Positions 1-64,000 of a DNA stretch of 64,000 bases are shown piece by piece. The notes beneath the pieces were generated by a model. It searched no databases, was not told the origin of the DNA, and worked only from the letters and a program-made list of their open reading frames with translations. The stretch is from NCBI RefSeq assembly GCF_000337835.1, contig NZ_AOLM01000007.1:1-64000 (forward strand). The letters are read 5' to 3'. The DNA is from Haloferax sulfurifontis ATCC BAA-897 (GTDB taxonomy: Archaea; Halobacteriota; Halobacteria; Halobacteriales; Haloferacaceae). Made by a program: the position numbers and the translations under genes. Position 1 is the stretch's first letter; each line of letters opens with the position of its first letter.

Positions 1-345
1 GCGGACGGCGTCGCCGCGCGTCAGCTCGTTCGAGATAGCCGCGAGTTCGCCACGGGACATCGTGCGCTCCTCGACGACCGCGAGCGCGGCCACACGGGCG
101 TCGTGCGGGACGTCGAAGCGGTCGAGCGCATCGGCGATGGCCGCGGTGTCGTCGGCGAGTACGCCGTCAGAGACGAGCGACAGCGCCAACTCTGACGCGG
201 TGTCTTCGTCGACGCCGAGTTTCAGACAGACGTTGTGAACTTGCCCGGCGAACCGTGCCTCCATTGAGGCGAGGCCGCCGTCGGTGACGGGGTCGGTGAC
301 TCGGTGGTCTGGTTCCGCCGCGTTGTGTGGGGTGTTGGTAGCCAT
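1..345 (-). CDS. Hypothetical protein, 3' end beyond window edge
   Basis: An open frame of 115 codons starts at ATG (345) and runs off the left edge, so the C-terminus is missing. After a polar N-terminus of about 25 residues the protein looks helical, with an acidic stretch around residues 50-85. I do not recognise a family. The start is set by an upstream leader shared with other genes here: a TATA-like CTTATTAC, the palindrome TGACTATTAGTCA, a GGGGC-GAAA-GCCCC hairpin and then TGAAGCATCT directly before ATG. This places it in the same putative regulon as the TFB gene. Confidence 0.7.
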   Translation of the reverse strand, partial: MATNTPHNAAEPDHRVTDPVTDGGLASMEARFAGQVHNVCLKLGVDEDTASELALSLVSDGVLADDTAAIADALDRFDVPHDARVAALAVVEERTMSRGELAAISNELTRGDAVR

Positions 346-355
346 AGATGCTTCA

Positions 356-387
356 GGGGCTTTCGCCCCGTGTATGACTAATAGTCA
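356..387 (-). promoter_or_regulatory. Operator TGACTATTAGTCA plus GNRA leader hairpin
   Basis: Read on the minus strand, a perfect 13-bp palindrome (375-387) lies just downstream of a TATA-like CTTATTAC. It is followed by a 5-bp hairpin GGGGC-GAAA-GCCCC (356-369) and then TGAAGCATCT next to the start codon at 345. The same arrangement precedes several other genes in the first 5 kb. The palindrome is probably a repressor or activator site and the hairpin lies in the 5' untranslated RNA. Confidence 0.7.
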
Positions 388-566
388 GTTGTTGTAATAA
401 GTGTTTTGTTGGGGTGTTGATGGAACTGCCGGGGCCAAAGACATAATACGCACAACAACAGTTGTACAGTCGCAGTCCGTGCAATCCTAAGCCGAACTAT
501 AGGTTGCCGGGTCGTCTACACGTCCGGTCAGAATACCAGTTCCGCCGGACGTGTCAACAATTCGTT

Positions 567-1442
567 TTAGAAGTCTCGAATCACCTTCCAGTGGGTACGA
601 AGCGTGTTGACGGAGGTCTCCGCGGCGTCGGCAACCGCGGCTTGCGTCAGCTCCGGTTGGACGGCGTAGACACACGCGGCGGCGAACGCGCTCGGCGAGC
701 GACCGGACGCGGTGCCGTCCTCGACGGCGTCGATAGCGATGCGGAGCGCACGGCGTTCGTCGTCGTTGCTCATGTCGAACTCAGACGCGAGGGCCGGAAC
801 GTGGTCCGCGGGCGTTAGCGGCGGGACCGCGATGCTGTCGAGTTCGCGCTGAATGTCCTTCGCGGTCGAAATCACGGCTTCGGCGTCGCAACGCGCGACC
901 TCGTCGAAGTCCGAAGCGAAGCGGGGAATGGAGTTTTCGCGGAGCGCGATGTGCGCCGCGGCGGTCGCGAGGCGTTCGAGACTCCGGCCTTTCGCGAGGT
1001 CGGCGTCGTGTGCCGCGCGGAAAATGTAGCACGCCCGGTCGGTGACATCGTCGCCGCCGTCGAGCGCTTGCACGACGCGCTTGGCTTCGCCGAGGCCGAA
1101 CATCCGGCATCGCTGACGCTTCGATTCGACCTTCGCCCGCTTGTGCTGGATGCGCATCCGGTGCATCGCAAGCGAGTTGTTGTCCGACTGGTACGAGATT
1201 TCGGACCCGAAGCCTCGGTCGTGGCGGCGAATCGTCGTCGGCGCTCCCACGCGCGACTCTTTGCGAATCTCCTCGCGCGTGCCGCTGAACTGGGGGCCGT
1301 GGTCGAACGCGGAGTCTTCGATAACCGCCGAACACTCGGGGCAGACGACCTCGTGGCCCATCTGACGGGGGGTCGCGCCGCAGTCGGGGCACGTGGTCGT
1401 GGGTGATGCAACGGTTCGAGTTGGGTAGTGGATTCCTGCCAT
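567..1442 (-). CDS. tfb: Transcription initiation factor IIB (TFB) homologue
   Basis: A 291-residue TFIIB-type general transcription factor that would bridge TBP-DNA and RNA polymerase. An N-terminal zinc ribbon has Cys18, Cys21, Cys34 and Cys37. It is followed by a B-reader-like segment and two cyclin-like helical repeats (about 100-190 and 200-290). Haloarchaea carry many TFB paralogues, often on plasmids, with specialised promoter use. It lies under the TGACTATTAGTCA operator and GNRA hairpin leader, so the element appears to regulate its own TFB. Length is slightly short for TFB (usually about 300-330). Confidence 0.9.
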   Translation of the reverse strand: MAGIHYPTRTVASPTTTCPDCGATPRQMGHEVVCPECSAVIEDSAFDHGPQFSGTREEIRKESRVGAPTTIRRHDRGFGSEISYQSDNNSLAMHRMRIQHKRAKVESKRQRCRMFGLGEAKRVVQALDGGDDVTDRACYIFRAAHDADLAKGRSLERLATAAAHIALRENSIPRFASDFDEVARCDAEAVISTAKDIQRELDSIAVPPLTPADHVPALASEFDMSNDDERRALRIAIDAVEDGTASGRSPSAFAAACVYAVQPELTQAAVADAAETSVNTLRTHWKVIRDF

Positions 1443-1452
1443 AGATGCTTCA

Positions 1453-1484
1453 GGGGCTTTCGCCCCGTATATGACTAATAGTCA
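1453..1484 (-). promoter_or_regulatory. Operator TGACTATTAGTCA plus GNRA leader hairpin (TFB gene)
   Basis: Minus strand: the palindrome at 1472-1484 is preceded by CTTATTAC. The hairpin GGGGC-GAAA-GCCCC lies at 1453-1466, then TGAAGCATCT and ATG at 1442. The layout is nearly identical to the one before the gene at 345. Confidence 0.7.
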
Positions 1485-1584
1485 CACTTTGTAATAAGTC
1501 CTTTGGTTGTGTTGGGCCATCAAAGCCGACGCTCGTCGAGCAAGAGTTACACACGGTGGCGGCAAATCCCCAATGGGGATGGTT

Positions 1585-1606
1585 CGCGACTGCCTCAACA
1601 GTCGCG
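1585..1606. repeat. 8-bp stem hairpin in a 186-bp gap
   Basis: CGCGACTG and its exact complement flank the 6-nt loop CCTCAA. It lies just downstream of the minus-strand gene ending at 1629, so it could act as a transcription terminator or RNA 3'-end structure. Nothing else was recognised between 1500 and 1628. Confidence 0.5.
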
Positions 1607-1628
1607 TGCTATACGCCGCGGCCGGCGG

Positions 1629-1931
1629 TTAGAACCGCCTGAGGTCCCACGGAACGGCCGAATCTCCCCCGTGGCTTCGAATCGCCGCGGCCACCCATTC
1701 CTGCGAGTTCTCGCGGAGCATGATACTCCGACCGAATCGCTTGAACACGACCGGATAGGCCGTCGATTGGGCCATGTCCTTCGCGATGTCCTCCGCGTCG
1801 GCGCGAAGATTCGACGGGATGCCGAGCGAAGCGATAGTGCCGATACCGACCGCTCGCGGCTTGTAGAAGCCTTCACGGTGCATTTTGACAAGTATCGTTG
1901 CCCGAACTTTGTCTTCGGATTCTGAATCCAT
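1629..1931 (-). CDS. Hypothetical protein (100 aa)
   Basis: The start at 1931 is chosen because a strong Shine-Dalgarno GGAGGTGA lies just upstream; a longer reading from 1946 would bury it. The 100-residue product is mixed charged/helical, with an internal stretch rich in Ile/Gly/Ala and a C-terminal Trp-rich tail. No family is recognised. It sits directly under a TGACTATTAGTCA operator (1950-1962), so it belongs to the same regulon, but it lacks the GNRA leader hairpin and uses an SD site instead. Confidence 0.7.
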   Translation of the reverse strand: MDSESEDKVRATILVKMHREGFYKPRAVGIGTIASLGIPSNLRADAEDIAKDMAQSTAYPVVFKRFGRSIMLRENSQEWVAAAIRSHGGDSAVPWDLRRF

Positions 1932-1949
1932 CTGTTTCACCTCCATTAG

Positions 1950-1962
1950 TGACTAATAGTCA
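1950..1962 (-). promoter_or_regulatory. Operator TGACTATTAGTCA without leader hairpin
   Basis: A perfect palindrome between a TATA-like ATTTATTAAT and the SD-led gene starting at 1931. It shows that the operator and the GNRA hairpin are separable modules. Confidence 0.65.
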
Positions 1963-2071
1963 TACGAGATTAATAAATATTTTGGTTTAGTTGGTCGGGA
2001 CAATACTTTGCGGCAAACGGTGCTGTTTCTTTGAACCAACGGCTTATGTGGCATGACAACTAATCCAGAGT

Positions 2072-2449
2072 ATGGCAATGGATTTGGAGTATGACGGCGG
2101 TGGAAGTTCCGAAAACGCTCTGGAGAAGCTCTTGACGCCCGTTTCGAAGGTGTCGATTCTCCGCGCGTTACTGGACGCGCGCGTTCCGATGAATCCGACC
2201 GACATCTGTGAAACCGCTGGCCTCAGCAAGAACGCGTGGTACGACAACGCCGAAGACCTCATCGACCTCGGTGCGGTCAAGAAGGTCGGCGACGCGGGGA
2301 ACTCGCCGATTTACATGGCTAACCGTGAGAACGAGCTGGTGCGAGCGCTCGAACGCGTGTACGATATTGCGGCCGCTCGCGACCGCGACGACCCCGCCGA
2401 CAAAGCCATGCTCGACGTCCCAGACGAACTGCTCAGTGATGACGGCTAA
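2072..2449 (+). CDS. Winged-helix transcriptional regulator
   Basis: A 125-residue protein with a winged helix-turn-helix at about residues 25-90: a helical start, a recognition helix region around 50-65 (AGLSKNAWYDNAEDL), and a wing ending in YMANREN. The acidic C-terminal tail may dimerise. Such small wHTH proteins are common autoregulators of haloarchaeal mobile elements. Its position in the middle of the genes carrying TGACTATTAGTCA, together with a degenerate copy (TGACAACTAATCC) just before its own start, makes it the best candidate to bind that site. This is inference. Confidence 0.75.
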   Translation: MAMDLEYDGGGSSENALEKLLTPVSKVSILRALLDARVPMNPTDICETAGLSKNAWYDNAEDLIDLGAVKKVGDAGNSPIYMANRENELVRALERVYDIAAARDRDDPADKAMLDVPDELLSDDG

Positions 2450-2467
2450 AAAATAGTTCCCGGTTCG

Positions 2468-2785
2468 CTATTCGAACAGGGTGGTTTTTCTCAGGTGCTC
2501 GGCAACGGCGTCGCCGACCGCTTCGGCGAGCGCGGCACGCAGAGGGTTCTTGTGCTCGTAGAGGTCACCAGTGACCCACTTGCCGTCGTTCGAGGCGTTG
2601 TAGGCCGACAGGAAGAACCCGTTAGCGACCTTCTTGACGGTGATGACGAGGGTCACTTCACCGAAGTTGAAGCTCATGGCGAACTCGTCGCCGGGTGCGC
2701 CTTGTTTCAATCCGTCAGTGAGCGCGTCGAACCGGTCCATAGTGGAACCGGCTTCGATTTGCTCTTTGGTTGGGGTACCAGCCAT
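2468..2785 (-). CDS. Hypothetical protein (105 aa)
   Basis: A 105-residue protein. A helical N-terminus is followed by a beta-rich middle (about residues 35-75) with alternating hydrophobic residues and a helical C-terminus. No Cys or recognised motif. It is transcribed toward the regulator at 2072 (convergent, 18-nt gap). The start at 2785 is supported by the operator and GNRA hairpin leader ending 10 nt upstream. Function unknown. Confidence 0.7.
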   Translation of the reverse strand: MAGTPTKEQIEAGSTMDRFDALTDGLKQGAPGDEFAMSFNFGEVTLVITVKKVANGFFLSAYNASNDGKWVTGDLYEHKNPLRAALAEAVGDAVAEHLRKTTLFE

Positions 2786-2795
2786 TGGTTGTCTC

Positions 2796-2827
2796 GGGGC
2801 TTTCGCCCCGTATATGACTAATAGTCA
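2796..2827 (-). promoter_or_regulatory. Operator TGACTATTAGTCA plus GNRA leader hairpin
   Basis: The palindrome is at 2815-2827 and the GGGGC-GAAA-GCCCC hairpin at 2796-2809. The sequence between hairpin and ATG (GAGACAACCA) differs from the usual TGAAGCATCT, so only the hairpin is kept. Confidence 0.65.
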
Positions 2828-2891
2828 CCATCTGTCTTAAGTCTTCCTATGCCAAGTGGCCGTGGTGTATAGAAAGGTATAAGTTGGGAGA

Positions 2892-2924
2892 TGACTATTA
2901 GTCATACAGGGGGTGGAAGCCCCC
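2892..2924 (+). promoter_or_regulatory. Operator plus GGAA-loop leader hairpin with changed stem
   Basis: The palindrome TGACTATTAGTCA is at 2892-2904. The following hairpin (2909-2924) has the stem GGGGGT/GCCCCC around a GGAA loop, so both stem sides and the loop changed together while the GNRA type is kept. AAGCATCT then leads to ATG at 2933. Confidence 0.7.
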
Positions 2925-2932
2925 AAGCATCT

Positions 2933-3166
2933 ATGGCAGAGAACCACAACGACGAAATCGAAGCATCGGTCGAAGAACACGGTAGCTACTGCGCGCTCGA
3001 AGTGCGCTCCAAGCGCGGCACGGGCACGCGGAACGAGGACCGCGTGAAAGCGACCCTCGCCCGCCCGACGCTCGACGACGTCGAGGGCGAGAAGGACCAG
3101 CTCATCGCGCTCGTCAAGGAGAGTCTCGGCGACGCCCGCGAGTTCCAACCCGACGCCGACGAATAG
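2933..3166 (+). CDS. Small acidic hypothetical protein (77 aa)
   Basis: A 77-residue acidic protein, translated from the ATG after the hairpin leader. It contains a central basic patch (SKRGTGTRNEDRVK) flanked by acidic helices. Proteins of this look are frequent in haloarchaeal mobile elements but I cannot assign a function. A 51-residue membrane protein follows 13 nt after its stop, probably on the same transcript. Confidence 0.7.
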   Translation: MAENHNDEIEASVEEHGSYCALEVRSKRGTGTRNEDRVKATLARPTLDDVEGEKDQLIALVKESLGDAREFQPDADE

Positions 3167-3179
3167 GTCGGGGGAGCCC

Positions 3180-3335
3180 GTGGACGCCTCTTTCGCGGTC
3201 GAACTGACGTCCGGCGTTCCCGACTGGTCGCTCGCGGTCCTGACGCTCGCGCTATCGGTCGTGTTTGCGGTCGCCGCCGGCGTCACGATTGGACTGGGTT
3301 CGGTCCTGCTCGCCGAGTTATTCGGCATCAGGTAG
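3180..3335 (+). CDS. Small single-pass membrane protein (51 aa)
   Basis: A GTG-initiated frame encodes 51 residues with one long hydrophobic segment (about residues 17-47) and a short C-terminal tail ending in IR. It follows the 77-residue gene closely. The hydrophobic helix over clean codons suggests a real protein; no family is recognised. Confidence 0.55.
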   Translation: MDASFAVELTSGVPDWSLAVLTLALSVVFAVAAGVTIGLGSVLLAELFGIR

Positions 3336-3366
3336 CCGGCCAAATAGAAACATTTTTATTGTGGTG

Positions 3367-3398
3367 TGACTATTAGTCATACACGGGGCGAAAGCCCC
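3367..3398 (+). promoter_or_regulatory. Operator TGACTATTAGTCA plus GNRA leader hairpin (SWIM gene)
   Basis: TATA-like TTTTTATTG, palindrome at 3367-3379, hairpin GGGGC-GAAA-GCCCC at 3385-3398, then TGAAGCATCT and ATG at 3409. Confidence 0.7.
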
Positions 3399-3408
3399 TG
3401 AAGCATCT

Positions 3409-3741
3409 ATGGCAGAACCAAACCCAACCGAATCTGACGAACTCGACTCGTTTGAACCGCGCACGGTGCGCGCCCTGACCGAGCGGATGACCGTGTACGC
3501 CCAAGACCCCGACGCGTGGAGCGACTCGGAGGCCGCCGTCTACTCCAGTTCGACGCAGTACATTGTGTCGTTCGTTGAGGGGCAATGCAACTGCGACGAC
3601 TCGTACTTCCGCCGCGCGAAGTGCAAGCACCAGCGCCGGGCGGCGTTCGCGCTCGGGATTCGGGACATTCCCGAGGACTTCCCCGAGGACCGCATCGACC
3701 CCCTGCTCCTCAAGCGCGTCCGCTCGCGGGGTCAGAAATGA
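3409..3741 (+). CDS. SWIM zinc-finger protein
   Basis: A 110-residue protein carrying a SWIM-type zinc-binding motif CxCx9CxH (Cys60, Cys62, Cys72, His74) after a beta-strand pair. SWIM domains bind nucleic acid or protein and are abundant in haloarchaea as stand-alone small proteins. It is the first gene of a three-gene operon with ATGA overlaps (3409, 3738, 3860) controlled by the operator and hairpin leader upstream. Target unknown. Confidence 0.8.
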   Translation: MAEPNPTESDELDSFEPRTVRALTERMTVYAQDPDAWSDSEAAVYSSSTQYIVSFVEGQCNCDDSYFRRAKCKHQRRAAFALGIRDIPEDFPEDRIDPLLLKRVRSRGQK

Positions 3742-3863
3742 CCTTCTGGTGCGACATCTGTGAGATGGACCACGCGACGACGGTAGACGAAGACGGCTAC
3801 ACGCTCGGGCTGTGCCCGATGCGCGGCACGGTCCTCGTCGACGCCCCGGAGGTGCCGGCATGA
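3738..3863 (+). CDS. Small Cys-rich protein (41 aa)
   Basis: The ATG overlaps the previous stop (ATGA). The 41-residue product has Cys5, Cys8, His12 and a later Cys26, compatible with one zinc site. It is translationally coupled in the SWIM operon. No family recognised. Confidence 0.6.
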   Translation: MTFWCDICEMDHATTVDEDGYTLGLCPMRGTVLVDAPEVPA

Positions 3864-4174
3864 AGGCCGTCGCCGACCGCGCCCGCGACCTGCTCGACGA
3901 CGATAGCGAGTGGACCGTGGCCAACATGGCCGAGTACGTCAAGCTCACCCGGACCCGGACGCGCGTGTTCTCGCCGTCCGGCATCACCGGGGAGGACACG
4001 GTGTGCATCATCATCGTGGGCAACACGTTCGCGCTCATGTCTGGCTACAAGCGTTCGGGACCGTTCAAGTCGGGCGACCCGGTGGTGTCCGCGGTCGAAG
4101 CGACGCGCATCGTCGATGGGGTCGTTGACGACCCCGAACGCCAGTACATCGACATCAAGCCCGCACAGCAGTAA
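3860..4174 (+). CDS. Hypothetical protein (104 aa)
   Basis: Third gene of the SWIM operon, overlapping the 41-residue gene by ATGA. It encodes 104 residues: a helical N-terminus, then beta-rich segments (TVCIIIVGNTFALMSG at about 55-70). No motif recognised. Confidence 0.65.
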   Translation: MKAVADRARDLLDDDSEWTVANMAEYVKLTRTRTRVFSPSGITGEDTVCIIIVGNTFALMSGYKRSGPFKSGDPVVSAVEATRIVDGVVDDPERQYIDIKPAQQ

Positions 4175-4220
4175 CGGGCCACGACACTACGATTTTTAAC
4201 CGATTCCGGGGGTAAAGTGA

Positions 4221-4238
4221 CCGGGCGGAAACGCCCGG
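4221..4238 (+). promoter_or_regulatory. GNRA leader hairpin with an unrelated stem
   Basis: CCGGGCG-GAAA-CGCCCGG, followed by TGCATCT and ATG at 4246. The stem sequence is wholly different from the other leaders, yet pairing, the GAAA loop and the CATCTATG junction are kept. There is no TGACTATTAGTCA palindrome here; TATA-like GATTTTTAAC lies about 25 nt before the hairpin. Confidence 0.65.
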
Positions 4239-4245
4239 TGCATCT

Positions 4246-4680
4246 ATGCGAAACGCTCTCACAACTCCCGACACGAAGACGTCCCACCCGCTGACGTTCG
4301 AGTGGGCCGACCGCCACGACCGGACGCTCCACGTCGAAACCGAGCTGTTCGCCTTCGGGTTCGTCGAACGAACCGCCGAGACCGCGACATGCTCACTCCA
4401 CGACGGCCTATCCCTCCGCTCGGTCGAAGCTCGGACGCGCCGCCAACCGAACCTCAACCACGACACCGGCACGAACGGCGTCCCCGCGGCGCTCGCGACC
4501 GCGGTCGTCGGGGTCCGCTACACCTACGAGGACTCACCAGCTACCGAGCGCCGCGTCTCGTCGATTCGGCAACGGCGCGGTGCGTGGGTCGCCGTCCTCG
4601 ACGACGGCACGCTCACGGTCGAAGTGAGCCGTCTCGTGGTCCTCCTCGCCGACGGAGTGGCAGTTCCGGCAGTGGCGTAA
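4246..4680 (+). CDS. Hypothetical protein (144 aa)
   Basis: A 144-residue protein with an Arg/Thr-rich middle and a predicted beta-rich C-terminal half ending in a hydrophobic stretch. No Cys cluster or known motif. Expressed behind the structured leader at 4221-4238. Function unknown. Confidence 0.6.
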   Translation: MRNALTTPDTKTSHPLTFEWADRHDRTLHVETELFAFGFVERTAETATCSLHDGLSLRSVEARTRRQPNLNHDTGTNGVPAALATAVVGVRYTYEDSPATERRVSSIRQRRGAWVAVLDDGTLTVEVSRLVVLLADGVAVPAVA

Positions 4681-4696
4681 CATATTTCAACTGGCG

Positions 4697-4709
4697 TGAC
4701 TATTAGTCA
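4697..4709 (+). promoter_or_regulatory. Operator TGACTATTAGTCA without leader hairpin
   Basis: A perfect palindrome 38 nt before the AbrB-like gene at 4747. A 21-codon frame starts at ATG 4713 in the leader; whether it is translated is unclear. Confidence 0.6.
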
Positions 4710-4746
4710 GTCATGGCGCGCGTCGGCAGGACGTGCGAGTTCCACT

Positions 4747-5136
4747 ATGACCGAAGACATACAAATCGAACCCGTTGACCTCGCGGCCATCAGATACCAA
4801 GGCGGCGCATACACGGTTGCGATAACGAAAGCGATGAATCGAATCGACAAGAGCGGCGGGTCGCTGTTCTTGGACATCCACGCAATCGAAGACATGGGCG
4901 TCCTCCCCGGTATGTGGACCGCGGACGACGCCGACGAGGTCGTGGACAAAAACACGCGGAAAATCCATGTCAAGCGAAATCAGAGCGGGGAAAGCTATCG
5001 CGTGAACATCCCCGAACGAGCGCTCGAAGACTTGGGCCTCGACCCCGAGGAGGTCCGGGAGCGCTCGGATGGGAAAAATCCGATGAAGCTCACCGTCCTC
5101 GCGGGCGACGACATGATTGTGTTCCAACCCATCTGA
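4747..5136 (+). CDS. AbrB/SpoVT-like DNA-binding protein
   Basis: 129 residues from the ATG at 4747. The C-terminal half (about 75-129) has the swapped-hairpin look of AbrB-family proteins: basic strand (RKIHVKRNQSGESYRVNIP), a helix ALEDLGLDPEEV, and a final strand LTVLAGDDMIVFQPI. The N-terminal half is unassigned. AbrB proteins act as dimeric repressors or antitoxins. The gene sits under a copy of the TGACTATTAGTCA operator. Confidence 0.65.
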   Translation: MTEDIQIEPVDLAAIRYQGGAYTVAITKAMNRIDKSGGSLFLDIHAIEDMGVLPGMWTADDADEVVDKNTRKIHVKRNQSGESYRVNIPERALEDLGLDPEEVRERSDGKNPMKLTVLAGDDMIVFQPI

Positions 5137-5242
5137 TTCTGTTTCTCATCTAACGATTTCGACTAGTAGAAGTGACAACGCGGCTTAATTAGCGGTTTGA
5201 TATGGCAAACAGTTATCACGGTTGATTGACTCGAAAGACAGT

Positions 5243-5494
5243 ATGGCAGATAGAAAACAACTGGGGCTATCCTTCGCCATAGAGGCAATTGAGGGAGGAG
5301 ACTGCAAGATGGTCGGCAATGGGACCATCTTCGCCCGAGCGGACGCGAGCGATGAGGTCGTGTCCGTCTACGAGATTGACGCCGAAGACGGTTCTCAGGA
5401 GGAGCTGTCTATCTACGGTTCGCTCGTCTGGACGGACACGTTCGATTCGGTCCTTCGGAAGCGGGGTGCGCCCGCCGCGGTCCCGTCCGACTAA
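5243..5494 (+). CDS. Hypothetical protein (83 aa)
   Basis: 83 residues beginning at ATG 5243, with beta-rich alternation (FAIEAIEGGDCKMVGNGTIF) and an acidic middle. TATA-like CTTAATTA lies near 5184. No family recognised. Confidence 0.6.
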   Translation: MADRKQLGLSFAIEAIEGGDCKMVGNGTIFARADASDEVVSVYEIDAEDGSQEELSIYGSLVWTDTFDSVLRKRGAPAAVPSD

Positions 5495-5584
5495 TCCCAC
5501 GCCACGCAACCCAAGACCTACTTTTTGACTCGTCGTCGAGGCCGCCAGTCCCGAGCTTAAGTACGAGGCCGCGCCTACGTCAGT

Positions 5585-6259
5585 ATGCGCTTGTACTACA
5601 CCGGTGGGTCGCCGAACAACCTCCGGAAGGCCCGCGAACACGCGCCGTCGCACTCCCACGGCTACGGGTGGACGCCGGCGAAGATGACGCCCCACGACGC
5701 GCACTACTTCCTCGATAACGGGGCATACACCGGCGACTTCGACGGCGACGCGTGGTGTAACGCCATCGAGCGCTCGATGCTTGAGATGCCGATGGACCCC
5801 GATTTCGTCGTGATGCCCGACGTCTACGGCGACGCCGAGGCGACCGTCCGCCGCCACCTCGAATGGCTCTACGAACGCCCGCTCCCGCTTCGCTCGGGCG
5901 AGCTGATGCGCTACTGGGTGCTCCAGCCGGGCCTCCCGCTCGACGAACAGTTCGACGCCATCGCCGGGTGCCAAGGCGTGTTCGTCGGCGGCCCGGTCCG
6001 CTGGAAGCGCGCGTTCGGCGAACAGATCGTTGCGAAGGCCCGCGACCGCGACCTCCGAACGCACGTTGGAAATCCAGGCGGCGCGGGCGGACTCGTGTGG
6101 GCCTACCGCGCGGGCTTCGACTCGTGCGACACGACCAGCATCTTCCAGAACGGCTATTGGCACTACCTCGAAGCCCTCGAAGACGCGACCGAAGAGACCG
6201 ACGCCGACCAGACCGCCGTCGACGACGCCGGCCAGACCGCGCTCAACGGGTGGGTGTGA
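5585..6259 (+). CDS. TGT/DpdA-like transglycosylase-fold protein
   Basis: The 224-residue product resembles tRNA-guanine transglycosylases and their DNA-modifying relatives (DpdA), which swap guanine for a 7-deazaguanine. Visible signature pieces are YFLDNGAYTGD (Asp44), VVMPDVYGDAE (Asp79), WVLQPG (Gln114), VFVGGP, and THVGNPGG before a conserved Asp (179). It is shorter than bacterial TGT (about 370) and lacks a clear zinc site. A TATA box CTTAAGTAC about 25 nt upstream suggests a leaderless start. DNA rather than tRNA modification is inferred from the mobile-element context. Confidence 0.6.
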   Translation: MRLYYTGGSPNNLRKAREHAPSHSHGYGWTPAKMTPHDAHYFLDNGAYTGDFDGDAWCNAIERSMLEMPMDPDFVVMPDVYGDAEATVRRHLEWLYERPLPLRSGELMRYWVLQPGLPLDEQFDAIAGCQGVFVGGPVRWKRAFGEQIVAKARDRDLRTHVGNPGGAGGLVWAYRAGFDSCDTTSIFQNGYWHYLEALEDATEETDADQTAVDDAGQTALNGWV

Positions 6260-6315
6260 ACCCGTCGGTCCCGACGAGACTGATTCTCCCGAAAACACAC
6301 CCGACGTTTCCGACG

Positions 6316-7491
6316 TTAGTCGAGAATTTCGAAGACGAACTTCGGACGAATGGCAAGTTCGTACTCGTTGTACCGACCTCCGCGACGGCCGTTGTTGCGC
6401 TCGTAGTGGTCGACAAAGCCCTGCATCGCCAACTCTCCAAGGTGGTCCCGGATAGCCCGCGTCGTGGTGAGTGGGTCTTTCCGCATCTCCTCGCAGACGC
6501 GCTCGTACGAGTCGTAGAGACGTTTGACTCGGACTGGCGTCTTGTCCGATTCTTCGAGCCGCGCGAGCGTTATGAGCACTATCTGCTGATGCTCAGTGAT
6601 TGTGGTCAGGCTACTCTCCAACTCGCCCCGTTCAATCTGCTTTTTCGCGGCGTCGATGTCGTCAACGGTGACGGTGTCTCGCCCATCGCTTAGCGTGAGC
6701 CCGCCGCCGACGTCGAGCAGGTCGAGTGCTTGGCGAGCGTTCCCCGAATCGCGTGCCGCAAGGGCCGACGTATACTCGATGACGCCCTCCTCAACAGCAC
6801 CGTCGACGAACGCTTTGTCCCTGCGGTCCGATAGGATTGAGTTGAGTTCGTTTGCGTTGTATGGAGGGAACTTCAGTTCACGTTCGCGGAGCGTCGACTT
6901 GGTTTTTGCAGAGAGCGTCTGGCGGAACGCGAAGTTGTTCGCGATTCCGATCAACGTCAGCGGGAGGTTCTCGTCGCTCGTATCGGATGCTTGGCGAGGG
7001 AGGTCGTACAGAAACGAATCGGCCTTTGACATGTGGTCGATTTCGTCGAGGACCAGGAATACCACATCGCCGTCGAGACTGTGCAACTCCTCGTAGAGCG
7101 TTTCGTAGGCGAGTTGCGTCGAGAGTCCGGTCTTCGGGAACTGTTTTTCGTTGTGGCCCCGGATTTGATTGATTAGCTTGCGTGAGACGTTGTACGCGGA
7201 CGATTCGTTACAATTGACATTGAGAACGTCAATTTGGATGTCGTGCTCGGCCGCCGCTTCGATGAGCTGGTCCAAGACAAAATCGGTGACGGCGGTCTTT
7301 CCCACGCCCGTGTTCCCGTAGACCATGACGTTGCTCGGGGCATCGCCGAAAATCGCTTGCGCGAGGGCGTCGCGGTACTGTTTGATTTCGTCGTCACGTT
7401 CCAAGATGCGCTCGGGCGTGTAGTCCTCGGACAGCACACTACGGTCGTCGAACACCGACTGGTTCACACCTGAGAATATGTTGTCGGACAT
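6316..7491 (-). CDS. orc: Orc1/Cdc6 family replication initiator
   Basis: A 391-residue AAA+ origin-binding protein. It has Walker A GNTGVGKTA at about residues 59-67, Walker B FLVLDEIDH at about 145, a sensor region, and a C-terminal winged helix (about 300-391) for DNA binding. It is transcribed away from inverted ORB-like repeats at 7567-7813 that also contain its TATA box, the usual haloarchaeal origin layout. It likely initiates replication of this replicon. Confidence 0.92.
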   Translation of the reverse strand: MSDNIFSGVNQSVFDDRSVLSEDYTPERILERDDEIKQYRDALAQAIFGDAPSNVMVYGNTGVGKTAVTDFVLDQLIEAAAEHDIQIDVLNVNCNESSAYNVSRKLINQIRGHNEKQFPKTGLSTQLAYETLYEELHSLDGDVVFLVLDEIDHMSKADSFLYDLPRQASDTSDENLPLTLIGIANNFAFRQTLSAKTKSTLRERELKFPPYNANELNSILSDRRDKAFVDGAVEEGVIEYTSALAARDSGNARQALDLLDVGGGLTLSDGRDTVTVDDIDAAKKQIERGELESSLTTITEHQQIVLITLARLEESDKTPVRVKRLYDSYERVCEEMRKDPLTTTRAIRDHLGELAMQGFVDHYERNNGRRGGRYNEYELAIRPKFVFEILD

Positions 7492-7566
7492 CGTCGTGTC
7501 ATCTCTCTTTCTCCGACCCCGTGTCGGAGACTACCTATTCTCACTCACACGTGAGATTCACATAAA

Positions 7567-7813
7567 ACCACCCGTTCCACTGTTTCTACTGTTCCTGTTG
7601 TTTATATACTCCCCTCACCCCGGTTTTCCACTGTTAGTCGCGGCGAGAGTCTGGTTTCCGTCTCGCCAACAGCATTTTGCCGGGACCAAAAGATATAATC
7701 TACCGTCCGAGGACAAGTCCGCTCAACACACCCCCACCCACCCGAGAGAGAAGAACACTGGAAAAGTGGGGTGGGGGGGGTATATAAATAACAAGAACAG
7801 TGGAATGGGTGGT
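7567..7813. promoter_or_regulatory. Replication origin: four ORB-like boxes in inverted arrangement
   Basis: Two arms (7567-7635 and 7754-7813) form a large imperfect inverted repeat. Each arm has two ORB-like boxes with the core CAGTGGAA or CACTGGAA followed by G-rich sequence (7567-7584, 7611-7635, 7754-7776, 7796-7813) and a TATA box (TTTATATA, TATATAAA). The arms double as divergent promoters for orc (minus) and the gene at 7875 (plus). Two further short inverted repeats lie toward orc at 7510-7530 and 7544-7555. Confidence 0.75.
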
Positions 7814-7874
7814 CAACACTATCTGTTGCACTCACAATCGGAACACTTATTATGGGTGCAACAAATGTTGTTGT

Positions 7875-8996
7875 ATGGAAGAAAGCCACAACGGTTCGAA
7901 CGACAGCCACCCCATCAACGCCGACGTCGTCGCGGAGTTCGCCGAGATGCACAACACCACGACCGCAGTTGTCGACGCCGTCCTCACCGCCGCGCAGGAC
8001 GACCTCTCGCACTACGTCGCCGAGATTCGCGAGGATGCTTCGCAGACCGTCGCCGAAGACGAGTCGACGCTGGTCGTGCTCGACGGCGGGCACCTCTGGA
8101 ACGACGTCGCCAAAGAGATTCGCAACGACATCGACGCGGACGAACACGTGCTCAACAGTCTGTCGTCGATTCTCGGCGGGACTCACGACCGCCAGTTCAA
8201 GTCGTTCGGGGGGCGCAAGCTCACCGGCTACGGCAAGCAACAGGCCGTGAACGCCCTGAGCACCGCTGACGGCGTGTTCATCCAGAAGGCCGAGCCGGAG
8301 GACTCGGCGGGCGACGTCGACGTTGCGTGGCGCATCCGCCACGACCTCGGGTACAAGCAACCGTTCAACTACAACGCCGAGGCCATCGCGACCGTCACGG
8401 GCGACAAGGGGACGCTCAAAATCACGCGGACGTACTGCGCCATCCCCGACGACATGACCGACGAGGACCGCGACGCCATCATCGTCGACTCCGAGGCCCG
8501 GCACGTCGAGAGTGACACGCTCGTCGACGAGCGCCGCGAGACGTGGTCGATGTCGAAGCAACTCTACGAGACGGGCGGTCGTCGCGACCAGTACGACTCC
8601 GCTCTGCGCGAGTGGGTCTACGCGAACCACACGGGCGACTTCGGGGCCGAGTACGACCTGCTCGACGACGCGCTCGCGACGTGTGACGAGTGCGGCGCGT
8701 TCCCGGAGCACGACGCCGGCGTCTACGTCGACCAGCGCCCGACGAACAACTTCGCGCCCGACCGCAAGGACACGCTGTGCAACCACTGCCGGGCGAACTT
8801 CCTCGCCGAGCACACGATGCTGTCCCAACAGGAAGCCGAGGTCTACGCGCTCAAAGAGTCCGGTCTGAGCCACAGCGCGACGGCCGACGCGCTCGACATC
8901 TCGAAGTCGCAGGTCGGGACGGTCTTCGCCCGCATCTTTGACAAGAAGCTCGCGACCGCCGAGCGCACGGTCGAACTCGTGAAGCCGCTACACTAA
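7875..8996 (+). CDS. Origin-adjacent protein with C-terminal HTH
   Basis: A 373-residue protein encoded on the other side of the origin from orc. The C-terminus (about 315-365, MLSQQEAEVYALKESGLSHS onward) reads as a LuxR/sigma-4-like helix-turn-helix. A four-Cys cluster around residues 275-310 (CDECG and CNHC) looks like a zinc ribbon. The middle is unassigned. The start at 7875 is chosen because TATA-like CTTATTAT lies 26 nt before it. A role in replication control or partition is plausible from position only. Confidence 0.7.
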   Translation: MEESHNGSNDSHPINADVVAEFAEMHNTTTAVVDAVLTAAQDDLSHYVAEIREDASQTVAEDESTLVVLDGGHLWNDVAKEIRNDIDADEHVLNSLSSILGGTHDRQFKSFGGRKLTGYGKQQAVNALSTADGVFIQKAEPEDSAGDVDVAWRIRHDLGYKQPFNYNAEAIATVTGDKGTLKITRTYCAIPDDMTDEDRDAIIVDSEARHVESDTLVDERRETWSMSKQLYETGGRRDQYDSALREWVYANHTGDFGAEYDLLDDALATCDECGAFPEHDAGVYVDQRPTNNFAPDRKDTLCNHCRANFLAEHTMLSQQEAEVYALKESGLSHSATADALDISKSQVGTVFARIFDKKLATAERTVELVKPLH

Positions 8997-9013
8997 CTCG
9001 CCAGACAACTGCC

Positions 9014-9355
9014 ATGACACTCGCAGAAGTTACTCTCGACGACTACGACATCGGTACGACCGGGACGGACGTCCTCGCGGAAGAGATTCGCATCATCGTC
9101 GACGGACGTCAGCGCTCCATCGGGACGGGGACCGTTCTCGCCTCCGAGGGCCGGGTTTTCGAGTCGGTTCCGAAGAACCGCCGGCACTTTCAATTCGAGG
9201 GCTTTCACCCCGTCACGAACACTCTTGGAGAGCTAAGTTGGGTCGCGTGCTTGACGACGACGGGGGTCGATGGCCCACGCTATGCCCACCTGTCGGAAAT
9301 TGTCGATGCGGTTTCCGAGGGTGCGATGGAACTCAAGGAGGCTGAGAGCACATGA
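9014..9355 (+). CDS. Hypothetical protein (113 aa)
   Basis: 113 residues, beta-rich N-terminal half (VTLDDYDIGTTG, IRIIVDGRQ), helical C-terminus. Its stop overlaps the start of the HEAR gene at 9352 (ATGA), so the two were co-transcribed before the transposon insertion. No family recognised. Confidence 0.65.
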   Translation: MTLAEVTLDDYDIGTTGTDVLAEEIRIIVDGRQRSIGTGTVLASEGRVFESVPKNRRHFQFEGFHPVTNTLGELSWVACLTTTGVDGPRYAHLSEIVDAVSEGAMELKEAEST

Positions 9356-10031
9356 AGTACACCGACGAGGACCTGATTCGGGCACTCCAGAACCTCGCCG
9401 AGACACTCGGGTCGAAACCCACGGCGGCGGAGAACCAAGCCCACCCCGCGACGCCAAGTACACAGACGTACACGCGCCGGTTTGGGAGTTGGAACGAGGC
9501 GCTCGAAGCGGCCGGATTTCGAGCTGGCCCGCTCACCGAAGACGACCTCACGGAGATGATTCGGGACCTTGCCGACGACCTCGACCGCGTCCCCACTGTC
9601 GGCGACGTGAATGACGCGGAGGACCTGCCGCACGTCTGGACGTTCCAAGACCGCTTCGGGACGTGGAACGAGGCCGTCCGCGCGGCAGGATTCGATGCGA
9701 ACCCCGGCTCGAACATCGACGCGCCCGACGATGACGATCTGCTCGAAGCACTCGCCGATTTGACGCGGGAGTTGGGCCGCGTCCCGACGCGCGACGAGAT
9801 GGACGAGCGCGGCCGGTACGGGACGACAGTCTATCAACGGCGGTTCGGGGGCTGGAAAAGCGCGCTCCGCGAACTCGGACTCTCTCGCGACAGCCAACTG
9901 GCTGATTTTGACCGCCGGACACTCATCGAGGAGCTTCGAGAGTTCGCGAACTACGGCGGCAGGGGACCGACCGCGTCGGTCAAAATTCGCGACATGAGAC
10001 ATCGTGGGCCGCATTCATACAACGTCTATAA
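9352..10031 (+). pseudogene. HEAR-repeat protein, 5' part, disrupted by transposon
   Basis: Encodes repeats 1-3 and most of repeat 4 of a HEAR/HNH_repeat protein (homing-endonuclease-associated repeat). Each unit of about 57 residues runs Leu-rich helix, GRVPT, then Y.RRFGSW..AL.AAG. The frame reaches ...NVY at 10029, and 6341 bp of foreign DNA begin at 10032, with a stop at 10038 inside the inserted end. Deleting 10032-16372 and one ATAA restores NVYKRIFGSWDAAL, a perfect repeat. The restored gene (9352-10031 plus 16377-17169) would encode 490 residues and six repeats. HEAR repeats probably bind DNA. Confidence 0.85.
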
Positions 10032-10063
10032 CAGTTGATGGTAATACGATTTCTTTATTCAGT
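10032..10063 (+). repeat. Left terminal inverted repeat of the transposon
   Basis: Starts CAGTTGATGG and ends TTTCTTTATTCAGT. It pairs with 16341-16372 at 29 of 32 positions. The 61 bp from here to the stop of the RAMP operon hold nothing else recognised. Confidence 0.9.
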
Positions 10064-10124
10064 CTGCACCGCGAATATTTGTCGGGCGATTCATCGTCAT
10101 TCTCGAATTTACTCACGAGCGTAA

Positions 10125-11036
10125 TCAGTCCTTCTTCTCTGATTCCTGATACTGTTCACCGAGCGGCTTCACCCGGAGTTCGCCGAAGCCGTATCGGGAG
10201 TGTGAGCCGACCCGCGTGAGGCCGTTCTTCGCAGTCTCCACCGGGCGGTCTCCGAGGTACTTCACGACCTGTCCGTGGTCAACCGTCTGAAGGCGGAACA
10301 CCTCACGCTGTTCGAGGATTTTCTCCTCACGGAGCCGCAGGTCGTCGCGGTTCTCCGCCCACCACCACGGGACAGGCCGGTCGTTCGTGTCCGGGTACTC
10401 CGATTCGAGGACGAACGGTGTCACCAACTCGATGAGGTACGTCTCCGCGCCTTCGAGCCGCGAGTAGTCCAGTTCATCGAGGTCCACCATCTGGGTGTCT
10501 TTCAGCGCGACCTCGCCGTAGCCGTAGTTGCGCTTACCGCCGAACTGGATGCCCTCCAGCACGTCCTCGCCGAGCGGGAGTACCGTCGGGTCATCGGCGT
10601 GCAGGTAGGCGTGAACGTACCACTTCGTCGTCTGGCGGTCCTTGCGTTGGTCGGGCCGCCGCCCCATGATGGTCTCGTGAGCCAGCACGGGGTGGCCGCC
10701 GTGAACGCGGAGATCGTGCGTGTTCAGTGCGTCCCGAGCGCGGGTATCCAGCATCCACGAATGTGACGCCTGCCGCTGAAGGAACAGGTCGTCGTACGCC
10801 TCCACGTCTGGCAGGCCACTCCCGAGGTACGGGCGAATGCCCGACTGGGAGTGTTCCTCGGGGAACGTCCCGAACTGACCGGGCACGAACACCCCGTGAC
10901 TGGCCGACACCGCCGCGTGCGTCTCGGGATCGAGGTGCTGGCCGAGAGCGTGCAGGATGGCGTTCCCGCTCACGTAGTAGGGGTGGCCGATGTAGTCCAT
11001 CCGCAGTTCCCAGAGGACCTGCTGGATGCGCGTCAT
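10125..11036 (-). CDS. RAMP-superfamily protein, Cas5/Csf3-like
   Basis: 303 residues with two RAMP-like halves, each closing with a glycine-rich loop followed by a strand: GIQFGGKRNYGYGEV (162-176) and RVGSHSRYGFGEL (275-287). The N-terminus (LRMDYIGHPYYVSGNAILHAL) resembles the first strand and helix of Cas5/Cas6-type RRM folds. Cas5 proteins hold the 5' handle of crRNA in class 1 effectors. The start overlaps the upstream gene by ATGA. The match is by motif only; Cas6-like is an alternative. It is the last gene of the operon, adjacent to the left transposon end. Confidence 0.55.
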   Translation of the reverse strand: MTRIQQVLWELRMDYIGHPYYVSGNAILHALGQHLDPETHAAVSASHGVFVPGQFGTFPEEHSQSGIRPYLGSGLPDVEAYDDLFLQRQASHSWMLDTRARDALNTHDLRVHGGHPVLAHETIMGRRPDQRKDRQTTKWYVHAYLHADDPTVLPLGEDVLEGIQFGGKRNYGYGEVALKDTQMVDLDELDYSRLEGAETYLIELVTPFVLESEYPDTNDRPVPWWWAENRDDLRLREEKILEQREVFRLQTVDHGQVVKYLGDRPVETAKNGLTRVGSHSRYGFGELRVKPLGEQYQESEKKD

Positions 11037-11773
11037 CGGTCGGGCCTCCACGCGGCGAAGTCCTCGATGTACTGGAGGGCGGTACTCCACGACCACATCC
11101 GCCGTAGGTTCGCATCGAGCGTCATGTCGTACTTGTCGTGGTCGGTATCGAGCGGGTGCGCCGTCAGGCGGTTCCACGCCGACGCCCACGACCGCCACGG
11201 GCGACTCCCGAGCCGGGCAGAGGGACGCCCGCCGTCCTCGATGTCGATGCGGAGCGCGAACTCATCGCCGTCGAAGACGGTGCGGAACGGGACGACCTCA
11301 CCCACCGGGTCCACGATGAGCCGGAGGTCGGCGAACTCGTGCCCGTCGCGGTAATTGTCAAGCAGGGCCGCCACGAGGAGCGTGTGGAACTTCAGCGAAG
11401 TGTACGGGTGATACACTGTTTCGCTGAACGCGGCGGCCACGTCGGACGCCAGCCACCGCTCGTGGGCGGCCTGTGCGTCCTCGGTGGCGATGAGGTTCGA
11501 TACTTCACTCTCGATGGTCGTCCGCGTGAACGTCTCCGGGTCGTAGACCGTCTCCCCGGTGAGCAGGGACAGCCGGTAGTGGTCTGCGTGCGTCGGGACA
11601 GTCTGCTTCTGCACGTCCAGCGGACGCGAGAGCGCCGCCGCATCGCCGTCCGCGCCCTCAGGCACCGACTGGTTCACGGGAACGCCAGCGAACTCCTCGC
11701 GGGCGTCCTCGTGGCTCTCGCCAGTGAACTTGTGGGCGTCGTGGCGGTACGCAGTGAGCATCGCGTCGCTCAT
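11033..11773 (-). CDS. Conserved-operon protein of unknown fold (246 aa)
   Basis: A 246-residue protein between the Cas7-like and Cas5-like genes, ATGA-overlapping both. It has an acidic N-terminal third, a helical middle with HERWLASDVAAAFSE and YTSLKFHTLLVAALL, then a beta-rich segment (LRLIVDPVGEVVPFRT) and a Trp-rich C-terminus. No nuclease motif is seen. Its fixed place suggests a subunit of the same complex. The reported haloarchaeal HRAMP systems also contain an uncharacterised third protein; equivalence is not shown here. Confidence 0.6.
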   Translation of the reverse strand: MSDAMLTAYRHDAHKFTGESHEDAREEFAGVPVNQSVPEGADGDAAALSRPLDVQKQTVPTHADHYRLSLLTGETVYDPETFTRTTIESEVSNLIATEDAQAAHERWLASDVAAAFSETVYHPYTSLKFHTLLVAALLDNYRDGHEFADLRLIVDPVGEVVPFRTVFDGDEFALRIDIEDGGRPSARLGSRPWRSWASAWNRLTAHPLDTDHDKYDMTLDANLRRMWSWSTALQYIEDFAAWRPDR

Positions 11774-12630
11774 GAGGCGTCCTCCACGCGCTCAGCGAGC
11801 GCCGACTGGAACTCGGGGAGGTACTCGTCGGCCCACTCGTCGTCTTTCGCGTCCATCTTCTTCGTGTTGCCCTTGCCCCGGTCGAAGACTCGCCGGAGTT
11901 CGGTCTCGTTGTAGAGCGGGTTCACGAGTTCGCAGTCCACGATCCCGCCGCCGAAGTTCCGAGCGCCACCCAGCTGGTGCATGAAGTCGGTCTGGTGGGC
12001 GTCGAGGTAGTCGATGCCCTCAGCGAGCAGGGCGATGAACTCGGGTTTGGGCTCTCGAAAGGAGAGGTGCCACGCGCCGTCGAGGTTCGCTACAGCGTCT
12101 ACCTCGGTGTTCCGAAGCGGTTCACGGTTGTCCTCGCGGTTGCGAGAGACGATGTTTCGGTTCAGGCGGCGGTAGTGGCCTTCGGCCTGTCCGCGCGTGT
12201 AGTCCACGCTGGAGCGGACGGGCGAGAACTTGATGGGCCGCCGCATCACCTTGCCGGGGCGATTGCCGAAGCCGCCGAAGAGGTCGTGAATCACGCACCC
12301 GTCGCCGTCTTCGTCTTCGAGGCAGTCGCCTTTCGGGTGATACCCGGCGTCGAGGTCGCGCGAGTACACGCCGTCCTTGCGGAAGTTGGCGTTGGCTTCG
12401 CCGGGGTGACAGGCGGTACCGTCGCGTTCGTGGACGGCCTTCTCCATCCCGTGGCGAAGCCAGCCCGAGAGGCTGAACGCGGGGATGATGCCGCCGATCT
12501 GGTTCTGCGGGTCGTTGTCCTCGTAGTTGCCGTTGGAGGCGTGATGGCGGTCGGTCATGATGCTGTCGTCGATGACGAGTAGGTCCGAGCGGATGCGGAC
12601 AAACACGTCGCGGAATTCAGATGTCTTCAT
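11770..12630 (-). CDS. RAMP-superfamily protein, Cas7/Csf2-like
   Basis: 286 residues. The N-terminal strand VRIRSDLLVIDDS is followed by GGIIPAFSLSGWLRHGMEKAV (47-66), the pattern by which Cas7/Csm3/Csf2 proteins start their RRM fold. IHDLFGGFGNRPGKVMRRPIKF (115-136) and a Gly-rich loop GGARNFGGG (221-229) complete the resemblance. Cys74, Cys103 and Cys112 with nearby His could bind zinc in an insertion. Cas7 subunits polymerise on guide RNA. The start at 12630 is chosen because upstream codons belong to the 43-residue ORF in another frame. Confidence 0.6.
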   Translation of the reverse strand: MKTSEFRDVFVRIRSDLLVIDDSIMTDRHHASNGNYEDNDPQNQIGGIIPAFSLSGWLRHGMEKAVHERDGTACHPGEANANFRKDGVYSRDLDAGYHPKGDCLEDEDGDGCVIHDLFGGFGNRPGKVMRRPIKFSPVRSSVDYTRGQAEGHYRRLNRNIVSRNREDNREPLRNTEVDAVANLDGAWHLSFREPKPEFIALLAEGIDYLDAHQTDFMHQLGGARNFGGGIVDCELVNPLYNETELRRVFDRGKGNTKKMDAKDDEWADEYLPEFQSALAERVEDAS

Positions 12631-12643
12631 TTGTGTTTGGGTT

Positions 12644-12775
12644 TCAGCGTGCTTCGAGCGCGGCCTCCAGCGCCTCGATGGAGCCGTAGGCGACCGCACC
12701 GACTCGGTACTCTTTGTAGGTCTCGCCACCGTCTGTGCGGACGATACGAGCCGTCACGCGGGCGTTACTCGCCAT
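12644..12775 (-). CDS. Small protein (43 aa) in RAMP operon
   Basis: ATG at 12775 overlaps the end of the 137-residue gene by 11 nt, and the stop is 13 nt before the Cas7-like start. The 43 residues form a strand-strand-helix pattern (ARVTARIVRTDGGE, YKEYRVGAVAYG, SIEALEAALEAR). Position and clean overlap suggest a real gene; function unknown. Confidence 0.5.
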   Translation of the reverse strand: MASNARVTARIVRTDGGETYKEYRVGAVAYGSIEALEAALEAR

Positions 12776-13178
12776 CTGAACCTCCGCCGTATTGGTTCAT
12801 CATGTGGTCATCCCAGTGGGATTCACGCCACTCTTCGACCTCGTTGGCGGCGTCGATGAGCGACTGTCCGACCTTGCGAGCTTCGTCCGGCTCCATCGCC
12901 GCACCCATGTTGATGGCACCGAAGAACACCTCCAGCGCAACCGGAATCTCCGTCTGACTGGGGTACATCTCGACGGAGACGTTCACCTCATCACTGTAGT
13001 TCTCGGCTGTGAGCGACCCGGAGAAACCTTCGTGACGCACTTCTCGCGGGAACTCTTTCTCGCCCTCACCGTCTCTGATATCGGACGGCGGCGTGTCGGT
13101 GTAGAGGCGGAGTTGGTCGCCGTGCGGGAGTCCCCAGACAGCGGCGGCGGCCCCGAGGAACTGACGGCGCGAAGTCAT
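12765..13178 (-). CDS. Hypothetical protein with twin-arginine-like N-terminus (137 aa)
   Basis: 137 residues. The start MTSRRQFLGAAAAVWGL resembles a short Tat signal (RRQFLG then hydrophobic stretch). The rest is acidic, with a strand-rich middle and a His/Asp-rich C-terminus. If exported it would be an odd partner for nucleic-acid-binding RAMPs; the RR motif may instead be fortuitous. ATGA overlap with the gene upstream. Confidence 0.55.
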   Translation of the reverse strand: MTSRRQFLGAAAAVWGLPHGDQLRLYTDTPPSDIRDGEGEKEFPREVRHEGFSGSLTAENYSDEVNVSVEMYPSQTEIPVALEVFFGAINMGAAMEPDEARKVGQSLIDAANEVEEWRESHWDDHMMNQYGGGSDGE

Positions 13179-13417
13179 TCGTCACCCCCCTCATCGTGCG
13201 TTTCTTCCCACCACGATCCACGGTGTTCGGGAATCTCGGTGTAGCCCTGCCGCACCGACTCAGCGAGGCGTTCGAGGAGATCGGCGACATCGTGCCGGGG
13301 GAGACCGTTCGTTTCTGCCTCGTGAAGGGCTTCCTCGATGCTGTAGGCGAGGTTGCTGATGCCCGAAGGCAGACCGTTACCGTTGCCGTTTTGACCGCTG
13401 GGTTCGTCGTTCGACAT
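13175..13417 (-). CDS. First gene of RAMP operon, hypothetical (80 aa)
   Basis: 80 residues from the ATG at 13417: an Asn/Gly-rich N-terminus followed by two predicted amphipathic helices (ISNLAYSIEEALHEAE and DVADLLERLAESVRQGY). The small helical size is reminiscent of small-subunit (Cas11-like) proteins of class 1 effectors, but this is speculation. The start codon directly abuts a 6-bp hairpin, suggesting control of translation. Confidence 0.6.
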   Translation of the reverse strand: MSNDEPSGQNGNGNGLPSGISNLAYSIEEALHEAETNGLPRHDVADLLERLAESVRQGYTEIPEHRGSWWEETHDEGGDE

Positions 13418-13468
13418 GGGTTCTTCAATTGCTGGGGAACCCAGTCCGAGTGTTCCAACCACTCGGAC
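13418..13468 (-). promoter_or_regulatory. Structured leader of the RAMP operon (two hairpins)
   Basis: GTCCGAGTG and its perfect complement (13444-13452 / 13460-13468) enclose a 7-nt loop. GGGTTC/GAACCC (13418-13423 / 13437-13442) forms a second hairpin ending exactly at the start codon. With a TATA-like CTTATACC near 13535 on the minus strand the leader RNA would be about 90 nt. It could be an attenuator, or a stable RNA used by the RAMP proteins. Confidence 0.5.
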
Positions 13469-13511
13469 GTTTCCTCGAAGGGTCACGTCCCAAGGGACCG
13501 GGCTTCCACAC

Positions 13512-13606
13512 CCATTAGTTAATCGAATAATGGTATAAGCCTTTCCATTCGTTCACCAACTAATGGTTTTATGAGGTCCGGACTCCAATAGCCACTTGAA
13601 TAATGG
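13512..13606. promoter_or_regulatory. Three 22-bp operators CCATTA-N10-TAATGG between divergent genes
   Basis: Copies lie at 13512-13533, 13545-13566 and 13585-13606, the second and third with one changed base in the left half-site (CCATTC, CCAATA). The third overlaps the ATG of the regulator (13603). Placement over both divergent promoters predicts joint repression of the RAMP operon and of the regulator operon. Confidence 0.65.
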
Positions 13607-13866
13607 GCGATGTAGAATACGATATGCCCGGAAAAGACCGCGATGAAGAGAGCGGTCAATATACCGACACGTACTCCGCAGAGGCGATGCTCAGAGCAAT
13701 ACGTGAACTCGGTGGATTGGCTGGAACAAGTGATGTTGCTGAGGAAGTCGGTTGTGCGCGTGACACCGCGTACAAGAAGCTGAAAAAACTGCAAGACGAA
13801 AACCGCGTCGAGAGTCGAAAAGTTGGTGGCGCACTCGTTTGGCATGTGGTTGAGGGAAATGAATGA
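13603..13866 (+). CDS. Winged-helix regulator / putative antitoxin
   Basis: 87 residues. Residues about 25-85 form a winged helix: AMLRAIRELGGLAGTSDVAEEVG, recognition helix CARDTAYKKLKKLQDENRVES, and wing KVGGALVWHVV. It sits beside three 22-bp palindromic operators, one covering its own start codon, and overlaps the next gene by ATGA. It is likely the transposon's repressor and may serve as antitoxin to the gene at 13863. Confidence 0.75.
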   Translation: MGDVEYDMPGKDRDEESGQYTDTYSAEAMLRAIRELGGLAGTSDVAEEVGCARDTAYKKLKKLQDENRVESRKVGGALVWHVVEGNE

Positions 13867-14246
13867 GGGGCGAGGACAGTCCCCGAGACTATGACCGGGA
13901 GTTCACGACACCGCTGGAGTTCCGTGTTCGGCGTCGAATCGGCTACAGCCACGACCACGGGATGGTGACGCGGTTCGTGGTTCAGCTGGAGTACCGATTT
14001 GACGACGGGTGGCGGGAGGTTGTTCGCTTCGACCACGACCCCGAGGGCGAACAGGACCATGACGTGACTGTCGAGGGCGTCCACATGGACGTCTACCGGG
14101 ACGGCGAGAAGATTCGGTCGCCGGAAATCTTCCCACCGATGCCCGCGAACGACGCGCTCACGAGCGCCGAAGAACACTTGACCCAGCACGGCGAAAGGTA
14201 CATCAAGAGGTTCGAGGAATGGCACGACATCAGGAGGAACCGATGA
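13863..14246 (+). CDS. TumE/DUF6516-like putative toxin (127 aa)
   Basis: 127 residues. The core LEYRFDDGWREVVRFDHDPEGEQDHDV followed by a strand-rich stretch and a helical tail resembles small DUF6516/TumE-type proteins that pair with HTH antitoxins. The ATGA overlap with the HTH gene upstream supports a toxin-antitoxin-like pair that could stabilise the transposon. Assignment is by pattern only and uncertain. Confidence 0.4.
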   Translation: MRGEDSPRDYDREFTTPLEFRVRRRIGYSHDHGMVTRFVVQLEYRFDDGWREVVRFDHDPEGEQDHDVTVEGVHMDVYRDGEKIRSPEIFPPMPANDALTSAEEHLTQHGERYIKRFEEWHDIRRNR

Positions 14247-14380
14247 CCGACGAAGAACTCGAAGAATTCCAAGACGCGGTGGAGAAACAGGGCGAAGAGC
14301 TACGTGACGCGCTCGCCGAAGACCTTGGTGGCGACCCCGACGACTACCGGAAGCGCCCGGTCGCTGACGGCGGCGAGTGA
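14243..14380 (+). CDS. Small acidic protein (45 aa)
   Basis: Starts by ATGA overlap with the preceding stop. 45 residues: a long amphipathic helix (DEELEEFQDAVEKQGEELRD) and a polar tail ending ADGGE. Possibly a third member of the toxin-antitoxin-like module. No family recognised. Confidence 0.5.
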   Translation: MTDEELEEFQDAVEKQGEELRDALAEDLGGDPDDYRKRPVADGGE

Positions 14381-14438
14381 TTCTGAGTTTCTTCTTGGGC
14401 CGATAGTAGCGTTGACTGGCATGATTTATCGGGGATGA

Positions 14439-16295
14439 GTGACATCGGGGCGTGTGGACAAAGACGCGAACCGCGACCCCGAAACGGAGGGCGAAATCAA
14501 CAGGCGACGCGAAGAGAGGGCAGAAATCGGAAAGGGCTACAGAGCGGCCCGTCGGAAGCTCCCGGACAGCCCAGCAGACGACCCGTGGGGCTACATGGAA
14601 CTCCCGACCCGAAACCCGGCAGACTACGAAATCCCGCCGCTGTGGGAGGCGCTGGCCGATAGCGCATCCCGCGTTCGGTGGCGGACGGAACGGAACTCCC
14701 TCACGGGAGAGCCGGGTGCAGACATCTTTGACCCTATCGCCGCGACTATCGGCGAGACACGGCTGTTTCCGCACTACTGGGACAAAGGAGACAACGCCGA
14801 CCTCACGCGGAACCTCGACGGCGAGGAAGCGACGCGCGTGTACCTGTACATGGACCTCTCGCCACTCCCCGAGTACCGCGTCGCCGACCGGATCGGCATG
14901 GCCCGCGTCCGCGACGCCCTCGACATCGAGAACTCGGTGAGCCAATCCACGCTGAACCGGATGCCCGGACGCATGGACAAGGAGCGCCGCTACTACTTGG
15001 CGAGTGAGACCGAGACGCTCGTGCGCCAGTGGCAGGACACAAAGTACGAGGACTGGGTGCGGAACCCGACGCCCGACACCATCGCACCCGATGGCGAGGG
15101 CGTTCCGCCGGTCCAGACGCTCGTACGCGAGCTGCGCTCGGAGACGTTCAAGTACATCCGGCTGAAGCGCGACGCCAGTACGAGCGTCTCGAAGGACGCG
15201 GCGATGCGCGTGTTGGTGGCCGCTGCGAACGGCAACGCCTTCGTCAACGACGCGGCGGAGAACCTCGACCTCAAACCGTGGTACGACGGGTCGGAGATTC
15301 CCACGGGACAGACGCTCATCTACCACATTCGGAAGTCTACGCGGGAGCAGATCACGCAGATGTTCATGGAGGCGAACGAGCCGCTCTTCGAGATCGCCGC
15401 CGACCACGACTACTTCCCCGACCGGGCAGAGGTCGCCATCGACATCACGGACTGGCCGTACTACGGCGACCCGGACTCGGACGAGTACGTTCGCGGGACG
15501 AAGCCGGGACGGAACTACGCGAGAGCGTGGAAGTACATCACGCTCTCGCTCGTTGGGACGGACACGCCGTTCATCCTACTCGTTCTTCCCGTCAGGAAGC
15601 GGTCGGAGGCTCCGCAGTACGTCCGGCGGCTTCTCCGGTTCGCAAACCAGTATCTCGACCTTCACCGTGTCTACTTGGACGCTGGCACCGAGTTCTACAA
15701 CTCCGACACCATCTCGACGGTGAACGAGTTCGGGCTGGAGTTGGTGATGCAGGGCCGGAAGTCCGGCTCTGACATCAAGCATTTCTTGAACGGGATGGGG
15801 TGGCTGGACATGGAGTCGTCGTACATCCCGTACGGCGTCGGCGACCTCGACGAAGACAACTACCACGCGGTCGGCGTGAAGTCCGAGAAGAAGTCCAAAC
15901 TCCGCAAGTCGAAGCCTGAGAAGCCGATGGACGACTACACGTACTTTTATACGAACATCGATCCGAGCGAGGTGCCGCCGGAGGAACTCGCCAGCGACTA
16001 CCGGCGACGTTGGGGCATCGAAACGGGCTTTCGTGTCCTCAAAGAGGAGTTCCTCTCGAAGTCGGCATCGCCGGATTCGGTGGTTCGGACGTTCTACTTC
16101 AACTTCGCGGCACATCTCTACAACATCTGGACGGTAGCGAATATTCGGCGGGCGGACGAACTCGATGTGGACCTGAGCGAGGGCAAACAGTTCACGGCGG
16201 GGCGGCTGATGCAGGCCATCGAGGACGACCCGTACGACCTCGACATCCCGACCGAACCACCAGAAACCAGACAAGTATTCGGTGAGTTATTTTAG
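14439..16295 (+). CDS. DDE transposase, IS4 superfamily
   Basis: 618 residues from a GTG; the exact start is uncertain. The C-terminal half carries the catalytic signature: first Asp in VAIDITDW (335 or 338), second Asp in VYLDAGTEF (414), and the IS4-type Y(2)R(3)E(6)K motif Tyr521-Arg524-Glu528-Lys535. The N-terminal 300 residues probably bind the ends. Longer than common IS4 transposases (about 400). It ends 45 bp before the right inverted repeat. It should cut and paste the whole 6341-bp unit. Confidence 0.88.
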   Translation: MTSGRVDKDANRDPETEGEINRRREERAEIGKGYRAARRKLPDSPADDPWGYMELPTRNPADYEIPPLWEALADSASRVRWRTERNSLTGEPGADIFDPIAATIGETRLFPHYWDKGDNADLTRNLDGEEATRVYLYMDLSPLPEYRVADRIGMARVRDALDIENSVSQSTLNRMPGRMDKERRYYLASETETLVRQWQDTKYEDWVRNPTPDTIAPDGEGVPPVQTLVRELRSETFKYIRLKRDASTSVSKDAAMRVLVAAANGNAFVNDAAENLDLKPWYDGSEIPTGQTLIYHIRKSTREQITQMFMEANEPLFEIAADHDYFPDRAEVAIDITDWPYYGDPDSDEYVRGTKPGRNYARAWKYITLSLVGTDTPFILLVLPVRKRSEAPQYVRRLLRFANQYLDLHRVYLDAGTEFYNSDTISTVNEFGLELVMQGRKSGSDIKHFLNGMGWLDMESSYIPYGVGDLDEDNYHAVGVKSEKKSKLRKSKPEKPMDDYTYFYTNIDPSEVPPEELASDYRRRWGIETGFRVLKEEFLSKSASPDSVVRTFYFNFAAHLYNIWTVANIRRADELDVDLSEGKQFTAGRLMQAIEDDPYDLDIPTEPPETRQVFGELF

Positions 16296-16340
16296 CAGGG
16301 CCGGGGCGCGTTGAGAAGTCGTTTCAGTTTCACACGCGAA

Positions 16341-16372
16341 ACTGAATAAAGAAACCGTACTACCATCTACTG
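16341..16372 (-). repeat. Right terminal inverted repeat of the transposon
   Basis: Reverse complement starts CAGTAGATGG and matches the left end at 29 of 32 positions. ATAA follows at 16373-16376, duplicating 10028-10031. Confidence 0.9.
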
Positions 16373-16376
16373 ATAA

Positions 16377-17169
16377 GCGAATTTTTGGCTCGTGGGATGC
16401 GGCACTCGTCGAGGCGGGGCTTGACCCTCGAAAGACGATAACTCGCGAAGACGTGCTCGACGAGATTCGCCGTGTTGCGAGCGAATTGGGGCTCGAACCC
16501 GGCGATGCGGCCCCGACCGTCGAAGACCTATCTGAGCATGGTGAGATGTCGCTTCACTCCATCCTGCATCACTTCGATACCTGGAACGGCGCAGTCAGCG
16601 CCGCGGGGTTCACGCCGAACGAGGGCCGCCCGAGCTACACGCCCGAGTACGGCGATATGGACCTCCTCAAAGAGATTCGGCGCGTCGCCGACGAGATGGC
16701 CGAAACCCCAACCACCGACGAGTTCGAATCCCGGAGCCAAGTCGGGACCACGACCATCGAGCAACGGTTCGGGAGCTGGCATCGAGCACTGAAGCTCGCG
16801 GGTCTGCGGCCGCGCCGACAAAGTCCGGGCGGGACGCCGCGAGGCTCGTCGACGGCAGTGGACGTCAACCGTGTGGTTGGTGGTGCGGACGCGCCGCGCA
16901 TCGACCGGGTCAGCATCTCGGCCGGCGGCACCCGGCACCCGGTATCTGTCGGCGACTTCATCCTTGACAAGTGGTCGCCACTGCTCTCGTACGAGGTCGT
17001 CGACATCCGTGTTGGGACCGACGCCCTCGCGCCTATCTGGGAGGTCGTGACAACCCCAACCGACCTCGAAGCGCCGCTCACGAGAACGTTCTATGGGGAC
17101 GAACTCGCAGAGTGGATTCAACATGGCTACCGTTCTAAGCCGCACGTGTCGATACTCCACAGCGAGTAG
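16377..17169 (+). pseudogene. HEAR-repeat protein, 3' part, cut off by transposon
   Basis: The frame continues exactly where the 5' part at 10031 stops: KRIFGSWDAALVEAGL completes repeat 4, then repeats 5 and 6 follow. A C-terminal domain of about 110 residues (VSVGDFILDKWSPLLSYEVV...) has a beta-rich look and could be a small DNA-interaction or WYL/SH3-like module; I cannot name it. A fragment starting at ATG 16453 could in principle still be translated. Confidence 0.8.
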
Positions 17170-17261
17170 TTCGAAAATGCTCACCAAATCCCGGTGAGCA
17201 CGTCGGGAAACCACCCAACTGTTCTACAAAGCTTCAATATCGCAGACAGTCTTGGGCGGAT

Positions 17262-17930
17262 ATGCGTTTTCAGCGAGACGACCACGGGTTTGGGACGGTC
17301 GCGACACTCGACATCGAGACGACGCACTACGACGCCGAGCGGGGTGAGGTCGTGTCCGTCGGCATCGGCCACCACGAACTCGGCGCGCCCGCCGGCGAAG
17401 CCGAGTACGAGCTGTTCCATCGCGACGTCGACGGCGAACCGGCACTCATCACCCGCTCGATGGACTATCTCAACGGCCTCGACGCCGACGGCCTCGTAAC
17501 GTACAACGGCCGCGGCTTCGACGTGGAGTTCCTGGTCGACCGGATGTACCGTCTCGGGGAGGACAACCCACGTCCGGAACTCGACGGCGACGACACGCAT
17601 ATCGACATCTTCGCCGACCGGAAGCAACGCGCCGACCAGCGGGGCGAAAAGTGGCCGGCTCTGGAGGAGTGTCTGGAGTCGTACGACCTCCCGGTGCCGA
17701 AGACGCTCTGGAACGGCCGCACGGTGACGAACAAGCTGTTCGGCCGCGAGGTCGGGCCGGTGTTCCTCGATGCGGTCGCGTCCGATAGCGACGACGTGGC
17801 GGCCTTCCACGACCTCATCGACCACTACCTTCGAACCGACTTAGAAGCGAACCTCGCGCTCTACTACGCCGACATCGGCCGCGACTTCGAACCCGTGCAT
17901 CTCGGGACCGAGACGTCCGTCGACGTGTAG
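17262..17930 (+). CDS. 3'-5' exonuclease, RNase H-like DEDDy type
   Basis: 222 residues with the three exonuclease motifs: ExoI LDIET (Asp17, Glu19), ExoII YNGRGFD (Asp87), and ExoIII HYLRTDLEANLALY, matching YxxxD of DEDDy enzymes as in the PolB exonuclease domain. Stand-alone proteins of this kind trim DNA or RNA ends in repair or replication. It follows the disrupted HEAR gene by about 90 bp in the same direction and may have shared its transcript. Confidence 0.8.
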   Translation: MRFQRDDHGFGTVATLDIETTHYDAERGEVVSVGIGHHELGAPAGEAEYELFHRDVDGEPALITRSMDYLNGLDADGLVTYNGRGFDVEFLVDRMYRLGEDNPRPELDGDDTHIDIFADRKQRADQRGEKWPALEECLESYDLPVPKTLWNGRTVTNKLFGREVGPVFLDAVASDSDDVAAFHDLIDHYLRTDLEANLALYYADIGRDFEPVHLGTETSVDV

Positions 17931-17987
17931 GCGCGAACAGATCGGCGCGACGCGGGTCGCTAAAACAGGGCTATTTTCCGGGGCGAT

Positions 17988-18329
17988 TCACTCACGCTGT
18001 TCGTCGTCGACGGCGGTGAGCATCAGCGCCCGGTCGAGTTCGAGGAGCGCCGCGCCGACGTGGCTGTCAGCGTCGAACTGGTACATCTGCGCGTTCCCGG
18101 CTTTCCGCGTCGGCTTGATGACGCCGAGGTCGAGGAGGTCGCCGAGGTTCCGGTCGACGGTCATCCGAGTCACGTCGGCGGCCTTCGCGATGTCGGTCTT
18201 GTTGAGGTCTTCGTGCCGGCGTGCGAGCATCCCGAGGAGAATCGCTGGCTTCGACCCGTCGCCGAGAAGGTCCTCCCAACGCGTCCCGCTCACTTCGTCG
18301 ATGGCCTCACCGTGGGTGTGTTCTGGCAT
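17988..18329 (-). CDS. Winged-helix transcriptional regulator
   Basis: 113 residues. A winged helix occupies about 25-90: ILLGMLARRHEDLNKTDIAK, recognition helix DVTRMTVDRNLGDLLDLGVI, wing KPTRKAGNAQMYQF. Its promoter region contains GTTAC-N6-GTAAC (18374-18389), and the same half-sites precede the HTH-ATPase gene at 20056, so it probably autoregulates and controls both. Confidence 0.75.
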   Translation of the reverse strand: MPEHTHGEAIDEVSGTRWEDLLGDGSKPAILLGMLARRHEDLNKTDIAKAADVTRMTVDRNLGDLLDLGVIKPTRKAGNAQMYQFDADSHVGAALLELDRALMLTAVDDEQRE

Positions 18330-18373
18330 GAGTAATACAACGACAACGAGTGTTATAATACTTGCTACTGTGA

Positions 18374-18389
18374 GTTACGCCGCTGTAAC
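18374..18389. promoter_or_regulatory. Operator GTTAC-N6-GTAAC between divergent genes
   Basis: Inverted half-sites GTTAC and GTAAC separated by 6 bp, between the regulator (minus) and the gene at 18450 (plus). An additional GTAAC half-site lies near 18415. Similar pairs occur at 20061-20077 and 20091-20107. Confidence 0.55.
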
Positions 18390-18449
18390 ATAGGTTAGGT
18401 AGGTTTATTAGTGTGTAACATCTATGTGGTAGTACAGGAGGTGAAAAAC

Positions 18450-18713
18450 ATGGAATTTCATGCAATCAAGCTCCGAATCGTCGAGAAGATGGCGCGCAAG
18501 GAGTTCGTTGGTGCGTCGACGGTCGCCGTCGACGACGTGACGAACTGGCTTCCGTCCCACGCACAGGGCGACGCGAAGGACGCGCTGAACGCGCTCGAAC
18601 GGAAGGGCGTCGTCGTGACTCCGCGTGTTGGCTACGTGCGTCTCTCGTCAATGGAGAACGCCGTCGAGTGGATTGAGAGCCACGACGGCGACGTACCGTT
18701 CAACGCGAGGTAG
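18450..18713 (+). CDS. Hypothetical wHTH-like small protein (87 aa)
   Basis: 87 residues led by a Shine-Dalgarno GGAGGTG. Sequence KLRIVEKMARKEFVGAS...DALNALERKGVVVTPRVGYVRLSS reads as a compact winged helix. Divergent from the regulator at 18329 and sharing its operator region. Function unknown. Confidence 0.6.
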   Translation: MEFHAIKLRIVEKMARKEFVGASTVAVDDVTNWLPSHAQGDAKDALNALERKGVVVTPRVGYVRLSSMENAVEWIESHDGDVPFNAR

Positions 18714-18841
18714 AAGCCCCCACAAGGGGCGTCTCGCGGTGGTGAATCGACTCCCGACTATCATCTTTCTTTCGACGGTCATGGTGGTTCGAAGCGCAGA
18801 CAGGACCGCTACAAGTGCTTATAATGGCTCCCGTCTGGCGA

Positions 18842-20056
18842 TTAGGACGATTCGAACGTGACGCCGGCCGCCGTCCGCGCTTGGCGCTTGGTCGCCTCGT
18901 CGACCTCGAAGCCGCCGGTGTCAGCCCGCTCGGAAAACCGCTCGGCGATGTTCAGCCCGAAGTTGACCGTCTCGACTATCGTCGCTTCCTCCGGGGTCAA
19001 CGCCCCCTGCTCGCGGACGTCTCTCGGTGGGCGCGAGTGTTCCCACACATCGAGGAGTTCGGACGCACTTAGCGTGAGCGCGTACTGGTAGAACGTCAGC
19101 GCGTGGCGCTGGAGGTCGGCATCGCGGACGCTCGCGAACGCGTCAGCGCAGTCCTCGTCTCTGGTGGACGCTGGGACGAACTCGGTGCTGATAGCGCGTG
19201 TCTCACACGCCCGGTCGGTGAGCGCCGACTGCCCGGACACGACGACGGGGGCGAGAAGTTGGTATTCGGTCACGGTCCCATCGGCGTTCCCCCGCGCTTC
19301 GGTCCCTCCGCGGTAGCCAAGCCGAAGGTACTTGTGGAGCCGTTCGCACTCACCGCTGTAGTTGTCAAACCACACCGGAGCCGACTCAGAGGAGCTGAAC
19401 GCAAACGTCAGCCGCGCAGTTGTGTTGCTTGCCGGGAACGGTGTGCCATCCCACCCGAACATCTGCGTGAGGGCCGCCAGCGTCTCGGTCTTGCCCGACT
19501 CCGGGCCGCCGTAGACGTTGAGCGCCGGAAAGCCACCGCCGAGTTTTCGAATCACGGATGCAAACGGCGCGGCGTAGAACCACGCGAGGACCGGGAGCAT
19601 CCGGTCGTCAACCTGCGCGTCGAGCAGGTCGGTCAGGTCCGGGAGCGGTCCGGTCGGTTCGTCCTCGGGGGCAAGCGCCCATCGGTCGACGACATCCCGG
19701 TTCGCATCCGACTCCGCGAACACCGTTGACGGCATCGTGTCCCACCCGCTGGCGGTCAGCGTGCCGTGTGGCGTCACGAACTCGCCGCCAGACAGCAGGA
19801 TTCTCGATACCTCCTCGGGGTCGTACTTCTCCTCGAACAGCGACACGAGCGCCTGCGCGTCCCTGTACTTCGCCCGAGCCCGCGCCAAGTGCGATTTGAC
19901 GGTGCCGACTTTCATCCCGAGGGCGTCCGCGACTTCTTCGTCCGTCCGTCCGCGCTCTTTCTCCACCACGACGCGCGCCTGCTTCCCCGACAAACCGTGT
20001 TCCTCGTACTTGTCTATCCGCTCGGGGCCGGTCGGCCGCGACTTGTCTGATTGCAT
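18842..20056 (-). CDS. HTH-ATPase related to the primase-helicase C-terminus
   Basis: 404 residues from the ATG at 20056; ATG 20161 is an alternative that would put the operators inside the gene. Residues 22-60 form a sigma-4-like HTH (SGKQARVVVEKERGRTDEEV). The ATPase has Walker A GGPESGKT (183-190) and Walker B-like APVWFDNY (226-233), followed by RGNADGTVTEYQLLAPVVVSGQ. The same block occurs in the 1059-residue primase-helicase (46470-49649), so the two are paralogous. Here the Walker B acidic pair is DN instead of DE, so hydrolysis may be impaired. Confidence 0.75.
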   Translation of the reverse strand: MQSDKSRPTGPERIDKYEEHGLSGKQARVVVEKERGRTDEEVADALGMKVGTVKSHLARARAKYRDAQALVSLFEEKYDPEEVSRILLSGGEFVTPHGTLTASGWDTMPSTVFAESDANRDVVDRWALAPEDEPTGPLPDLTDLLDAQVDDRMLPVLAWFYAAPFASVIRKLGGGFPALNVYGGPESGKTETLAALTQMFGWDGTPFPASNTTARLTFAFSSSESAPVWFDNYSGECERLHKYLRLGYRGGTEARGNADGTVTEYQLLAPVVVSGQSALTDRACETRAISTEFVPASTRDEDCADAFASVRDADLQRHALTFYQYALTLSASELLDVWEHSRPPRDVREQGALTPEEATIVETVNFGLNIAERFSERADTGGFEVDEATKRQARTAAGVTFESS

Positions 20057-20060
20057 CGTG

Positions 20061-20107
20061 GTTACAACATGTGTAACCCACTCCAAAAGGGTTACGCTGT
20101 GTGTAAA
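20061..20107. promoter_or_regulatory. Two operators GTTAC-N7-GTAAC/GTAAA upstream of the HTH-ATPase
   Basis: GTTAC...GTAAC at 20061-20077 and GTTAC...GTAAA at 20091-20107, 30 bp apart (about three helical turns). They match the half-sites next to the regulator gene at 18329. Confidence 0.55.
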
Positions 20108-20298
20108 CTGGAGTGTGTCACCCGGCATGCGTAGACGCCGCCGCAGTTCGTATAGCGACATGCACTATACAAACCCCGTCAAACGCTGTTCTCGCGGGGT
20201 ACGAGCGCCGACGCGGGCGAATCAGGGAAAATTGGCCCCACTTTGTTTTAGACCAATAAACACACGTGTCTTTTTGGGGGTCGCCGCTGTCTGTGAAG

Positions 20299-20326
20299 CC
20301 GGACCCATGTCCACGCCTGACTCCGG
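20299..20326 (+). promoter_or_regulatory. CCACGCCTGA hairpin overlapping the integrase start
   Basis: CCGGA (20299-20303) pairs with TCCGG (20322-20326); the loop holds the integrase ATG (20307) and the core TCCACGCCTGAC. The same core occurs inside hairpins of different stem sequence near 49966, 52294, 56067 and 62973. Because this copy overlaps codons it is the weakest member. Confidence 0.45.
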
Positions 20327-21509
20327 GGGTTCAGACCCTCGAAACCGACTCGCAGACGCCGCCGACGCCGGCAACGACGTGGCGCTCGCCATCGACCGCT
20401 ACGTCCGCGCCAAGTCGAAGGCCCCTGACGACAGCTCCGGTCGCGGCTACTACGCGACCTCCGCAGGCGGCATCCTCGCCCGCTGGTACGCGTGGCTCGC
20501 CGACAAGCACGTCGACGAGTTCGACATCCTCGGCGGCGACCGCGGCCCCATCATGATGCGCCGCTACGCACAGTACCTCGCGCGCCGTGTCTCTGGCGGC
20601 GGTATCAGCGCCTCAACCGCCGAGACGTACTACAACGTCGTCAGCGCCTGCCTGACGTACGCAGTCCGCGACGGCGAACTCGCCCGCAACCCCGCGCTCA
20701 CCAACCGAGCACGCGAACCACTCCCGGACGCGAACGCCGACCGCGCCGACCAACAGTTCTGGGACGAAGAGTCGGCCGCGGCGCTCCTCGAGTTCGTCGA
20801 CGACCGCGCCCACGACGCTATCGACGAGAAGGGAAGCGACGCCGTCGCCGAAGCTCGCGACCGCGCGCTCGTGTACGTGCTCGCGTACTCCGGGGTTCGA
20901 GGGGCCGAAGTCGTGCGCGCGACCACGGACGGTCGCGAGGGCCGGCAGGGCCTCCGCTGGCGCAACGTCGACACCGACGACTGGCAGACCATGCGCGTCC
21001 TCGGGAAGTCCCAAGAGTGGGAGACGGTGCCCATCCTCCGGCCCGCGAGGCCGGCGCTCAAGCGGTGGTACCGCATCGCGGACCCGCCGAGCGACGAGTG
21101 GCCCGTCTTCCCGACCGGCCATGCGCCGTCGAAGTACGCCGCCGTCCGCGACGAGCTGGTGCCCGACCTCGGGGAGGACGCCGTCGACGACCTGCTCGCC
21201 GAGCGCGACGTCGACGAACTCCTCGTCGAACACGACCTCACACCGCCGGCCATCACGACCGAGGGCGCGCGCCGGCTCATCGAGCGGCTGTGTGAGTCCG
21301 CGGGCGTCGCTATCGACGGGAACGCGCTGAAACCCCACGGGGCGCGGCGCGGGCTCGGCGACACGCTCTTTCGGAACGACCGTGGCGTGGCCCAAGACGT
21401 GCTCCGGCACCGGTCGCTCTCGACCACCCGGCAGGCGTACCAGCACATCGAAGCCGAGGAGACCGCAGAGCGCGCGAGCGACCTGCTCGACGTCGAACCC
21501 GACACATGA
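20307..21509 (+). CDS. Tyrosine recombinase / integrase (XerC/D-like)
   Basis: 400 residues with a complete catalytic set: Arg198 (YSGVRGAE), Lys234 (LGKSQEWETV), His344 and Arg347 (PHGARR), His368 (LRHRS) and the nucleophile Tyr378 (QAYQHI). The N-terminal 150 residues form the SAM-like core-binding domain. Such enzymes integrate or resolve haloarchaeal elements. The ATG at 20307 fits a TATA region near 20255 better than the long upstream reading. ATGA overlap with the next gene. Confidence 0.9.
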   Translation: MSTPDSGGSDPRNRLADAADAGNDVALAIDRYVRAKSKAPDDSSGRGYYATSAGGILARWYAWLADKHVDEFDILGGDRGPIMMRRYAQYLARRVSGGGISASTAETYYNVVSACLTYAVRDGELARNPALTNRAREPLPDANADRADQQFWDEESAAALLEFVDDRAHDAIDEKGSDAVAEARDRALVYVLAYSGVRGAEVVRATTDGREGRQGLRWRNVDTDDWQTMRVLGKSQEWETVPILRPARPALKRWYRIADPPSDEWPVFPTGHAPSKYAAVRDELVPDLGEDAVDDLLAERDVDELLVEHDLTPPAITTEGARRLIERLCESAGVAIDGNALKPHGARRGLGDTLFRNDRGVAQDVLRHRSLSTTRQAYQHIEAEETAERASDLLDVEPDT

Positions 21510-21874
21510 CCGCCGCAGACCCGTGGGTCGGCGTCACCATCCTCATCGCCGCGGGCGCTGTGACTGCCTATCGGCGGTTCGAGGACTGGCGGACGCCCGA
21601 CGAGGGTACGAGAGAGTGGGCCCACCAGCTCTACGCGACGGGGAAAATCGACGAGCGCGAGCTGGAACGCCGACTCGATGTCATCGAAGACCCGGAGGCC
21701 GAGCGCATCCGGCAGGCGGTCGAACGAACGTCTGGCATCGGCGACCAGATTTCATGGGACATCGCCGCCCGCTTCGATACGCTTGACGACGTTCGAAACG
21801 CATCACTCGACGAACTCACGGCGGTCCCCAACGTCGGCGATGCGCGCGCAGAGGCGCTGAAGGACTCACTTTGA
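21506..21874 (+). CDS. Membrane-anchored SHOCT/HhH small protein
   Basis: 122 residues. One hydrophobic N-terminal helix (about 7-23), then a SHOCT-like short helical unit (LYATGKIDERELERRLDVIED) and a C-terminal helix-hairpin-helix (LTAVPNVGDARAEALKDSL) that usually touches DNA backbone. Start overlaps the integrase stop by ATGA, indicating coupled translation. The combination of membrane anchor and HhH is unusual. Confidence 0.65.
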   Translation: MTAADPWVGVTILIAAGAVTAYRRFEDWRTPDEGTREWAHQLYATGKIDERELERRLDVIEDPEAERIRQAVERTSGIGDQISWDIAARFDTLDDVRNASLDELTAVPNVGDARAEALKDSL

Positions 21875-22142
21875 AGTTCCACTTCCGCCGAATCCTTCAC
21901 TTTCACTCTACACGGAAGGCTTCGCTTGATATGCCTCCGGTACATAGGGTTGGTCGCCGCTCGGCGTGCGATGATGGCGGGAACGCGACCCACGACCTGA
22001 CTCGACTCATACATCCCGCCGGGTCGTGAGGCCGGCGAGGACCGGCCACCGACCCCACCGTGCGGCGACTCATCTTTCTGAGCCGATGCGCGCGCACCGT
22101 GCGTTCGCGTCGGTTTATGGCACTCTGCGCCGACTATCGACT
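21875..22142. other. Intergenic, with a GGCCGG hairpin and promoter
   Basis: No gene is supported. It contains GGCCGG-CGAGGA-CCGGCC near 22030 and a TATA-like GGTTTATGG at about 22112-22120, 25-30 nt before the GTG start at 22143. Confidence 0.5.
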
Positions 22143-23660
22143 GTGACTGACGACACCACAGAGCCGACGGCGCTTCGCGCGTGGGTCCGCGCGCAGGCGG
22201 ACGACCTCGGCGTCGACGTCTCGGACCTGCTCATCCAGAGCAAGCGCCGCGACCCGATGTGGAAAGGCACCGACGCCGACCGCGCGAAAGCCGAGTGGTT
22301 CGCCGAGTGGTGGGAGCGGGCGACCGAGTCCATCGGGACCGACCGACTCCACGTCCGCGGCCTCCACTACTACATGGCGAGCGCCGGCGAAGACATCGAA
22401 CCGCCGACGAACTGCTCGTGGGACCTCTACAAGAACACGTCGCGGTGCTACGACTACCTCGAAGAGTGTTCGATGCTCGCGCGCATCCTCGGGACCATCC
22501 CGCTCGGCGGTATCGAGGACCAGAAACACGACCAGATGACCGTCACGACCTACTCCGACCACCGAAGAACAGCGGACACGCAGGAGGTGTCGCCGCCGGC
22601 CGGTATCGACGCACCCGGTGTTCCCAAGCCCGAGGAACGGGCTTCTCTCGGCTTTGACCCCCGGAGTATCGGCGGCGAAACACCGCTCCAGAACGTCGAG
22701 TTCGACGATGCGACCGACTACGCGCTCCTCGTTGCCGAGTCGGTCGTCGACGACATCGAAGACGACCTCTATCTCGACGCGCCGCGGCAAGCGCCCTACC
22801 ATCTTGAGCTGTGGTCCGAAAAGACGCTCCCCGAGTACATTCACGACCTCGCGCGCTCCCTCGGGGTCAACGTCATCGTCGAAGGGCAGGGCGACCTGTC
22901 GCTCACTATCGCCCACGACCTCGTCCGCCGCATCGACGACGCCGGGAAGCCCGCGGTCATCCTCTACCTGTCAGATTTTGATGCAAAAGGGGACCACATG
23001 TCGACCGCAATGAGTGGCAAATTGGCGTGGCTCAACGAGCGCGGCGACGTCGACCACCGCGTCGCCATCGAGCAGTTGGCGCTCACCAAAGAGCAGGTCG
23101 AACAGTTGGACCTCCCGCGGAAGCCCATCGAAGAGTCCTCACACACGGGCACGGGCGGCCGGGCGTACGACACGCTCGTCGACGACTGGGAGCGCCGGAA
23201 GGGCAAGGGCGCGACCGAACTCAACGCCCTCGAAGCCCGACCCGAGGAGTTCGAACGCATCGTCCGCGAGGGTGTCGAACGCTACATCGACCCCGACATC
23301 CCCGCGAAGAACGCCGAGGCCCGCGAGGAGTGGCGCGAGCAGACGGTCGCGACCATCCGCGACGCGATTCGCAACGCCGGCCTCGACGAACAGATCGGCG
23401 CGGTCGTCAGTTGGGCGACCCGGTACAACGAGGCGCTCGACGAGGCCGAACCCGTCCTGCGTGAGCTGAGGGAGTTCCGCAACGACCCCGACCTCGCCGA
23501 CTGGGTGCGCTCGACGCGCGACGCCGTCGACGAAACAGCGTTGCCACTCGTGGAGGTCCCCGAAGGCCACGCGCCGTGGCCCGAAGACCCCCTGTTCGAT
23601 ACCGACCGAGAGTACGTCCAAAACGTCGCTCGCATCCAACAGCACGCGAACGACCGCTGA
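22143..23660 (+). CDS. TOPRIM protein related to topoisomerase VI subunit A / Spo11
   Basis: 505 residues from a GTG placed about 27 nt after a TATA box. A TOPRIM domain is visible near residues 215-295: LELWSEK (metal-binding Glu) and YLSDFDAKGDHM (DxD). The N-terminal region contains RGLHYYMASAG, similar to the Topo VI-A winged-helix segment that bears the active Tyr. Topo VI-A is about 370 residues; the long C-terminus is extra. No subunit B gene is seen in the window, so it may act alone as a nuclease or with a host partner. Confidence 0.65.
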   Translation: MTDDTTEPTALRAWVRAQADDLGVDVSDLLIQSKRRDPMWKGTDADRAKAEWFAEWWERATESIGTDRLHVRGLHYYMASAGEDIEPPTNCSWDLYKNTSRCYDYLEECSMLARILGTIPLGGIEDQKHDQMTVTTYSDHRRTADTQEVSPPAGIDAPGVPKPEERASLGFDPRSIGGETPLQNVEFDDATDYALLVAESVVDDIEDDLYLDAPRQAPYHLELWSEKTLPEYIHDLARSLGVNVIVEGQGDLSLTIAHDLVRRIDDAGKPAVILYLSDFDAKGDHMSTAMSGKLAWLNERGDVDHRVAIEQLALTKEQVEQLDLPRKPIEESSHTGTGGRAYDTLVDDWERRKGKGATELNALEARPEEFERIVREGVERYIDPDIPAKNAEAREEWREQTVATIRDAIRNAGLDEQIGAVVSWATRYNEALDEAEPVLRELREFRNDPDLADWVRSTRDAVDETALPLVEVPEGHAPWPEDPLFDTDREYVQNVARIQQHANDR

Positions 23661-23987
23661 GTCTACTTCTACGTCTGTCCTACGCCGTCACCGCCGTCAC
23701 CGCGCCCGCGTTCGTATCCGTCCCTCCCTGAGAGTGGGTTTGCCCCCGAGAATCCGCCCCGGCCGACGCCACGGCGTCCGATAGTGAGCAATTTCTAAAC
23801 AATAGGTCGATGACTGTAGTGTATATCCCGTGAGACGCGCGTGCTTGGGCGCTTGCGTCGTTGATGGTCGATACGCCTCACAGGCCGCGTCATGTTGAAA
23901 AGCGCGAGAGACGGCACGACGCGCGCGATGGGGTGTTGTCTCTCACGTGAGTTGCGGGATGGAACGGACGCTCGTTGACGGGCGCTG
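23661..23987. other. 327-bp gap between convergent genes
   Basis: No supported gene. Contains a palindrome CTCACGTGAG (about 23943-23952) and several short T-rich and GC-rich runs that may end both converging transcripts. Nothing else recognised. Confidence 0.5.
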
Positions 23988-24965
23988 TCAGTCCTTGATG
24001 ATAGCGCCGGCGGCGAGGGTGAACTCGCCGTCGTCTTCGAGCGCTTCGATGCGGTTTTCGACCTCGGCAAAGCGGACTCCGTGCTGGTCCACGACCGCCG
24101 AGATGGCGTCATCGGTCGGGACGCCGTAGGCTGTGCCGTCCTCCGACCAGAGGTCATCGACAGCGCGGATGATGGCGTCGTCGAGTTCGTCTTCCGACAG
24201 CGCGCCCGCCTGTTGGCGCTCGTCGACGTCGAGTGCCTTCGCGTCGATGAACGTGTTCAGTTGCGTCTCGCGTTGCATCGCCATCGGGAGCGTCCGGTAC
24301 TTCCCGACAACCGTGATTTCGTCTCCGACGCCCACCTTGCCGACGATGTCGCCGGTCAGGAACACTTGAATCGCCGGTGGGTCATCGAGCGCCGAATCGC
24401 GCGGGATGGCGACGAGCTTCTGGAAGTCGACCATCTCGGTTCCGTCGCCCATCAGCTTCGCGTTTTTCTTGTCGAGCGAGGTTTCGCACGACATGCACGT
24501 CCCAAACCGGATGTGACCGTAACCCTGTCTGGTTGGGTTCAACGCGCCGCACTCCAGACACTCCCAGACGGCCTTTCGAAGCCACGGGTCGACCGACTCG
24601 ACTTCGACGACCTCCACGGGCACCTCAACGAGCGTCCCAAGGTGGCGTTCGCGAAGGCCGCCGAGACGGAAGCACGCGCGGTCGGGGAGGTTCACCGGCC
24701 GTACCGGCATCTTCGAGATGGGCTTTTCGAGGTCGTCCGTCTCGGGGTTCTGATAGCGGTTGCGAAGCCGGCGCGACCACAACTTCGCTGTCGACCGCGG
24801 GCTATCGACCCACTTGTCGGCCAGTTCGTCGTCGAACTCGTGGAAGTCCTGCCAGTCCACCCGGAGTGACGCCCCGCCGGGCGTGTCGGTCCACGCCTCG
24901 GACGCCGCGTCCGCGTCGTCGCTGATGCGGTCGAGATAGGCGTCGAGGCGGTCGGCGCTATTCAT
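23988..24965 (-). CDS. Stand-alone MCM N-terminal domain protein
   Basis: 325 residues resembling only the N-terminal OB-fold part of an MCM helicase: VEVVEVESVDPWL, a zinc site CLECG...CMSCE, then MVDFQKLVAIPRDSALDDPPAIQVFLTGDIVGKVGVGDEITVVGKY, the classic MCM stretch. The AAA+ motor is absent; instead a C-terminal winged-helix-like region ends at residue 325. It could load or inhibit the host MCM ring. It overlaps the ATPase gene upstream by 8 nt. Confidence 0.75.
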   Translation of the reverse strand: MNSADRLDAYLDRISDDADAASEAWTDTPGGASLRVDWQDFHEFDDELADKWVDSPRSTAKLWSRRLRNRYQNPETDDLEKPISKMPVRPVNLPDRACFRLGGLRERHLGTLVEVPVEVVEVESVDPWLRKAVWECLECGALNPTRQGYGHIRFGTCMSCETSLDKKNAKLMGDGTEMVDFQKLVAIPRDSALDDPPAIQVFLTGDIVGKVGVGDEITVVGKYRTLPMAMQRETQLNTFIDAKALDVDERQQAGALSEDELDDAIIRAVDDLWSEDGTAYGVPTDDAISAVVDQHGVRFAEVENRIEALEDDGEFTLAAGAIIKD

Positions 24966-27447
24966 CGAAGTCGAACTCCGTGTCGGGCTTTTCTTCTTCG
25001 ACCTGGACTGCGTCGGCGACGGCGTCCCAGTCGGCTTTCATCGCCTGCCGACCGAGGTCGGTCACGATGTACTCCTTGCCGTCCTTGTCGAGACAGCCGT
25101 CAAGCGGCTCCTCCTCTTGGAGGTAGTTCGAGATGGACTGCCGACTCACGTCGACGTAGTCTTCGAGTTCCGAGTACGACGTCGGCGCGTGTTCTTCGAC
25201 GGCTTCGAGCACGTCCGTCGCGTTCTTCCGGACCGACTCGTCGCGCCACTTGTCCGCCTGCGTGAGCATCCACGGCCAGAGGTCCACCGACAGGTTGGCG
25301 TCGCCGAGCGCGTCCGTCACGCGGTCGAACCGCGACGCGCCCTCGTCGGTGAACGACACTTTGCGGACGTTGCCCCAGTCGATGTCGGCGAGGTGGATGT
25401 CCGACGGCGTCGGGTACTCTTGGCGCTCCGCGAGGACTTCCTCGACGAGCGCGCGGTCGACATCGTCGGGGTCGGTCCCATCGGGGAAGTCCGATTCGAG
25501 CAGGTACCACTCGGAGTAGTGGTCACCCATCTGTGGGCGGTCGCCGATGTCGCGCACGCTGGCGTCGGGCACGTGAACCCACCAGCCGTCGCGCTTGCCG
25601 TCCGAGGGCGGCCACGCGGCCGTCTGCGACTGCAGGACCCGAGCGCCACGAGCGAGGCCGTAGCGGTCAAGCCAGTGCTGGTCGCCGAGGCCGAGGCCGC
25701 ACGGCGCACCCCGCCACTCGATGGGGTAGGTCTTCTCCCCGCCGGCGATGAGCATCCCCATCCCGATGCGGAAGTTCGTCAGCGTCTCTTTTTGCGCCCA
25801 CGAGAAGTTGTACGAGCGGTCGAGCGTGTCGATTTCCTCCTCGCCAAGTCGGAGGAGGATTTTCGTCGCCATGTTCGTCCGCACGGGCTTGTACACGTCG
25901 TTGAGCTTCTGCGTCGACCCGAGCATCAGGATACGGCGCGACCCACCCTGCGTGCTGAGGAAGAAGATGGTCTGCCGGAGGCCCTTGATGGCGTCCTTGT
26001 AGCGAACGTCGCCAGTCTTCGACGGCGCGATGTTCTTCAGCTCGCGCATTTCGAGGGCGACCCGCGGGAGCCGGGGGTTCTCGTCGCGAGCACGGAAGAT
26101 GAGCCGAAGCCAAAGGTCGATGAGCGTGTACTTCAGGCCCTCCATGCCGGCGGGCATGAAGTTCGCACAGAGGACGGCCGCTTTCTTCTGGTCGGCGATG
26201 ACCTCGGCCATGTCGATGTTCGTCTCGGCGTCTGCGCCGGTCACGAGGCCGTCGCCGGCGAGCTTCGACAGCCGGGCGGCCGCGTTCTCCAGCGCCTTCG
26301 ACCGGCTCATGGAGTACCGCGCCGAGTAGGTTTCGACGTGCGTACTGCCGTCGCCGCCAGTCGTGTGCTTGTCCTTCTTTTCAGTCCACTGGATTTCGGT
26401 GTCTTGGGCCTTCGCGAGTTGCTGGATGCGAGCGACGAGTTCGGGCACCTGCCCCGACCCTTCGAGCGTCTTGTTCAGCGCCTGCTCGATGCGGTCCTCG
26501 GCGGTCGCATCGGTGGTTCGGACGCCCGCGAGGCGGAGGATGAGGTGCGGCGTCAGCGTGTCGATGCCGATGGTGAACTCCCGGAAGTTGGCCGGCAACT
26601 GCTCGGGGATACCCGGCGTCGACGGGACGAACACTTCGGCGTCGAACGCCCGCGGCTCTTGCCCGAGCCGTTCGAGGTTCTTCAGGATGCCGGGGTCGTC
26701 GTTCGGGATGGAAATCATCGGCGTTTCCATCCGGCCGTCGTCGAACACGCTGATGTACTTGTAGCCGTGCTGTCGCCACAGGTTCATCCCGATGTTCGTC
26801 AGCGTCGAGTCCTTCCCCGACCGCGGGAGCGCGATACAGAGGATGTGGTCGCACGACTCGTGGGGGATTTCGCGCGCCGCGTCCTCGGGGTCGAGTTTCG
26901 TCCCCTTGGGGAGTCGGCGACGCCCGACCGGGATGGGGTTGTCCGCCCGCGTCACGCCCGCCACGTCGAGTTGTTCGAGCGTGATGGGCGCGTAGGGCGT
27001 CATCTCCGAGACGGCCGAGTAGTAGTCGAGCGCGCGGGCGATGTAGAGGAGCGTCGTGTACTCCTGTTCGACGCTCGGGAGGCGGCCGCCGCGGTCGTGC
27101 ATCCGCTGTTGGCGGCGGAACCGCGACCGGACCTCGGCGGCCCGCGCCGGGTCGAGGCCGGCCTTGTCTTCGAGCATCCCCGAGTTCCGGTTGAGGACCT
27201 CCGCGAGGTCGCCGTCGTCGCGGAGGATGTAGTGCACGTCTTCGAGGACCATCCGGGCGGCTTCGGGGTCCTCCGCGAGGATGTCTTGGGCCGCCGCGAG
27301 GTGCTCGCGGACCTGTGACTCGATGTCAAGGTCGCGTTGGCGCTCGTTCCGCTCGCGTTTCTGTTGGACGATGCTGGCCGCAACCGCTTCGACGTCTCTG
27401 GTGTCGCGGCCTTGGATGTCTGCGTGGCTATCGTGATAGGATTCCAT
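24958..27447 (-). CDS. VirB4/HerA-class transfer ATPase with C-terminal winged helix
   Basis: 829 residues. The helical N-terminus is followed by a P-loop LPRSGKDST (about 208-216) and a Walker B-like PRVALEMREL. A glycine-rich turn region around STQGGSRRILMLGSTQKLND fits VirB4/TraG/HerA-type hexameric motors. The last 120 residues include a winged helix (SYSELEDYVDVSRQSISNYL). It heads the minus-strand membrane cluster and probably powers DNA or protein transfer. Confidence 0.7.
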   Translation of the reverse strand: MESYHDSHADIQGRDTRDVEAVAASIVQQKRERNERQRDLDIESQVREHLAAAQDILAEDPEAARMVLEDVHYILRDDGDLAEVLNRNSGMLEDKAGLDPARAAEVRSRFRRQQRMHDRGGRLPSVEQEYTTLLYIARALDYYSAVSEMTPYAPITLEQLDVAGVTRADNPIPVGRRRLPKGTKLDPEDAAREIPHESCDHILCIALPRSGKDSTLTNIGMNLWRQHGYKYISVFDDGRMETPMISIPNDDPGILKNLERLGQEPRAFDAEVFVPSTPGIPEQLPANFREFTIGIDTLTPHLILRLAGVRTTDATAEDRIEQALNKTLEGSGQVPELVARIQQLAKAQDTEIQWTEKKDKHTTGGDGSTHVETYSARYSMSRSKALENAAARLSKLAGDGLVTGADAETNIDMAEVIADQKKAAVLCANFMPAGMEGLKYTLIDLWLRLIFRARDENPRLPRVALEMRELKNIAPSKTGDVRYKDAIKGLRQTIFFLSTQGGSRRILMLGSTQKLNDVYKPVRTNMATKILLRLGEEEIDTLDRSYNFSWAQKETLTNFRIGMGMLIAGGEKTYPIEWRGAPCGLGLGDQHWLDRYGLARGARVLQSQTAAWPPSDGKRDGWWVHVPDASVRDIGDRPQMGDHYSEWYLLESDFPDGTDPDDVDRALVEEVLAERQEYPTPSDIHLADIDWGNVRKVSFTDEGASRFDRVTDALGDANLSVDLWPWMLTQADKWRDESVRKNATDVLEAVEEHAPTSYSELEDYVDVSRQSISNYLQEEEPLDGCLDKDGKEYIVTDLGRQAMKADWDAVADAVQVEEEKPDTEFDFDE

Positions 27448-27473
27448 GCTGTGTCAGGTTGGTAAGGTGTTGT

Positions 27474-27668
27474 TCAGGCCGTCGCGTTCTTCCATTCGTC
27501 GGGTGGTGCCTCTGCCGGCGACAGTGTGTAGCACCGGCATTCGTAGCGAACTGGCTGTTGGTCGCTCCGGTTCATCGACAGTGCCACCGGGAGGCCGCAC
27601 CCCGTACACCAGACGGGGTCGTGGTCGAACTCGTCGAAATCGAACTCGTGGGGTGGGTCGTGTGTCAT
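27474..27668 (-). CDS. Small zinc-ribbon-like protein (64 aa)
   Basis: 64 residues with CTGC (about 21-24) and CRC (about 45-47), enough for one zinc site. It overlaps the stop of the 604-residue membrane gene by ATGA and precedes the ATPase gene, so it is part of the transfer operon. Confidence 0.6.
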   Translation of the reverse strand: MTHDPPHEFDFDEFDHDPVWCTGCGLPVALSMNRSDQQPVRYECRCYTLSPAEAPPDEWKNATA

Positions 27669-29479
27669 CGGCCCCCCGCCGCGTTGTCCGTCCCGGCGAC
27701 CAGATGCCGCGGACCGCCGGGCATCGGGATGTCGGGGAGCGGGTAGCCGTCGATGTTGTCGACGGCGAACTGGTTGGAGAACTGTGCGCGGATGCGCGCG
27801 AGGTCGTCGGGGATGTCCATCGTTCGCAGGTGGACCGCCGTGATGTCGTGGGGCGTCCCGTCGGCGTCCGTGACGGTGATGTCCGTCTCGGTCAGCACGG
27901 TCGGCACCATGCCCTCGTAGACCTCGGCGACGATGTCCGGGTCGTGGCCGACGCCCTCGCCGCGCTCGACGACTTTCTCGGCGAGTTCGAACTTCGGCAC
28001 CATCCCGTCAGGGTCGCGCGCTTCCGAGACGGTCGTAATGATGTCGTCCATGATGGCCTTGCGGCCCTCGTAGGCGTCGCCGTACTCGAACTGGTGGAGC
28101 ATCGGGAGCATCTGGCGGACGTTCCGCGCGAACTTCTCCTGCATCGCCGGGGCGACGTCGTTGCCCTGCAGGCGGGCGTGCCACCGGTCAGCGACCTTCC
28201 GCGCGAGGCGGTGGCGGTCGTAGTCGGCGTAGACGTGGCCGCCCATCCACGCGACGAACAGCGTCTGCTCGGGCGTCTCGACGCGCTTGGCGAGCGTGAC
28301 GCACGTCCGCCAGCGCTTGGGTTCGCGCTCCTCGCGAAGCGACCGGACCGCCCGGCGACGACGCCACTTGAACGTGAGGTACGAGGTCGCGCCGACCGCG
28401 ACGCCGATAGCGATGAGGACCGGGTAGACCCACCCCGCAAACCACGGCGTCTGCGCAACGACCATGGCCGCGAACACGGTCCCGATGGCCGGGAGGCCGA
28501 AGCGCCACAGGATTTCGTCGGCGTTGAACGAGGTCGCGATGTCCATCCGCGCGGTCTGTCTCGCCCGCCGGAAGTCTGCGAAGATGTCGGCGAACGATTT
28601 GGTCTCCGGACTGTCGTCGACGGCCGCCGTCTCGTCGCCGTGGGTGTCAGCGTCGGCGTCCTCGTCGGCCGTCTCTGCGACCGCCGGGAGCGGCCGCCCG
28701 TGGTCCGCACGGTAGCCGTGGTCTTCGAGGTCGTTGGCGACAAGCCGCGCTTGGAGGTGACCGATGCGGAGACGGACAACCTGCTTCGCTGTGAGAAGGC
28801 TGACGCCCTCCAGCGACGAGTCCACGTCGTCGGTCGCCTCTGCCGCCCGCTCGTTGATGGCGGCCCCGTCGGGAATGCCGTAGCCCGTGTCGACCGGCGC
28901 GACGGCTTCGACCTGCTCGTCCTCGTCGGGCGTCTCGGACTCCGACTGTCCGGCGAAGGCGCGCATCAACTTCGCGCGCAGTTCGTTCTCGGAGTGGTCG
29001 GCGTTGCCGATGAGGCGTGTGGTTCCGTCGGTCGACTTGACCTCTGCCGCGAACCGCTTGACCGTCCGCTTCGAGTAGCGGGTGTGCTCGGCCGTCTTCC
29101 CCGCCGCGAGGTCCCACCAGCGGTTGATAGCGACCACCGCTCCGATGACCGCGAGGGCCGAGTAGAGCGCGAAGTTCGTCACGACGCTCGCGAACGCGCG
29201 GACAAGCCAACTGGAGCTGGCGGTCGCCGAGACCGTGCCCGACGCTATGAAGAACACGCCGATGAACCCGACGAACCCAGAGATGGCGATGAGCGCGAGG
29301 AGGAACCGCGTTGACTGCTGTTCGGGACTCCCGATGAGCCGGGCGACGAATCGTCGAATGAGCGACAGCGGCGTCCGCTTCGACGCCGACGTTCGGCGAC
29401 CAGCGCTTTTCAGAAACTCGCCGGCCGACCCGCCGATGTCTTTCGCACCCGTGGCGGCGTCGTCAAGTCGGTCACGCAT
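27665..29479 (-). CDS. Polytopic membrane protein of transfer-like cluster (604 aa)
   Basis: 604 residues. Two transmembrane helices near 59-80 and 97-118, a long acidic cytoplasmic loop, then two more helices at roughly 335-385 (GTVFAAMVVAQTP, YPVLIAIGVAVGATSYL) before a basic RRRR stop and a large soluble C-terminal domain. Conserved gene order with the ATPase suggests the channel or scaffold component. No named family. Confidence 0.65.
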   Translation of the reverse strand: MRDRLDDAATGAKDIGGSAGEFLKSAGRRTSASKRTPLSLIRRFVARLIGSPEQQSTRFLLALIAISGFVGFIGVFFIASGTVSATASSSWLVRAFASVVTNFALYSALAVIGAVVAINRWWDLAAGKTAEHTRYSKRTVKRFAAEVKSTDGTTRLIGNADHSENELRAKLMRAFAGQSESETPDEDEQVEAVAPVDTGYGIPDGAAINERAAEATDDVDSSLEGVSLLTAKQVVRLRIGHLQARLVANDLEDHGYRADHGRPLPAVAETADEDADADTHGDETAAVDDSPETKSFADIFADFRRARQTARMDIATSFNADEILWRFGLPAIGTVFAAMVVAQTPWFAGWVYPVLIAIGVAVGATSYLTFKWRRRRAVRSLREEREPKRWRTCVTLAKRVETPEQTLFVAWMGGHVYADYDRHRLARKVADRWHARLQGNDVAPAMQEKFARNVRQMLPMLHQFEYGDAYEGRKAIMDDIITTVSEARDPDGMVPKFELAEKVVERGEGVGHDPDIVAEVYEGMVPTVLTETDITVTDADGTPHDITAVHLRTMDIPDDLARIRAQFSNQFAVDNIDGYPLPDIPMPGGPRHLVAGTDNAAGGR

Positions 29480-30852
29480 CAGTCGTCACCCCCCGCGGGA
29501 GCGCCGTTCCCCGAGCGTCGCTGTCGACGGTGACGCGTGGCCGCCCCACCGTCCGCCGACCGAGCCTGTTCGAGGTCCTGCATCATCGACCGGACCTCGG
29601 AACGGGCGCGACGGTACTCCGGCATCCCGTGGTGGGTGGTCATCCGCATGAGCGCGCGCTTGGCGTGTGCGAGCGCCGTCGACTGGTCACCGAGCATATC
29701 GCGTCGGGTGACGGGTTCAAGCCACGTGTCGCCCACCCTGTCGGCTTCGAGGAGGTCCTGAATCCCGCGGTGCTCCATCACCGCCGGGTAGACCGGCGTG
29801 CCGTCGCTCCACGTGATGACCTCGCCGTCGTCGTCGGTCAGTGGGGCGGCGTCCGTGTCGCGGACGATGTTGCCTTCGGTGTCGGTCACCGGCCGTCCCC
29901 ATGCGAACTCGTCGGCCAACTGCTTGACAGACTGGATGCCGAACGCGTCCTGCCAGTAGACGTGGTTCGGGCCGATTTCTGCCACGTCCTCAAGGCGCTC
30001 CTCGTCGGCGGCGTCCTGCTGGTTCCGGTATTCGAGGAGCATCTGCTGTCGCGTCTGGTCGATGAGGTCGACGCCACCCTGAAGCGACCGCAGTTTCGAC
30101 CCGTGGACTTTGAGGAGTCGCCACGCGGCCACGAGGATGACAGCCGCGATGAACAGTATCGCGAACGGCGTCGTGAGCGTGAAGATGAACCACGCAAAGA
30201 GTTGCTCCAGTTGTGGGCCGAACAGGTTCGAGAACAGCTCTGCCTGCTCTTTCTGCCACTCGTAGAAGTTCTCCAAACCGTCCACGTCGGTCGCGTAGCC
30301 GCGCTCCTCAGCGTCGGCGCGCATCTGGTCAAGCAGGTCTTGAGCCTCGCGCAGGTCGGCGCTCGCGACGATTTGGTCCGTCTGCGAGGCGTAGAGGTCG
30401 AACGACCGCGTCGACCCGTCTTCGAAGTAGAGTTCGAGCGTGTAGAGCGACCGCTGACCCGGCGGCGCAGCGTCGGGAGCGAACGACACGCGGACGGTCC
30501 GCGCCCCGTCGAGCACCTTCGCCTCGGCCTTCGGTTGGGTCACTCGCGCCGCTTCGACGTTCTGCGAGACGGCGAACACGGCGTACGGGCCGGTCGCGTT
30601 GAAACTGTTCTCGTCTTCCCGCGTCGTCCGCAGGTAGTCCTCGTCGAACGTCACGGCCGTCACGCGGGCTTGGTCAGCGACGGTCGGTCCCGTCGTCGTG
30701 GTCGTGTTGTTCGAGTCTGATACCTGCGCGACTGTCGTCGACGAGTCGAGTGCCGGCGTCGACGTTGACGATGGCGCGGCCGCGACCGCGCCCACGGGCA
30801 CGATGGCCGTCAGGACGAGCAGGACGGCCAGCACGAGTGGTGCGCGCTTCAT
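29479..30852 (-). CDS. Signal-peptide membrane protein (457 aa)
   Basis: 457 residues: signal peptide 1-25, Ser/Thr-rich linker, an extracellular beta-rich domain (about 60-160), one strong transmembrane stretch (about 218-245) and a cytoplasmic C-terminal part with many Arg and Met. The start overlaps the upstream stop by ATGA and its stop overlaps the 604-residue gene by one base (TGATG). Function unknown, envelope component. Confidence 0.65.
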   Translation of the reverse strand: MKRAPLVLAVLLVLTAIVPVGAVAAAPSSTSTPALDSSTTVAQVSDSNNTTTTTGPTVADQARVTAVTFDEDYLRTTREDENSFNATGPYAVFAVSQNVEAARVTQPKAEAKVLDGARTVRVSFAPDAAPPGQRSLYTLELYFEDGSTRSFDLYASQTDQIVASADLREAQDLLDQMRADAEERGYATDVDGLENFYEWQKEQAELFSNLFGPQLEQLFAWFIFTLTTPFAILFIAAVILVAAWRLLKVHGSKLRSLQGGVDLIDQTRQQMLLEYRNQQDAADEERLEDVAEIGPNHVYWQDAFGIQSVKQLADEFAWGRPVTDTEGNIVRDTDAAPLTDDDGEVITWSDGTPVYPAVMEHRGIQDLLEADRVGDTWLEPVTRRDMLGDQSTALAHAKRALMRMTTHHGMPEYRRARSEVRSMMQDLEQARSADGGAATRHRRQRRSGNGAPAGGDD

Positions 30853-31910
30853 CGGTCGTCACCACCGTACTGTCCGTTGCGCGAGTTCCCGCCGGCGCTC
30901 TGGCCGTTCTGTGCCTGCCGGGACCGACGGCCGCCGAAGGCTTCCGCCGGCACCTGCTGGAGCGTCGTCTGCTCGGTCCGGTTCGTCAGCCGTGCGACCT
31001 GCTCGATGAGTTCGAGGAGTTCCTGGTAGGTGTCCGTCTCGGAGTTGGTCAGCCGCTCGCGGAGGTCGCGGACCTTCTTGTGGAGCTGTGCGTTGAGCGA
31101 CTTCGCTTCTTCGAGGTCGACCTGCATCATCTCCATGTTCGAGCGGTAGCGCCGCAGGTTCTCTTGGGAGAGGTTGAACGGGGGTTTGTACTCGTAATCG
31201 GCCGTCGCAGTCGGCGAACTCGTCGTCTTCGACCCTTGAGTTCGGAAGACGTAGTGGCTCGGCGCGACTTCGACGGCGTGGGCTGGAAGTCTGTGCATGA
31301 CTTTGTCAGAAAGTGGCCGGTAGACGTCGCCGTCCGCCCGGAGTTGGCGGTCGTCGGCGACCCGCTTTGGTTGCCGGAAGAGGCCAAACATCCGGTTGCG
31401 CTTGTACTCGGGAACGACCTTGCCGTGGTCGTCTTCGAGGATGTCGTTCGTCTTGAAGTAGACCGTCTGGACGGTCTCCTCGCCGCCGTTGTTGGGGTCT
31501 GCTTCGTGGATGACCGTCACCGTCCCCTCTTTCGTCGACCGCCGGCGCTCGTAGCCGATGCCGACGCCCGTCGCGATGAGGACGATGACCGCCAGTTGCG
31601 TCTCTTGGGCGTAGAGCATCTGCGCCGGCGACCCGGTCTGGTAGAACGAGTAGACGTTGTAGGCGACGACTGCGAAGATGACGCCTACCGCGCCGAGCGC
31701 CCACTTCGCGACCGATGTCATCCCGGCGACGCGTTTCGTCACCGGAAGCGAGTAGTCCTCGCGAGCCTGTGTCGCGGCCTCCAGTCGCTCCTCAGCCGAC
31801 TCGGGGGCGTCGTCGTCCCCGAAGCGCTTCCGGAGGGCGTAGACGCCCACCGCGGCGATGATGAACGTCACGAGCGCGACGGCGATGAAGATGGGGTCGA
31901 TGGCCGCCAT
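30849..31910 (-). CDS. Membrane protein with C-terminal coiled coil (353 aa)
   Basis: The start at 31910 is preferred to 31922 because its ATG overlaps the previous stop (TGATG). Three hydrophobic helices (about 4-24, 60-82, 92-112), a soluble middle, and a coiled coil at about 265-325 (MEMMQVDLEEAKSLNAQL). Probably a structural part of the membrane complex. Confidence 0.65.
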   Translation of the reverse strand: MAAIDPIFIAVALVTFIIAAVGVYALRKRFGDDDAPESAEERLEAATQAREDYSLPVTKRVAGMTSVAKWALGAVGVIFAVVAYNVYSFYQTGSPAQMLYAQETQLAVIVLIATGVGIGYERRRSTKEGTVTVIHEADPNNGGEETVQTVYFKTNDILEDDHGKVVPEYKRNRMFGLFRQPKRVADDRQLRADGDVYRPLSDKVMHRLPAHAVEVAPSHYVFRTQGSKTTSSPTATADYEYKPPFNLSQENLRRYRSNMEMMQVDLEEAKSLNAQLHKKVRDLRERLTNSETDTYQELLELIEQVARLTNRTEQTTLQQVPAEAFGGRRSRQAQNGQSAGGNSRNGQYGGDDR

Positions 31911-32602
31911 CAGTGGCCCCACTCAGTTTCTTCGGCGGCCTCGAGTTGCGATTCGAGGTCATCGAGGTCGTCGAGGTTGTCCGCGGCGTCGGAGCCGACA
32001 GACAGGTCTTCAAGGGTTTCCTTCGCCGCCCGTGCGCGAGCGACAGCCTCTGACTCGTCTTGGAAGAACACCACGTCTTGGGCGGCCATCAAGAGGAGCT
32101 GTCCGTGTTCGACGAGCGGCTGGACCGTCTCGGAAATGTCGGTCAGCTCCTCTTGGAGCACGACGCACCCGTTGTCGATAGCGTAGTCTCGGAGCCGACG
32201 ACGCAGTTCGCTCTGGGAGTCGGCCGTTTCCATGATGCGTTCGCGGCGGTCGATTTGGTCGTTGTCCGTGACGACCGGGCACGCGACCCCGTAGTGTTCG
32301 CAGTCTTTGCATCGGTCGGGGAAGCAGGCGTCGCCGCTGTCGTACTCGCGCGTCCGGTACATCGGGTTGTTCCGGCGGATTTCGGCGAGGAGCGATGAGA
32401 CGTGTTCTTCGGCGTCGCCAGCGCGAGCCCGCGTCGCGATGAGCAACCATTTCGAGATAGCGCGGCGGAGGTCCTCGTCGTGGATGTCCGGGCGCATGTC
32501 GAGTAGCTCTTCTTCGATGTGCGAGAGCCGTTGCTGTTGGCGCTTGTGCTGTTCGTGGTCGGGCCGGGAGTTGGGACTCCCGACGTTGGTATCAATCGGC
32601 AT
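31910..32602 (-). CDS. Soluble hypothetical protein with Cys cluster (230 aa)
   Basis: 230 residues, helical and acidic, without transmembrane segments. A cluster CFPDRCKDCEHYGVAC (about 92-107) could bind zinc or an Fe-S cluster. Located between membrane-protein genes, so likely a cytoplasmic partner. Confidence 0.6.
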   Translation of the reverse strand: MPIDTNVGSPNSRPDHEQHKRQQQRLSHIEEELLDMRPDIHDEDLRRAISKWLLIATRARAGDAEEHVSSLLAEIRRNNPMYRTREYDSGDACFPDRCKDCEHYGVACPVVTDNDQIDRRERIMETADSQSELRRRLRDYAIDNGCVVLQEELTDISETVQPLVEHGQLLLMAAQDVVFFQDESEAVARARAAKETLEDLSVGSDAADNLDDLDDLESQLEAAEETEWGH

Positions 32603-32885
32603 CGTTCGATTCAGGATGGGCAGGGGTTGGTTCGGCGTCGGCGGTGCGGCGCGGGCGAGACTCGGGCGGCAGGGCGTCGTCAGGCGGTGGGTCGAGCGCC
32701 GCCGGCACGTCCATCGCCGCGGCCTCGTCGACCGGCGCGATGACGAGTTTGCCGTCGGCGACCCACGCCACGCAGTCGTCGCCGGCCTCCAGCGGAAACG
32801 CGGTGTCCTGCGTGAACGCCTTCTTCAGATAGACCTGAAGCGACGCCCCGTTTCGGTTCACAGAGACGCGGTCGTGGTCGGTCAC
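32592..32885 (-). CDS. AbrB-like small protein (97 aa)
   Basis: 97 residues from a GTG at 32885. The first 55 residues (RVSVNRNGASLQVYLKKAF... DDCVAWVADGKLVIAPVDE) look like an AbrB/SpoVT swapped hairpin; the rest is a Pro/Ala-rich acidic tail. The stretch GTAGAGAGGCTAC upstream may be its promoter region. Possibly a cluster regulator. Confidence 0.55.
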   Translation of the reverse strand: MTDHDRVSVNRNGASLQVYLKKAFTQDTAFPLEAGDDCVAWVADGKLVIAPVDEAAAMDVPAALDPPPDDALPPESRPRRTADAEPTPAHPESNDAD

Positions 32886-32991
32886 GGCCGTTGTAGCCTC
32901 TCTACAATGGCCCGACCGAACGAAACTGGTCGGCCGGCCTGTCGGCGTCGGCAGACGTGTCTGTGCGTTGAGGTCAGGTTCGGGAACATGG

Positions 32992-33261
32992 TTAGCCACC
33001 GTTGATTTTGCGCCGGACGTCGTTCGTTCGCGTCCGGAATATCGAGTAGTAGAGGATGGTGAGCAGGATGGCGATGATGGTGTAGATGCCGCCCGCGAAC
33101 GCGAGCGCGAACACGATGACGAGCATGAACGCGGCGTAGAGCGCCTGCGAGAGGTCGCCGTACACGCGGGCCGTGCCGCCATATCGGCGGGCGACGAACT
33201 CCCCGGCGACGACGCCGAGGATGATGCCCCCGAAGCCGAGGGCGAGCGTCGCGGCCGTCAC
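32992..33261 (-). CDS. Small membrane protein (89 aa)
   Basis: 89 residues with two to three hydrophobic helices (about 3-25, 40-58, 58-72) and a basic C-terminus. ATGA overlap with the 78-residue gene before it. Size and topology recall the small Ced/VirB3-like subunits of archaeal DNA-transfer systems, which is inference. Confidence 0.6.
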   Translation of the reverse strand: MTAATLALGFGGIILGVVAGEFVARRYGGTARVYGDLSQALYAAFMLVIVFALAFAGGIYTIIAILLTILYYSIFRTRTNDVRRKINGG

Positions 33262-33494
33262 TCGTCATCCCTCCGGTCGCCGTTGCCTTGCACGAGGTCG
33301 CGCGTGTCGAGACCGCTGTACTGCCCCATCGACTTCGTCTTGTAGATGTCCAAGAGTTCGGGGCCGCCGATGAGGACCGCGAGGATGACCACAACGAGGC
33401 CGATGGCGATGATGAACCCGCCACCCGCGAGGATGGCCGGCGCGAGAACAAGCCCCACGAGCGCGGCGACGAGCGCCACGTACAGGTTATCCAT
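33258..33494 (-). CDS. Small two-helix membrane protein, pilin-like (78 aa)
   Basis: The start at 33494 is set by the GGAGGG Shine-Dalgarno-like site. 78 residues with two hydrophobic helices (about 4-20 and 24-46) and a polar tail. This topology fits VirB2/CedA1-like conjugative pilins, but many small membrane proteins look alike. Confidence 0.6.
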   Translation of the reverse strand: MDNLYVALVAALVGLVLAPAILAGGGFIIAIGLVVVILAVLIGGPELLDIYKTKSMGQYSGLDTRDLVQGNGDRRDDE

Positions 33495-34380
33495 CGAACC
33501 ACCCTCCAATCGAACTATCTGGACCGTTGAGCATTTCTTTCCATCCTGACAAGTACGTCTCAACTTCCCACGATGCCTTGTCCCGCATCGTCGGTTCGAC
33601 GACGAACCTCACCGTCGCGTCCGCGTCGTTGAACGTGAACCGGACAGCGTTCTCGTCGTCGTCAGTCTGCACGAACACCGGTTTCGTCGAGTCAGTCGGG
33701 ACGCGCTTCCACGTCTCACCGTCTGTCGCGTAGAGCGCGTCCCACTCGTCGACCGATTCGCCCGTCTGTGGGTTCTCCAGCGGGACCGTGATGGTCGTCT
33801 TCTCGCCGGGCGCGAACTCGTAGTGGCGTTGGGTCACGTCCGACTCGTCGCCGAACGCGCTCTTGACGCGCTCCCACGCGCCCGTCGCTCGCGTCCGCTG
33901 TTCGGACGACCACGAGAGCGCTTCCACGCGGTACTGGTTCGGTGCGAACGTCGCCGACGTGCCGGGCGGGAGCGTGAACTCGATACGAGTGAACGTCTCC
34001 GAGTCGTTCCAGTCGCGAATCGCGTTCCACGTCGCACTCACGTTGCCGTCGGTCGACTCGACCGCGCCGGGGAGCTGTGCCGCCGGCATCGCGTCTTCGG
34101 AGACTTCGACGCGGAAGGCCACGCAGTAGCCGTTGGGGTTGTCGGCCGTCACGCGGTAGAACGCCGAGTCTTCGACGACCCGGACCCGCGTGTTCTTCGC
34201 CGTCGACGTCGCCTCACTCCCGTTGGCGACCCGGTCGACCGTCGCCGCGTCAGTCCGGAACGACAGGTGCTCGACGTACGTCTGGCAAGTGTCGGTCTGT
34301 GCGGCCGCGGGCGTCGCGACCGCCGGCGCGACCATGCTCACGACGAGCACGAGCGCGAGGACGTGCCGAAGCCTCACCAT
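33487..34380 (-). CDS. Secreted/envelope protein with signal peptide (297 aa)
   Basis: 297 residues from the ATG at 34380: signal peptide 1-28 ending AAAQ, then a beta-rich extracellular domain with N-glycosylation sequons (NGS, NVS, NDS). The stop overlaps the pilin-like gene start. No family recognised. Confidence 0.65.
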   Translation of the reverse strand: MVRLRHVLALVLVVSMVAPAVATPAAAQTDTCQTYVEHLSFRTDAATVDRVANGSEATSTAKNTRVRVVEDSAFYRVTADNPNGYCVAFRVEVSEDAMPAAQLPGAVESTDGNVSATWNAIRDWNDSETFTRIEFTLPPGTSATFAPNQYRVEALSWSSEQRTRATGAWERVKSAFGDESDVTQRHYEFAPGEKTTITVPLENPQTGESVDEWDALYATDGETWKRVPTDSTKPVFVQTDDDENAVRFTFNDADATVRFVVEPTMRDKASWEVETYLSGWKEMLNGPDSSIGGWFDG

Positions 34381-34676
34381 GGCACCAGCCTCCCGAGGCG
34401 GCGAAGCCAGCGGTCGTAGCGCCGCCGCCAGCGGTCGCCGGCCTCGCCGGTCGCATACGACCGCGCCCACGACTGGATGCGGTCTTCGGGAAGGAACTCG
34501 CGGAGGATGATACCGAGGACGACCGCCGAGAGCACGCCGAGGAGGACCGAGTTCGCGGCGACGGCGAGGACCACGAGGCCGAGGACGACCGCCCCGAAGA
34601 CGACCATCGCCCCGAGACGGAAGCCGATGCGCTCGCCGTTCTCCAGCCAGAGCCGGATGCGTTGCTCCAAGCCCAT
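34374..34676 (-). CDS. Small membrane protein (100 aa)
   Basis: 100 residues with two adjacent hydrophobic helices (about 22-60) and an Arg/Trp-rich C-terminus (RWRRRYDRWLRRLGRL). TGATG overlap with the gene upstream. Part of the envelope cluster. Confidence 0.6.
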   Translation of the reverse strand: MGLEQRIRLWLENGERIGFRLGAMVVFGAVVLGLVVLAVAANSVLLGVLSAVVLGIILREFLPEDRIQSWARSYATGEAGDRWRRRYDRWLRRLGRLVPW

Positions 34677-35053
34677 CACTCGGACCTCCAGAACGGGATG
34701 TCGATGTCGTCGGGGATGGGGAGTCGCGACCGACCCCGACGCCACAGCTCGTTGAACGCCGGGAGCCACCGCCACACTCCGATGCCGAGGAGGAACAGAT
34801 GGACGAACACCAGCGCGAGCGTCGCCCCGAACGAGATGACCGACAGCGTCGCCCAAAAGAAGATGAACACGATGTTCGCGTTGATCTGCTCGCGCGGCGT
34901 CGTCTGGCGAATCCCGAGCGCCCTCGGGACGAGCGACGCTATCCAGTTGATGGTATCGACGATGCTCGGCAGGAGGATGTCGTCGAGCGACCAGTTGGTC
35001 GCGTAGCCCCACGCGTTCCGAGCGAAGCCGCTCAGTTGCCCGCGGATGCTCAT
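34676..35053 (-). CDS. Membrane protein (125 aa)
   Basis: 125 residues: an amphipathic N-terminal region, then two long hydrophobic helices (about 62-100) ending in VWRWLPAF. ATGA overlap with the gene upstream. Unknown function in the envelope cluster. Confidence 0.6.
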   Translation of the reverse strand: MSIRGQLSGFARNAWGYATNWSLDDILLPSIVDTINWIASLVPRALGIRQTTPREQINANIVFIFFWATLSVISFGATLALVFVHLFLLGIGVWRWLPAFNELWRRGRSRLPIPDDIDIPFWRSE

Positions 35054-35379
35054 TCGGACCCCTCCCCGGACTGCGCGAAGCCGTCGTACGACTCGCCGTG
35101 CTGGTGGGTCGGTTCGGAGCGACGGTAGACGTTCCACGTCGCGATGGCGTGGAGGACGCCGAAGTACAAGAGCGCGAGTTCGATGCCCGCGACGGCGAGC
35201 GCGCCGACGAACCCCATCGTGGTCGTGGTCGGCGTCGTTCCCGTGGCGTACAGGCCGTACAGACCGATGGCCGGGAAGACGACTCCGACCGCCACGTCGC
35301 CCGCTATCTCGTCGGCTTCGACGTCCTCACGGCGCTCGCGATACGTCGCCCGGACGGCCTGCCTGACTCTCGAAGCCAC
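35050..35379 (-). CDS. Membrane protein (109 aa)
   Basis: 109 residues, with hydrophobic helices near 28-47 and 54-80 and a His/Gln-rich polar tail. One-base overlap with the gene upstream (35379). Confidence 0.6.
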   Translation of the reverse strand: MASRVRQAVRATYRERREDVEADEIAGDVAVGVVFPAIGLYGLYATGTTPTTTTMGFVGALAVAGIELALLYFGVLHAIATWNVYRRSEPTHQHGESYDGFAQSGEGSE

Positions 35380-36044
35380 TACTCGTCACCTCCGATGAAG
35401 TCGAACGTTCCTTCGACGTGGCCGGCGTACTTCCCTGCCATTCGGCGGCCGAACGCGCCTTCGGGCGTCGTGTTGGTCTCGACGTACTCCTCGCGGAAGT
35501 CCACGAGGTCGTCGGGGCCTTCCTCAGCGGCGAGACCCGACAGCGTCACGCGCTTGTCGACGCTCCGACTCGTCTCGTTGACGATTTCCGCCGACGTGAC
35601 GTTGCCGGTCGTCTGGTTGATGTCCGCGACGAAGAACACAGTCTGGCCGTTGTCGCCGTCGTCGGTGTCGGTCTCACAGCGGATGCGAACCGTGTCGTAG
35701 TCGGTGTTCGCGACGATGCGCTCGTTGGCGTACGCGATGTACGTCTCGTTGTTCGCGTTGAACTCCGACTGGATGTCGAGCGCGCACTGGCGGGCGTCGC
35801 GCTTCGGTTCGCGAAGCGGGTTCGCGTAGGCGATGTTCTCTGCCGCGCCCTTGAAGAACGCACTCGCGGCTTTTGCCGCGCCGACCGGGTCTTCGGCGAT
35901 GTCGACCGCCTTGCCGGTGAGCGCTTCGAGGAGGCCGGTGTCGCCGTCGTCTGTCTGTGCCGCCACCCCCATCGGCGCAACCGCGCTCGCGATGAGCGCG
36001 ACCACGAGGATGAGCGCGAGGCGGCGCTTCGATGCTTGGGTCAT
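35379..36044 (-). CDS. Secreted protein with signal peptide (221 aa)
   Basis: 221 residues with a signal peptide (1-29, ending VAAQ), then an extracellular domain holding two Cys (about 88 and 125) that could form a disulfide, and several N-glycosylation sequons. A 165-bp GC-rich gap with no supported gene precedes it. Confidence 0.6.
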   Translation of the reverse strand: MTQASKRRLALILVVALIASAVAPMGVAAQTDDGDTGLLEALTGKAVDIAEDPVGAAKAASAFFKGAAENIAYANPLREPKRDARQCALDIQSEFNANNETYIAYANERIVANTDYDTVRIRCETDTDDGDNGQTVFFVADINQTTGNVTSAEIVNETSRSVDKRVTLSGLAAEEGPDDLVDFREEYVETNTTPEGAFGRRMAGKYAGHVEGTFDFIGGDE

Positions 36045-36209
36045 GGTGTCAGGGTGAGTTCATGAGTATGAGTGGATGGTCTGCGAGCGATGCGGTCGCG
36101 CCGCGAGACCGCGGCGCAAACACCCGGTGTCCGACTCGAACGGACGGTCGTGCCGACCACGAGACCGGGACGGGTGGGAGGAGTAGGGGTACAAGCGGGG
36201 TGGCCCGTG

Positions 36210-36455
36210 TTAGGGAAGCCAGCGGACCTCGCCACGGCCGGAGACGACCGCTTGGAGGTTGTTCTGCGCCCAGTACAGGTAGTAGCCGACGCGGCTGTTC
36301 TCGCCGAGGAGCGGCGTGCCTGTCGCGACTGCCCACAGGTTGTTGAGCAACCACACAGGGATGCCCGCGACGATGAGAACCGCGAGGGCCGCCACCATGT
36401 ACGGGATGACGACAGTGCCGAGAAGGAGGCGACGAGCGGCGTCAGTCCGGGCCAC
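36210..36455 (-). CDS. Small membrane protein, paralogue of neighbour (81 aa)
   Basis: 81 residues from a GTG. One hydrophobic region (about 10-40) and a C-terminal segment ending SGRGEVRWLP. The neighbouring 92-residue protein ends TGKGEFEWLP and has the same layout, indicating a tandem duplication. Confidence 0.6.
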   Translation of the reverse strand: MARTDAARRLLLGTVVIPYMVAALAVLIVAGIPVWLLNNLWAVATGTPLLGENSRVGYYLYWAQNNLQAVVSGRGEVRWLP

Positions 36456-36458
36456 GCG

Positions 36459-36737
36459 TCACCCCATTGACGGAAGCCACTCGAACTCACCCTTGCCGGT
36501 GAGCGAGTAGCTCGTTTGTTCAAACGACCATTCGAGTGAGTAGTGAACCCACCTGCCGACCGTCGACGACGAACGCAGGCCGTCGCGGTTCAGCACCAAC
36601 TCGGCGAGCAGGTCGATGACCGCGAAGACGACGCCGAGGATGCCGATAACAAACGTGACGACGTAGCCGACGGTGAGTTGCCACACCATCGCCCACACCC
36701 GCCACAGCGCCCGTCGTCGGTAGGTGCCGAGTTGCAT
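36459..36737 (-). CDS. Small membrane protein, paralogue of neighbour (92 aa)
   Basis: 92 residues with hydrophobic helices (about 14-48) and the shared C-terminal signature GKGEFEWLP. Lies immediately upstream of its paralogue and downstream of the 338-residue surface protein gene. Confidence 0.6.
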   Translation of the reverse strand: MQLGTYRRRALWRVWAMVWQLTVGYVVTFVIGILGVVFAVIDLLAELVLNRDGLRSSSTVGRWVHYSLEWSFEQTSYSLTGKGEFEWLPSMG

Positions 36738-36745
36738 CAGTTACC

Positions 36746-37762
36746 TCACAGCGCCGCCGAGCCGTAGCTGGAGACAGAGTTGATGATGCTGTCGGTGTAG
36801 CCAGCGCCGAGGCCACGGAACAGGTCGAACGTCTCGCCGAAGCTGAGGCCGTCGTTACCGGCGAGCGTGAACGTCGTCTCCGAGACGCCGTCGAAGCGCT
36901 CGTCGCCGTTGTTCATGATGGTGAGTTCTTCGGCGTCCGAGTCGTAGACTGCGTACGCCTCGTCATCGTCGAGGAAGTCCCACTCGGAGGACTTCTCGTT
37001 GACGAACACCGGGATGAGGACCGTGCCGTCGTCGCCCTCTGCTTTCACCGTCATGAGCGGCAGGAACGCGCCGTCGTCCTTGTCCTCCGCGGCGAGCGCG
37101 AAGGCGTCAGCGACCGTGCCGTTCGCGAGGTTGACCTCGTGGCTCGCGTTCGAACCCGTCGCGACCGAGGCGAGTTCGAACGACGCGATGTTGGTGTCGT
37201 AGCTCGACGAAATCTGGCTGAGCCACGGGTGCTTCTCCTCAACCGTCACGTCGTTGTTCGTGAACGCGTCGCCGATGCGGTAGACTGCGCGGTCGGCCGT
37301 GTTGTTGAACGCGACGTCGATGACCGTCGCGTTGTCGGTGTCTTGGGTGTCCGTGATACGGACCTTGAAGGTCTTGTTCTCACCGTAGCCGACTGGGAGG
37401 TCCTCGAACTCGTCGTGGCTGATGTTCCACGCGTAGTGGTTGTTCGTGCTGTCGGTCACGTCTGCCGAGGAGTTGGTGTAGACCGACTCCATGTCGGCCA
37501 CCGTCTCGCCGGTGTCAGGGTCGAGGATTTGCAGTCTCGCGTCCCCGCTCACGTTGGCGTCAAACGTCACTTCGACGTATGAGGAGTTCGAGGCGTTGGC
37601 GGTGAAGCCAGAGACCGTGTAGCCGTCGGTCCAGTCGGAGGTCGTGGTTGTGTTGGTCGATTCGGTGTCGATGCTTGGGGTCGCCGCGAACGCCCCGCCC
37701 GCGAAGACGGAGAGTGCGACGGTCAGCGCGAGCGCGATGCTCGCCAGTTTACTGTGTTGCAT
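36746..37762 (-). CDS. Secreted glycoprotein-like surface protein (338 aa)
   Basis: 338 residues: signal peptide 1-26 (LALTVALSVFAGGAFA), then beta-rich acidic sequence with many N-X-S/T sequons (NASNSS, NTT, NKT, NAS, NGT). No Cys. The C-terminal 40 residues are less acidic and could insert in the membrane. It could be a major structural protein of a pilus, vesicle or particle. Starts a promoter-separated unit. Confidence 0.6.
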   Translation of the reverse strand: MQHSKLASIALALTVALSVFAGGAFAATPSIDTESTNTTTTSDWTDGYTVSGFTANASNSSYVEVTFDANVSGDARLQILDPDTGETVADMESVYTNSSADVTDSTNNHYAWNISHDEFEDLPVGYGENKTFKVRITDTQDTDNATVIDVAFNNTADRAVYRIGDAFTNNDVTVEEKHPWLSQISSSYDTNIASFELASVATGSNASHEVNLANGTVADAFALAAEDKDDGAFLPLMTVKAEGDDGTVLIPVFVNEKSSEWDFLDDDEAYAVYDSDAEELTIMNNGDERFDGVSETTFTLAGNDGLSFGETFDLFRGLGAGYTDSIINSVSSYGSAAL

Positions 37763-37896
37763 TGTATGTTGGAGATGTGGTTGGTTGCGCGTCGGTTCCG
37801 GAGTGTCCCGCCACGGCCGACGGTGGTGGGACGCCTCCTCCCTCGTACCTACAGGTCGCTGTTGGTGTCTTTCGAGAGCTCATGGTCTTGCGTATC

Positions 37897-38670
37897 TCAC
37901 AACTCGATATCCAGGTCGTCGAGCGACACGCCCTCGCCGGCTCCGTAGACAAGCGGGTAGACGTAGCGTCGAAGTCCAGCCTCGTAGCTGAACGACCCGA
38001 CGGTGTTGTGCCACCAGTCGGACCGGCCACCGAAGCCGGTCATGACCCACGGCTGAGTGAGCGACCGGAGGTAAATCGCGTCGTCCCATCCGTTGTCCCA
38101 CCACGCCTGCATCTCGTCATCTGACAGGTGTTCGAGGTCGACGTCTTGGCCTTCCTCCGCGGTGAGGTAGTAGTGATGCCACGGGTTGACGACGTGGAGT
38201 GTCGGGTGGACCGCACCCTCGCTGTCGCCGAGGACCGTCGGTGGCGACCGACTCCATCCGCGGAGCCAATGGTACGCGGAAAACGCGACGTCGACGATTT
38301 CGTCGGTGGTCTCGTTGACCCGGACGTAGATGGGTTCGTGGTCCCCCCAATGGCTGTCGTAGCCGAGTGCAACGCCCTTCTGGAACGGGTACTCCGCCCA
38401 GTAGACCAATACGGTGTCGTCGAACTCAGTCGACCGCGCCACAAACGAGTAGAGCGCCGTCGGTGTGTTCGTCCCGAGGTCCCGGAGAACCAGACGCGGC
38501 TTGTAGCGGTTCAGCAGGTCGGGTTCGTATGTCCGTGTGACGTGGTCCGGCGTCGCGTCGTCGATAGTTTCCGACGCCGCCGAGACGCCGGCAGAGAACG
38601 TGCCGCCGACGAGCGCCCCGGCCGCGAGGGCCTTCCCACCCGCCCGAAGGAACTCTCGACGGGTTCGCAT
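37897..38670 (-). CDS. Tat-exported hypothetical protein (257 aa)
   Basis: 257 residues with a clear twin-arginine signal (RREFLRAGGKALAAGALVGG). The mature part is rich in Trp, His and Tyr, with YWAEYPFQKGVALGYDSHWGDHEP and NPWHHYY, loosely like NPP1/Vps62-type extracellular proteins. Its stop lies 226 bp from the next gene. One-base overlap with the protease gene suggests joint expression. Confidence 0.6.
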   Translation of the reverse strand: MRTRREFLRAGGKALAAGALVGGTFSAGVSAASETIDDATPDHVTRTYEPDLLNRYKPRLVLRDLGTNTPTALYSFVARSTEFDDTVLVYWAEYPFQKGVALGYDSHWGDHEPIYVRVNETTDEIVDVAFSAYHWLRGWSRSPPTVLGDSEGAVHPTLHVVNPWHHYYLTAEEGQDVDLEHLSDDEMQAWWDNGWDDAIYLRSLTQPWVMTGFGGRSDWWHNTVGSFSYEAGLRRYVYPLVYGAGEGVSLDDLDIEL

Positions 38671-40286
38671 CAGGCCGCCGCCCCCGTCAGTTCAATCCAG
38701 AGGCGAACGACCGACGACCCTGAGTAGCCCTCGTTCGCGAGGTCGCGCGCCCGTGCCGCGTCGGTCCGCGCGTCTTCTTGGCTCGTGTCGCGCTCGACGA
38801 GTCGCGTCGCGTTGTACGCGTCGACCATCCCGTTTCCGACCTCGGTCGTGCCGGCGTTCGGCATCGGTGCGGCCGAGTCCAAGAGCGCCGCCCGAAGTGC
38901 CTCGTGGTCACCCGCGAGCGACGGGTTCGCTTCGAGCGTGAGCGCCGCCACGCCAGAGACGACGGGCGTCGCCATGCTCGTCCCCGACAGCGTCGAGTTC
39001 GTCGGCAGGCCCGACGAGGAGTACACGCGAGCGGTGAGCTTCATCCCCGGCGCGCCGACGTCCGGCCCCTCGCCGTTCGTGACGCCGTTCGAGAAGTCCG
39101 AGACGCCGCCATCCGGACCGACCTCCGAGAAGTACGCCGCGCCCGCGTTGTCGGGCGTCGTCGTGTTCGTCGCCGCGACGCCGATGACCCCTGCTTCGGG
39201 CACGTCGGCCGGCGACGAGATGTAGCGGAGCGCCGGGTTCTCTTTCGAGTTCCCGACCGCGACCACGACGAGCGACACGTTGCCTTCGAGCGCTTCGGAG
39301 AGTTCGTCGGCGATGGTCGCCGAGTAGACCGCCGACCCGAGCGACATCGAGATGATGTCTGCGCCCTGCTCGTCGGCGTACTCGATGCCCTCGACGATAT
39401 CTTGGGTGTTGCCGCCGCCGCTGTCCGAGAGCGCCTTGATGGGCATGACGTTCGCGCCCGGTGCGACGCCTTCCAGCGGTTCACCGGTCGTCGTGTTGTT
39501 CGGGTTCGCGGCTATCGCGCCCGCCACCCACGACCCGTGACCGTTGCCGTCAGCGACGGCCGCGCGACCCGTCTCGTTCGTGATAGTGTTCTTCGGCGAA
39601 ACGATGCGGTCCTGATAGACTGAGTCGTTGGCCGAGTCTTGGTAGTTGAGACCCGAGTCGATGACCGCGACCGTCACGCCCGTCCCGTTGACCGAGACGT
39701 TCGCTGGGTCAGCTCGAACTGCGCGCCGAGCGTCGGCCATCGTAGACTGGTTGGCGTCCTCGTTGAACGCCTGTCCCGATGCCGAGAACGCGGCCTCGCG
39801 ACCGAGCGTGACAAAGCGCGCCCCCGGTGGGCTCGCGAATGTAGATGCGTTCGAGAGCGTCGTGACCGGCTCCGTGTAATCGACCCGCGACGCGATGTCG
39901 ATGTGCTCGACGTACGACCGCGCCGCGAGGCCGTTCCCGAGGATGCGCGCCGCCCCGACGAGTCCGATGTCTTCGGGCGCGGCGGCGATGAGCGCACGGT
40001 TCGACTCGTTGTCGAGCGCGATGAGCGACCGGTCCTGCGAGTCGGCCCACGTCTCCATCGACCGCTCAGAGCCGTCTTCGAACGTGACGTAGAACGCGGG
40101 TTGGCCGTCGTAACTCGTGACGCCCGAGTCGTCGAACGACCCCAGACCCCAGTACGACGTCGCCTCTGTCGCGGCACCTGAGAAGACGCCGTCGAACGGC
40201 GACCCAGAGGCGGCCATGACCGGCGCGGCCATCGGCGAGAGGACGAGTAACGTTGCGACTACCAGTGTGAGTGATTTGCGTTGCAT
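38670..40286 (-). CDS. Subtilisin-like serine protease
   Basis: 538 residues. Signal peptide 1-26; a propeptide-like region to about 200; then the S8 catalytic triad Asp210 (VAVIDSGL), His250 (GNGHGSWVAG) and Ser437 (SGTSMATP), with oxyanion Asn346 (VGNS). The C-terminal 60 residues end in a hydrophobic stretch and may anchor it. Secreted haloarchaeal halolysins are similar. Within a transfer or envelope cluster it may process surface proteins of the apparatus or of the recipient. Confidence 0.9.
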   Translation of the reverse strand: MQRKSLTLVVATLLVLSPMAAPVMAASGSPFDGVFSGAATEATSYWGLGSFDDSGVTSYDGQPAFYVTFEDGSERSMETWADSQDRSLIALDNESNRALIAAAPEDIGLVGAARILGNGLAARSYVEHIDIASRVDYTEPVTTLSNASTFASPPGARFVTLGREAAFSASGQAFNEDANQSTMADARRAVRADPANVSVNGTGVTVAVIDSGLNYQDSANDSVYQDRIVSPKNTITNETGRAAVADGNGHGSWVAGAIAANPNNTTTGEPLEGVAPGANVMPIKALSDSGGGNTQDIVEGIEYADEQGADIISMSLGSAVYSATIADELSEALEGNVSLVVVAVGNSKENPALRYISSPADVPEAGVIGVAATNTTTPDNAGAAYFSEVGPDGGVSDFSNGVTNGEGPDVGAPGMKLTARVYSSSGLPTNSTLSGTSMATPVVSGVAALTLEANPSLAGDHEALRAALLDSAAPMPNAGTTEVGNGMVDAYNATRLVERDTSQEDARTDAARARDLANEGYSGSSVVRLWIELTGAAA

Positions 40287-40298
40287 GATGGACCTCTA

Positions 40299-43200
40299 TT
40301 AGACTGCGACCGCGCTCCCGCCGGCTGTCGACCCGAGAGCGGGCGTCATGTCAGCCGGGACCGCGGCAGTCGCCCGGACAGCGACTGTGCCCACGAACGG
40401 GACGTTGATGTCGGCCGTCCGAACCGCAATCCAATGTCGGACGCGGTCGAGCGTTCCGGGGTTGTTGTTGATGCGCAACGACAGCTCGCCGTCAGCGTCC
40501 GTCCAACTGCTAATCGTCGTCGATGACGAACTGCCCGACACTTCGCCGAATCGCGTGCTCGCGTCTCGCGTGATGGGTTGGGAGTCGCCGCGGTAGAGGA
40601 GTGCGTTGTCGTTGAGCGCCGCCGTGTGGTAGACGACCTCCACGTGCCTGTTCACGCTCTCACGGTCGTCGCCGCGAACCACGCGGACCGTCCGCGTCGA
40701 GTCCGACGACACCGAGAGGCCGGAGTCATAGACGTGGACCACGTTCGGAACGTCATCGCCTTGACCGACCTGCGCGGTGAACGAAACCGCACCTGACGAG
40801 TCGACGTCGACTGCGCCACTTTCCAGGCCGTCGCCGACCTGCGCGATAGTTCCGAACGGCGTTTCGACCGCCCGGATGCCCGTCGGCCGGTCGCGGTCAG
40901 CGCTCGCCGCCTTCACGCGAACCGGGAGGACGTGCTGGCGACCTTCGAAGTCCTCGAAGGTCAGCCGCGCCGTGTGAACGCCCTGCCCGCCCGTCTGGAA
41001 CGTCACCTCGCCCGTCGAGTTGTTGACTGTCGTCGCGAGCGTCTGTCCGTTCGGGCCGTACGCTTCGGCGCTCACGACGCTCTTGAACGACGAGTCCTCG
41101 CCGGGGTTCAGCCGCATCGACAGCGTGTCGCTCGGTCCCGGCGACAGCGTCGACATCGACACCGACGACAGCGACGGCACCTCGCCGTCGTACGCCGGGT
41201 TCGACACCGACGAAGACGACGCCTTGCCGATGCCGTCGCCATTCGCGACTGTCACGTCGAACCGGACGCCTGCCACGTCGCTCGGCATCGGGTACTCCTC
41301 AACGGTCACCGTCGACGAACCGAAGCCGGCCGCCGTCCCCGGCGACGATTCGATGTTGATGTACTCGTCGGAGATGACCTGACTCGTCCCGTTCGTGTAG
41401 TGCGCTTTCACGATGACGTTCTCAAGGTCGAGGCCGACGTCGAGGAACTCCTGCGACCATGTGACGGTGTCGCTTGCGCGTTCGACTGTCTCCTCGCCTG
41501 TCTCGATGGACGACTGCAGTTCCGACAGCGATTGCTGGAGCTTCGAGATGCGTTCGCGGAGTTCGGCATCGCTCGTCTCGTTGAGGTCGATGCCGACCGC
41601 GTCGTCACCGAGGAGGTCTTTGTACCGCTCTTGGAGTTTGTCGTTCTGTGTTCTGAGGTCGAACAACTCCTCGTAGAGGTCCTCCCTCTGCGTGCGCGTC
41701 AGGTCTTCAATCCGCTGTTGGAGCGCGCTCGGCAGTTCCGAGAACGACTCGTTGTTGAACAGTGAATCGAGCAGGCCGAGCTGTTCTTGGAACGCCGTGA
41801 GGTTGCCGTACTGCGGGTACGACACTTCGAGCAACGTGATGTCGACGTTCTGCTTCGGCGGCCGGACTGTCACCGGCGCGCTCGGCGAGTAGATAGTCGT
41901 GTTCTGGAGCTTTTCGATGGCCTCCAGCGACTGCTGTGTCTGTTGCTCGTTGAGGTCCTCCAGCGTCTCCGCGTCGACCTCGTAGTAGTCGCGGATACTC
42001 TGCTCGGTGAGGTTCTGCGGGTCTATCGGGATGTTCGGCGCTTTGCGCGCCGTCACCGTCACGACCTTCGCGTTCGACGGCACGTCGAGCGAGTAGTAGC
42101 CCGTCGCGTTCGTCGTCGTCGTCACCCGCTGGAGCGCGCCCGAGTTGAGTTGGTCCTTGATTGCCTGCGCGCCGTCGGTGAGCGTTCCGTTGATGGTTTT
42201 GAGTGCGTCGTCGAGCGATGGCGTCGGGTCCCCGACTTTGATGAGGTACGAGAAGTCCGACCCCTCAGCGCTCACACGGTAGATACCGTCGTTCAACGTG
42301 ACGGTCGCGTAGTTCAGTTCGGACGGGTCGGCGAAGCCACCACCGGCCGTCTCTGTCGTTTCACGGCGGTAGGTCGTCACGACCTCGCCAGTCGGGCTGA
42401 GCTTTTCGATGACTGCCGTCCCCTGTACGATGCGACCGGGGACCTGCGCGTCGTACTCGTGCTGGTTCAGGTAGCGGCCCCGTTGCGACGGGTCGCCCAC
42501 GACGAGTGCGAGTTCCTCGTTTGCGGGCACGTTCGCCCACATCGGGTTTTGGAGGTTCGACGAGTCGAGAATCCACGGAGCTGTTCCGACATCCGATTCG
42601 GAGTAGACGCCGACGTACTGCGCGTCGATCTGCGTGAGTCGGCCCGCCCCACCATCGTAGAGGTTGAACGACGATTCGAGTTGGTCCGTCCACACCGAAG
42701 GAATCGGGTCTTGAAGCGACGACAGCGTGTCTTCGGCTTGGGCGACACTCGGTTGCGTGGCGACCATCGCCTCGACGGTCGCGTTCTCAACTGGTGCGCC
42801 AGACTGGGTTTTGACCGTCCCGTCGATTGTGGGGCCTGAGGACCCACCACGGGTTATCTGCGACACACTCGAATTTTGAGTCACATAGTCAAAGTGGACC
42901 GGAGAATCAACAGGCAAATTATCCATTCCCAATCCGACAGTCCCAAAGTCCCCACCGTCAGTTTTTGAGAACTCTGCACCAGTGTAGTTAGCGAGGACTT
43001 CCCCATCTGGCTCTAATATTTTAATGTCGTATGTCTGCGAAGTGTAATTTATATTTTCAGCGCGAATCAGTCTCCACCCGTCAGTAGTCCGGTTTATTGT
43101 CAATCCAGTGTTCTGTTCAATCCCGTCACCATTTCCGTCAACGGAGCCGTACCAAAGCTCCCCATTTTTTTGTATTTCAATCCAGACGTTCCAATTCGTG

Positions 43201-43577
43201 CTTGATTCCCGCCCCCACATGAAGACGTTTTCATCCCCATGGTAAGCAACAGAGACGTTTCTTGGGTTCCCGTATGATGTCTTTGTGCTGTTTTGTGCAA
43301 AGATGTGCCTGTTGCTATCACTCCCCTCTATGAACGAAATCGACTGGTCACCATCATACGCGAGCGATGTGTTCGTCTCCCAGTATCCAGACGAACTCTC
43401 ATACCCGTACAATATCCAATTCTCATGCAACTGAGAATCGGAGTATTCGAAGCTTGTGACATTATATTCGTCATCATTGCTGACAGCAGATGCAACCTGC
43501 ACAGTCGGTGCAAACAATGAAAATGTGATTAACAATACCATAACCACCGGGCCGACTTTCTCTGCTTTGTCAATCAT
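40299..43577 (-). CDS. Giant surface protein, putative adhesin (1092 aa)
   Basis: 1092 residues with a signal peptide (about 1-31). The first 240 residues form a beta-rich, Trp/Tyr-rich module resembling a LamG-type jelly roll and are encoded by AT-rich DNA. Then a carboxypeptidase-regulatory-like segment (TIDGTVKTQSGAPVENATVEAMV), a coiled-coil region (about 560-700) and Ig-like beta repeats follow. It is likely a receptor-binding or stalk-like surface protein of the cluster. Confidence 0.65.
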   Translation of the reverse strand: MIDKAEKVGPVVMVLLITFSLFAPTVQVASAVSNDDEYNVTSFEYSDSQLHENWILYGYESSSGYWETNTSLAYDGDQSISFIEGSDSNRHIFAQNSTKTSYGNPRNVSVAYHGDENVFMWGRESSTNWNVWIEIQKNGELWYGSVDGNGDGIEQNTGLTINRTTDGWRLIRAENINYTSQTYDIKILEPDGEVLANYTGAEFSKTDGGDFGTVGLGMDNLPVDSPVHFDYVTQNSSVSQITRGGSSGPTIDGTVKTQSGAPVENATVEAMVATQPSVAQAEDTLSSLQDPIPSVWTDQLESSFNLYDGGAGRLTQIDAQYVGVYSESDVGTAPWILDSSNLQNPMWANVPANEELALVVGDPSQRGRYLNQHEYDAQVPGRIVQGTAVIEKLSPTGEVVTTYRRETTETAGGGFADPSELNYATVTLNDGIYRVSAEGSDFSYLIKVGDPTPSLDDALKTINGTLTDGAQAIKDQLNSGALQRVTTTTNATGYYSLDVPSNAKVVTVTARKAPNIPIDPQNLTEQSIRDYYEVDAETLEDLNEQQTQQSLEAIEKLQNTTIYSPSAPVTVRPPKQNVDITLLEVSYPQYGNLTAFQEQLGLLDSLFNNESFSELPSALQQRIEDLTRTQREDLYEELFDLRTQNDKLQERYKDLLGDDAVGIDLNETSDAELRERISKLQQSLSELQSSIETGEETVERASDTVTWSQEFLDVGLDLENVIVKAHYTNGTSQVISDEYINIESSPGTAAGFGSSTVTVEEYPMPSDVAGVRFDVTVANGDGIGKASSSSVSNPAYDGEVPSLSSVSMSTLSPGPSDTLSMRLNPGEDSSFKSVVSAEAYGPNGQTLATTVNNSTGEVTFQTGGQGVHTARLTFEDFEGRQHVLPVRVKAASADRDRPTGIRAVETPFGTIAQVGDGLESGAVDVDSSGAVSFTAQVGQGDDVPNVVHVYDSGLSVSSDSTRTVRVVRGDDRESVNRHVEVVYHTAALNDNALLYRGDSQPITRDASTRFGEVSGSSSSTTISSWTDADGELSLRINNNPGTLDRVRHWIAVRTADINVPFVGTVAVRATAAVPADMTPALGSTAGGSAVAV

Positions 43578-43670
43578 GAATCAAAACGCCTCCTCTTCGA
43601 TTTGTCGGCGTGTTAGTTCTGCGGTGATGCCACTCACGGAGTCTGATTTTTGTGATTTCATTGGTCTGGT

Positions 43671-44141
43671 TTATCGACCGTCGATTTTTGACGGGGCGTT
43701 TCTAAAGAACGCGACCACGGACGCAAAGAAAACGACAACTGCAGAGAGAACAATGTTCACAGTCTCGATGATCGGAACTCTGACCTTCAACGTCTCAATA
43801 ATCAAGACTGGTGACTCGTAGATGACAAACAGGTTCAGTAGCACGTCCATAACAGAAAACAGGCCGAGGACGGTGGCACCTAGAAGAACAGTGTTTGGAA
43901 ACTCGGAATGAAACCGCTCTAAGACGGCGAACGCGAGCGAAATTCCAACCACTGCGAAAAGACCAGAAAGTGCGAACCCAATTTGTTCGAAGAGCACCGC
44001 AGTCAGCGGATTCGATTCTGTGGAAACTCCAGTTGTTATCGAGAGCAGGGTTAGAATGAACGCAGTTACGGTTCCGCAAAGCGTGACTGCTTCTAACTGT
44101 CTGAGATTGGGTCGGTCTGTCAACGGCGCGCAGTTCTTCAT
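43671..44141 (-). CDS. Four-helix membrane protein (156 aa)
   Basis: 156 residues with four hydrophobic helices (about 17-37, 50-72, 82-108, 124-147). LEAVTLCGTVTAF...TESNPLTA recalls DUF5658-type membrane proteins, weakly. Encoded in the same AT-rich patch as the start of the 1092-residue gene, so it may have been acquired together with it. Confidence 0.6.
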   Translation of the reverse strand: MKNCAPLTDRPNLRQLEAVTLCGTVTAFILTLLSITTGVSTESNPLTAVLFEQIGFALSGLFAVVGISLAFAVLERFHSEFPNTVLLGATVLGLFSVMDVLLNLFVIYESPVLIIETLKVRVPIIETVNIVLSAVVVFFASVVAFFRNAPSKIDGR

Positions 44142-44173
44142 TTTTGGTATTAATTAGTTCGTACGTTTTCTTT

Positions 44174-44875
44174 TCAAAATCCGAGGCCGTCGAGGCGGTC
44201 GGGGTCGTCGATACAGCGGACGACTTCTTCCATGATTTTCACGTCCGGCTTTCGCCGCGACTGCGCCGACTTGTACGCACACGCGAGCGAGCGGATGCGT
44301 GAGGCCGTCTGCTCCCGGAGCGAGTACCGCACGTCGGCTTGGGCGTAGTCGAGCACTTGGTCGACGACGTCGAGGAACTCCGCTTTTGGCTGGTCGCCGA
44401 TGAGTGGCCCGGAGATGTGCCCCGAGCGCTCCGAGACGCGATAGCGCCGGTGGTCGGCGTACATCACCCGGCCTTCCAGCTCGTCGGCGGACGCGCCGGC
44501 GTCGTCATCCAACCCACGGTCGACGAACACGACCGAGCGCTCGACGTAGACTTCGGGGTTAGTCATCTGTTCGAGTCGGTTTTCCTCGTGTTTCGTGACC
44601 GGGCAGAACAGTTTGGCGGACTCTTTGAGCAGGTTGTGGGCGACCCACTCGGCGCGCGTCGTCCCTTGCTTTTCGTCGTGGTGGTGACCCCAATCGCGCT
44701 CGGGTTCGTCGTCTTCGTCGTCGCCGCCAGTGTCCTTCTCGTCGATGAGACCTTCGCCGTCGTCGTACCACCAGTCCAGTGGGCCTCCACCCGCGCCTTT
44801 CGGACCGTACTTCACACGCGACTCCGGTTGTCGAGAGCCGGCGCTGTCGCTCTGTTCGGATGCTGTTTTGGGCAT
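44174..44875 (-). CDS. Soluble hypothetical protein (233 aa)
   Basis: 233 residues from the ATG at 44875. Acidic, His-rich N-terminal third (DWGHHHDEKQ), then a helical C-terminal region with an Arg-rich end (SQSRRKPDVKIMEEVVRC). GC-rich again. First gene of the envelope operon. The 290-bp gap upstream (44876-45165) has a TATA-like TTAAATATT near 45092 and no supported gene. Confidence 0.6.
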   Translation of the reverse strand: MPKTASEQSDSAGSRQPESRVKYGPKGAGGGPLDWWYDDGEGLIDEKDTGGDDEDDEPERDWGHHHDEKQGTTRAEWVAHNLLKESAKLFCPVTKHEENRLEQMTNPEVYVERSVVFVDRGLDDDAGASADELEGRVMYADHRRYRVSERSGHISGPLIGDQPKAEFLDVVDQVLDYAQADVRYSLREQTASRIRSLACAYKSAQSRRKPDVKIMEEVVRCIDDPDRLDGLGF

Positions 44876-45165
44876 GGTTATGTCGGATTTTCCAGCGCGG
44901 CCGTAGTCTAGTGCCGCCGCTGTGTTTCGACGCCAACAATCCGACCACTCCGACGCTCTCGCGCGGGAATTGGCCGTCACCGCCCCTCCGACTCAGGCTT
45001 TGAGTCCCAAGACCGGCCGCGGTTCACCCACGTCTCTCGGACTATGGGTCTTGTGGCGAAGTGTTATCAGATTCATTGACAGTCAGGGACTTAAATATTC
45101 GCGTACGGAAGGCTATTGTAGCACTTCGAGCGCCCATTTTCGCACGTCGAGTGCTTTCTGATGCG

Positions 45166-46473
45166 TCAGTCGATGCGGCGGTACCCACCCCCGTCAAGTT
45201 TCTCGACGAAACCGTACTTCGACGCCGCCTCGTCGAGGAGCTGAATCGCCGGACCAAGTTCCTTGTCGTCGAACGCGTCGACGACCGCGTTCGCCGCTTC
45301 CGCGACGTCCACCACTTCGTCGACCGGGAGCGCGTCGGCCGCGTGGCGCGCCGCTTGCCGCGGGGTCATCCTATCGCCATCGCCGTCGTCGCCATCGCCG
45401 CCGTCGTCGTCGTCGTCGCTGTCACCCCCGTTGGCGTCGTCACGTTCGTTCGCCACCTGTTCGTCGTTGGTGTCGTCACCGTCCCCACCGTTGGTGTTGG
45501 ACGCCTCATCGGCGTCCTCGGTCTGGTCCTCCCCACCGTCAGCGACCGTCTCCTGCGAGTCGAGGCCGGTCTGGTCGGGACTCCGCGTCTTCACTTCGAC
45601 TTCCGTGATGCCCGAGAGAACGGCCGTCATGCCCTCCGCAGTCTCGCGGAACTTGATGTTGCGCAGGCGGACGGTGTCGCCTTCTTCGACGCCGGCCTCG
45701 CCGAGCGGGTCCGTGCCCTCGCACTCGTACGGGACGATGTTCCCGGCGTCGTCTTTGATGTGGCCCTTGCCCTGCATCCACTCCGGCGGCTCCAGTATCT
45801 CGTCCACGCGAACGGTCGCGTTGCCGATGCCTTTCGACGGCGACGCCAGCACGGCGGCCGGTTCGCTGTCTTCGGCGTCGGCCGACTCGTCGGTCGCGGC
45901 GTCTTCTTCGTCGCCGGTCCATGCCGCCTTCGAGAAGTCTTCTAACTGCTCCGCGGCGCTCGCGACGTGGATGCCGCAGGCGTTCCCGATGCCCGCGGTG
46001 TACTGCGAGTGGGTCACCATGTAGCCGTCGCCCTGCTCGACCTGCTCTTTCATCCGGTCGCGGTAGTCCTTCGCCCGGTTCAGGAAGTCCTCGGAACTCA
46101 GGTCGTGGTCTTTGACGTACTTCGAGACCTCGTCGAACGACTGGTTGAGGTTCAAGCGGAGTTCCGCCGACGCCTTGTCCTCGTGAACGAACTTGAAGTG
46201 CGTCTCCTGTTCGAGGTAGCCCGCACGCGCCGCGCGCTGCGCGAGGCCGATGAACTGGTCAAGGTGCGACTCGCGACCGCCCGCACCGCCCATCTCCTCG
46301 GCGGCGTACAGGATAGCCTCGTCAACGTCGGTCCGCGTCGGCATATCCAGGTCCGAGAGTTCGCGACCGTCGTCAAGTTCCGCGAGCATCATCTTCGCGA
46401 AGCCGCGGAAGACGGTCATCCCGAAGTGGATAGTCTGGAGGCCCTGCCGCGGTAGGTCGTCAAGCTCGTTCAT
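45166..46473 (-). CDS. OB-fold partner protein of the primase-helicase (435 aa)
   Basis: 435 residues, start overlapping the primase stop by ATGA. An N-terminal helical region, then a module AELRLNLNQSFDEVSKYV...YMVTHSQYTAGIGNACGIHVA (about 110-190) shared with the HNH protein at 50927. Next an OB-fold-like stretch (VRVDEILEPPEW...GDTVRLRNIKF, about 230-300) typical of ssDNA-binding proteins, a long Asp/Gly linker and a C-terminal wHTH-like end. Probably works with the primase-helicase at the fork. Confidence 0.65.
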   Translation of the reverse strand: MNELDDLPRQGLQTIHFGMTVFRGFAKMMLAELDDGRELSDLDMPTRTDVDEAILYAAEEMGGAGGRESHLDQFIGLAQRAARAGYLEQETHFKFVHEDKASAELRLNLNQSFDEVSKYVKDHDLSSEDFLNRAKDYRDRMKEQVEQGDGYMVTHSQYTAGIGNACGIHVASAAEQLEDFSKAAWTGDEEDAATDESADAEDSEPAAVLASPSKGIGNATVRVDEILEPPEWMQGKGHIKDDAGNIVPYECEGTDPLGEAGVEEGDTVRLRNIKFRETAEGMTAVLSGITEVEVKTRSPDQTGLDSQETVADGGEDQTEDADEASNTNGGDGDDTNDEQVANERDDANGGDSDDDDDGGDGDDGDGDRMTPRQAARHAADALPVDEVVDVAEAANAVVDAFDDKELGPAIQLLDEAASKYGFVEKLDGGGYRRID

Positions 46474-49400
46474 GCCGGCTCGCGCGATTCGCGCCACGTT
46501 TCGCGGAGATCGTCGAACGGCATCGACAGCGCGAACCGGTAGAACGCCAGCGCGTGTTGGGAGAGGTCGAGCCCTTCGAAGTGGTGCGTCTTCGCGTCGG
46601 GGTCTTCGGACTCGTCCCAGTCGAGACCGGCGAGTTCGGCGAACGCGCGGTTCATCTGGTTGCCCGCGCCTTTCACGTCGTCGCGGAAGGCGACCTGAAT
46701 CGACCGGCGCTCCTCGGCGCTTCCCTGAATGGCCTGCTCGCCCGTGATGACGATAGGCGCTCGCAGGTGGTACTCCTCGGTCGACTTGTCGGCGTTCCCG
46801 CGAGTGTCGTACTCCCACTTCGTGTTGAGGCGAAGCAGGTTCTGGAACGCGTCGAGCCGGTAGTCGGCGATGTCGCCCGGCTTGTACTCGTCGAACCAGA
46901 TGGGAACCGCGTTCGAGGACGCCATCGCGGCCATCAGCGTGAACGTCGTCGAGTCGACCTTCTTGCCCGACCCGTCCATGCCGAACATCTGCGTCAGCGT
47001 CTCGACTGTCGACGACTTCCCCGCGCCCGTCCCGCCGCGGATGTGCATGTGGTTGAACTGGCCTTCCTCGTCTTGGATGAACGGCCGGAGCGGCGCGGAG
47101 TAGAACCACCCGAGGACCGGAAGCAGGCGCTCGTGGTGTCGCGTCTTGTGGACCAGTTCGAGCATGTCCACGACCTCGGCGGGGTCGTACTCGGTGTGCT
47201 TGTCGGGCGACAGCGACCACGCGCGCTCGACGTCGATTTTTCGCTCTTGGTAGACGTGCGTCGGGTCGTCCGTCCACCCGTCGTGGCGCAGGACGCCGTT
47301 CGGCGTCACGAACTCGTCGCGGTGCAGGCCCATGTGGTGCGTGCCGTCGCGCTCGGGCGCTTCCTGCAGGCCCACCACCTTGCGCACTTCGTTGAGGTCC
47401 GACTGACTGCCGTCGAACGTCGTCGTCCGACCGAGGACGACCGTGTCGCGGAAGCGCCGCACGTCGTTGAACACGTCCATCGAACACGTCAGCTCGTACG
47501 CCGGCTCCGGCCCGCGCGGCCAGACGGTGAGCTGGACGAGAATTTCGTTACCGCGCTCGGCGCGCAGGAACGACCGCGCTTCGAGTTCGAAGTTCGTGAC
47601 CTCCTCGTAGTACGTGTCGCCGTCCTGCGTCGTCTTCCAGTAGCCGTAGCCGCCGTCCGAGTAGTCTATCGCCGCGCCGGCGACGACCTTCTCGCCCGGT
47701 GGCTTGCTCCCCGGCGTTGCCGGCGGGGTCGTGTTCGTCGTTTCGTGGAGTTCGCCGCCGTCCGCGTCTTCGGCTTCGGTGTCGGCTTCGGTGTCGTCGG
47801 CGGCGTTCGAGTCGTTGGAGGCCGCCGTGTCGGCCGTCTCCGTGGTGTCGGACGCGTCCGAGGCGTCGGGTGCCTCCAGTTCCTCGTCGCCCCACAGGTC
47901 GGTCTCCGGCGGCCGCTCGCCGTCGTCGGTCATGTACTCGCGACCGTGGTCGAACCCCTCGTCTTCGAGTGCGGCGAGCGCACGGTTGTACGTCGTCGCT
48001 CCGGGGAACGCCTTGAACGAGCGCCCGTCGTCGCCCTGCTTGCGGACAAACGCGTCCTCGGGGAGCACGCCGAGCGCGACCGCCGCCTGCCGGACCGCCC
48101 AAAACGGCATCGTCTCGTACGCTTCCTCGCCGTCGCGTTTCTCGGACCCCGCTTCCGGTATCCACACCGGGATGCTGAACCCGAGGCCGCGCAGGTGGTC
48201 GACGCCCGTCGCCCAATCGGAGCCTTTGGCGATGTCGCCTTTCGTCCAGTTCTCCTCGGCGATGAGCGCCATCTCAACGGCCGTTCCGTGCTTGTTCCCG
48301 TCGCCGGTATCGACGAACGTTCCCTTTTCGAGGTCGATGTACGTCGCCGACCCGTTGGAGTTCCGCCCCCAAATCGGGATGAACGCACGCTTGCCGCTAC
48401 TGGAATTGTCGGTTTTTCCCGACGCTTGGTCGGTCCACTGGTGAACGATGGTCCGCTCGGCGACTGACTCCGCGTCGAGCCGGTCGAGTGCGTCGTAGAT
48501 GTCGCGAACGTCCGTCGTCAGCGCGAGTTCCGACGGGTCCGGGCGGTTCTCGCGAGCGCGTTCACGCGCCGCCTGCGCACGCTGTTCTTCCTCGCGCTCG
48601 TCTTCGACCCACGCCTTCAGCGCCGCCTTCCAGTCGTCGTACTCGGCGCTGTAGTCGGGCCACAGTTCCTCAACGAGCGATTTGATGCACGACGTGTACT
48701 CGGTCGCCGTGAGGTCCGCGGACCACGCGGCGGCCGCGTCGATGAGGTCCTCGTCGACGGCATCGAACGTCGTCAGGTCGTACGACGGGTCGTCGGTGTC
48801 GATGGGCGTCACGACCGCGTCGTGTTTCGAGTGGACCGACAGCGGGGCCTTGAACTTCCGGTTGTGGTTGTTCACCCAGTCCGGGTCGATGACCTCTGCC
48901 GCGCCGTCGACGCGCTCTTCGACGCGCTCTTGCGCGCCCGATAGCCAGTCGTTCGAGCGCGTGATGAACGCCTGCATGATGCGCTCGATGGCGTCATCGT
49001 CGCCGTGGAACGCCTCTGCGATGGGGAGCGTCGCCGCCGGCGCTCCCATGATGTAGAGGCCACCGACCGAGTCGAGTGCAAAGACGGCATCGTCGAATCC
49101 GTACAGCGTTTCGAACTCGTCGACGTACGCCGCGATAGTCTCCTCGACGACCGCCTGCGTCTCGCCGTCGAGGTCGCCGCGCTTCGGCTTCAGCTCGTCA
49201 ACGAGGTCGATGTCGCCCCACGCCATGACGCCGCGGAGGTCCTTTTCGATGGGCGTCGGCTTCCGGCCGTCCCAGACGGTTTCGGAGTTCTCGCGGTCGT
49301 AGTAGCACGGGACTTCGCGAAGGCCGGTCGGGTCCTTGTAGCTCGTCAGCGCGTAGAGACAGCGGTCGACCCGGCCGGCGAGCGTGTCGAAATCGTTCGC

Positions 49401-49649
49401 GAACGTCGCCGCGTGGCCGATGCGGTCGAAGCCCTGTTCGAGCGAATCCAGGTCGTCGTTGTCGCGCTTGACGTACCAGCCGCCCGCGTCGTTCGACCCG
49501 AGCGTCGGGTAGCCGTCCTCGCCGGTCGCTTCCGCGAAGCCTTCCGAGGCGTCGATGCTCGCGAGCGCGTCGTACACGCGACGGACGCGCGAGTAGTGTT
49601 CGCGAACGTCCGTCGTCGTGAGCCCGAGGTCGACGTAGTCGTCGCTCAC
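46470..49649 (-). CDS. Primase-helicase fusion (AEP primase plus SF3/AAA+ ATPase)
   Basis: 1059 residues from a GTG at 49649. The N-terminus is an archaeo-eukaryotic primase: AWGDIDLVDEL (GDID at 145-148) and PLSVHSKHDAVV (the sxH motif). An acidic Thr/Asp linker follows near 600-660. The C-terminal motor has Walker A GGTGAGKSS (from 872), Walker B VPIWFDEY (about 915-922), and APIVITGE as sensor. It would prime and unwind DNA for plasmid replication. The motor is paralogous to the HTH-ATPase at 18842-20056. Confidence 0.85.
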   Translation of the reverse strand: MSDDYVDLGLTTTDVREHYSRVRRVYDALASIDASEGFAEATGEDGYPTLGSNDAGGWYVKRDNDDLDSLEQGFDRIGHAATFANDFDTLAGRVDRCLYALTSYKDPTGLREVPCYYDRENSETVWDGRKPTPIEKDLRGVMAWGDIDLVDELKPKRGDLDGETQAVVEETIAAYVDEFETLYGFDDAVFALDSVGGLYIMGAPAATLPIAEAFHGDDDAIERIMQAFITRSNDWLSGAQERVEERVDGAAEVIDPDWVNNHNRKFKAPLSVHSKHDAVVTPIDTDDPSYDLTTFDAVDEDLIDAAAAWSADLTATEYTSCIKSLVEELWPDYSAEYDDWKAALKAWVEDEREEEQRAQAARERARENRPDPSELALTTDVRDIYDALDRLDAESVAERTIVHQWTDQASGKTDNSSSGKRAFIPIWGRNSNGSATYIDLEKGTFVDTGDGNKHGTAVEMALIAEENWTKGDIAKGSDWATGVDHLRGLGFSIPVWIPEAGSEKRDGEEAYETMPFWAVRQAAVALGVLPEDAFVRKQGDDGRSFKAFPGATTYNRALAALEDEGFDHGREYMTDDGERPPETDLWGDEELEAPDASDASDTTETADTAASNDSNAADDTEADTEAEDADGGELHETTNTTPPATPGSKPPGEKVVAGAAIDYSDGGYGYWKTTQDGDTYYEEVTNFELEARSFLRAERGNEILVQLTVWPRGPEPAYELTCSMDVFNDVRRFRDTVVLGRTTTFDGSQSDLNEVRKVVGLQEAPERDGTHHMGLHRDEFVTPNGVLRHDGWTDDPTHVYQERKIDVERAWSLSPDKHTEYDPAEVVDMLELVHKTRHHERLLPVLGWFYSAPLRPFIQDEEGQFNHMHIRGGTGAGKSSTVETLTQMFGMDGSGKKVDSTTFTLMAAMASSNAVPIWFDEYKPGDIADYRLDAFQNLLRLNTKWEYDTRGNADKSTEEYHLRAPIVITGEQAIQGSAEERRSIQVAFRDDVKGAGNQMNRAFAELAGLDWDESEDPDAKTHHFEGLDLSQHALAFYRFALSMPFDDLRETWRESREPA

Positions 49650-49949
49650 GACTCAGTCACCCCGACACCGCACTCGGTATCGTACTCAGCCTGCTGTGCC
49701 TTCCGCGTCGTTTGAGTATCCGTGTGGTTCACGTAGCTTCTGGCGACACCATCCGCCGCTTGCACGCGGTTTCAGGTGCCTGTGGTGGGGCAGGCTCCCC
49801 CCGAATGCACGAAATGTACATTGAGGGACGTTCGAGGTGCATTAATCGACTTCTAAAAGTGAATTCTGCGTCTTTACCCGGTTCATAACCCGGAATTTGG
49901 GCAAAGAGCGAAGTCAACATTTTAGTACCCCGACCACCAACACTCAGTT

Positions 49950-50092
49950 GACGAGCCACATTCAGGCGTGGGCGCGTCTCGTCGCGACGTGCAATCGCGG
50001 CGAACACGAACTGACCCAACAGTTCGTGAAAGCGAGGCTGGTGACCTGCTTGAGTTCTCTCAAGACCCGTTCGAACCGCTTCAAACGGTTCG
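49950..50092 (-). ncRNA. Candidate structured RNA with four tandem hairpins
   Basis: Four inverted repeats follow one another: CGAACCG (50072-50078/50086-50092), CTTGAG with a 4-nt loop (50049-50064), CACGAACTG with a 6-nt loop (50005-50028), and GACGAG (49950-49955/49978-49983) enclosing the core CCACGCCTGA in minus orientation. All stems are perfect. The block lies between the genes at 50142 and 49649 on the minus strand. A 132-codon frame across it is not credible. The rest of 49650-50141 shows nothing else. Confidence 0.5.
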
Positions 50093-50141
50093 GCTGTAAC
50101 ACAGGTCCCGGCTATTCGTTTCCTCATACCTTCAACGCTCC

Positions 50142-50429
50142 TTAGTCCTCGGTCTCCACAGTCCGACCGCCATCTGCACTTATCAGCGGACGCACTCGTT
50201 CGTACTTAGCAATTTCGTCAACGAGACCTCTGCTTTCAGCCGCGTTCAAAAGCAAAGCCTCGTACGAGTAGCTTTTGGAGACCAGTCTGGCCTGTTCGAT
50301 CTGCTCGTCGTCCAGTACCGAGAGCAGGCCGAGAAGGAACATCGACTGGCTCACGTCACCGCGCATGCTATTGAACAAGTCTCTCTCGGGAGACTTCATG
50401 TATAGCGTCGCGGGTTCTGCCTCTGCCAT
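50142..50429 (-). CDS. Small helical hypothetical protein (95 aa)
   Basis: 95 residues from the ATG at 50429, about 28 nt after TATA-like TTATAAG. Mostly helical (FNSMRGDVSQSMFLLGLLSVLDDEQIEQARLV). No motif recognised. Divergent from the gene at 50568 across a 13-bp palindrome. Confidence 0.6.
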   Translation of the reverse strand: MAEAEPATLYMKSPERDLFNSMRGDVSQSMFLLGLLSVLDDEQIEQARLVSKSYSYEALLLNAAESRGLVDEIAKYERVRPLISADGGRTVETED

Positions 50430-50469
50430 ATGGGTAATGCTATAGCAAGATAACTTATAACTTCGCATT

Positions 50470-50482
50470 GGACTGTCAGTCC
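50470..50482. promoter_or_regulatory. Palindrome GGACTGTCAGTCC between divergent genes
   Basis: A perfect palindrome with half-sites GACT/AGTC at the same 3-bp spacing as TGACTATTAGTCA in the first 5 kb. It lies between genes at 50429 (minus) and 50568 (plus) near TATA-like sequences, so the same or a related regulator may bind it. Confidence 0.5.
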
Positions 50483-50567
50483 GAATATAATATGCTATAC
50501 ACTAACAAACACAGTATGTGATTAAACCAACGGCCTTAATGGTAGACCCACACCACTTCCACCCCGT

Positions 50568-50777
50568 ATGAGTCATCAGGTTAGGGTCGCTTTCGATGAA
50601 GACACATTTGAACGAATGGAAGAGGGCGCTCCAGCCGCCCTCCAAGACCCCGAGGTAGTTCGGCACTACGTCTCACTCGGGTTGGTCCTCAGCGATGTGA
50701 TGCAGTCGAGCATCCACGAGTCCATCGCCGGGGGCGTACAGCCAGCTCAGGCTGACGACCTCGACGACGAACAGTAA
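50568..50777 (+). CDS. Small acidic protein (69 aa)
   Basis: 69 residues. MSHQVRVAFDEDTFERMEEGAPAALQDPEVVRHYVSLGLVL reads as strand plus two helices, similar in order to ribbon-helix-helix proteins, but the helices are more acidic than usual. TATA-like CCTTAATGG about 35 nt upstream. Confidence 0.6.
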   Translation: MSHQVRVAFDEDTFERMEEGAPAALQDPEVVRHYVSLGLVLSDVMQSSIHESIAGGVQPAQADDLDDEQ

Positions 50778-50926
50778 CAGAGAGCCAACGGTCCCCGTTG
50801 AACTGGCGACCACCGACCACTTTTTCTCGAACCCACCGCCGATAGCGCGAGCGTCGCATTCCCAGCCCTAACATTTGGCCCATTTGGTGACAGTATAATA
50901 ACGTCCAACAAAAAGAACCAATTGAG

Positions 50927-51484
50927 ATGGCAAGCAAGTGCTTCATTTGCGCTGAAAGCAATCCGAACGTGTTAGAACAACACCGCGTAGTCCCACAGAG
51001 GTACGGAGGGACCGACACCGAAGACAATCTGGAAACCCTGTGTGCAAATTGTCATTCTGCTGTTGAGAAACTCTACAACGACGACGTCTTCTCTCAAATC
51101 GCAGATGCGGACCCATCACCGAAACCGACGACTGCTCTAGACCAAATCATCGTCGCGTACTGTAACGCAATCAATTCAGGCGAAATTGTTGAAAACGAAG
51201 GATACGCCATCGTCCACAGAGGAAAACCAAACGCTGAGCTACGGTTCAATCTGAATGTCTCCTATGAACAAGTTCGAGAGTTCGCCATGTCCACGGAATC
51301 TGAAATCGGTCTTCCACGGACTCTCACCGAGGCTCGTGGTGTGTTCAAAACCGCGTACAAAACTGGCACCGACTACGTAGTTAGCTTCAGCACCTACACC
51401 CCGGAGCTGAATCAGTCGGTCGGCGTTCACATCCAGCGAGCTTCTGAGGAGATCGACGACTTCGAACTCTCCGATTCGGCGTAG
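50927..51484 (+). CDS. HNH endonuclease-domain protein
   Basis: 185 residues. The N-terminus is an HNH nuclease: Cys5, Cys8, His19, Asn34, Cys39, Cys42, His43 (CFIC, EQHRVVP, DNLETLCANCH). The C-terminal domain (AELRFNLNVSYEQVREFAM...YVVSFSTYTPELNQSVGVHI) is shared with the primase partner at 45166-46473. It lies directly before a large nested inverted repeat. AT-richer than its neighbours. It may nick that repeat or invading DNA. Confidence 0.8.
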   Translation: MASKCFICAESNPNVLEQHRVVPQRYGGTDTEDNLETLCANCHSAVEKLYNDDVFSQIADADPSPKPTTALDQIIVAYCNAINSGEIVENEGYAIVHRGKPNAELRFNLNVSYEQVREFAMSTESEIGLPRTLTEARGVFKTAYKTGTDYVVSFSTYTPELNQSVGVHIQRASEEIDDFELSDSA

Positions 51485-51512
51485 CTGGCAATCTTTTCCG
51501 ATTCTTTTCCTC

Positions 51513-51796
51513 GTGCCCCCAAATTTTGGTACCAAGGCCGATTTCTTTGGGGGCAAGTAATCGCAAGACGTAGTGGACCCTTTGGACCATTTGGACGATT
51601 TGGTAGCAAAAATCTAGAGGGGTATGTGTGCGGACGCCCGCCTGCACATGCCCGCCCCCGCTCGCACCCGCTCGGGTCTACAGCCCTTGCTCCAGAATTT
51701 TGCTACCAAATCGTCCAAATGGTCCAAGAACCCCCTGCCGTCTGGCGATTTGCGAACCCCCAAATGAAACGGCTTGGTACCAAAATTTGGGGGCAC
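51513..51796. repeat. 284-bp nested inverted repeat
   Basis: The outer arms (51513-51536 / 51773-51796) are perfect 24-bp complements containing GGTACC; the inner arms (51582-51611 / 51698-51727) are perfect 30-bp complements made of three tandem TTTGG units. Between them lie less perfect matches and an 86-bp GC-rich centre. No gene is supported in 51485-51880. Candidates are a replication origin or nicking site, a MITE, or a recombination site. The HNH gene ends 29 bp away. Confidence 0.85.
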
Positions 51797-51880
51797 GGTC
51801 GAAAAGCCGGCAGTATTTGCTAACCGCGTCGCTCTGCGATTACTCATCGAGCGGAGATACTGTCTGAGAAGAAAGCTACG

Positions 51881-52129
51881 TTACTCGGTGGCGAGCCACA
51901 CGGTCAGTTGGTCGAAGTCTTTTCGTCTGATCCGTTCGGCCGCTTCGAGTCGCTCGAGGCGAGTGCGAGCTGTCCGGAAGGTGCACCCGACCTCGTCGGC
52001 GACCTCGCGCGTGCTGGCAGGCGCGTACATTTCGACGGCGGTGAGGAACTCGTCGTCTTCGTAACTACGGTTCGAGCGGGTGGTGGAGGTTGTGTTGGAG
52101 TAGTCATTGTGTCCTTGACCGTCACTCAT
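51881..52129 (-). CDS. Winged-helix regulator (82 aa)
   Basis: 82 residues. After a Ser/Thr/Asn-rich N-terminus, residues about 28-80 form a MarR/ArsR-like helix-turn-helix (FLTAVEMYAPASTREVADEVG, CTFRTARTRLERLEAAERI). It closely resembles the layout of the transposon regulator at 13603. Faces the plus-strand operon starting at 52335 and may control it. Confidence 0.7.
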   Translation of the reverse strand: MSDGQGHNDYSNTTSTTRSNRSYEDDEFLTAVEMYAPASTREVADEVGCTFRTARTRLERLEAAERIRRKDFDQLTVWLATE

Positions 52130-52268
52130 GGTTTCGATAAAGCGAACCGCTAAGATAAATCCCGGCTAATTTTTGAGGACAGCGAATGACGTTCAGAGTA
52201 CGGTAATGACTGTCTGAAAGTCAGTTTTTGCGGAACACTTATGGTAAACTACAACGCTATTGTAATTT

Positions 52269-52324
52269 GACGCGGCCCGGCTCGGAAGTCCCACGCCTGA
52301 ATGGCTCCCACCGCGGGCCGCGTC
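52269..52324 (+). promoter_or_regulatory. CCACGCCTGA hairpin with an 11-bp stem
   Basis: GACGCGGCCCG (52269-52279) pairs perfectly with 52314-52324; the core CCCACGCCTGAATGG (52290-52304) lies in the apical part with a small CCA/TGG inner pairing. TATA-like ACTTATGG at about 52237 puts the RNA start right at the stem. The gene starts 11 nt later at 52335. Confidence 0.65.
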
Positions 52325-52334
52325 GAGAGAAACT

Positions 52335-52472
52335 ATGAACAATGGTTCGTCACCGTCCGGCGTTGGGTCGTCGGACAAATGGACTGCACAAATCGTCGGC
52401 GGCAAGCCGATGTACTTCCACGCGAACGGCGGCGCGACGCGTGAACGGCCGGACGAGAGGGACAACGAGTGA
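52335..52472 (+). CDS. Small protein (45 aa), first gene of the right-hand operon
   Basis: 45 residues, Ser/Gly-rich start followed by WTAQIVGGKPMYFHANGG and a charged end. GTGA overlap with the next gene. No family recognised. Confidence 0.55.
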   Translation: MNNGSSPSGVGSSDKWTAQIVGGKPMYFHANGGATRERPDERDNE

Positions 52473-53053
52473 GCGCAGAGATGCCGAACTCGAACCGCGA
52501 CCGCTCGGCCACTGAACTGAGTTCCGGGACGGTCGTTCCGAACGCAACGCACGTACGCGAGTGCGCGAGCGTCCGCGATTTCGTGTCCGTATGGCGGTCA
52601 CAGCCGGCACCGGCGCGCCGGCTCTGGGAAGTCATCTCAGCCGGTGGCGCGGTCGGTATCGAGCTATCGAATCGGAAGGCGCGCGACCTCGGCACGTCTA
52701 CGGGGGTAATCTGCCGAATCGCGGCCACGACCGGTAGCGGGACCGACGACGGCGCGTACCTGCTTCGCGATGGCGCGTGCGCTCGCGAGGTCGAGCGCAT
52801 GATTCGAAACCGCAACAAGCTCGTCGACCACCGAGCAGAGGCCCGGTTCTGCCAGACCGACGCCGACGTCGACGCGCTCAGCGACCAAATCCAGGCGGTC
52901 AACGCTCACATCTCGACGCGCGACGTGCTCGACACGTCGTTCGACGAGGAGTGGGTCCCGCGGTCGTGCGTCACGAGGGTCGTCGTTTCGGCGTCGCTCA
53001 CCGGCGGACGTCGCGACCACAGTAGCCGCCAGACGTCACTGGAGGGCATCTGA
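52469..53053 (+). CDS. Hypothetical protein (194 aa)
   Basis: 194 residues from a GTG overlapping the previous stop. Mixed alpha/beta with two or three Cys (about 33, 80, 129) and an Arg-rich second half (REVERMIRNRNKLVDHRAEARF). C-terminal Ser/Arg-rich tail. Function unknown. Confidence 0.55.
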   Translation: MSAEMPNSNRDRSATELSSGTVVPNATHVRECASVRDFVSVWRSQPAPARRLWEVISAGGAVGIELSNRKARDLGTSTGVICRIAATTGSGTDDGAYLLRDGACAREVERMIRNRNKLVDHRAEARFCQTDADVDALSDQIQAVNAHISTRDVLDTSFDEEWVPRSCVTRVVVSASLTGGRRDHSSRQTSLEGI

Positions 53054-53127
53054 TGGCCTCCGCGTCCACGCCTCTGAATCGCTTCACGACCACTACGACC
53101 ACCAACACCTGCGAGAAACACCAATGA
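53053..53127 (+). CDS. Possible 24-residue coupled ORF
   Basis: A tiny frame linked by TGATG to the gene before and by ATGA to the gene after. It is Thr-rich and may only serve translational coupling. Its start contains GTCCACGCCTCTGA, a degraded form of the CCACGCCTGA core, without a clear stem. Confidence 0.3.
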   Translation: MASASTPLNRFTTTTTTNTCEKHQ

Positions 53128-53576
53128 CGGTACACGACACGACATCGACTAAGCACTTCGAACCGACCGGTCCGGCCATCACCTGCTACGGGTGCGGGTC
53201 GCGATACGCGTTCCTCGGTTCGGGGCACCACGGCGGCCAGTGTCCTGACTGTGGGTCGCGGGCCGTCTCGCCCGCCGGTGACCTGCAGTTCGCCAAGAGC
53301 GAAGACGTCACCGACGAGAGTAAGGCCGACACCGGCGACCGCGTCATCCACGTGGTCGCGACCGACGAGACCGACCGGCACTTCGACTGGTGGGTCGTCA
53401 CCGGGGGCGAGGAGGCGATGGTCGTCCGTGTCCTCGTCGACGACGAACCGGTGCCGCTCCTCGAAGCGACCGGGTCGCAGGTGCTCCCACTACAGACGCT
53501 GGCGGTGTGGATTGAATCGCATCTCGAGGGCGCGACGCTTCGCGCCTACCGCGCGGGGGTGGGCCATGGTGCGTGA
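53124..53576 (+). CDS. Zinc-ribbon protein (150 aa)
   Basis: 150 residues. An N-terminal zinc ribbon CYGCGSRY...CPDCGSRA (about 21-45) is followed by an alpha/beta domain (DRVIHVVATDETDRHFDWWVV). Stop overlaps the RHH gene. No enzyme motif seen. Confidence 0.65.
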   Translation: MTVHDTTSTKHFEPTGPAITCYGCGSRYAFLGSGHHGGQCPDCGSRAVSPAGDLQFAKSEDVTDESKADTGDRVIHVVATDETDRHFDWWVVTGGEEAMVVRVLVDDEPVPLLEATGSQVLPLQTLAVWIESHLEGATLRAYRAGVGHGA

Positions 53577-53979
53577 CGCGATGGAGCGCATCACGTTCCG
53601 CCTTCCCGAGGAGATGCTCGACAAACTCGACGACGTCGTTGAGGAGAGCGACGAGTTCGACAACCGGAGTCAGGCGGTCCGCGAGGCGGTCGAGACGTTC
53701 GTCGACGACCAGGACTGGCAGGCGACCGACGAGGAGATCGCCGAGAAGTTCGGGTCCTCGAACGACGATTCGGAGATGCTGGCCGACGGGGGGACCGCCG
53801 TCGCGTCGGTCTTCAACTCGCGGATGGTCCAGTGCGAGGACTACCCGCACGACTGTTCGTTCATGGCGGCCAAGTCGACGACGAACTTCGGCGTCCGTCG
53901 GTGGACCTCGTTCGACCGGCTCCTCGGGACCAACCGCTGTCCGGAGTGTGGCGGGGAGGTCGTTCATGTCGATGTCTAA
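53566..53979 (+). CDS. Ribbon-helix-helix protein with zinc-binding C-terminus
   Basis: 137 residues. Residues about 6-45 are a CopG/NikR-type ribbon-helix-helix (MERITFRLPEEMLDKLDDVV, RSQAVREAVETFV). The C-terminal half has CEDYPHDC and CPECGG and probably binds zinc. Likely a DNA-binding regulator inside the operon. Confidence 0.75.
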   Translation: MVRDAMERITFRLPEEMLDKLDDVVEESDEFDNRSQAVREAVETFVDDQDWQATDEEIAEKFGSSNDDSEMLADGGTAVASVFNSRMVQCEDYPHDCSFMAAKSTTNFGVRRWTSFDRLLGTNRCPECGGEVVHVDV

Positions 53980-54223
53980 CGCGGGCGTGCAGACGAGTCT
54001 GGCCGCGAGCGCGTGGTCATCCGGCCGGGCTCGGTCGGTCGACCGCGAGTACACGCGAGTCGTGACCGAACACCGTCAGTCGGTCGAGACAGTCCGCTGT
54101 CCCATCTGCGAGAAGCATCGCGACGACTGGTCCGAGCAGAAGACGTCGGCGCACTACCGCCGCGAGGACCACACGTGGGCGGCGCTCGAAGCGGCCATGA
54201 AGCGCCGGAGGGGCGAGCGATGA
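53966..54223 (+). CDS. Small zinc-finger protein (85 aa)
   Basis: 85 residues with CPICEKH...HYRREDH (about 44-69), a C2H2-like arrangement. Overlaps both neighbouring genes. An alternative start at 53972 would drop two residues. Confidence 0.6.
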   Translation: MSMSNAGVQTSLAASAWSSGRARSVDREYTRVVTEHRQSVETVRCPICEKHRDDWSEQKTSAHYRREDHTWAALEAAMKRRRGER

Positions 54224-55938
54224 CGGACGCAACCCCAACGTTTCCACTCGACAGCGCCGGCGAGGTCAGCCTGCCAGTCGTGGAGGTCCTGACCGGCCGC
54301 GGGTTCATCACGGGGAAGTCGGGGTCGGGCAAGTCGAACACGGCGTCGGTCGTCGTGGAAGAACTGCTCGCCGGCGACTACCCGGTACTCATCGTGGATA
54401 CCGATGGTGAATACTGGGGTCTGAAGGAAGAGTTCGAAGTGCTCCACGTCGGCGCGGACAGCGAGTGCGACCTGCAGGTCGGCCCCGAGCACGCGGAGAA
54501 AATCGCGTCGCTCGCGCTCGAACAGAACATCCCCATCATCCTCGACGTCTCGGGCTACCTCGACGAGTCAGAGGCGAACGCGCTCGTTCGCGAGGTCGCG
54601 TCGAACTTGTTCGCGATGGAGAAGAAGCTGAAGCGACCGTTCCTGATGCTGGTTGAGGAAGTCCACGAGTACATCCCGGAGAAGGGTGGCCTCGGCGACG
54701 TGGGGAAGATGCTCATCAAAATCGGGAAGCGGGGCCGGAAGCACGGCCTCGGTCTCGTCGGCATCTCTCAGCGCCCCGCTGACGTCAAGAAGGACTTCAT
54801 CACCCAGTGCGACTGGCTGGTCTGGCATCGGCTCACGTGGGACAACGACACCAAAGTCGTCCGGCGCGTCGTCGGGTCCGACGCCGCCGATGCGGTTGAG
54901 GACCTCGCCGACGGTGAGGCGTTCGTTCAAGCCGACTTCCTCGGCGAGGACCTCCAACGCGTCCAGATTCGCCGGAAGCGGACGTACGACGCTGGCGCGA
55001 CGCCGGACCTCGGTGACTTCGAGCGACCGGAACTCAAAGCGGTCTCGGCGGACCTCGTCGACGAACTCGAAGCAATCTCCGAGCGCGAGGCGAAGCGCCG
55101 CGACCGCGTCGCACAACTCGAAGACCAGCTCGAAGCGCGGGAGTCGACCATCGACGACCTCCGCGACGAACTCCAGCAAGCGCGGGACATGAGCGACATG
55201 GCAGACCAGTTCTCGCAGGCGCTGTTGGCCGCCGCGGGTGACGGCGACAGCGGGACGGTCGCCATCGAGGAGAAGGTCGAAGAAATCCGCGAGGAGAAGA
55301 ACCGCCGCATCGCCGAGTTGGAGCAGGAGGCCGAGCGCCTTCGCGAGGACCTCCGCGAGACGCGGTCGGCGAAGGCGGACCTCGAAGCGCGCGTGGCGGA
55401 CCTCGAAGAGTACGAGCGCGCGGTCGAGAACATGGACGAACTTCGCGAGGCGGTCGGGCGGATGAACGACGCGCTCGGCATCGACACCGGCGACGCCGAC
55501 GCCAAGCTTCGCGAGCGCCTCGAAGACCGCAACGAGCGCGTCGCCGACCTGGAATCGGAAGTCGAGCGCCTTCGCGAGCAGTCGGCGGGCGTCACGGTCC
55601 CGGACGACGACCGCGCCCTGCTCGAAGACCCGGACGTGCGCGCCGCCATCGACGCCGCCATCGAGGCTTCGAACACGTCGAAGCGATACGTCACGGGCGT
55701 CGTCGCGGCCATCGTCGACGCCGGGGAACCGCTCGACTACGAGACTATCGCGGAGTACCTCGGCGTCTCGACGACCGGGCACGTGAGCAAGGCGTCGTCG
55801 TCGCTCCAAGCCCACGGCATCGTCACGAAGGTCTCGAAGCGACCGGCGGTCATCGACCTCAACAGGTCGGGCATCGCCGACATCAAAGCGCGCAACCAGC
55901 GCCGGGAGCGCGCGCAGAAGCTCATGGAGGAGTTTTGA
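54220..55938 (+). CDS. HerA-like DNA-translocating ATPase
   Basis: 572 residues from the ATG at 54220. FITGKSGSGKSN is Walker A (32-39), FLMLVEEVHEYIP is Walker B, and LGLVGISQRPADVKKDF is the DUF87/HerA motif III. A coiled coil fills about 285-480 and a winged helix ends the protein (VVAAIVDAGEPLDYETIAEYL). HerA motors pump DNA in repair, virus packaging or conjugation. NurA is not present next to it, and the coiled coil is unusual for repair HerA, so a transfer or packaging role is plausible. Confidence 0.85.
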   Translation: MTDATPTFPLDSAGEVSLPVVEVLTGRGFITGKSGSGKSNTASVVVEELLAGDYPVLIVDTDGEYWGLKEEFEVLHVGADSECDLQVGPEHAEKIASLALEQNIPIILDVSGYLDESEANALVREVASNLFAMEKKLKRPFLMLVEEVHEYIPEKGGLGDVGKMLIKIGKRGRKHGLGLVGISQRPADVKKDFITQCDWLVWHRLTWDNDTKVVRRVVGSDAADAVEDLADGEAFVQADFLGEDLQRVQIRRKRTYDAGATPDLGDFERPELKAVSADLVDELEAISEREAKRRDRVAQLEDQLEARESTIDDLRDELQQARDMSDMADQFSQALLAAAGDGDSGTVAIEEKVEEIREEKNRRIAELEQEAERLREDLRETRSAKADLEARVADLEEYERAVENMDELREAVGRMNDALGIDTGDADAKLRERLEDRNERVADLESEVERLREQSAGVTVPDDDRALLEDPDVRAAIDAAIEASNTSKRYVTGVVAAIVDAGEPLDYETIAEYLGVSTTGHVSKASSSLQAHGIVTKVSKRPAVIDLNRSGIADIKARNQRRERAQKLMEEF

Positions 55939-56053
55939 ACGTCCCCCATCCCGCGAGTACGGCCCGCTCGGGTGTTCGAGCGGCGGACTCGTCGGACCCG
56001 TCGGCACGCAGTCATTTAAATGGGATGACGAACCACAGTTTCAGTAACGACCA

Positions 56054-56087
56054 CCGGACGCGCCCACGCCTGACCGTGTCCGTCCGG
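56054..56087 (+). promoter_or_regulatory. CCACGCCTGA hairpin before the clamp gene
   Basis: CCGGACG (56054-56060) pairs with CGTCCGG (56081-56087), enclosing CCCACGCCTGACCGTG with inner pairing CACG/CGTG. It lies 18 nt before the ATG at 56106, downstream of TATA-like CATTTAAAT (about 56012-56020). A separate CGCTCG hairpin near 55966-55983 may end the HerA transcript. Confidence 0.7.
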
Positions 56088-56105
56088 GGTCGACAAGGCA
56101 CAACT

Positions 56106-56918
56106 ATGCCACAGCAACAACCCCAACAGAAAGCGGAACGAGAATGCAACCAGAACGGAACGACAATCGACCTCGGTGGCTGGACGAAAGCGACAGTCCC
56201 AGTCAGAGACTACGCAGGCAAGGCGAAAGCGCTCGCAGAAGTGCCGTCGACGGGCGTCGTCCTGCACGTCGAACCTGATGCCATCCGTGCTCGGGTGGCG
56301 AACCCCGCGAACACGGTCGTCGTGGAGACGACGTTCGACACCGTCGAGTACGGTGGGCTGACGACAGAACCCGCGTTCGCCGTCGACCCAACGGACTTGC
56401 CACTGACGGCCATGATGTCTGACCAGACCGGGGACGTCACTCTCCGATTCGACGACGGCGAGACAGAGGCTAAGCGCATCGGCGGCAACCTCATGGGCTA
56501 CATCGCGCTCGAAGACCCACAGTTCTCCCAGACGTGGGCCGACGTCCCCGACATCGACGAGTGGGACGGTCGGGCCGAACTCGCGGCGGCAGACTTCAAG
56601 AGCGCGGTCGGTGCGGTCCTCGGCGGATCGGTCGGAAAGGTCCGCCTGACCATCGGCGACGAAGCGCTCATCCCGAAGTCCGAGGACCACGGTGCCGGAT
56701 GGGTCCACGACTGGCCGGTTCAAGCACACACCCGAGGTGAGCGCGTGAGCGGCACCTACGACGAAGACACGCTCGCGGGCGTGGTCTCGTGCATCTCACC
56801 CGACGCACAGGTGACCATCGACATGGTGTCGTCTCACAGTTCGATTCTGCGCATCCAGAGCGACGGCGGCCTGACGTTCTGGGTCGCCGGGCAGTTCAAC
56901 GAGGAGGCAGACGAATGA
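56106..56918 (+). CDS. PCNA-like sliding clamp, diverged
   Basis: 270 residues. After a Gln-rich start of about 25 residues the order of PCNA segments is visible: LHVEPDAIRARVANPANTVVV, TGDVTLRFDDGETEAKRIGGNLMGYIALEDP, VPDIDEWDGRAELAAADFKSAV, and a final strand set VTIDMVSSHSSILRIQ...FWVAGQ. The host PCNA is about 247 residues and better conserved. It could tether the element's own polymerase or nuclease. The interdomain loop shape cannot be judged by eye. Confidence 0.65.
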   Translation: MPQQQPQQKAERECNQNGTTIDLGGWTKATVPVRDYAGKAKALAEVPSTGVVLHVEPDAIRARVANPANTVVVETTFDTVEYGGLTTEPAFAVDPTDLPLTAMMSDQTGDVTLRFDDGETEAKRIGGNLMGYIALEDPQFSQTWADVPDIDEWDGRAELAAADFKSAVGAVLGGSVGKVRLTIGDEALIPKSEDHGAGWVHDWPVQAHTRGERVSGTYDEDTLAGVVSCISPDAQVTIDMVSSHSSILRIQSDGGLTFWVAGQFNEEADE

Positions 56919-57412
56919 GCGTCGACAACCCGTTCCCGATTCGGGGGACCATCACGCTCAAAGAGAACGGCCGCATCGCGAGTCTCGACAGCGTCACCGA
57001 GTGGGTCACCGAAACCGACCACGGCGACCTCCTCCAGCAGGCGACTGACCGCGCGAGGCGGCTCTACGGCAACGGCGTCGAAGTCGAAGTCGAGTTCTAC
57101 GACGACGGCCACGGCTTCGCACAGGGCTTCGAAATCGGCGAACCGCTCGGCACGCCCGACGCGTACGACGAGTACGAAGCGAAGCTGGACGCGGTGCGTG
57201 AGGGCCTGCTGGAAGCCTACGCGGCGGGCTACGCGAAGGCGCTCAGAGACCACGACGTAGAGACCTCGGTGGACGCCAACGCCGAGACGCTGAAGGAAAT
57301 CGGCCACATCACGGAGAGCAACTACTACTACTGGGAGAGCCGGACGCTCCCGCTCGACGGCTGGCTTCGCGACCACTTCGGCGTCGACGACGGGGAGGGG
57401 AGCGACGAATGA
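56915..57412 (+). CDS. Hypothetical protein (165 aa)
   Basis: 165 residues, ATGA-coupled to the clamp gene. Acidic alpha/beta: beta start (IRGTITLKENGRI), helix, EVEVEFYDDGHGF, and a long C-terminal helix (AKLDAVREGLLEAYAAGYAKAL). No motif recognised; the coupling suggests a partner of the clamp. Confidence 0.6.
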   Translation: MSVDNPFPIRGTITLKENGRIASLDSVTEWVTETDHGDLLQQATDRARRLYGNGVEVEVEFYDDGHGFAQGFEIGEPLGTPDAYDEYEAKLDAVREGLLEAYAAGYAKALRDHDVETSVDANAETLKEIGHITESNYYYWESRTLPLDGWLRDHFGVDDGEGSDE

Positions 57413-57732
57413 GCGACCCGAAGCAACTCGCGACCGACAACCGCGAGCTGACGCGCATCCGTCGCGAGAGCCGCGCGGATGCGACTATCGAGATACCGTT
57501 CAACGAGCGCACGACGGTCGTGTGCCCCGAGTGCGGGGAGTCGTCGACGGTCAAGATTCTGACACCGGACCCGGAGACGTACTCGCCGTCGTTCGGCCCG
57601 TGCAACAACTGGGACTGCGACGCGTTCCTGAAACTCTCGTGGGATGGGACGCGGCCGGCGCGGGAGCCATCGCCGGAGAACGCGGGGACGCAGACCGGAC
57701 TCTCGCAGTTCGCAGGAGGCCGGTCGGCATGA
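57409..57732 (+). CDS. Zinc-ribbon protein (107 aa)
   Basis: 107 residues, with CPECG (about 39-43) and CNNWDC (about 64-69) spaced as one zinc ribbon. ATGA overlaps at both ends. Confidence 0.6.
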   Translation: MSDPKQLATDNRELTRIRRESRADATIEIPFNERTTVVCPECGESSTVKILTPDPETYSPSFGPCNNWDCDAFLKLSWDGTRPAREPSPENAGTQTGLSQFAGGRSA

Positions 57733-57875
57733 GCGACGACAACAGCGCGGTTGCGGCCGCGAAGTCGATGCTGGCCGGCTACGGCGACCTGACGGTCGAA
57801 GAAAAGCACGGAGCGATTCAACACGCGATTGCGGAACTGGAGAACGCCCGGCGGGCGCTTCCGGAGGACTACTGA
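57729..57875 (+). CDS. Small helical protein (48 aa)
   Basis: 48 residues forming two amphipathic helices (AVAAAKSMLAGYG, EEKHGAIQHAIAELENARRAL). ATGA start. No family recognised. Confidence 0.5.
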   Translation: MSDDNSAVAAAKSMLAGYGDLTVEEKHGAIQHAIAELENARRALPEDY

Positions 57876-57876
57876 G

Positions 57877-58329
57877 ATGCAAGAGACGAACCACGACGAC
57901 GACATCGAAGTTGAACAGCCCGAGTTCTCGGAACTCGTGAAGAACTCAACGATGCGCGATGCACACGACTCTCGCGACTCTGCGCTCCAATACGTTGGCT
58001 TCGACCTCGCCGACTGCGACTACTCTGAAAAGGAGCAAGAACAGCTCCTCGGCGAGGTGCTGGAAAAAATCGAGTCGGTCGCCGACTCGGCGTTCTACGA
58101 CGGCGTGAACGTTGCCGCGTCACGTGGATGCGACGCCGCGGCGAAGTACGTCATCAACGAGATAACCAAGGAACTCGGTGATAGCGCGGTTGAGCAGAGG
58201 TTTGAGGAGCGACTGCGGCAGAAGGAGGGCGTCATCTCGATGGAGTTCGACAGCGCGCTATCGGCGGCCCGGTACAAGGCAGACCAATCGCTGACGGCAG
58301 AGGTACTCAACTTCACGGGGGTCTACTGA
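57877..58329 (+). CDS. Helical hypothetical protein (150 aa)
   Basis: 150 residues, almost entirely acidic helices. The stop overlaps the next ATG by one base. No motif recognised. Confidence 0.55.
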   Translation: MQETNHDDDIEVEQPEFSELVKNSTMRDAHDSRDSALQYVGFDLADCDYSEKEQEQLLGEVLEKIESVADSAFYDGVNVAASRGCDAAAKYVINEITKELGDSAVEQRFEERLRQKEGVISMEFDSALSAARYKADQSLTAEVLNFTGVY

Positions 58330-58706
58330 TGCAACGCGCAACCACGAAAACGTACCAGCACGTGCTGTACCACCCGGAGACTGACTCGTCGGTGCAAGTC
58401 TCGGAGTCGCACCAAGACCCGACCGAGGCGACGACGACCGCGGCCGCCCGCATCGGCGTCGCGGTATCCGAGGTCGTCCACGTCGCGACCGTCGAGCGGC
58501 CGGAGTACGACGAGAACGAGGTCATCGACGACACGGACTACAAGGTCGTCTTCTACGACGCCGAGACCGAACAGAGCGTCGTCGTCGGCACGTCGTCGGC
58601 GCACCGCGGTATCGACCGACTGAAGAAAGACGCCGCCGACCGCATCGGCGTCCCGGCCGAGCGCATGGTCCGCGTCGCGACGGTCGAACTCCCGGTGGTG
58701 CTCTGA
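58329..58706 (+). CDS. Protein with internal duplication (125 aa)
   Basis: 125 residues made of two homologous halves: HPETDSSVQV...AAARIGVAVSEVVHVATVERP and DAETEQSVVV...DAADRIGVPAERMVRVATVELP. Each half is a beta-hairpin plus helix plus strand. The family is unknown. Confidence 0.6.
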   Translation: MQRATTKTYQHVLYHPETDSSVQVSESHQDPTEATTTAAARIGVAVSEVVHVATVERPEYDENEVIDDTDYKVVFYDAETEQSVVVGTSSAHRGIDRLKKDAADRIGVPAERMVRVATVELPVVL

Positions 58707-58707
58707 G

Positions 58708-58983
58708 ATGCAGACGCTCAACGACACCTACACCGTCGTTCGCGACGGCGAGCGACTGGAGGTCTACAACGTCGTGAACATCGACCAACCGGCGGTCGTT
58801 CGCGGCTACAACCCTGTCGTCGAGACGTTCGACGCCCGCATCGGCGCGGGCGACAGTCGGACGAAACCCGAAGCGGTCACTAAGGCAGTCGCATACGAGC
58901 TGGAGGACGAGTTCTACATCGACGTGGCCGACCACGACATCGAGGTCGTGGACATCGAGAGCGACGACGTGGAGGTCATCTGA
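58708..58983 (+). CDS. Hypothetical protein (91 aa)
   Basis: 91 residues, beta-rich acidic (YTVVRDGERLEVYNVVNI) with a helix near 55-70. Possibly related in style to the duplicated protein upstream. Function unknown. Confidence 0.5.
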   Translation: MQTLNDTYTVVRDGERLEVYNVVNIDQPAVVRGYNPVVETFDARIGAGDSRTKPEAVTKAVAYELEDEFYIDVADHDIEVVDIESDDVEVI

Positions 58984-58985
58984 CG

Positions 58986-59573
58986 ATGGCTTCGAACACC
59001 GAATCCGGCATCGAGAGCGAAGTCGTCGAGTGCCGCTACTGCGGTGAAGAAGTCGACTACCTCGAAGAAGGTCACTTCAAATACCCCAGCGACAAGTTCG
59101 CACACCCGCAGTGCGTCGCCGACGACTGTTTCGGGAAACGAGAGCCTGTCGCGACCACCGAGGGCGTGTTCCGCCTTGAGCGCGTTACCATCAAGAAGTT
59201 CGTCGGACAGGGGCAGAAAGAGAGCCTCGTCGACTCGTACTGGCAGGCCGACTGCCCGGTCTGCTACCAGACCCACGAGTCGGAAGAGTCGGGCGAAGAC
59301 GCACGGATGGAACTCTTCGGCGGCGTGCTCGACTGTTGCGGTGCCGAGTGGATGCCTCCGGCCGGATGGGTCGAGGACTGCGACATCTGCGGCGATGACC
59401 ACCGTGGCGAGTTCAACTGCACGCCACTCTCGTGGCGGAAGCCGTTCCCCGGTATCGACAACGACTACGTCTGCGCGGAGTGTGACACCGAGAACCACGG
59501 GTCGGACCTCGATGGCCCCAACGGAGCGTGCCCGGAGTGTGGGTCTGAGGCGCTCAAGGAGGCGAGCGCGTGA
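58986..59573 (+). CDS. Multi-zinc-ribbon protein (195 aa)
   Basis: 195 residues with several Cys pairs: CRYCG, CVADDC, CPVC, CC, CDICG, CAEC and CPECG, enough for three zinc sites. One-base overlap with the next gene. Probably nucleic-acid or protein binding. Confidence 0.65.
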   Translation: MASNTESGIESEVVECRYCGEEVDYLEEGHFKYPSDKFAHPQCVADDCFGKREPVATTEGVFRLERVTIKKFVGQGQKESLVDSYWQADCPVCYQTHESEESGEDARMELFGGVLDCCGAEWMPPAGWVEDCDICGDDHRGEFNCTPLSWRKPFPGIDNDYVCAECDTENHGSDLDGPNGACPECGSEALKEASA

Positions 59574-59710
59574 TGGGTTCGAAGACGAGCACAATCGAGA
59601 AACAGGACGACGTCATGGCGATATACTTCGGTTGCACTCACGTCCACACGGACCCGAATAGCGACGGAGAACACCCGGACGTGTGCCCCGTGTGTGGTGG
59701 TGAGCGATGA
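59573..59710 (+). CDS. Small zinc-binding protein (45 aa)
   Basis: 45 residues with FGCTHVH and CPVCGG, a possible CHxC2 site. ATGA-coupled to the next gene at 59707. Confidence 0.55.
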   Translation: MGSKTSTIEKQDDVMAIYFGCTHVHTDPNSDGEHPDVCPVCGGER

Positions 59711-60228
59711 ACGCCGAACCGGGGGAGGAACACGAACTCACGCTCACCAGTATCGACCGCGACGAGCGGTTAGCACTCTTGCAGGCCATCGTCGAGTCGG
59801 GCCACGACCTCGGGACGAAGACCGACATGACGGTCAGTCGCCTGACCGACGAGAGGTTCGGCGACCTGCTCGACGCGGTCGAAGTGGTGCGCGGTGAGTT
59901 TTCGGACTCGGGCGCGTACGACAGCGCGAAGGCCGCCGATTCGCTCTACGACAAGCTCGAAAAGGCCGCTATCGAGGACGCGACAAGCGACTGGGAGTAC
60001 GAGGCCGGCGACATCGTTCGGGAGGCCGAGGAGCCACACGCGGCCGGTGGCGTCCCGCTCGGAAAGTCGGAGTACCGCATCAAGTACCGGCTTTGCGAGG
60101 AGGACGACGGCAGTCGAAAATACTACGTCGAAACGGAAGAGGACGGAACGCATCTCTACAGCGCGGGCGTGCTGGAACTCAGATTCGAGGCCATCCCGGC
60201 CGCCGAGTCGCGGGTGTGGTCCGAATGA
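59707..60228 (+). CDS. Hypothetical protein (173 aa)
   Basis: 173 residues: helical first half (LLQAIVESGHDLGTKTDMTVSRLTDERF), then a beta-rich C-terminus (EYRIKYRLCEEDDGSRKYYV). No motif recognised. Confidence 0.55.
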   Translation: MNAEPGEEHELTLTSIDRDERLALLQAIVESGHDLGTKTDMTVSRLTDERFGDLLDAVEVVRGEFSDSGAYDSAKAADSLYDKLEKAAIEDATSDWEYEAGDIVREAEEPHAAGGVPLGKSEYRIKYRLCEEDDGSRKYYVETEEDGTHLYSAGVLELRFEAIPAAESRVWSE

Positions 60229-60506
60229 CGCTCTACGAGGAGGGCGACCGACTCGTCGAAGAGTCGTGGGACGAGGAGCAGATGGGCGTCCGAGTTGAGC
60301 GTTGCGTCCGCAAACACCCAAACGGTGACATGAAGCGCATCCGGGTGTTTCGAAAAGAGAACGTCCGCTTCGCGACGCTCGACGGTGACGGCGAGGCGGT
60401 TTCCGAGCGCCACCGTGAGCTGACGAACCTCTCGCCGAAGGCGGCAACTGAGGTCCTGTTTGGGCTGGCGGAGGCGTTCGGGTACCGACTGGAGGAGAAG
60501 CGATGA
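60225..60506 (+). CDS. Hypothetical protein (93 aa)
   Basis: 93 residues, beta-rich basic start (GVRVERCVRKHPNGDMKRIRVF) and a helical end. ATGA coupling on both sides. Confidence 0.55.
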   Translation: MTLYEEGDRLVEESWDEEQMGVRVERCVRKHPNGDMKRIRVFRKENVRFATLDGDGEAVSERHRELTNLSPKAATEVLFGLAEAFGYRLEEKR

Positions 60507-60679
60507 CCCTCTACGAGTGCCCGCGATGCGGCACCCAGACGGCGACGAACGACACGTGCGTGGGGGCGTTCGAACTCCCACCGACGCTCTACTGCGTCCA
60601 CGACGACACCAAGGAAGCCGTCAAGATGGACGTGCTGAGCAAGGCCGACGTCCGCGAGGAAGTGATGGTCGATGCCTGA
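60503..60679 (+). CDS. Small zinc-finger-like protein (58 aa)
   Basis: 58 residues with CPRCG at the start and Cys19 and Cys31 later, compatible with one zinc site. Overlaps the DUF1643 gene by 8 nt. Confidence 0.55.
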   Translation: MTLYECPRCGTQTATNDTCVGAFELPPTLYCVHDDTKEAVKMDVLSKADVREEVMVDA

Positions 60680-61172
60680 GTTCGTCGACGACCGCTCTGA
60701 CGCGGTTCTCTCCGACGACGGGACGTACCGCTACCGGCTCTCGCGGACGTGGGACGCCGACAAGCCGACGGTCGCGTTCGTGATGCTCAACCCATCGACG
60801 GCCGACGCGACCGACGACGACCCGACGATTCGACGCTGTCTCGGCTTCGCGAAGGAGTGGGGCTTCGGGTCGCTCACCGTCGCGAACCTGTTCGCGCTCC
60901 GAAGCACGGACCCGGACGCGCTGGCCGGCCACGCCGACCCGGTCGGGCCGGAGAACGACGCGCACCTGCAGGACGTGTGCGACAGCGCCGAGCGGGTTGT
61001 CGTCGCGTGGGGGGCCAAGGGATCGCTTCGCGACCGCGCCGCGTTGGTCGCCGACCTGCTCGACGACCGCGACCTCTACGCGCTCGACACGACCAAGGCC
61101 GGCCACCCGGCCCACCCGCTCTACCAACCAGCAGATGCCGAGCTGACGAACTGGGACGGTGGTCAACTGTGA
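60672..61172 (+). CDS. DUF1643 family protein
   Basis: 166 residues matching DUF1643 throughout: YRYRLSRTWDADKPTVAFVMLNPSTADATDDDPTIRRC, GFGSLTVANLFALRSTDPDAL, PVGPEND, VVVAWGAKG, and TKAGHPAHPLY. The family is widespread in bacteria, phages and haloarchaea; its biochemical role is not established. The next gene starts by GTGA overlap. Confidence 0.85.
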   Translation: MPEFVDDRSDAVLSDDGTYRYRLSRTWDADKPTVAFVMLNPSTADATDDDPTIRRCLGFAKEWGFGSLTVANLFALRSTDPDALAGHADPVGPENDAHLQDVCDSAERVVVAWGAKGSLRDRAALVADLLDDRDLYALDTTKAGHPAHPLYQPADAELTNWDGGQL

Positions 61173-61489
61173 CCGACGATGAATCCGCATCCGCAATTGA
61201 GCACAAGAGCGGTTCCGAAGTGGTGTCGTTGCGTGAGCGCCGGAAAGCGCGCTACCGACATCTGGCACAGATTAACTCTAGAGTTGATTCGGCGCTGTCT
61301 GCCGCACACGTTGCGACGATTTACCAGCCGCTCGCAGATTCTCCGGGGGCTGTTCGAGTTAGTCCTGCAACATGGTGGGATTACTTCTGGGCTGAAATGG
61401 GGAAATCTCTGCCCGTTGACGTTTATCTCAATGGTGTCGAAGCGCCAACGGGCCAGCAATCACTCACTTCGTTTTCGGAGGTGTGTTAA
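61169..61489 (+). CDS. Hypothetical protein (106 aa)
   Basis: 106 residues from a GTG. Basic central helix (VVSLRERRKARYRHLAQINSRV) and a Trp-rich middle (VSPATWWDYFWAEMG). A lower-GC patch. A longer overlapping frame in +1 lacks these features and is ignored. Confidence 0.5.
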   Translation: MTDDESASAIEHKSGSEVVSLRERRKARYRHLAQINSRVDSALSAAHVATIYQPLADSPGAVRVSPATWWDYFWAEMGKSLPVDVYLNGVEAPTGQQSLTSFSEVC

Positions 61490-61490
61490 A

Positions 61491-61700
61491 TTGGAGGCAC
61501 GACCCAATCGCGCCTGTACGAACTGCGGGAAGTCCGTCGAAGAACTCCCCTACGAGTTCTGGTTGTTCCACACCTGCCGGTCGTGCTCTTCGGAACGCGC
61601 ACCGGACCGGTGGGGCGACGGGCGAAGTGTCGGCGTCGGAACGTACAGGAAGTGGCGGTACTTCCCGCGGTGGCACATGGGGGTGGCGACCGATGTCTGA
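61491..61700 (+). CDS. Small zinc-binding protein with TTG start (69 aa)
   Basis: TTG at 61491 follows a Shine-Dalgarno GGAGGTG (61477-61483). 69 residues with CTNCGKS and CRSCSS forming one zinc site and an Arg/Trp-rich tail. Overlaps the next gene. Confidence 0.55.
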   Translation: MEARPNRACTNCGKSVEELPYEFWLFHTCRSCSSERAPDRWGDGRSVGVGTYRKWRYFPRWHMGVATDV

Positions 61701-61896
61701 GGACAAGACGTGGTTCGTCGGCCCCGCGACATGCCCGTGGTGGAAGTTCAAGGTCGGGCGCACCATCTTCCGACTTCGGATGCGTCACCAGAGACTTCGG
61801 CACGTCCCAGGATTCGACGACTACCTGACCTCGTGGGCGCTCGGCATGGTCCTCGGTTCGCGCGAAATCGAACGTATTGGGGGTGAGGGCGAGTGA
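61693..61896 (+). CDS. Hypothetical protein (67 aa)
   Basis: 67 residues, Trp/Arg-rich (CPWWKFKVGRTIFRLRMRHQRL) with a short hydrophobic helix (YLTSWALGMVLG). Unknown. Confidence 0.5.
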   Translation: MSEDKTWFVGPATCPWWKFKVGRTIFRLRMRHQRLRHVPGFDDYLTSWALGMVLGSREIERIGGEGE

Positions 61897-61985
61897 CGCT
61901 CGCCAATATGTTCACCGCAGGGTTCGTCCTAATCGCGACCGTGGTTATAATCCGGCTCGCAATCGCCGGCGGGGGGTCGCTGTGA
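61893..61985 (+). CDS. Single-helix membrane peptide (30 aa)
   Basis: GTG-started frame coding one hydrophobic helix (MFTAGFVLIATVVIIRLAIAG), linked by GTGA overlaps to genes on both sides, which argues for translation. Confidence 0.45.
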   Translation: MTLANMFTAGFVLIATVVIIRLAIAGGGSL

Positions 61986-62119
61986 CCGCGTGGCGATGCC
62001 CGGAGTGTCGGGCGCGGTCGCCGCGCCAACCGGGCGAGACAACCCGCCCGTTCTGCTCGGCGTGCGACTTCCGGTTCGGCGTTCTCATCGAGATGCAGTC
62101 GCGGGGTGTCGACGCGTGA
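61982..62119 (+). CDS. Small zinc-ribbon protein (45 aa)
   Basis: 45 residues from a GTG, with CPECRA and CSACDF as a compact zinc ribbon. GTGA-coupled. Confidence 0.6.
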   Translation: MTAWRCPECRARSPRQPGETTRPFCSACDFRFGVLIEMQSRGVDA

Positions 62120-62514
62120 CCATCCTCGACTACGCCAAGCCGGTCGCGTGGCGGTTCTACAGCTACGGGACCGACGGCGGTGGCGACCCGCTGTTCTCGT
62201 TTTGGGCGGTCCTCGACGAGGACACGCAGGTCTGCATCTACGACCGTAACGGGGGCCACGGGATGTGGCTCTCGACAGACAACGAGGATGGCGACCACGC
62301 AGGCGAGACACCAAGCGACGAGTTCGAGGAGGTCCTCTACGACGTGCTCGGGACCGGCGGGTCGGTCGCGGCCGAACGCCTCGAACCGCTCCCGGCGTAC
62401 GAACGCTACTTCTTCCGGGTCATCCACGGGACCGTCGAGCAGACGGGGAGCGCGCCGGCGGAACTCGAAGCGTACCTGTCGCACGTCGCGGGCGAGGATG
62501 TGATGGTCGAATGA
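62116..62514 (+). CDS. Hypothetical protein (132 aa)
   Basis: 132 residues from a GTG. Beta-rich aromatic first half (WRFYSYGTDGGGDPLFSFWAVL) and a helical second half. No motif recognised. Confidence 0.55.
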   Translation: MTILDYAKPVAWRFYSYGTDGGGDPLFSFWAVLDEDTQVCIYDRNGGHGMWLSTDNEDGDHAGETPSDEFEEVLYDVLGTGGSVAAERLEPLPAYERYFFRVIHGTVEQTGSAPAELEAYLSHVAGEDVMVE

Positions 62515-62804
62515 CATCGCAAGACAACGACTCGCCGTTCGCGTTCTTCGACGAGGACGGCGGGTGGGTGACGATGACGACCCTCAAAAACGAGATGGGG
62601 CCGTTCGAGACGAGCGCTCGCGAGACGGTTGAGTCGCTGGAGGCGGCTGGTATCGTCAACGTCCGTCGCGGCGACGACGGGCGGCCGGTGACGGTGCAAC
62701 TGAGCGCCTTCGCCGACGACCTCGTGAACGCCGAGTCGGACGCCGAGGCGCTCGAAGTCTACCGGGCGCACGACAAAGAGCCGCCCGACAACCTCCGGGA
62801 GTGA
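62511..62804 (+). CDS. Putative winged-helix protein (97 aa)
   Basis: 97 residues; WVTMTTLKNEMGPFETSARETVESLEAAGIVNVRRGDDGRPVTVQL fits a winged helix. Last gene before the structured leader at 62870-63000. Confidence 0.6.
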   Translation: MTSQDNDSPFAFFDEDGGWVTMTTLKNEMGPFETSARETVESLEAAGIVNVRRGDDGRPVTVQLSAFADDLVNAESDAEALEVYRAHDKEPPDNLRE

Positions 62805-62869
62805 GGCCCGGAGCCCGATTTCGCGGACATTGACATAGGCTCCCACCGTGTCTTCGCTCGGGGCTACGG

Positions 62870-63015
62870 TTTAAGTACGAAGACGTGACCTCGAAGTAGT
62901 AGACGACGCCCGTGCTGGTGCGCTGGAGGGTTCGATTCCTTCCGACGGGCTTCCCGACGACGGACGCGCCCACGCCTGAACGTGATTCGTCCGCCGTCGG
63001 CTTTGGAGAAAGCAG
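62870..63015 (+). promoter_or_regulatory. Structured leader: promoter, tRNA-like minihelix, CCACGCCTGA hairpin
   Basis: TATA-like TTTAAGTA (62870-62877) is followed by a minihelix. GCCCGT/ACGGGC (62908-62913/62945-62950) encloses a perfect tRNA-type T-arm, GAGGG-TTCGATT-CCTTC (62926-62942). Next comes a hairpin with CCGACG/CGTCGG and GGACG/CGTCC stems (62954-63000) around CCCACGCCTGAACGTG. ATG is at 63016. Confidence 0.65.
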
Positions 63016-63465
63016 ATGGCAACCAACCAACCGACGGTGGCACCGCCTATCGCCACCACGACCAGCAAGCACAGCCACCCAACTGACGACGTGACGCTCG
63101 ACGCCGGCGACATCGAAAGCGTTCGCTTCCTCGCAGACGACGACGTCCTTCGGACGGTCTTCGCGAGCGCCGTCAAACAGGGTCCGACCGACGACCTGGA
63201 AGACGACCTCGTGACTCGGCTGACCGAACTCGGCTACGAGACCGAACAGATCGTCGCGATGGACGCGCGGATGATGCTCGTCGCCGGGGCGGGCTACATG
63301 GTCCGGGCCGTCGAGTCGCACTACGACCGTCTCGAACGCATCGAGAGCGCCATCGCGGTCTACGAGGACCTCCGCGACGAGCGCCGCGAGGAGCGCGACC
63401 AACTGTTCGACGAACAGTACGACCTGCGGAAGCTGACGGGGGTGAAGCCGCGTGTCGACAACTGA
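63016..63465 (+). CDS. Hypothetical protein (149 aa)
   Basis: 149 residues: Thr/Pro-rich start, helical acidic middle (VLRTVFASAVKQGPTDDLEDDL) and a coiled-coil-like C-terminus (ERIESAIAVYEDLRDERREER). First gene behind the structured leader. Unknown function. Confidence 0.6.
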   Translation: MATNQPTVAPPIATTTSKHSHPTDDVTLDAGDIESVRFLADDDVLRTVFASAVKQGPTDDLEDDLVTRLTELGYETEQIVAMDARMMLVAGAGYMVRAVESHYDRLERIESAIAVYEDLRDERREERDQLFDEQYDLRKLTGVKPRVDN

Positions 63466-63922
63466 GCCGACGACGCGGACCGAGGAGATGGCGGCAAACG
63501 GCGGCTACACCGGCCTCGTGCCCGACGAGCGCGCCCGCGAGACGCTTCGTGGGAACGCAGACACCGAAGCCGTCGCGGCGCTCCGCGAGCACATGGCTGA
63601 AGGGACGCGCCCGACCGCAGAGGTCGTCGAGCAGGTCGTCAGCGAGATGGACGTCGTCGCGCGGCGAGTCCACGGCGCTCGCATCACCGACCACCGGTTC
63701 GAAGACGGCGTGTGGCACTTCCGGGAGTTCAACGGCTACGTCGAGAAGGGCGGGCGCTACCGCCCAGAGACGGACGCCGAGCGCGAGCGCTGTCTCGAGA
63801 CGATACACCGCGAAATCGCGGGTGCGGTCATCCTCGACGGCGACGCGTGGGAGGACGACATCAAGGTGGTCTACCACGCGATACACAGTGTCGACCCGCG
63901 GGCACAGGAGGGCCAGCGATGA
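63452..63922 (+). CDS. Hypothetical protein (156 aa)
   Basis: 156 residues from a GTG overlapping the previous gene by 14 nt. Helical N-terminus, then DGVWHFREFNGYVEKGGRYRPETDAERERCLETIHREIAGAV. No known motif. Confidence 0.55.
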   Translation: MSTTEPTTRTEEMAANGGYTGLVPDERARETLRGNADTEAVAALREHMAEGTRPTAEVVEQVVSEMDVVARRVHGARITDHRFEDGVWHFREFNGYVEKGGRYRPETDAERERCLETIHREIAGAVILDGDAWEDDIKVVYHAIHSVDPRAQEGQR

Positions 63923-64000
63923 CGAACGCTCGCGACGGGCCGTCGACGGCCCCGGCCGGCGAGTGGTACAACAGCTACCAGACGCGGGCGATGCAGGACC
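63919..64000 (+). CDS. Start of a gene cut by the window end
   Basis: ATG at 63919 overlaps the previous stop (ATGA). Only 27 codons are visible, too few to classify. Confidence 0.5.
   Translation, partial: MTNARDGPSTAPAGEWYNSYQTRAMQD

Follow-up and report, generated by a model that had tools for sequence, protein, structure and literature searches.

The mobile region on contig NZ_AOLM01000007.1 (contig 7; 80,402 bases) of Haloferax sulfurifontis codes for an HNH protein, a HerA/DUF87 ATPase, a primase-like protein, a PCNA-like clamp and the products of numerous small genes. The first 64,000 nucleotides of the contig, referred to below as the window, were analysed in this study. The initial annotation of the window had described a short core recurring in hairpins at five loci, and had interpreted it as a protein-binding RNA element or a structured DNA signal. 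The question raised by this locus is from which strand each hairpin is transcribed and what would recognise it. Little is understood of small-RNA regulation in archaea, as the targets are seldom known, and a set of matching hairpins on one element offers a case in which both partners could be named.

Recurrence of the Core Motif

The motif CCACGCCTGA was found as five exact occurrences in the window, against 0.15 expected, and none of 100 shuffled sequences contained five or more, in agreement with the five loci reported before. The copies, numbered 1 to 5, are located at positions 20311 (+), 49962 (−), 52291 (+), 56064 (+) and 62970 (+). Copies 2, 4 and 5 are akin, with 17 identical bases, GACGCGCCCACGCCTGA, and additionally NYGTG in common. 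Copies 2 and 5 match at 90% over 29 nt and are inverted relative to each other on the map. Between copies 3 and 2 the shared sequence is limited to CCCACGCCTGAATG, and the stem of copy 3 is different and longer; copy 1 lacks the flanks of the other copies. The idea of one recurring element was thus upheld for copies 2, 4 and 5, whereas copies 1 and 3 differ from them in flanks or stem.

Copy 1 (20307–20326, + strand) lies at the start of the integrase gene (20307–21509, + strand, ATG at 20307, Phage_integrase match), and its core corresponds to codons 2–5 of that gene (M-S-T-P-D). Since the flanks are absent, the core falls within integrase codons and the fold is no better than that of shuffled sequences, copy 1 is best read as a chance match outside the system; one match of this kind is unsurprising. 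Of the proposal that the element ties replication and integration genes together, the part that stands is a structured element at several operons including that of the clamp, whereas the integrase copy is not supported as part of it.

Folding of the individual copies was compared with that of shuffled sequences. The z values were −3.05 for copy 3, −3.98 for copy 5, −1.06 for copy 4, about 0 to −1.1 for the minus strand of copy 2, and +0.59 for copy 1. The test of arm complementarity gave p values of 0.001 (copy 3), 0.016 (copy 4), 0.10 (copy 5), 0.16 (copy 2) and 0.21 (copy 1). Taken singly, copies 3 and 4 were significant in the arm test and copies 3 and 5 in folding. Structure is thus not supported for every copy, and the earlier statement of always complementary stems was too strong. 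The stems had also been called unrelated, which is partly correct, GACG/CGTC being common to copies 2, 4 and 5. No Rfam family matched the window above the gathering score, nor the regions searched at a lax threshold, in line with the opinion that no described family has this core.

The 29-nt inverted repeats formed by copies 2 and 5, together with the tyrosine recombinase gene on the contig, could be taken as sites of a site-specific recombinase, for example one that inverts the 13 kb between these copies. Recombinase sites are conserved in the arms and variable in the spacer; the copies here show the reverse, a constant centre between variable arms. The positions of the leaders and promoters described below would also be left unaccounted for, and this reading is considered extremely improbable.

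Predicted Leaders of Three Operons

Copies 3, 4 and 5 are located on the + strand in predicted mRNA leaders, and their position before the start codons at 52335, 56106 and 63016 was confirmed. Leader 3 precedes a 45-residue gene (ORF 52335–52472, +), which is the first gene behind it. Leader 4 precedes the gene for the PCNA-like sliding clamp (56106–56918, +), assigned by a family profile search in which the archaeal sliding clamps gave the best match (1rwz, E 6.5e-11); the sequence on its own had no Pfam match. The gene behind leader 5 (ORF 63016–63465, +) codes for 149 residues with neither a Pfam nor a PHROG match. Because 72% of haloarchaeal messages are leaderless (PMC5867862), leaders of this kind are themselves unusual.

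For promoter prediction, a matrix was trained on 745 upstream sequences taken from other haloarchaeal loci; its consensus is AACGTTTATG, and the transcription start is placed 34 nt from the first base of this consensus. This spacing agrees with the BRE at −33 to −37 in the halovirus HF2 (PMC8707807). Each of the three leaders has a predicted promoter on the + strand: at 52234–52247 for leader 3 (8.6 bits, predicted start 52268), at 56011–56024 for leader 4 (7.4 bits, predicted start 56045) and at 62866–62879 for leader 5 (7.8 bits, predicted start 62900). The predicted starts lie 2 nt inside hairpin 3 and 5 nt before hairpin 4. Hairpin 5 begins 54 nt downstream of its start, behind a tRNA-like minihelix composed of a T arm and an acceptor (62908–62951, +), which was read from the sequence, was not called as a tRNA, and has no second copy in the genome.

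The predicted hairpin of copy 3 (52268–52326, +) has a long outer stem with the CCCACGCCTGAATG core in a large loop. Those of copy 4 in the clamp leader (56050–56088, +) and of copy 5 (62954–63000, +) present the loops CCUGAC, unpaired with a probability of about 1.0, and CCUGAA, unpaired with a probability of 0.8–1.0, respectively.

Copies 2, 4 and 5 appear to derive from a single sequence and might represent a dispersed repeat, or a duplicated cassette of promoter and leader, with no regulatory role. There is a precedent in HF2, where recurring intergenic repeats before operons are promoter cassettes, the repeats being the promoters themselves (PMC8707807). In the window, in contrast, the shared repeat contains no BRE/TATA, and the similarity stops short of the promoters, which lie upstream, outside the shared sequence. 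The repeat itself belongs to the transcribed leader, downstream of the promoter, and in one case the transcript would contain the antisense of the repeat. The core of copy 3 is moreover embedded in an unrelated stem, and relatives reach the same layout with another sequence, as described below. A repeat without function is therefore regarded as highly unlikely.

A Predicted Small RNA at Copy 2

The core of copy 2 is on the minus strand, and the initial annotation had listed it as a minus-strand instance. The promoter prediction points the other way. The sequence AACATTTTAGTACC (49916–49929, +) scored 13.2 bits, the second-highest score among 160,778 contig positions, and its predicted start, 49950, is base 1 of hairpin 2. 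On the minus strand near copy 2 only a 6.5-bit promoter candidate was found, 73 nt off. Downstream of the + strand promoter a structured small RNA of about 180 nt is predicted (49950–50130, +) from promoter and fold. It is divergent from the primase/helicase-like gene (46470–49649, −; weak PHROG DNA primase match), the start codon of which is 301 nt from the start of the RNA.

The + strand of 49950–50130 gave a minimum free energy of −81.1 and a z value of −5.53; in a repeat run the z value was −6.43, against −1.54 for the opposite strand. The lowest value among 150 random stretches was −2.84. The region contains no good ORF and has no Rfam match, and a nucleotide search with the RNA returned nothing beyond short chance-level matches. 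Given the strong promoter and the asymmetry of the fold, the likely transcript of copy 2 is that of the + strand, contrary to the earlier assignment, and an RNA starting at 49950 may be made in the cell.

With the core on the minus strand, the + transcript carries the antisense sequence UCAGGCGUGGG. The 5′ hairpin of the predicted RNA (49950–49983, +) has the loop AUUCAGGC (49960–49967), antisense to the cores of the leaders, and its UUCAGGC stretch is predicted to be unpaired with a probability of 0.98–1.0, except for the first U (0.35).

This orientation bears directly on the proposal that the leader hairpins are binding sites of a protein, either a regulator of the element or an RNA-binding protein of the host, that reads the CCACGCCUGA loop, with copy 2 as a minus-strand site upstream of the primase. 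A conserved loop on changing stems, as in copies 3–5, is typical of protein-bound RNA hairpins, and the leaders are directly before start codons. A cis-acting element of this type should have the same transcription orientation in all copies. This was not the case, the promoter prediction at copy 2 being opposed to the core: no good minus-strand promoter is nearby, the very strong + promoter starts at base 1 of the hairpin, and the fold signal is confined to the + strand. The loop that the protein would read is not present in the + RNA. As the + RNA at copy 2 would be complementary to the other copies and unlike them, a protein-binding RNA is kept as an alternative, an unlikely one, and not as the best explanation.

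Orientation would be irrelevant if the repeats were double-stranded DNA operators just past the start, to which a repressor of early promoters would bind. In copies 2, 3 and 4 the distance from a predicted start is indeed no more than about 5 nt, irrespective of the direction of the core. Against this, copy 3 and the others differ in the arms, the parts that a dimer would contact, while RNA folding is kept; copy 5 is 54 nt downstream of its start, and the strand-specific fold of 49950–50130 is unaccounted for. DNA operators are thus judged decidedly unlikely.

Complementarity and Proposed Mechanism

The predicted RNA has at least 14 exact complementary bases to each of leaders 3, 4 and 5, a length reached by 6 of 38,515 leader pairs from 78 control loci; in copy 3 the exact complement is 14 nt long. 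The loop UUCAGGC is complementary to GCCUGA(A) of the three leaders, and the CCUGA(A/C) loops are predicted to be mostly unpaired in leaders 4 and 5 and partly so in leader 3. Predicted pairing between the small RNA and the leaders amounts to −12.8 to −18.8 kcal/mol net of opening costs; for leader 3, with its long stem, the net gain in an unconstrained cofold was only −4.4. The loop-proximal pairing includes two mismatches in copy 4 and one in copy 5. The small RNA gene is 2.3–13 kb from its targets and is not encoded opposite them.

The complementarity is an automatic consequence of the resemblance between the copies and the inversion of one of them, and does not count as independent evidence. 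Independent evidence comes from the orientation, the location of the promoter, the strand bias of the fold and the parallel in relatives. Pairing of the small RNA with the leaders in the cell is suggested by this combination.

The favoured explanation, to which a probability of about 0.48 is given, is a trans-acting antisense RNA that regulates several early operons. An RNA of about 180 nt would be transcribed on the + strand from 49950 and would show the loop UUCAGGC on its 5′ hairpin. The leaders of three operons, those of the 45-residue gene, the PCNA-like clamp and gene 63016, would expose the loop GCCUGA(A). The RNAs would meet by loop–loop (kissing) contact, and the pairing could be extended to 14–22 or more bp near the start codons. 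The most likely outcome would be lower translation or lower message stability, that is, a presumably negative effect on the targets, by which the expression of early and replication genes would be coupled to element dose. The results obtained by computation are the motif, the complementarity, the coincidence of promoter and hairpin, the strand-specific fold and the parallel in relatives.

Further GCCTGA sequences near predicted starts were considered as extra targets and rejected, their number being close to the chance expectation. Two of them are found behind very strong minus-strand promoters, and in the 45065 leader the motif is in a stem.

Comparison with Known Systems

CopA/CopT of plasmid R1 and RNAI/RNAII of ColE1 control plasmid copy number through kissing loops; these bacterial antisense RNAs are cis-encoded and fully complementary to a single target. 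The system proposed here resembles them in the loop–loop start of pairing and in the control of replication genes, and differs in that the RNA is trans-encoded, with several targets and about 14–29 nt of complementarity. Accessible complementary loops, as required for kissing, are predicted for the small RNA and for copies 4 and 5, and partly for copy 3.

The antisense RNA of the Halobacterium virus phiH is reportedly counter-transcribed from its target, whereas in the window one RNA, encoded elsewhere, matches three separate leaders. The likeness consists in a halovirus or plasmid-like element with an antisense RNA acting on its own transcripts, as attributed to Stolt and Zillig (1993) in PMC6210493. 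The archaeal sRNA154 of Methanosarcina mazei acts in trans and matches several mRNAs with its loops (PMC5867862); it serves chromosomal nitrogen regulation, without a mobile element and without a recurring leader hairpin tag. Abundant antisense transcription, in cis to viral genes, is reported for the haloarchaeal virus HFTV1, and the available part of that source describes no multi-target RNA matching leader hairpins (PMC12542753). In a limited search of open papers, no archaeal case was found in which one RNA of a mobile element is matched to recurring hairpins in leaders, and an RNA switch of this form appears not to have been described in archaea so far.

Both the predicted RNA and three targets, a replication clamp among them, can here be specified with single-base precision on a self-contained element, which makes the mechanism directly testable.

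Searches in Other Genomes and Related Elements

The initial annotation would have led one to expect further examples of the core outside the window; no credible one was found in the genome, the genus, the order, viral contigs or related loci. Among 391 further genomes of the order and a further 14 of the genus, exact matches to the motif were coding or at chance level. In viral contigs, searches with 14 and 17 fixed bases returned matches without a flanking hairpin or leader context, which were for this reason taken as chance. A covariance model of copies 2, 4 and 5 detected no credible new member in the same genome or in related loci, and viral contigs searched with the clamp, gene 63016 and the primase contained no relatives. 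The motif and small RNA of the window have no comparative support of their own, as neither was found in any other genome searched.

Two candidates were set aside. The nearest relative of the primase (52–56% identical), in locus L293, carries CACGCCTGA some 365 nt upstream of the gene, together with a divergent promoter of 11.7 bits at a distance of 295 nt from the primase, against 301 nt in the window; the corresponding RNA had a z value of +0.34 and no targets were found, and the locus was not used as an equivalent. In the virus CGphi46 a hairpin located upstream of the primase contains CGCCTGAGC; the remaining leaders of this virus have another repeat, and it was not used either.

A parallel design was found in three elements, L143, L144 and L145, identified through their clamps, which are 23–24% identical. 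These relatives have a different leader motif, GCACAACCCCCT, in about 8 leaders per element against about 0.07 expected. Ten copies of its core, CACAACCCCC, were counted in 43 kb and another ten in 50 kb (0.07 expected), most of them directly before start codons or in leaders, those of the clamps included. At L143:1147+ a 13.5-bit promoter precedes an RNA containing AGGGGGTTGTGC, the antisense of the motif. Two further elements have the same RNA gene, at 90% and 81% identity and with promoters of 14.1 and 12.5 bits; they carry AAGGGGGTTTGTGC, with one base inserted relative to AGGGGGTTGTGC. L143 and these two elements combine a promoter of 12.5–14.1 bits with an RNA containing AAGGGGGTT(T)GTGC, antisense to the motif. 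The parallel came to light in a scan of a dozen related loci, and its weight should be discounted somewhat for this search. Of the structured element with this core, the architecture recurs in the relatives and the sequence does not.

It is possible, if rather doubtful, that a class of haloarchaeal mobile elements has an RNA regulon, in which each element carries its own tag in the leaders of its early operons and one strongly transcribed RNA with the antisense of this tag, the two diverging together. If tag and RNA pairs do diverge by element, they would provide an RNA basis for copy control or incompatibility in archaeal plasmids and viruses, the tags also setting which elements can interfere with each other, and leader tags would become useful for finding more small RNAs.

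In detail the relatives differ from the window. Their motif follows the leader hairpin and is not in its loop. The L143-type RNA is only mildly structured (z −2.94), and one of its predicted folds places part of the antisense stretch in a stem. One more copy of the motif was found on the other strand, beside a terminator-like hairpin, and the leader of a second clamp-like gene, which has the motif, also holds a tRNA-like stretch.

tRNA-like Stretches Preceding the Leader Motifs

A tRNA-like stretch was found at 62908–62951 of the window, before gene 63016, which encodes 149 residues, and similar stretches lie before the second clamp-like gene of two relatives carrying a PCNA-like clamp, at about position 4050 of L143 and about 1050 of L144. 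In all three, the stretch is composed of GGTTCGATTCC and an acceptor-like arm, and the recurring leader motif follows immediately after it, in the window as in L143 and L144.

Further groups of predicted leaders on the contig have at least 12 exact bases in common within the group, one near 371, 1468, 2811, 2908 and 3382 and another near 6183, 18000, 18451 and 51949; some of these shared sequences are complementary.

Conserved RNA Gene of the Relatives

Within the conserved RNA gene of L143, positions 1225–1300 contain a stem-loop, CTCCAGCCCTAAACTGGAG. Elements L326 and L327 have CTCCAGTTTAGGGCTGGAG instead, of which the L143 version is an inversion, the stem being unchanged and the loop flipped. 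An extra copy of GCACAACCCCCT was located at about 1470–1500 in L143, 1465–1492 in L326 and 8530–8556 (minus strand) in L327, adjoined in each of them by a conserved terminator-like hairpin, GCCCC...GGGGCTTTT. This arrangement suggests that a minus-strand RNA ends there.

Region of the Primase-like Gene

Nested long AT-rich inverted repeats, with arms of 59 nt (75%) and 38 nt (95%) made up of the units TTGGTACCAA and CATTTGGACGATTTGG, occupy 51512–51797 of the window and might act as an origin of replication or as a control region. Upstream of the primase of L293, the nearest primase relative, repeats of TTTGACGGGTTTGACG are present at 5239–5510. When the primase-like gene of the window was compared with its L293 relative (1468 aa), frame 1 matched to about 46,480 and another frame beyond, the gene being carried on in the different reading frame at 45490–46518 (minus strand). 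Possible causes of this switch are an error in the sequencing, disruption of the gene and a frameshift.

Other Genes of the Contig

The left block of the window contains a gene for a subtilisin-like protease (38670–40286, minus strand; Pfam E 2.5e-46). In L134, a stretch of the same contig, a frame that reads like a C5 DNA methyltransferase (6919–7869 and 15136–16827; contig 66919–76827) appears to be interrupted after VENVPEF by an intein-like sequence, both identities being read from sequence only. The intein-like stretch is itself split by several genes, among them a DDE transposase.
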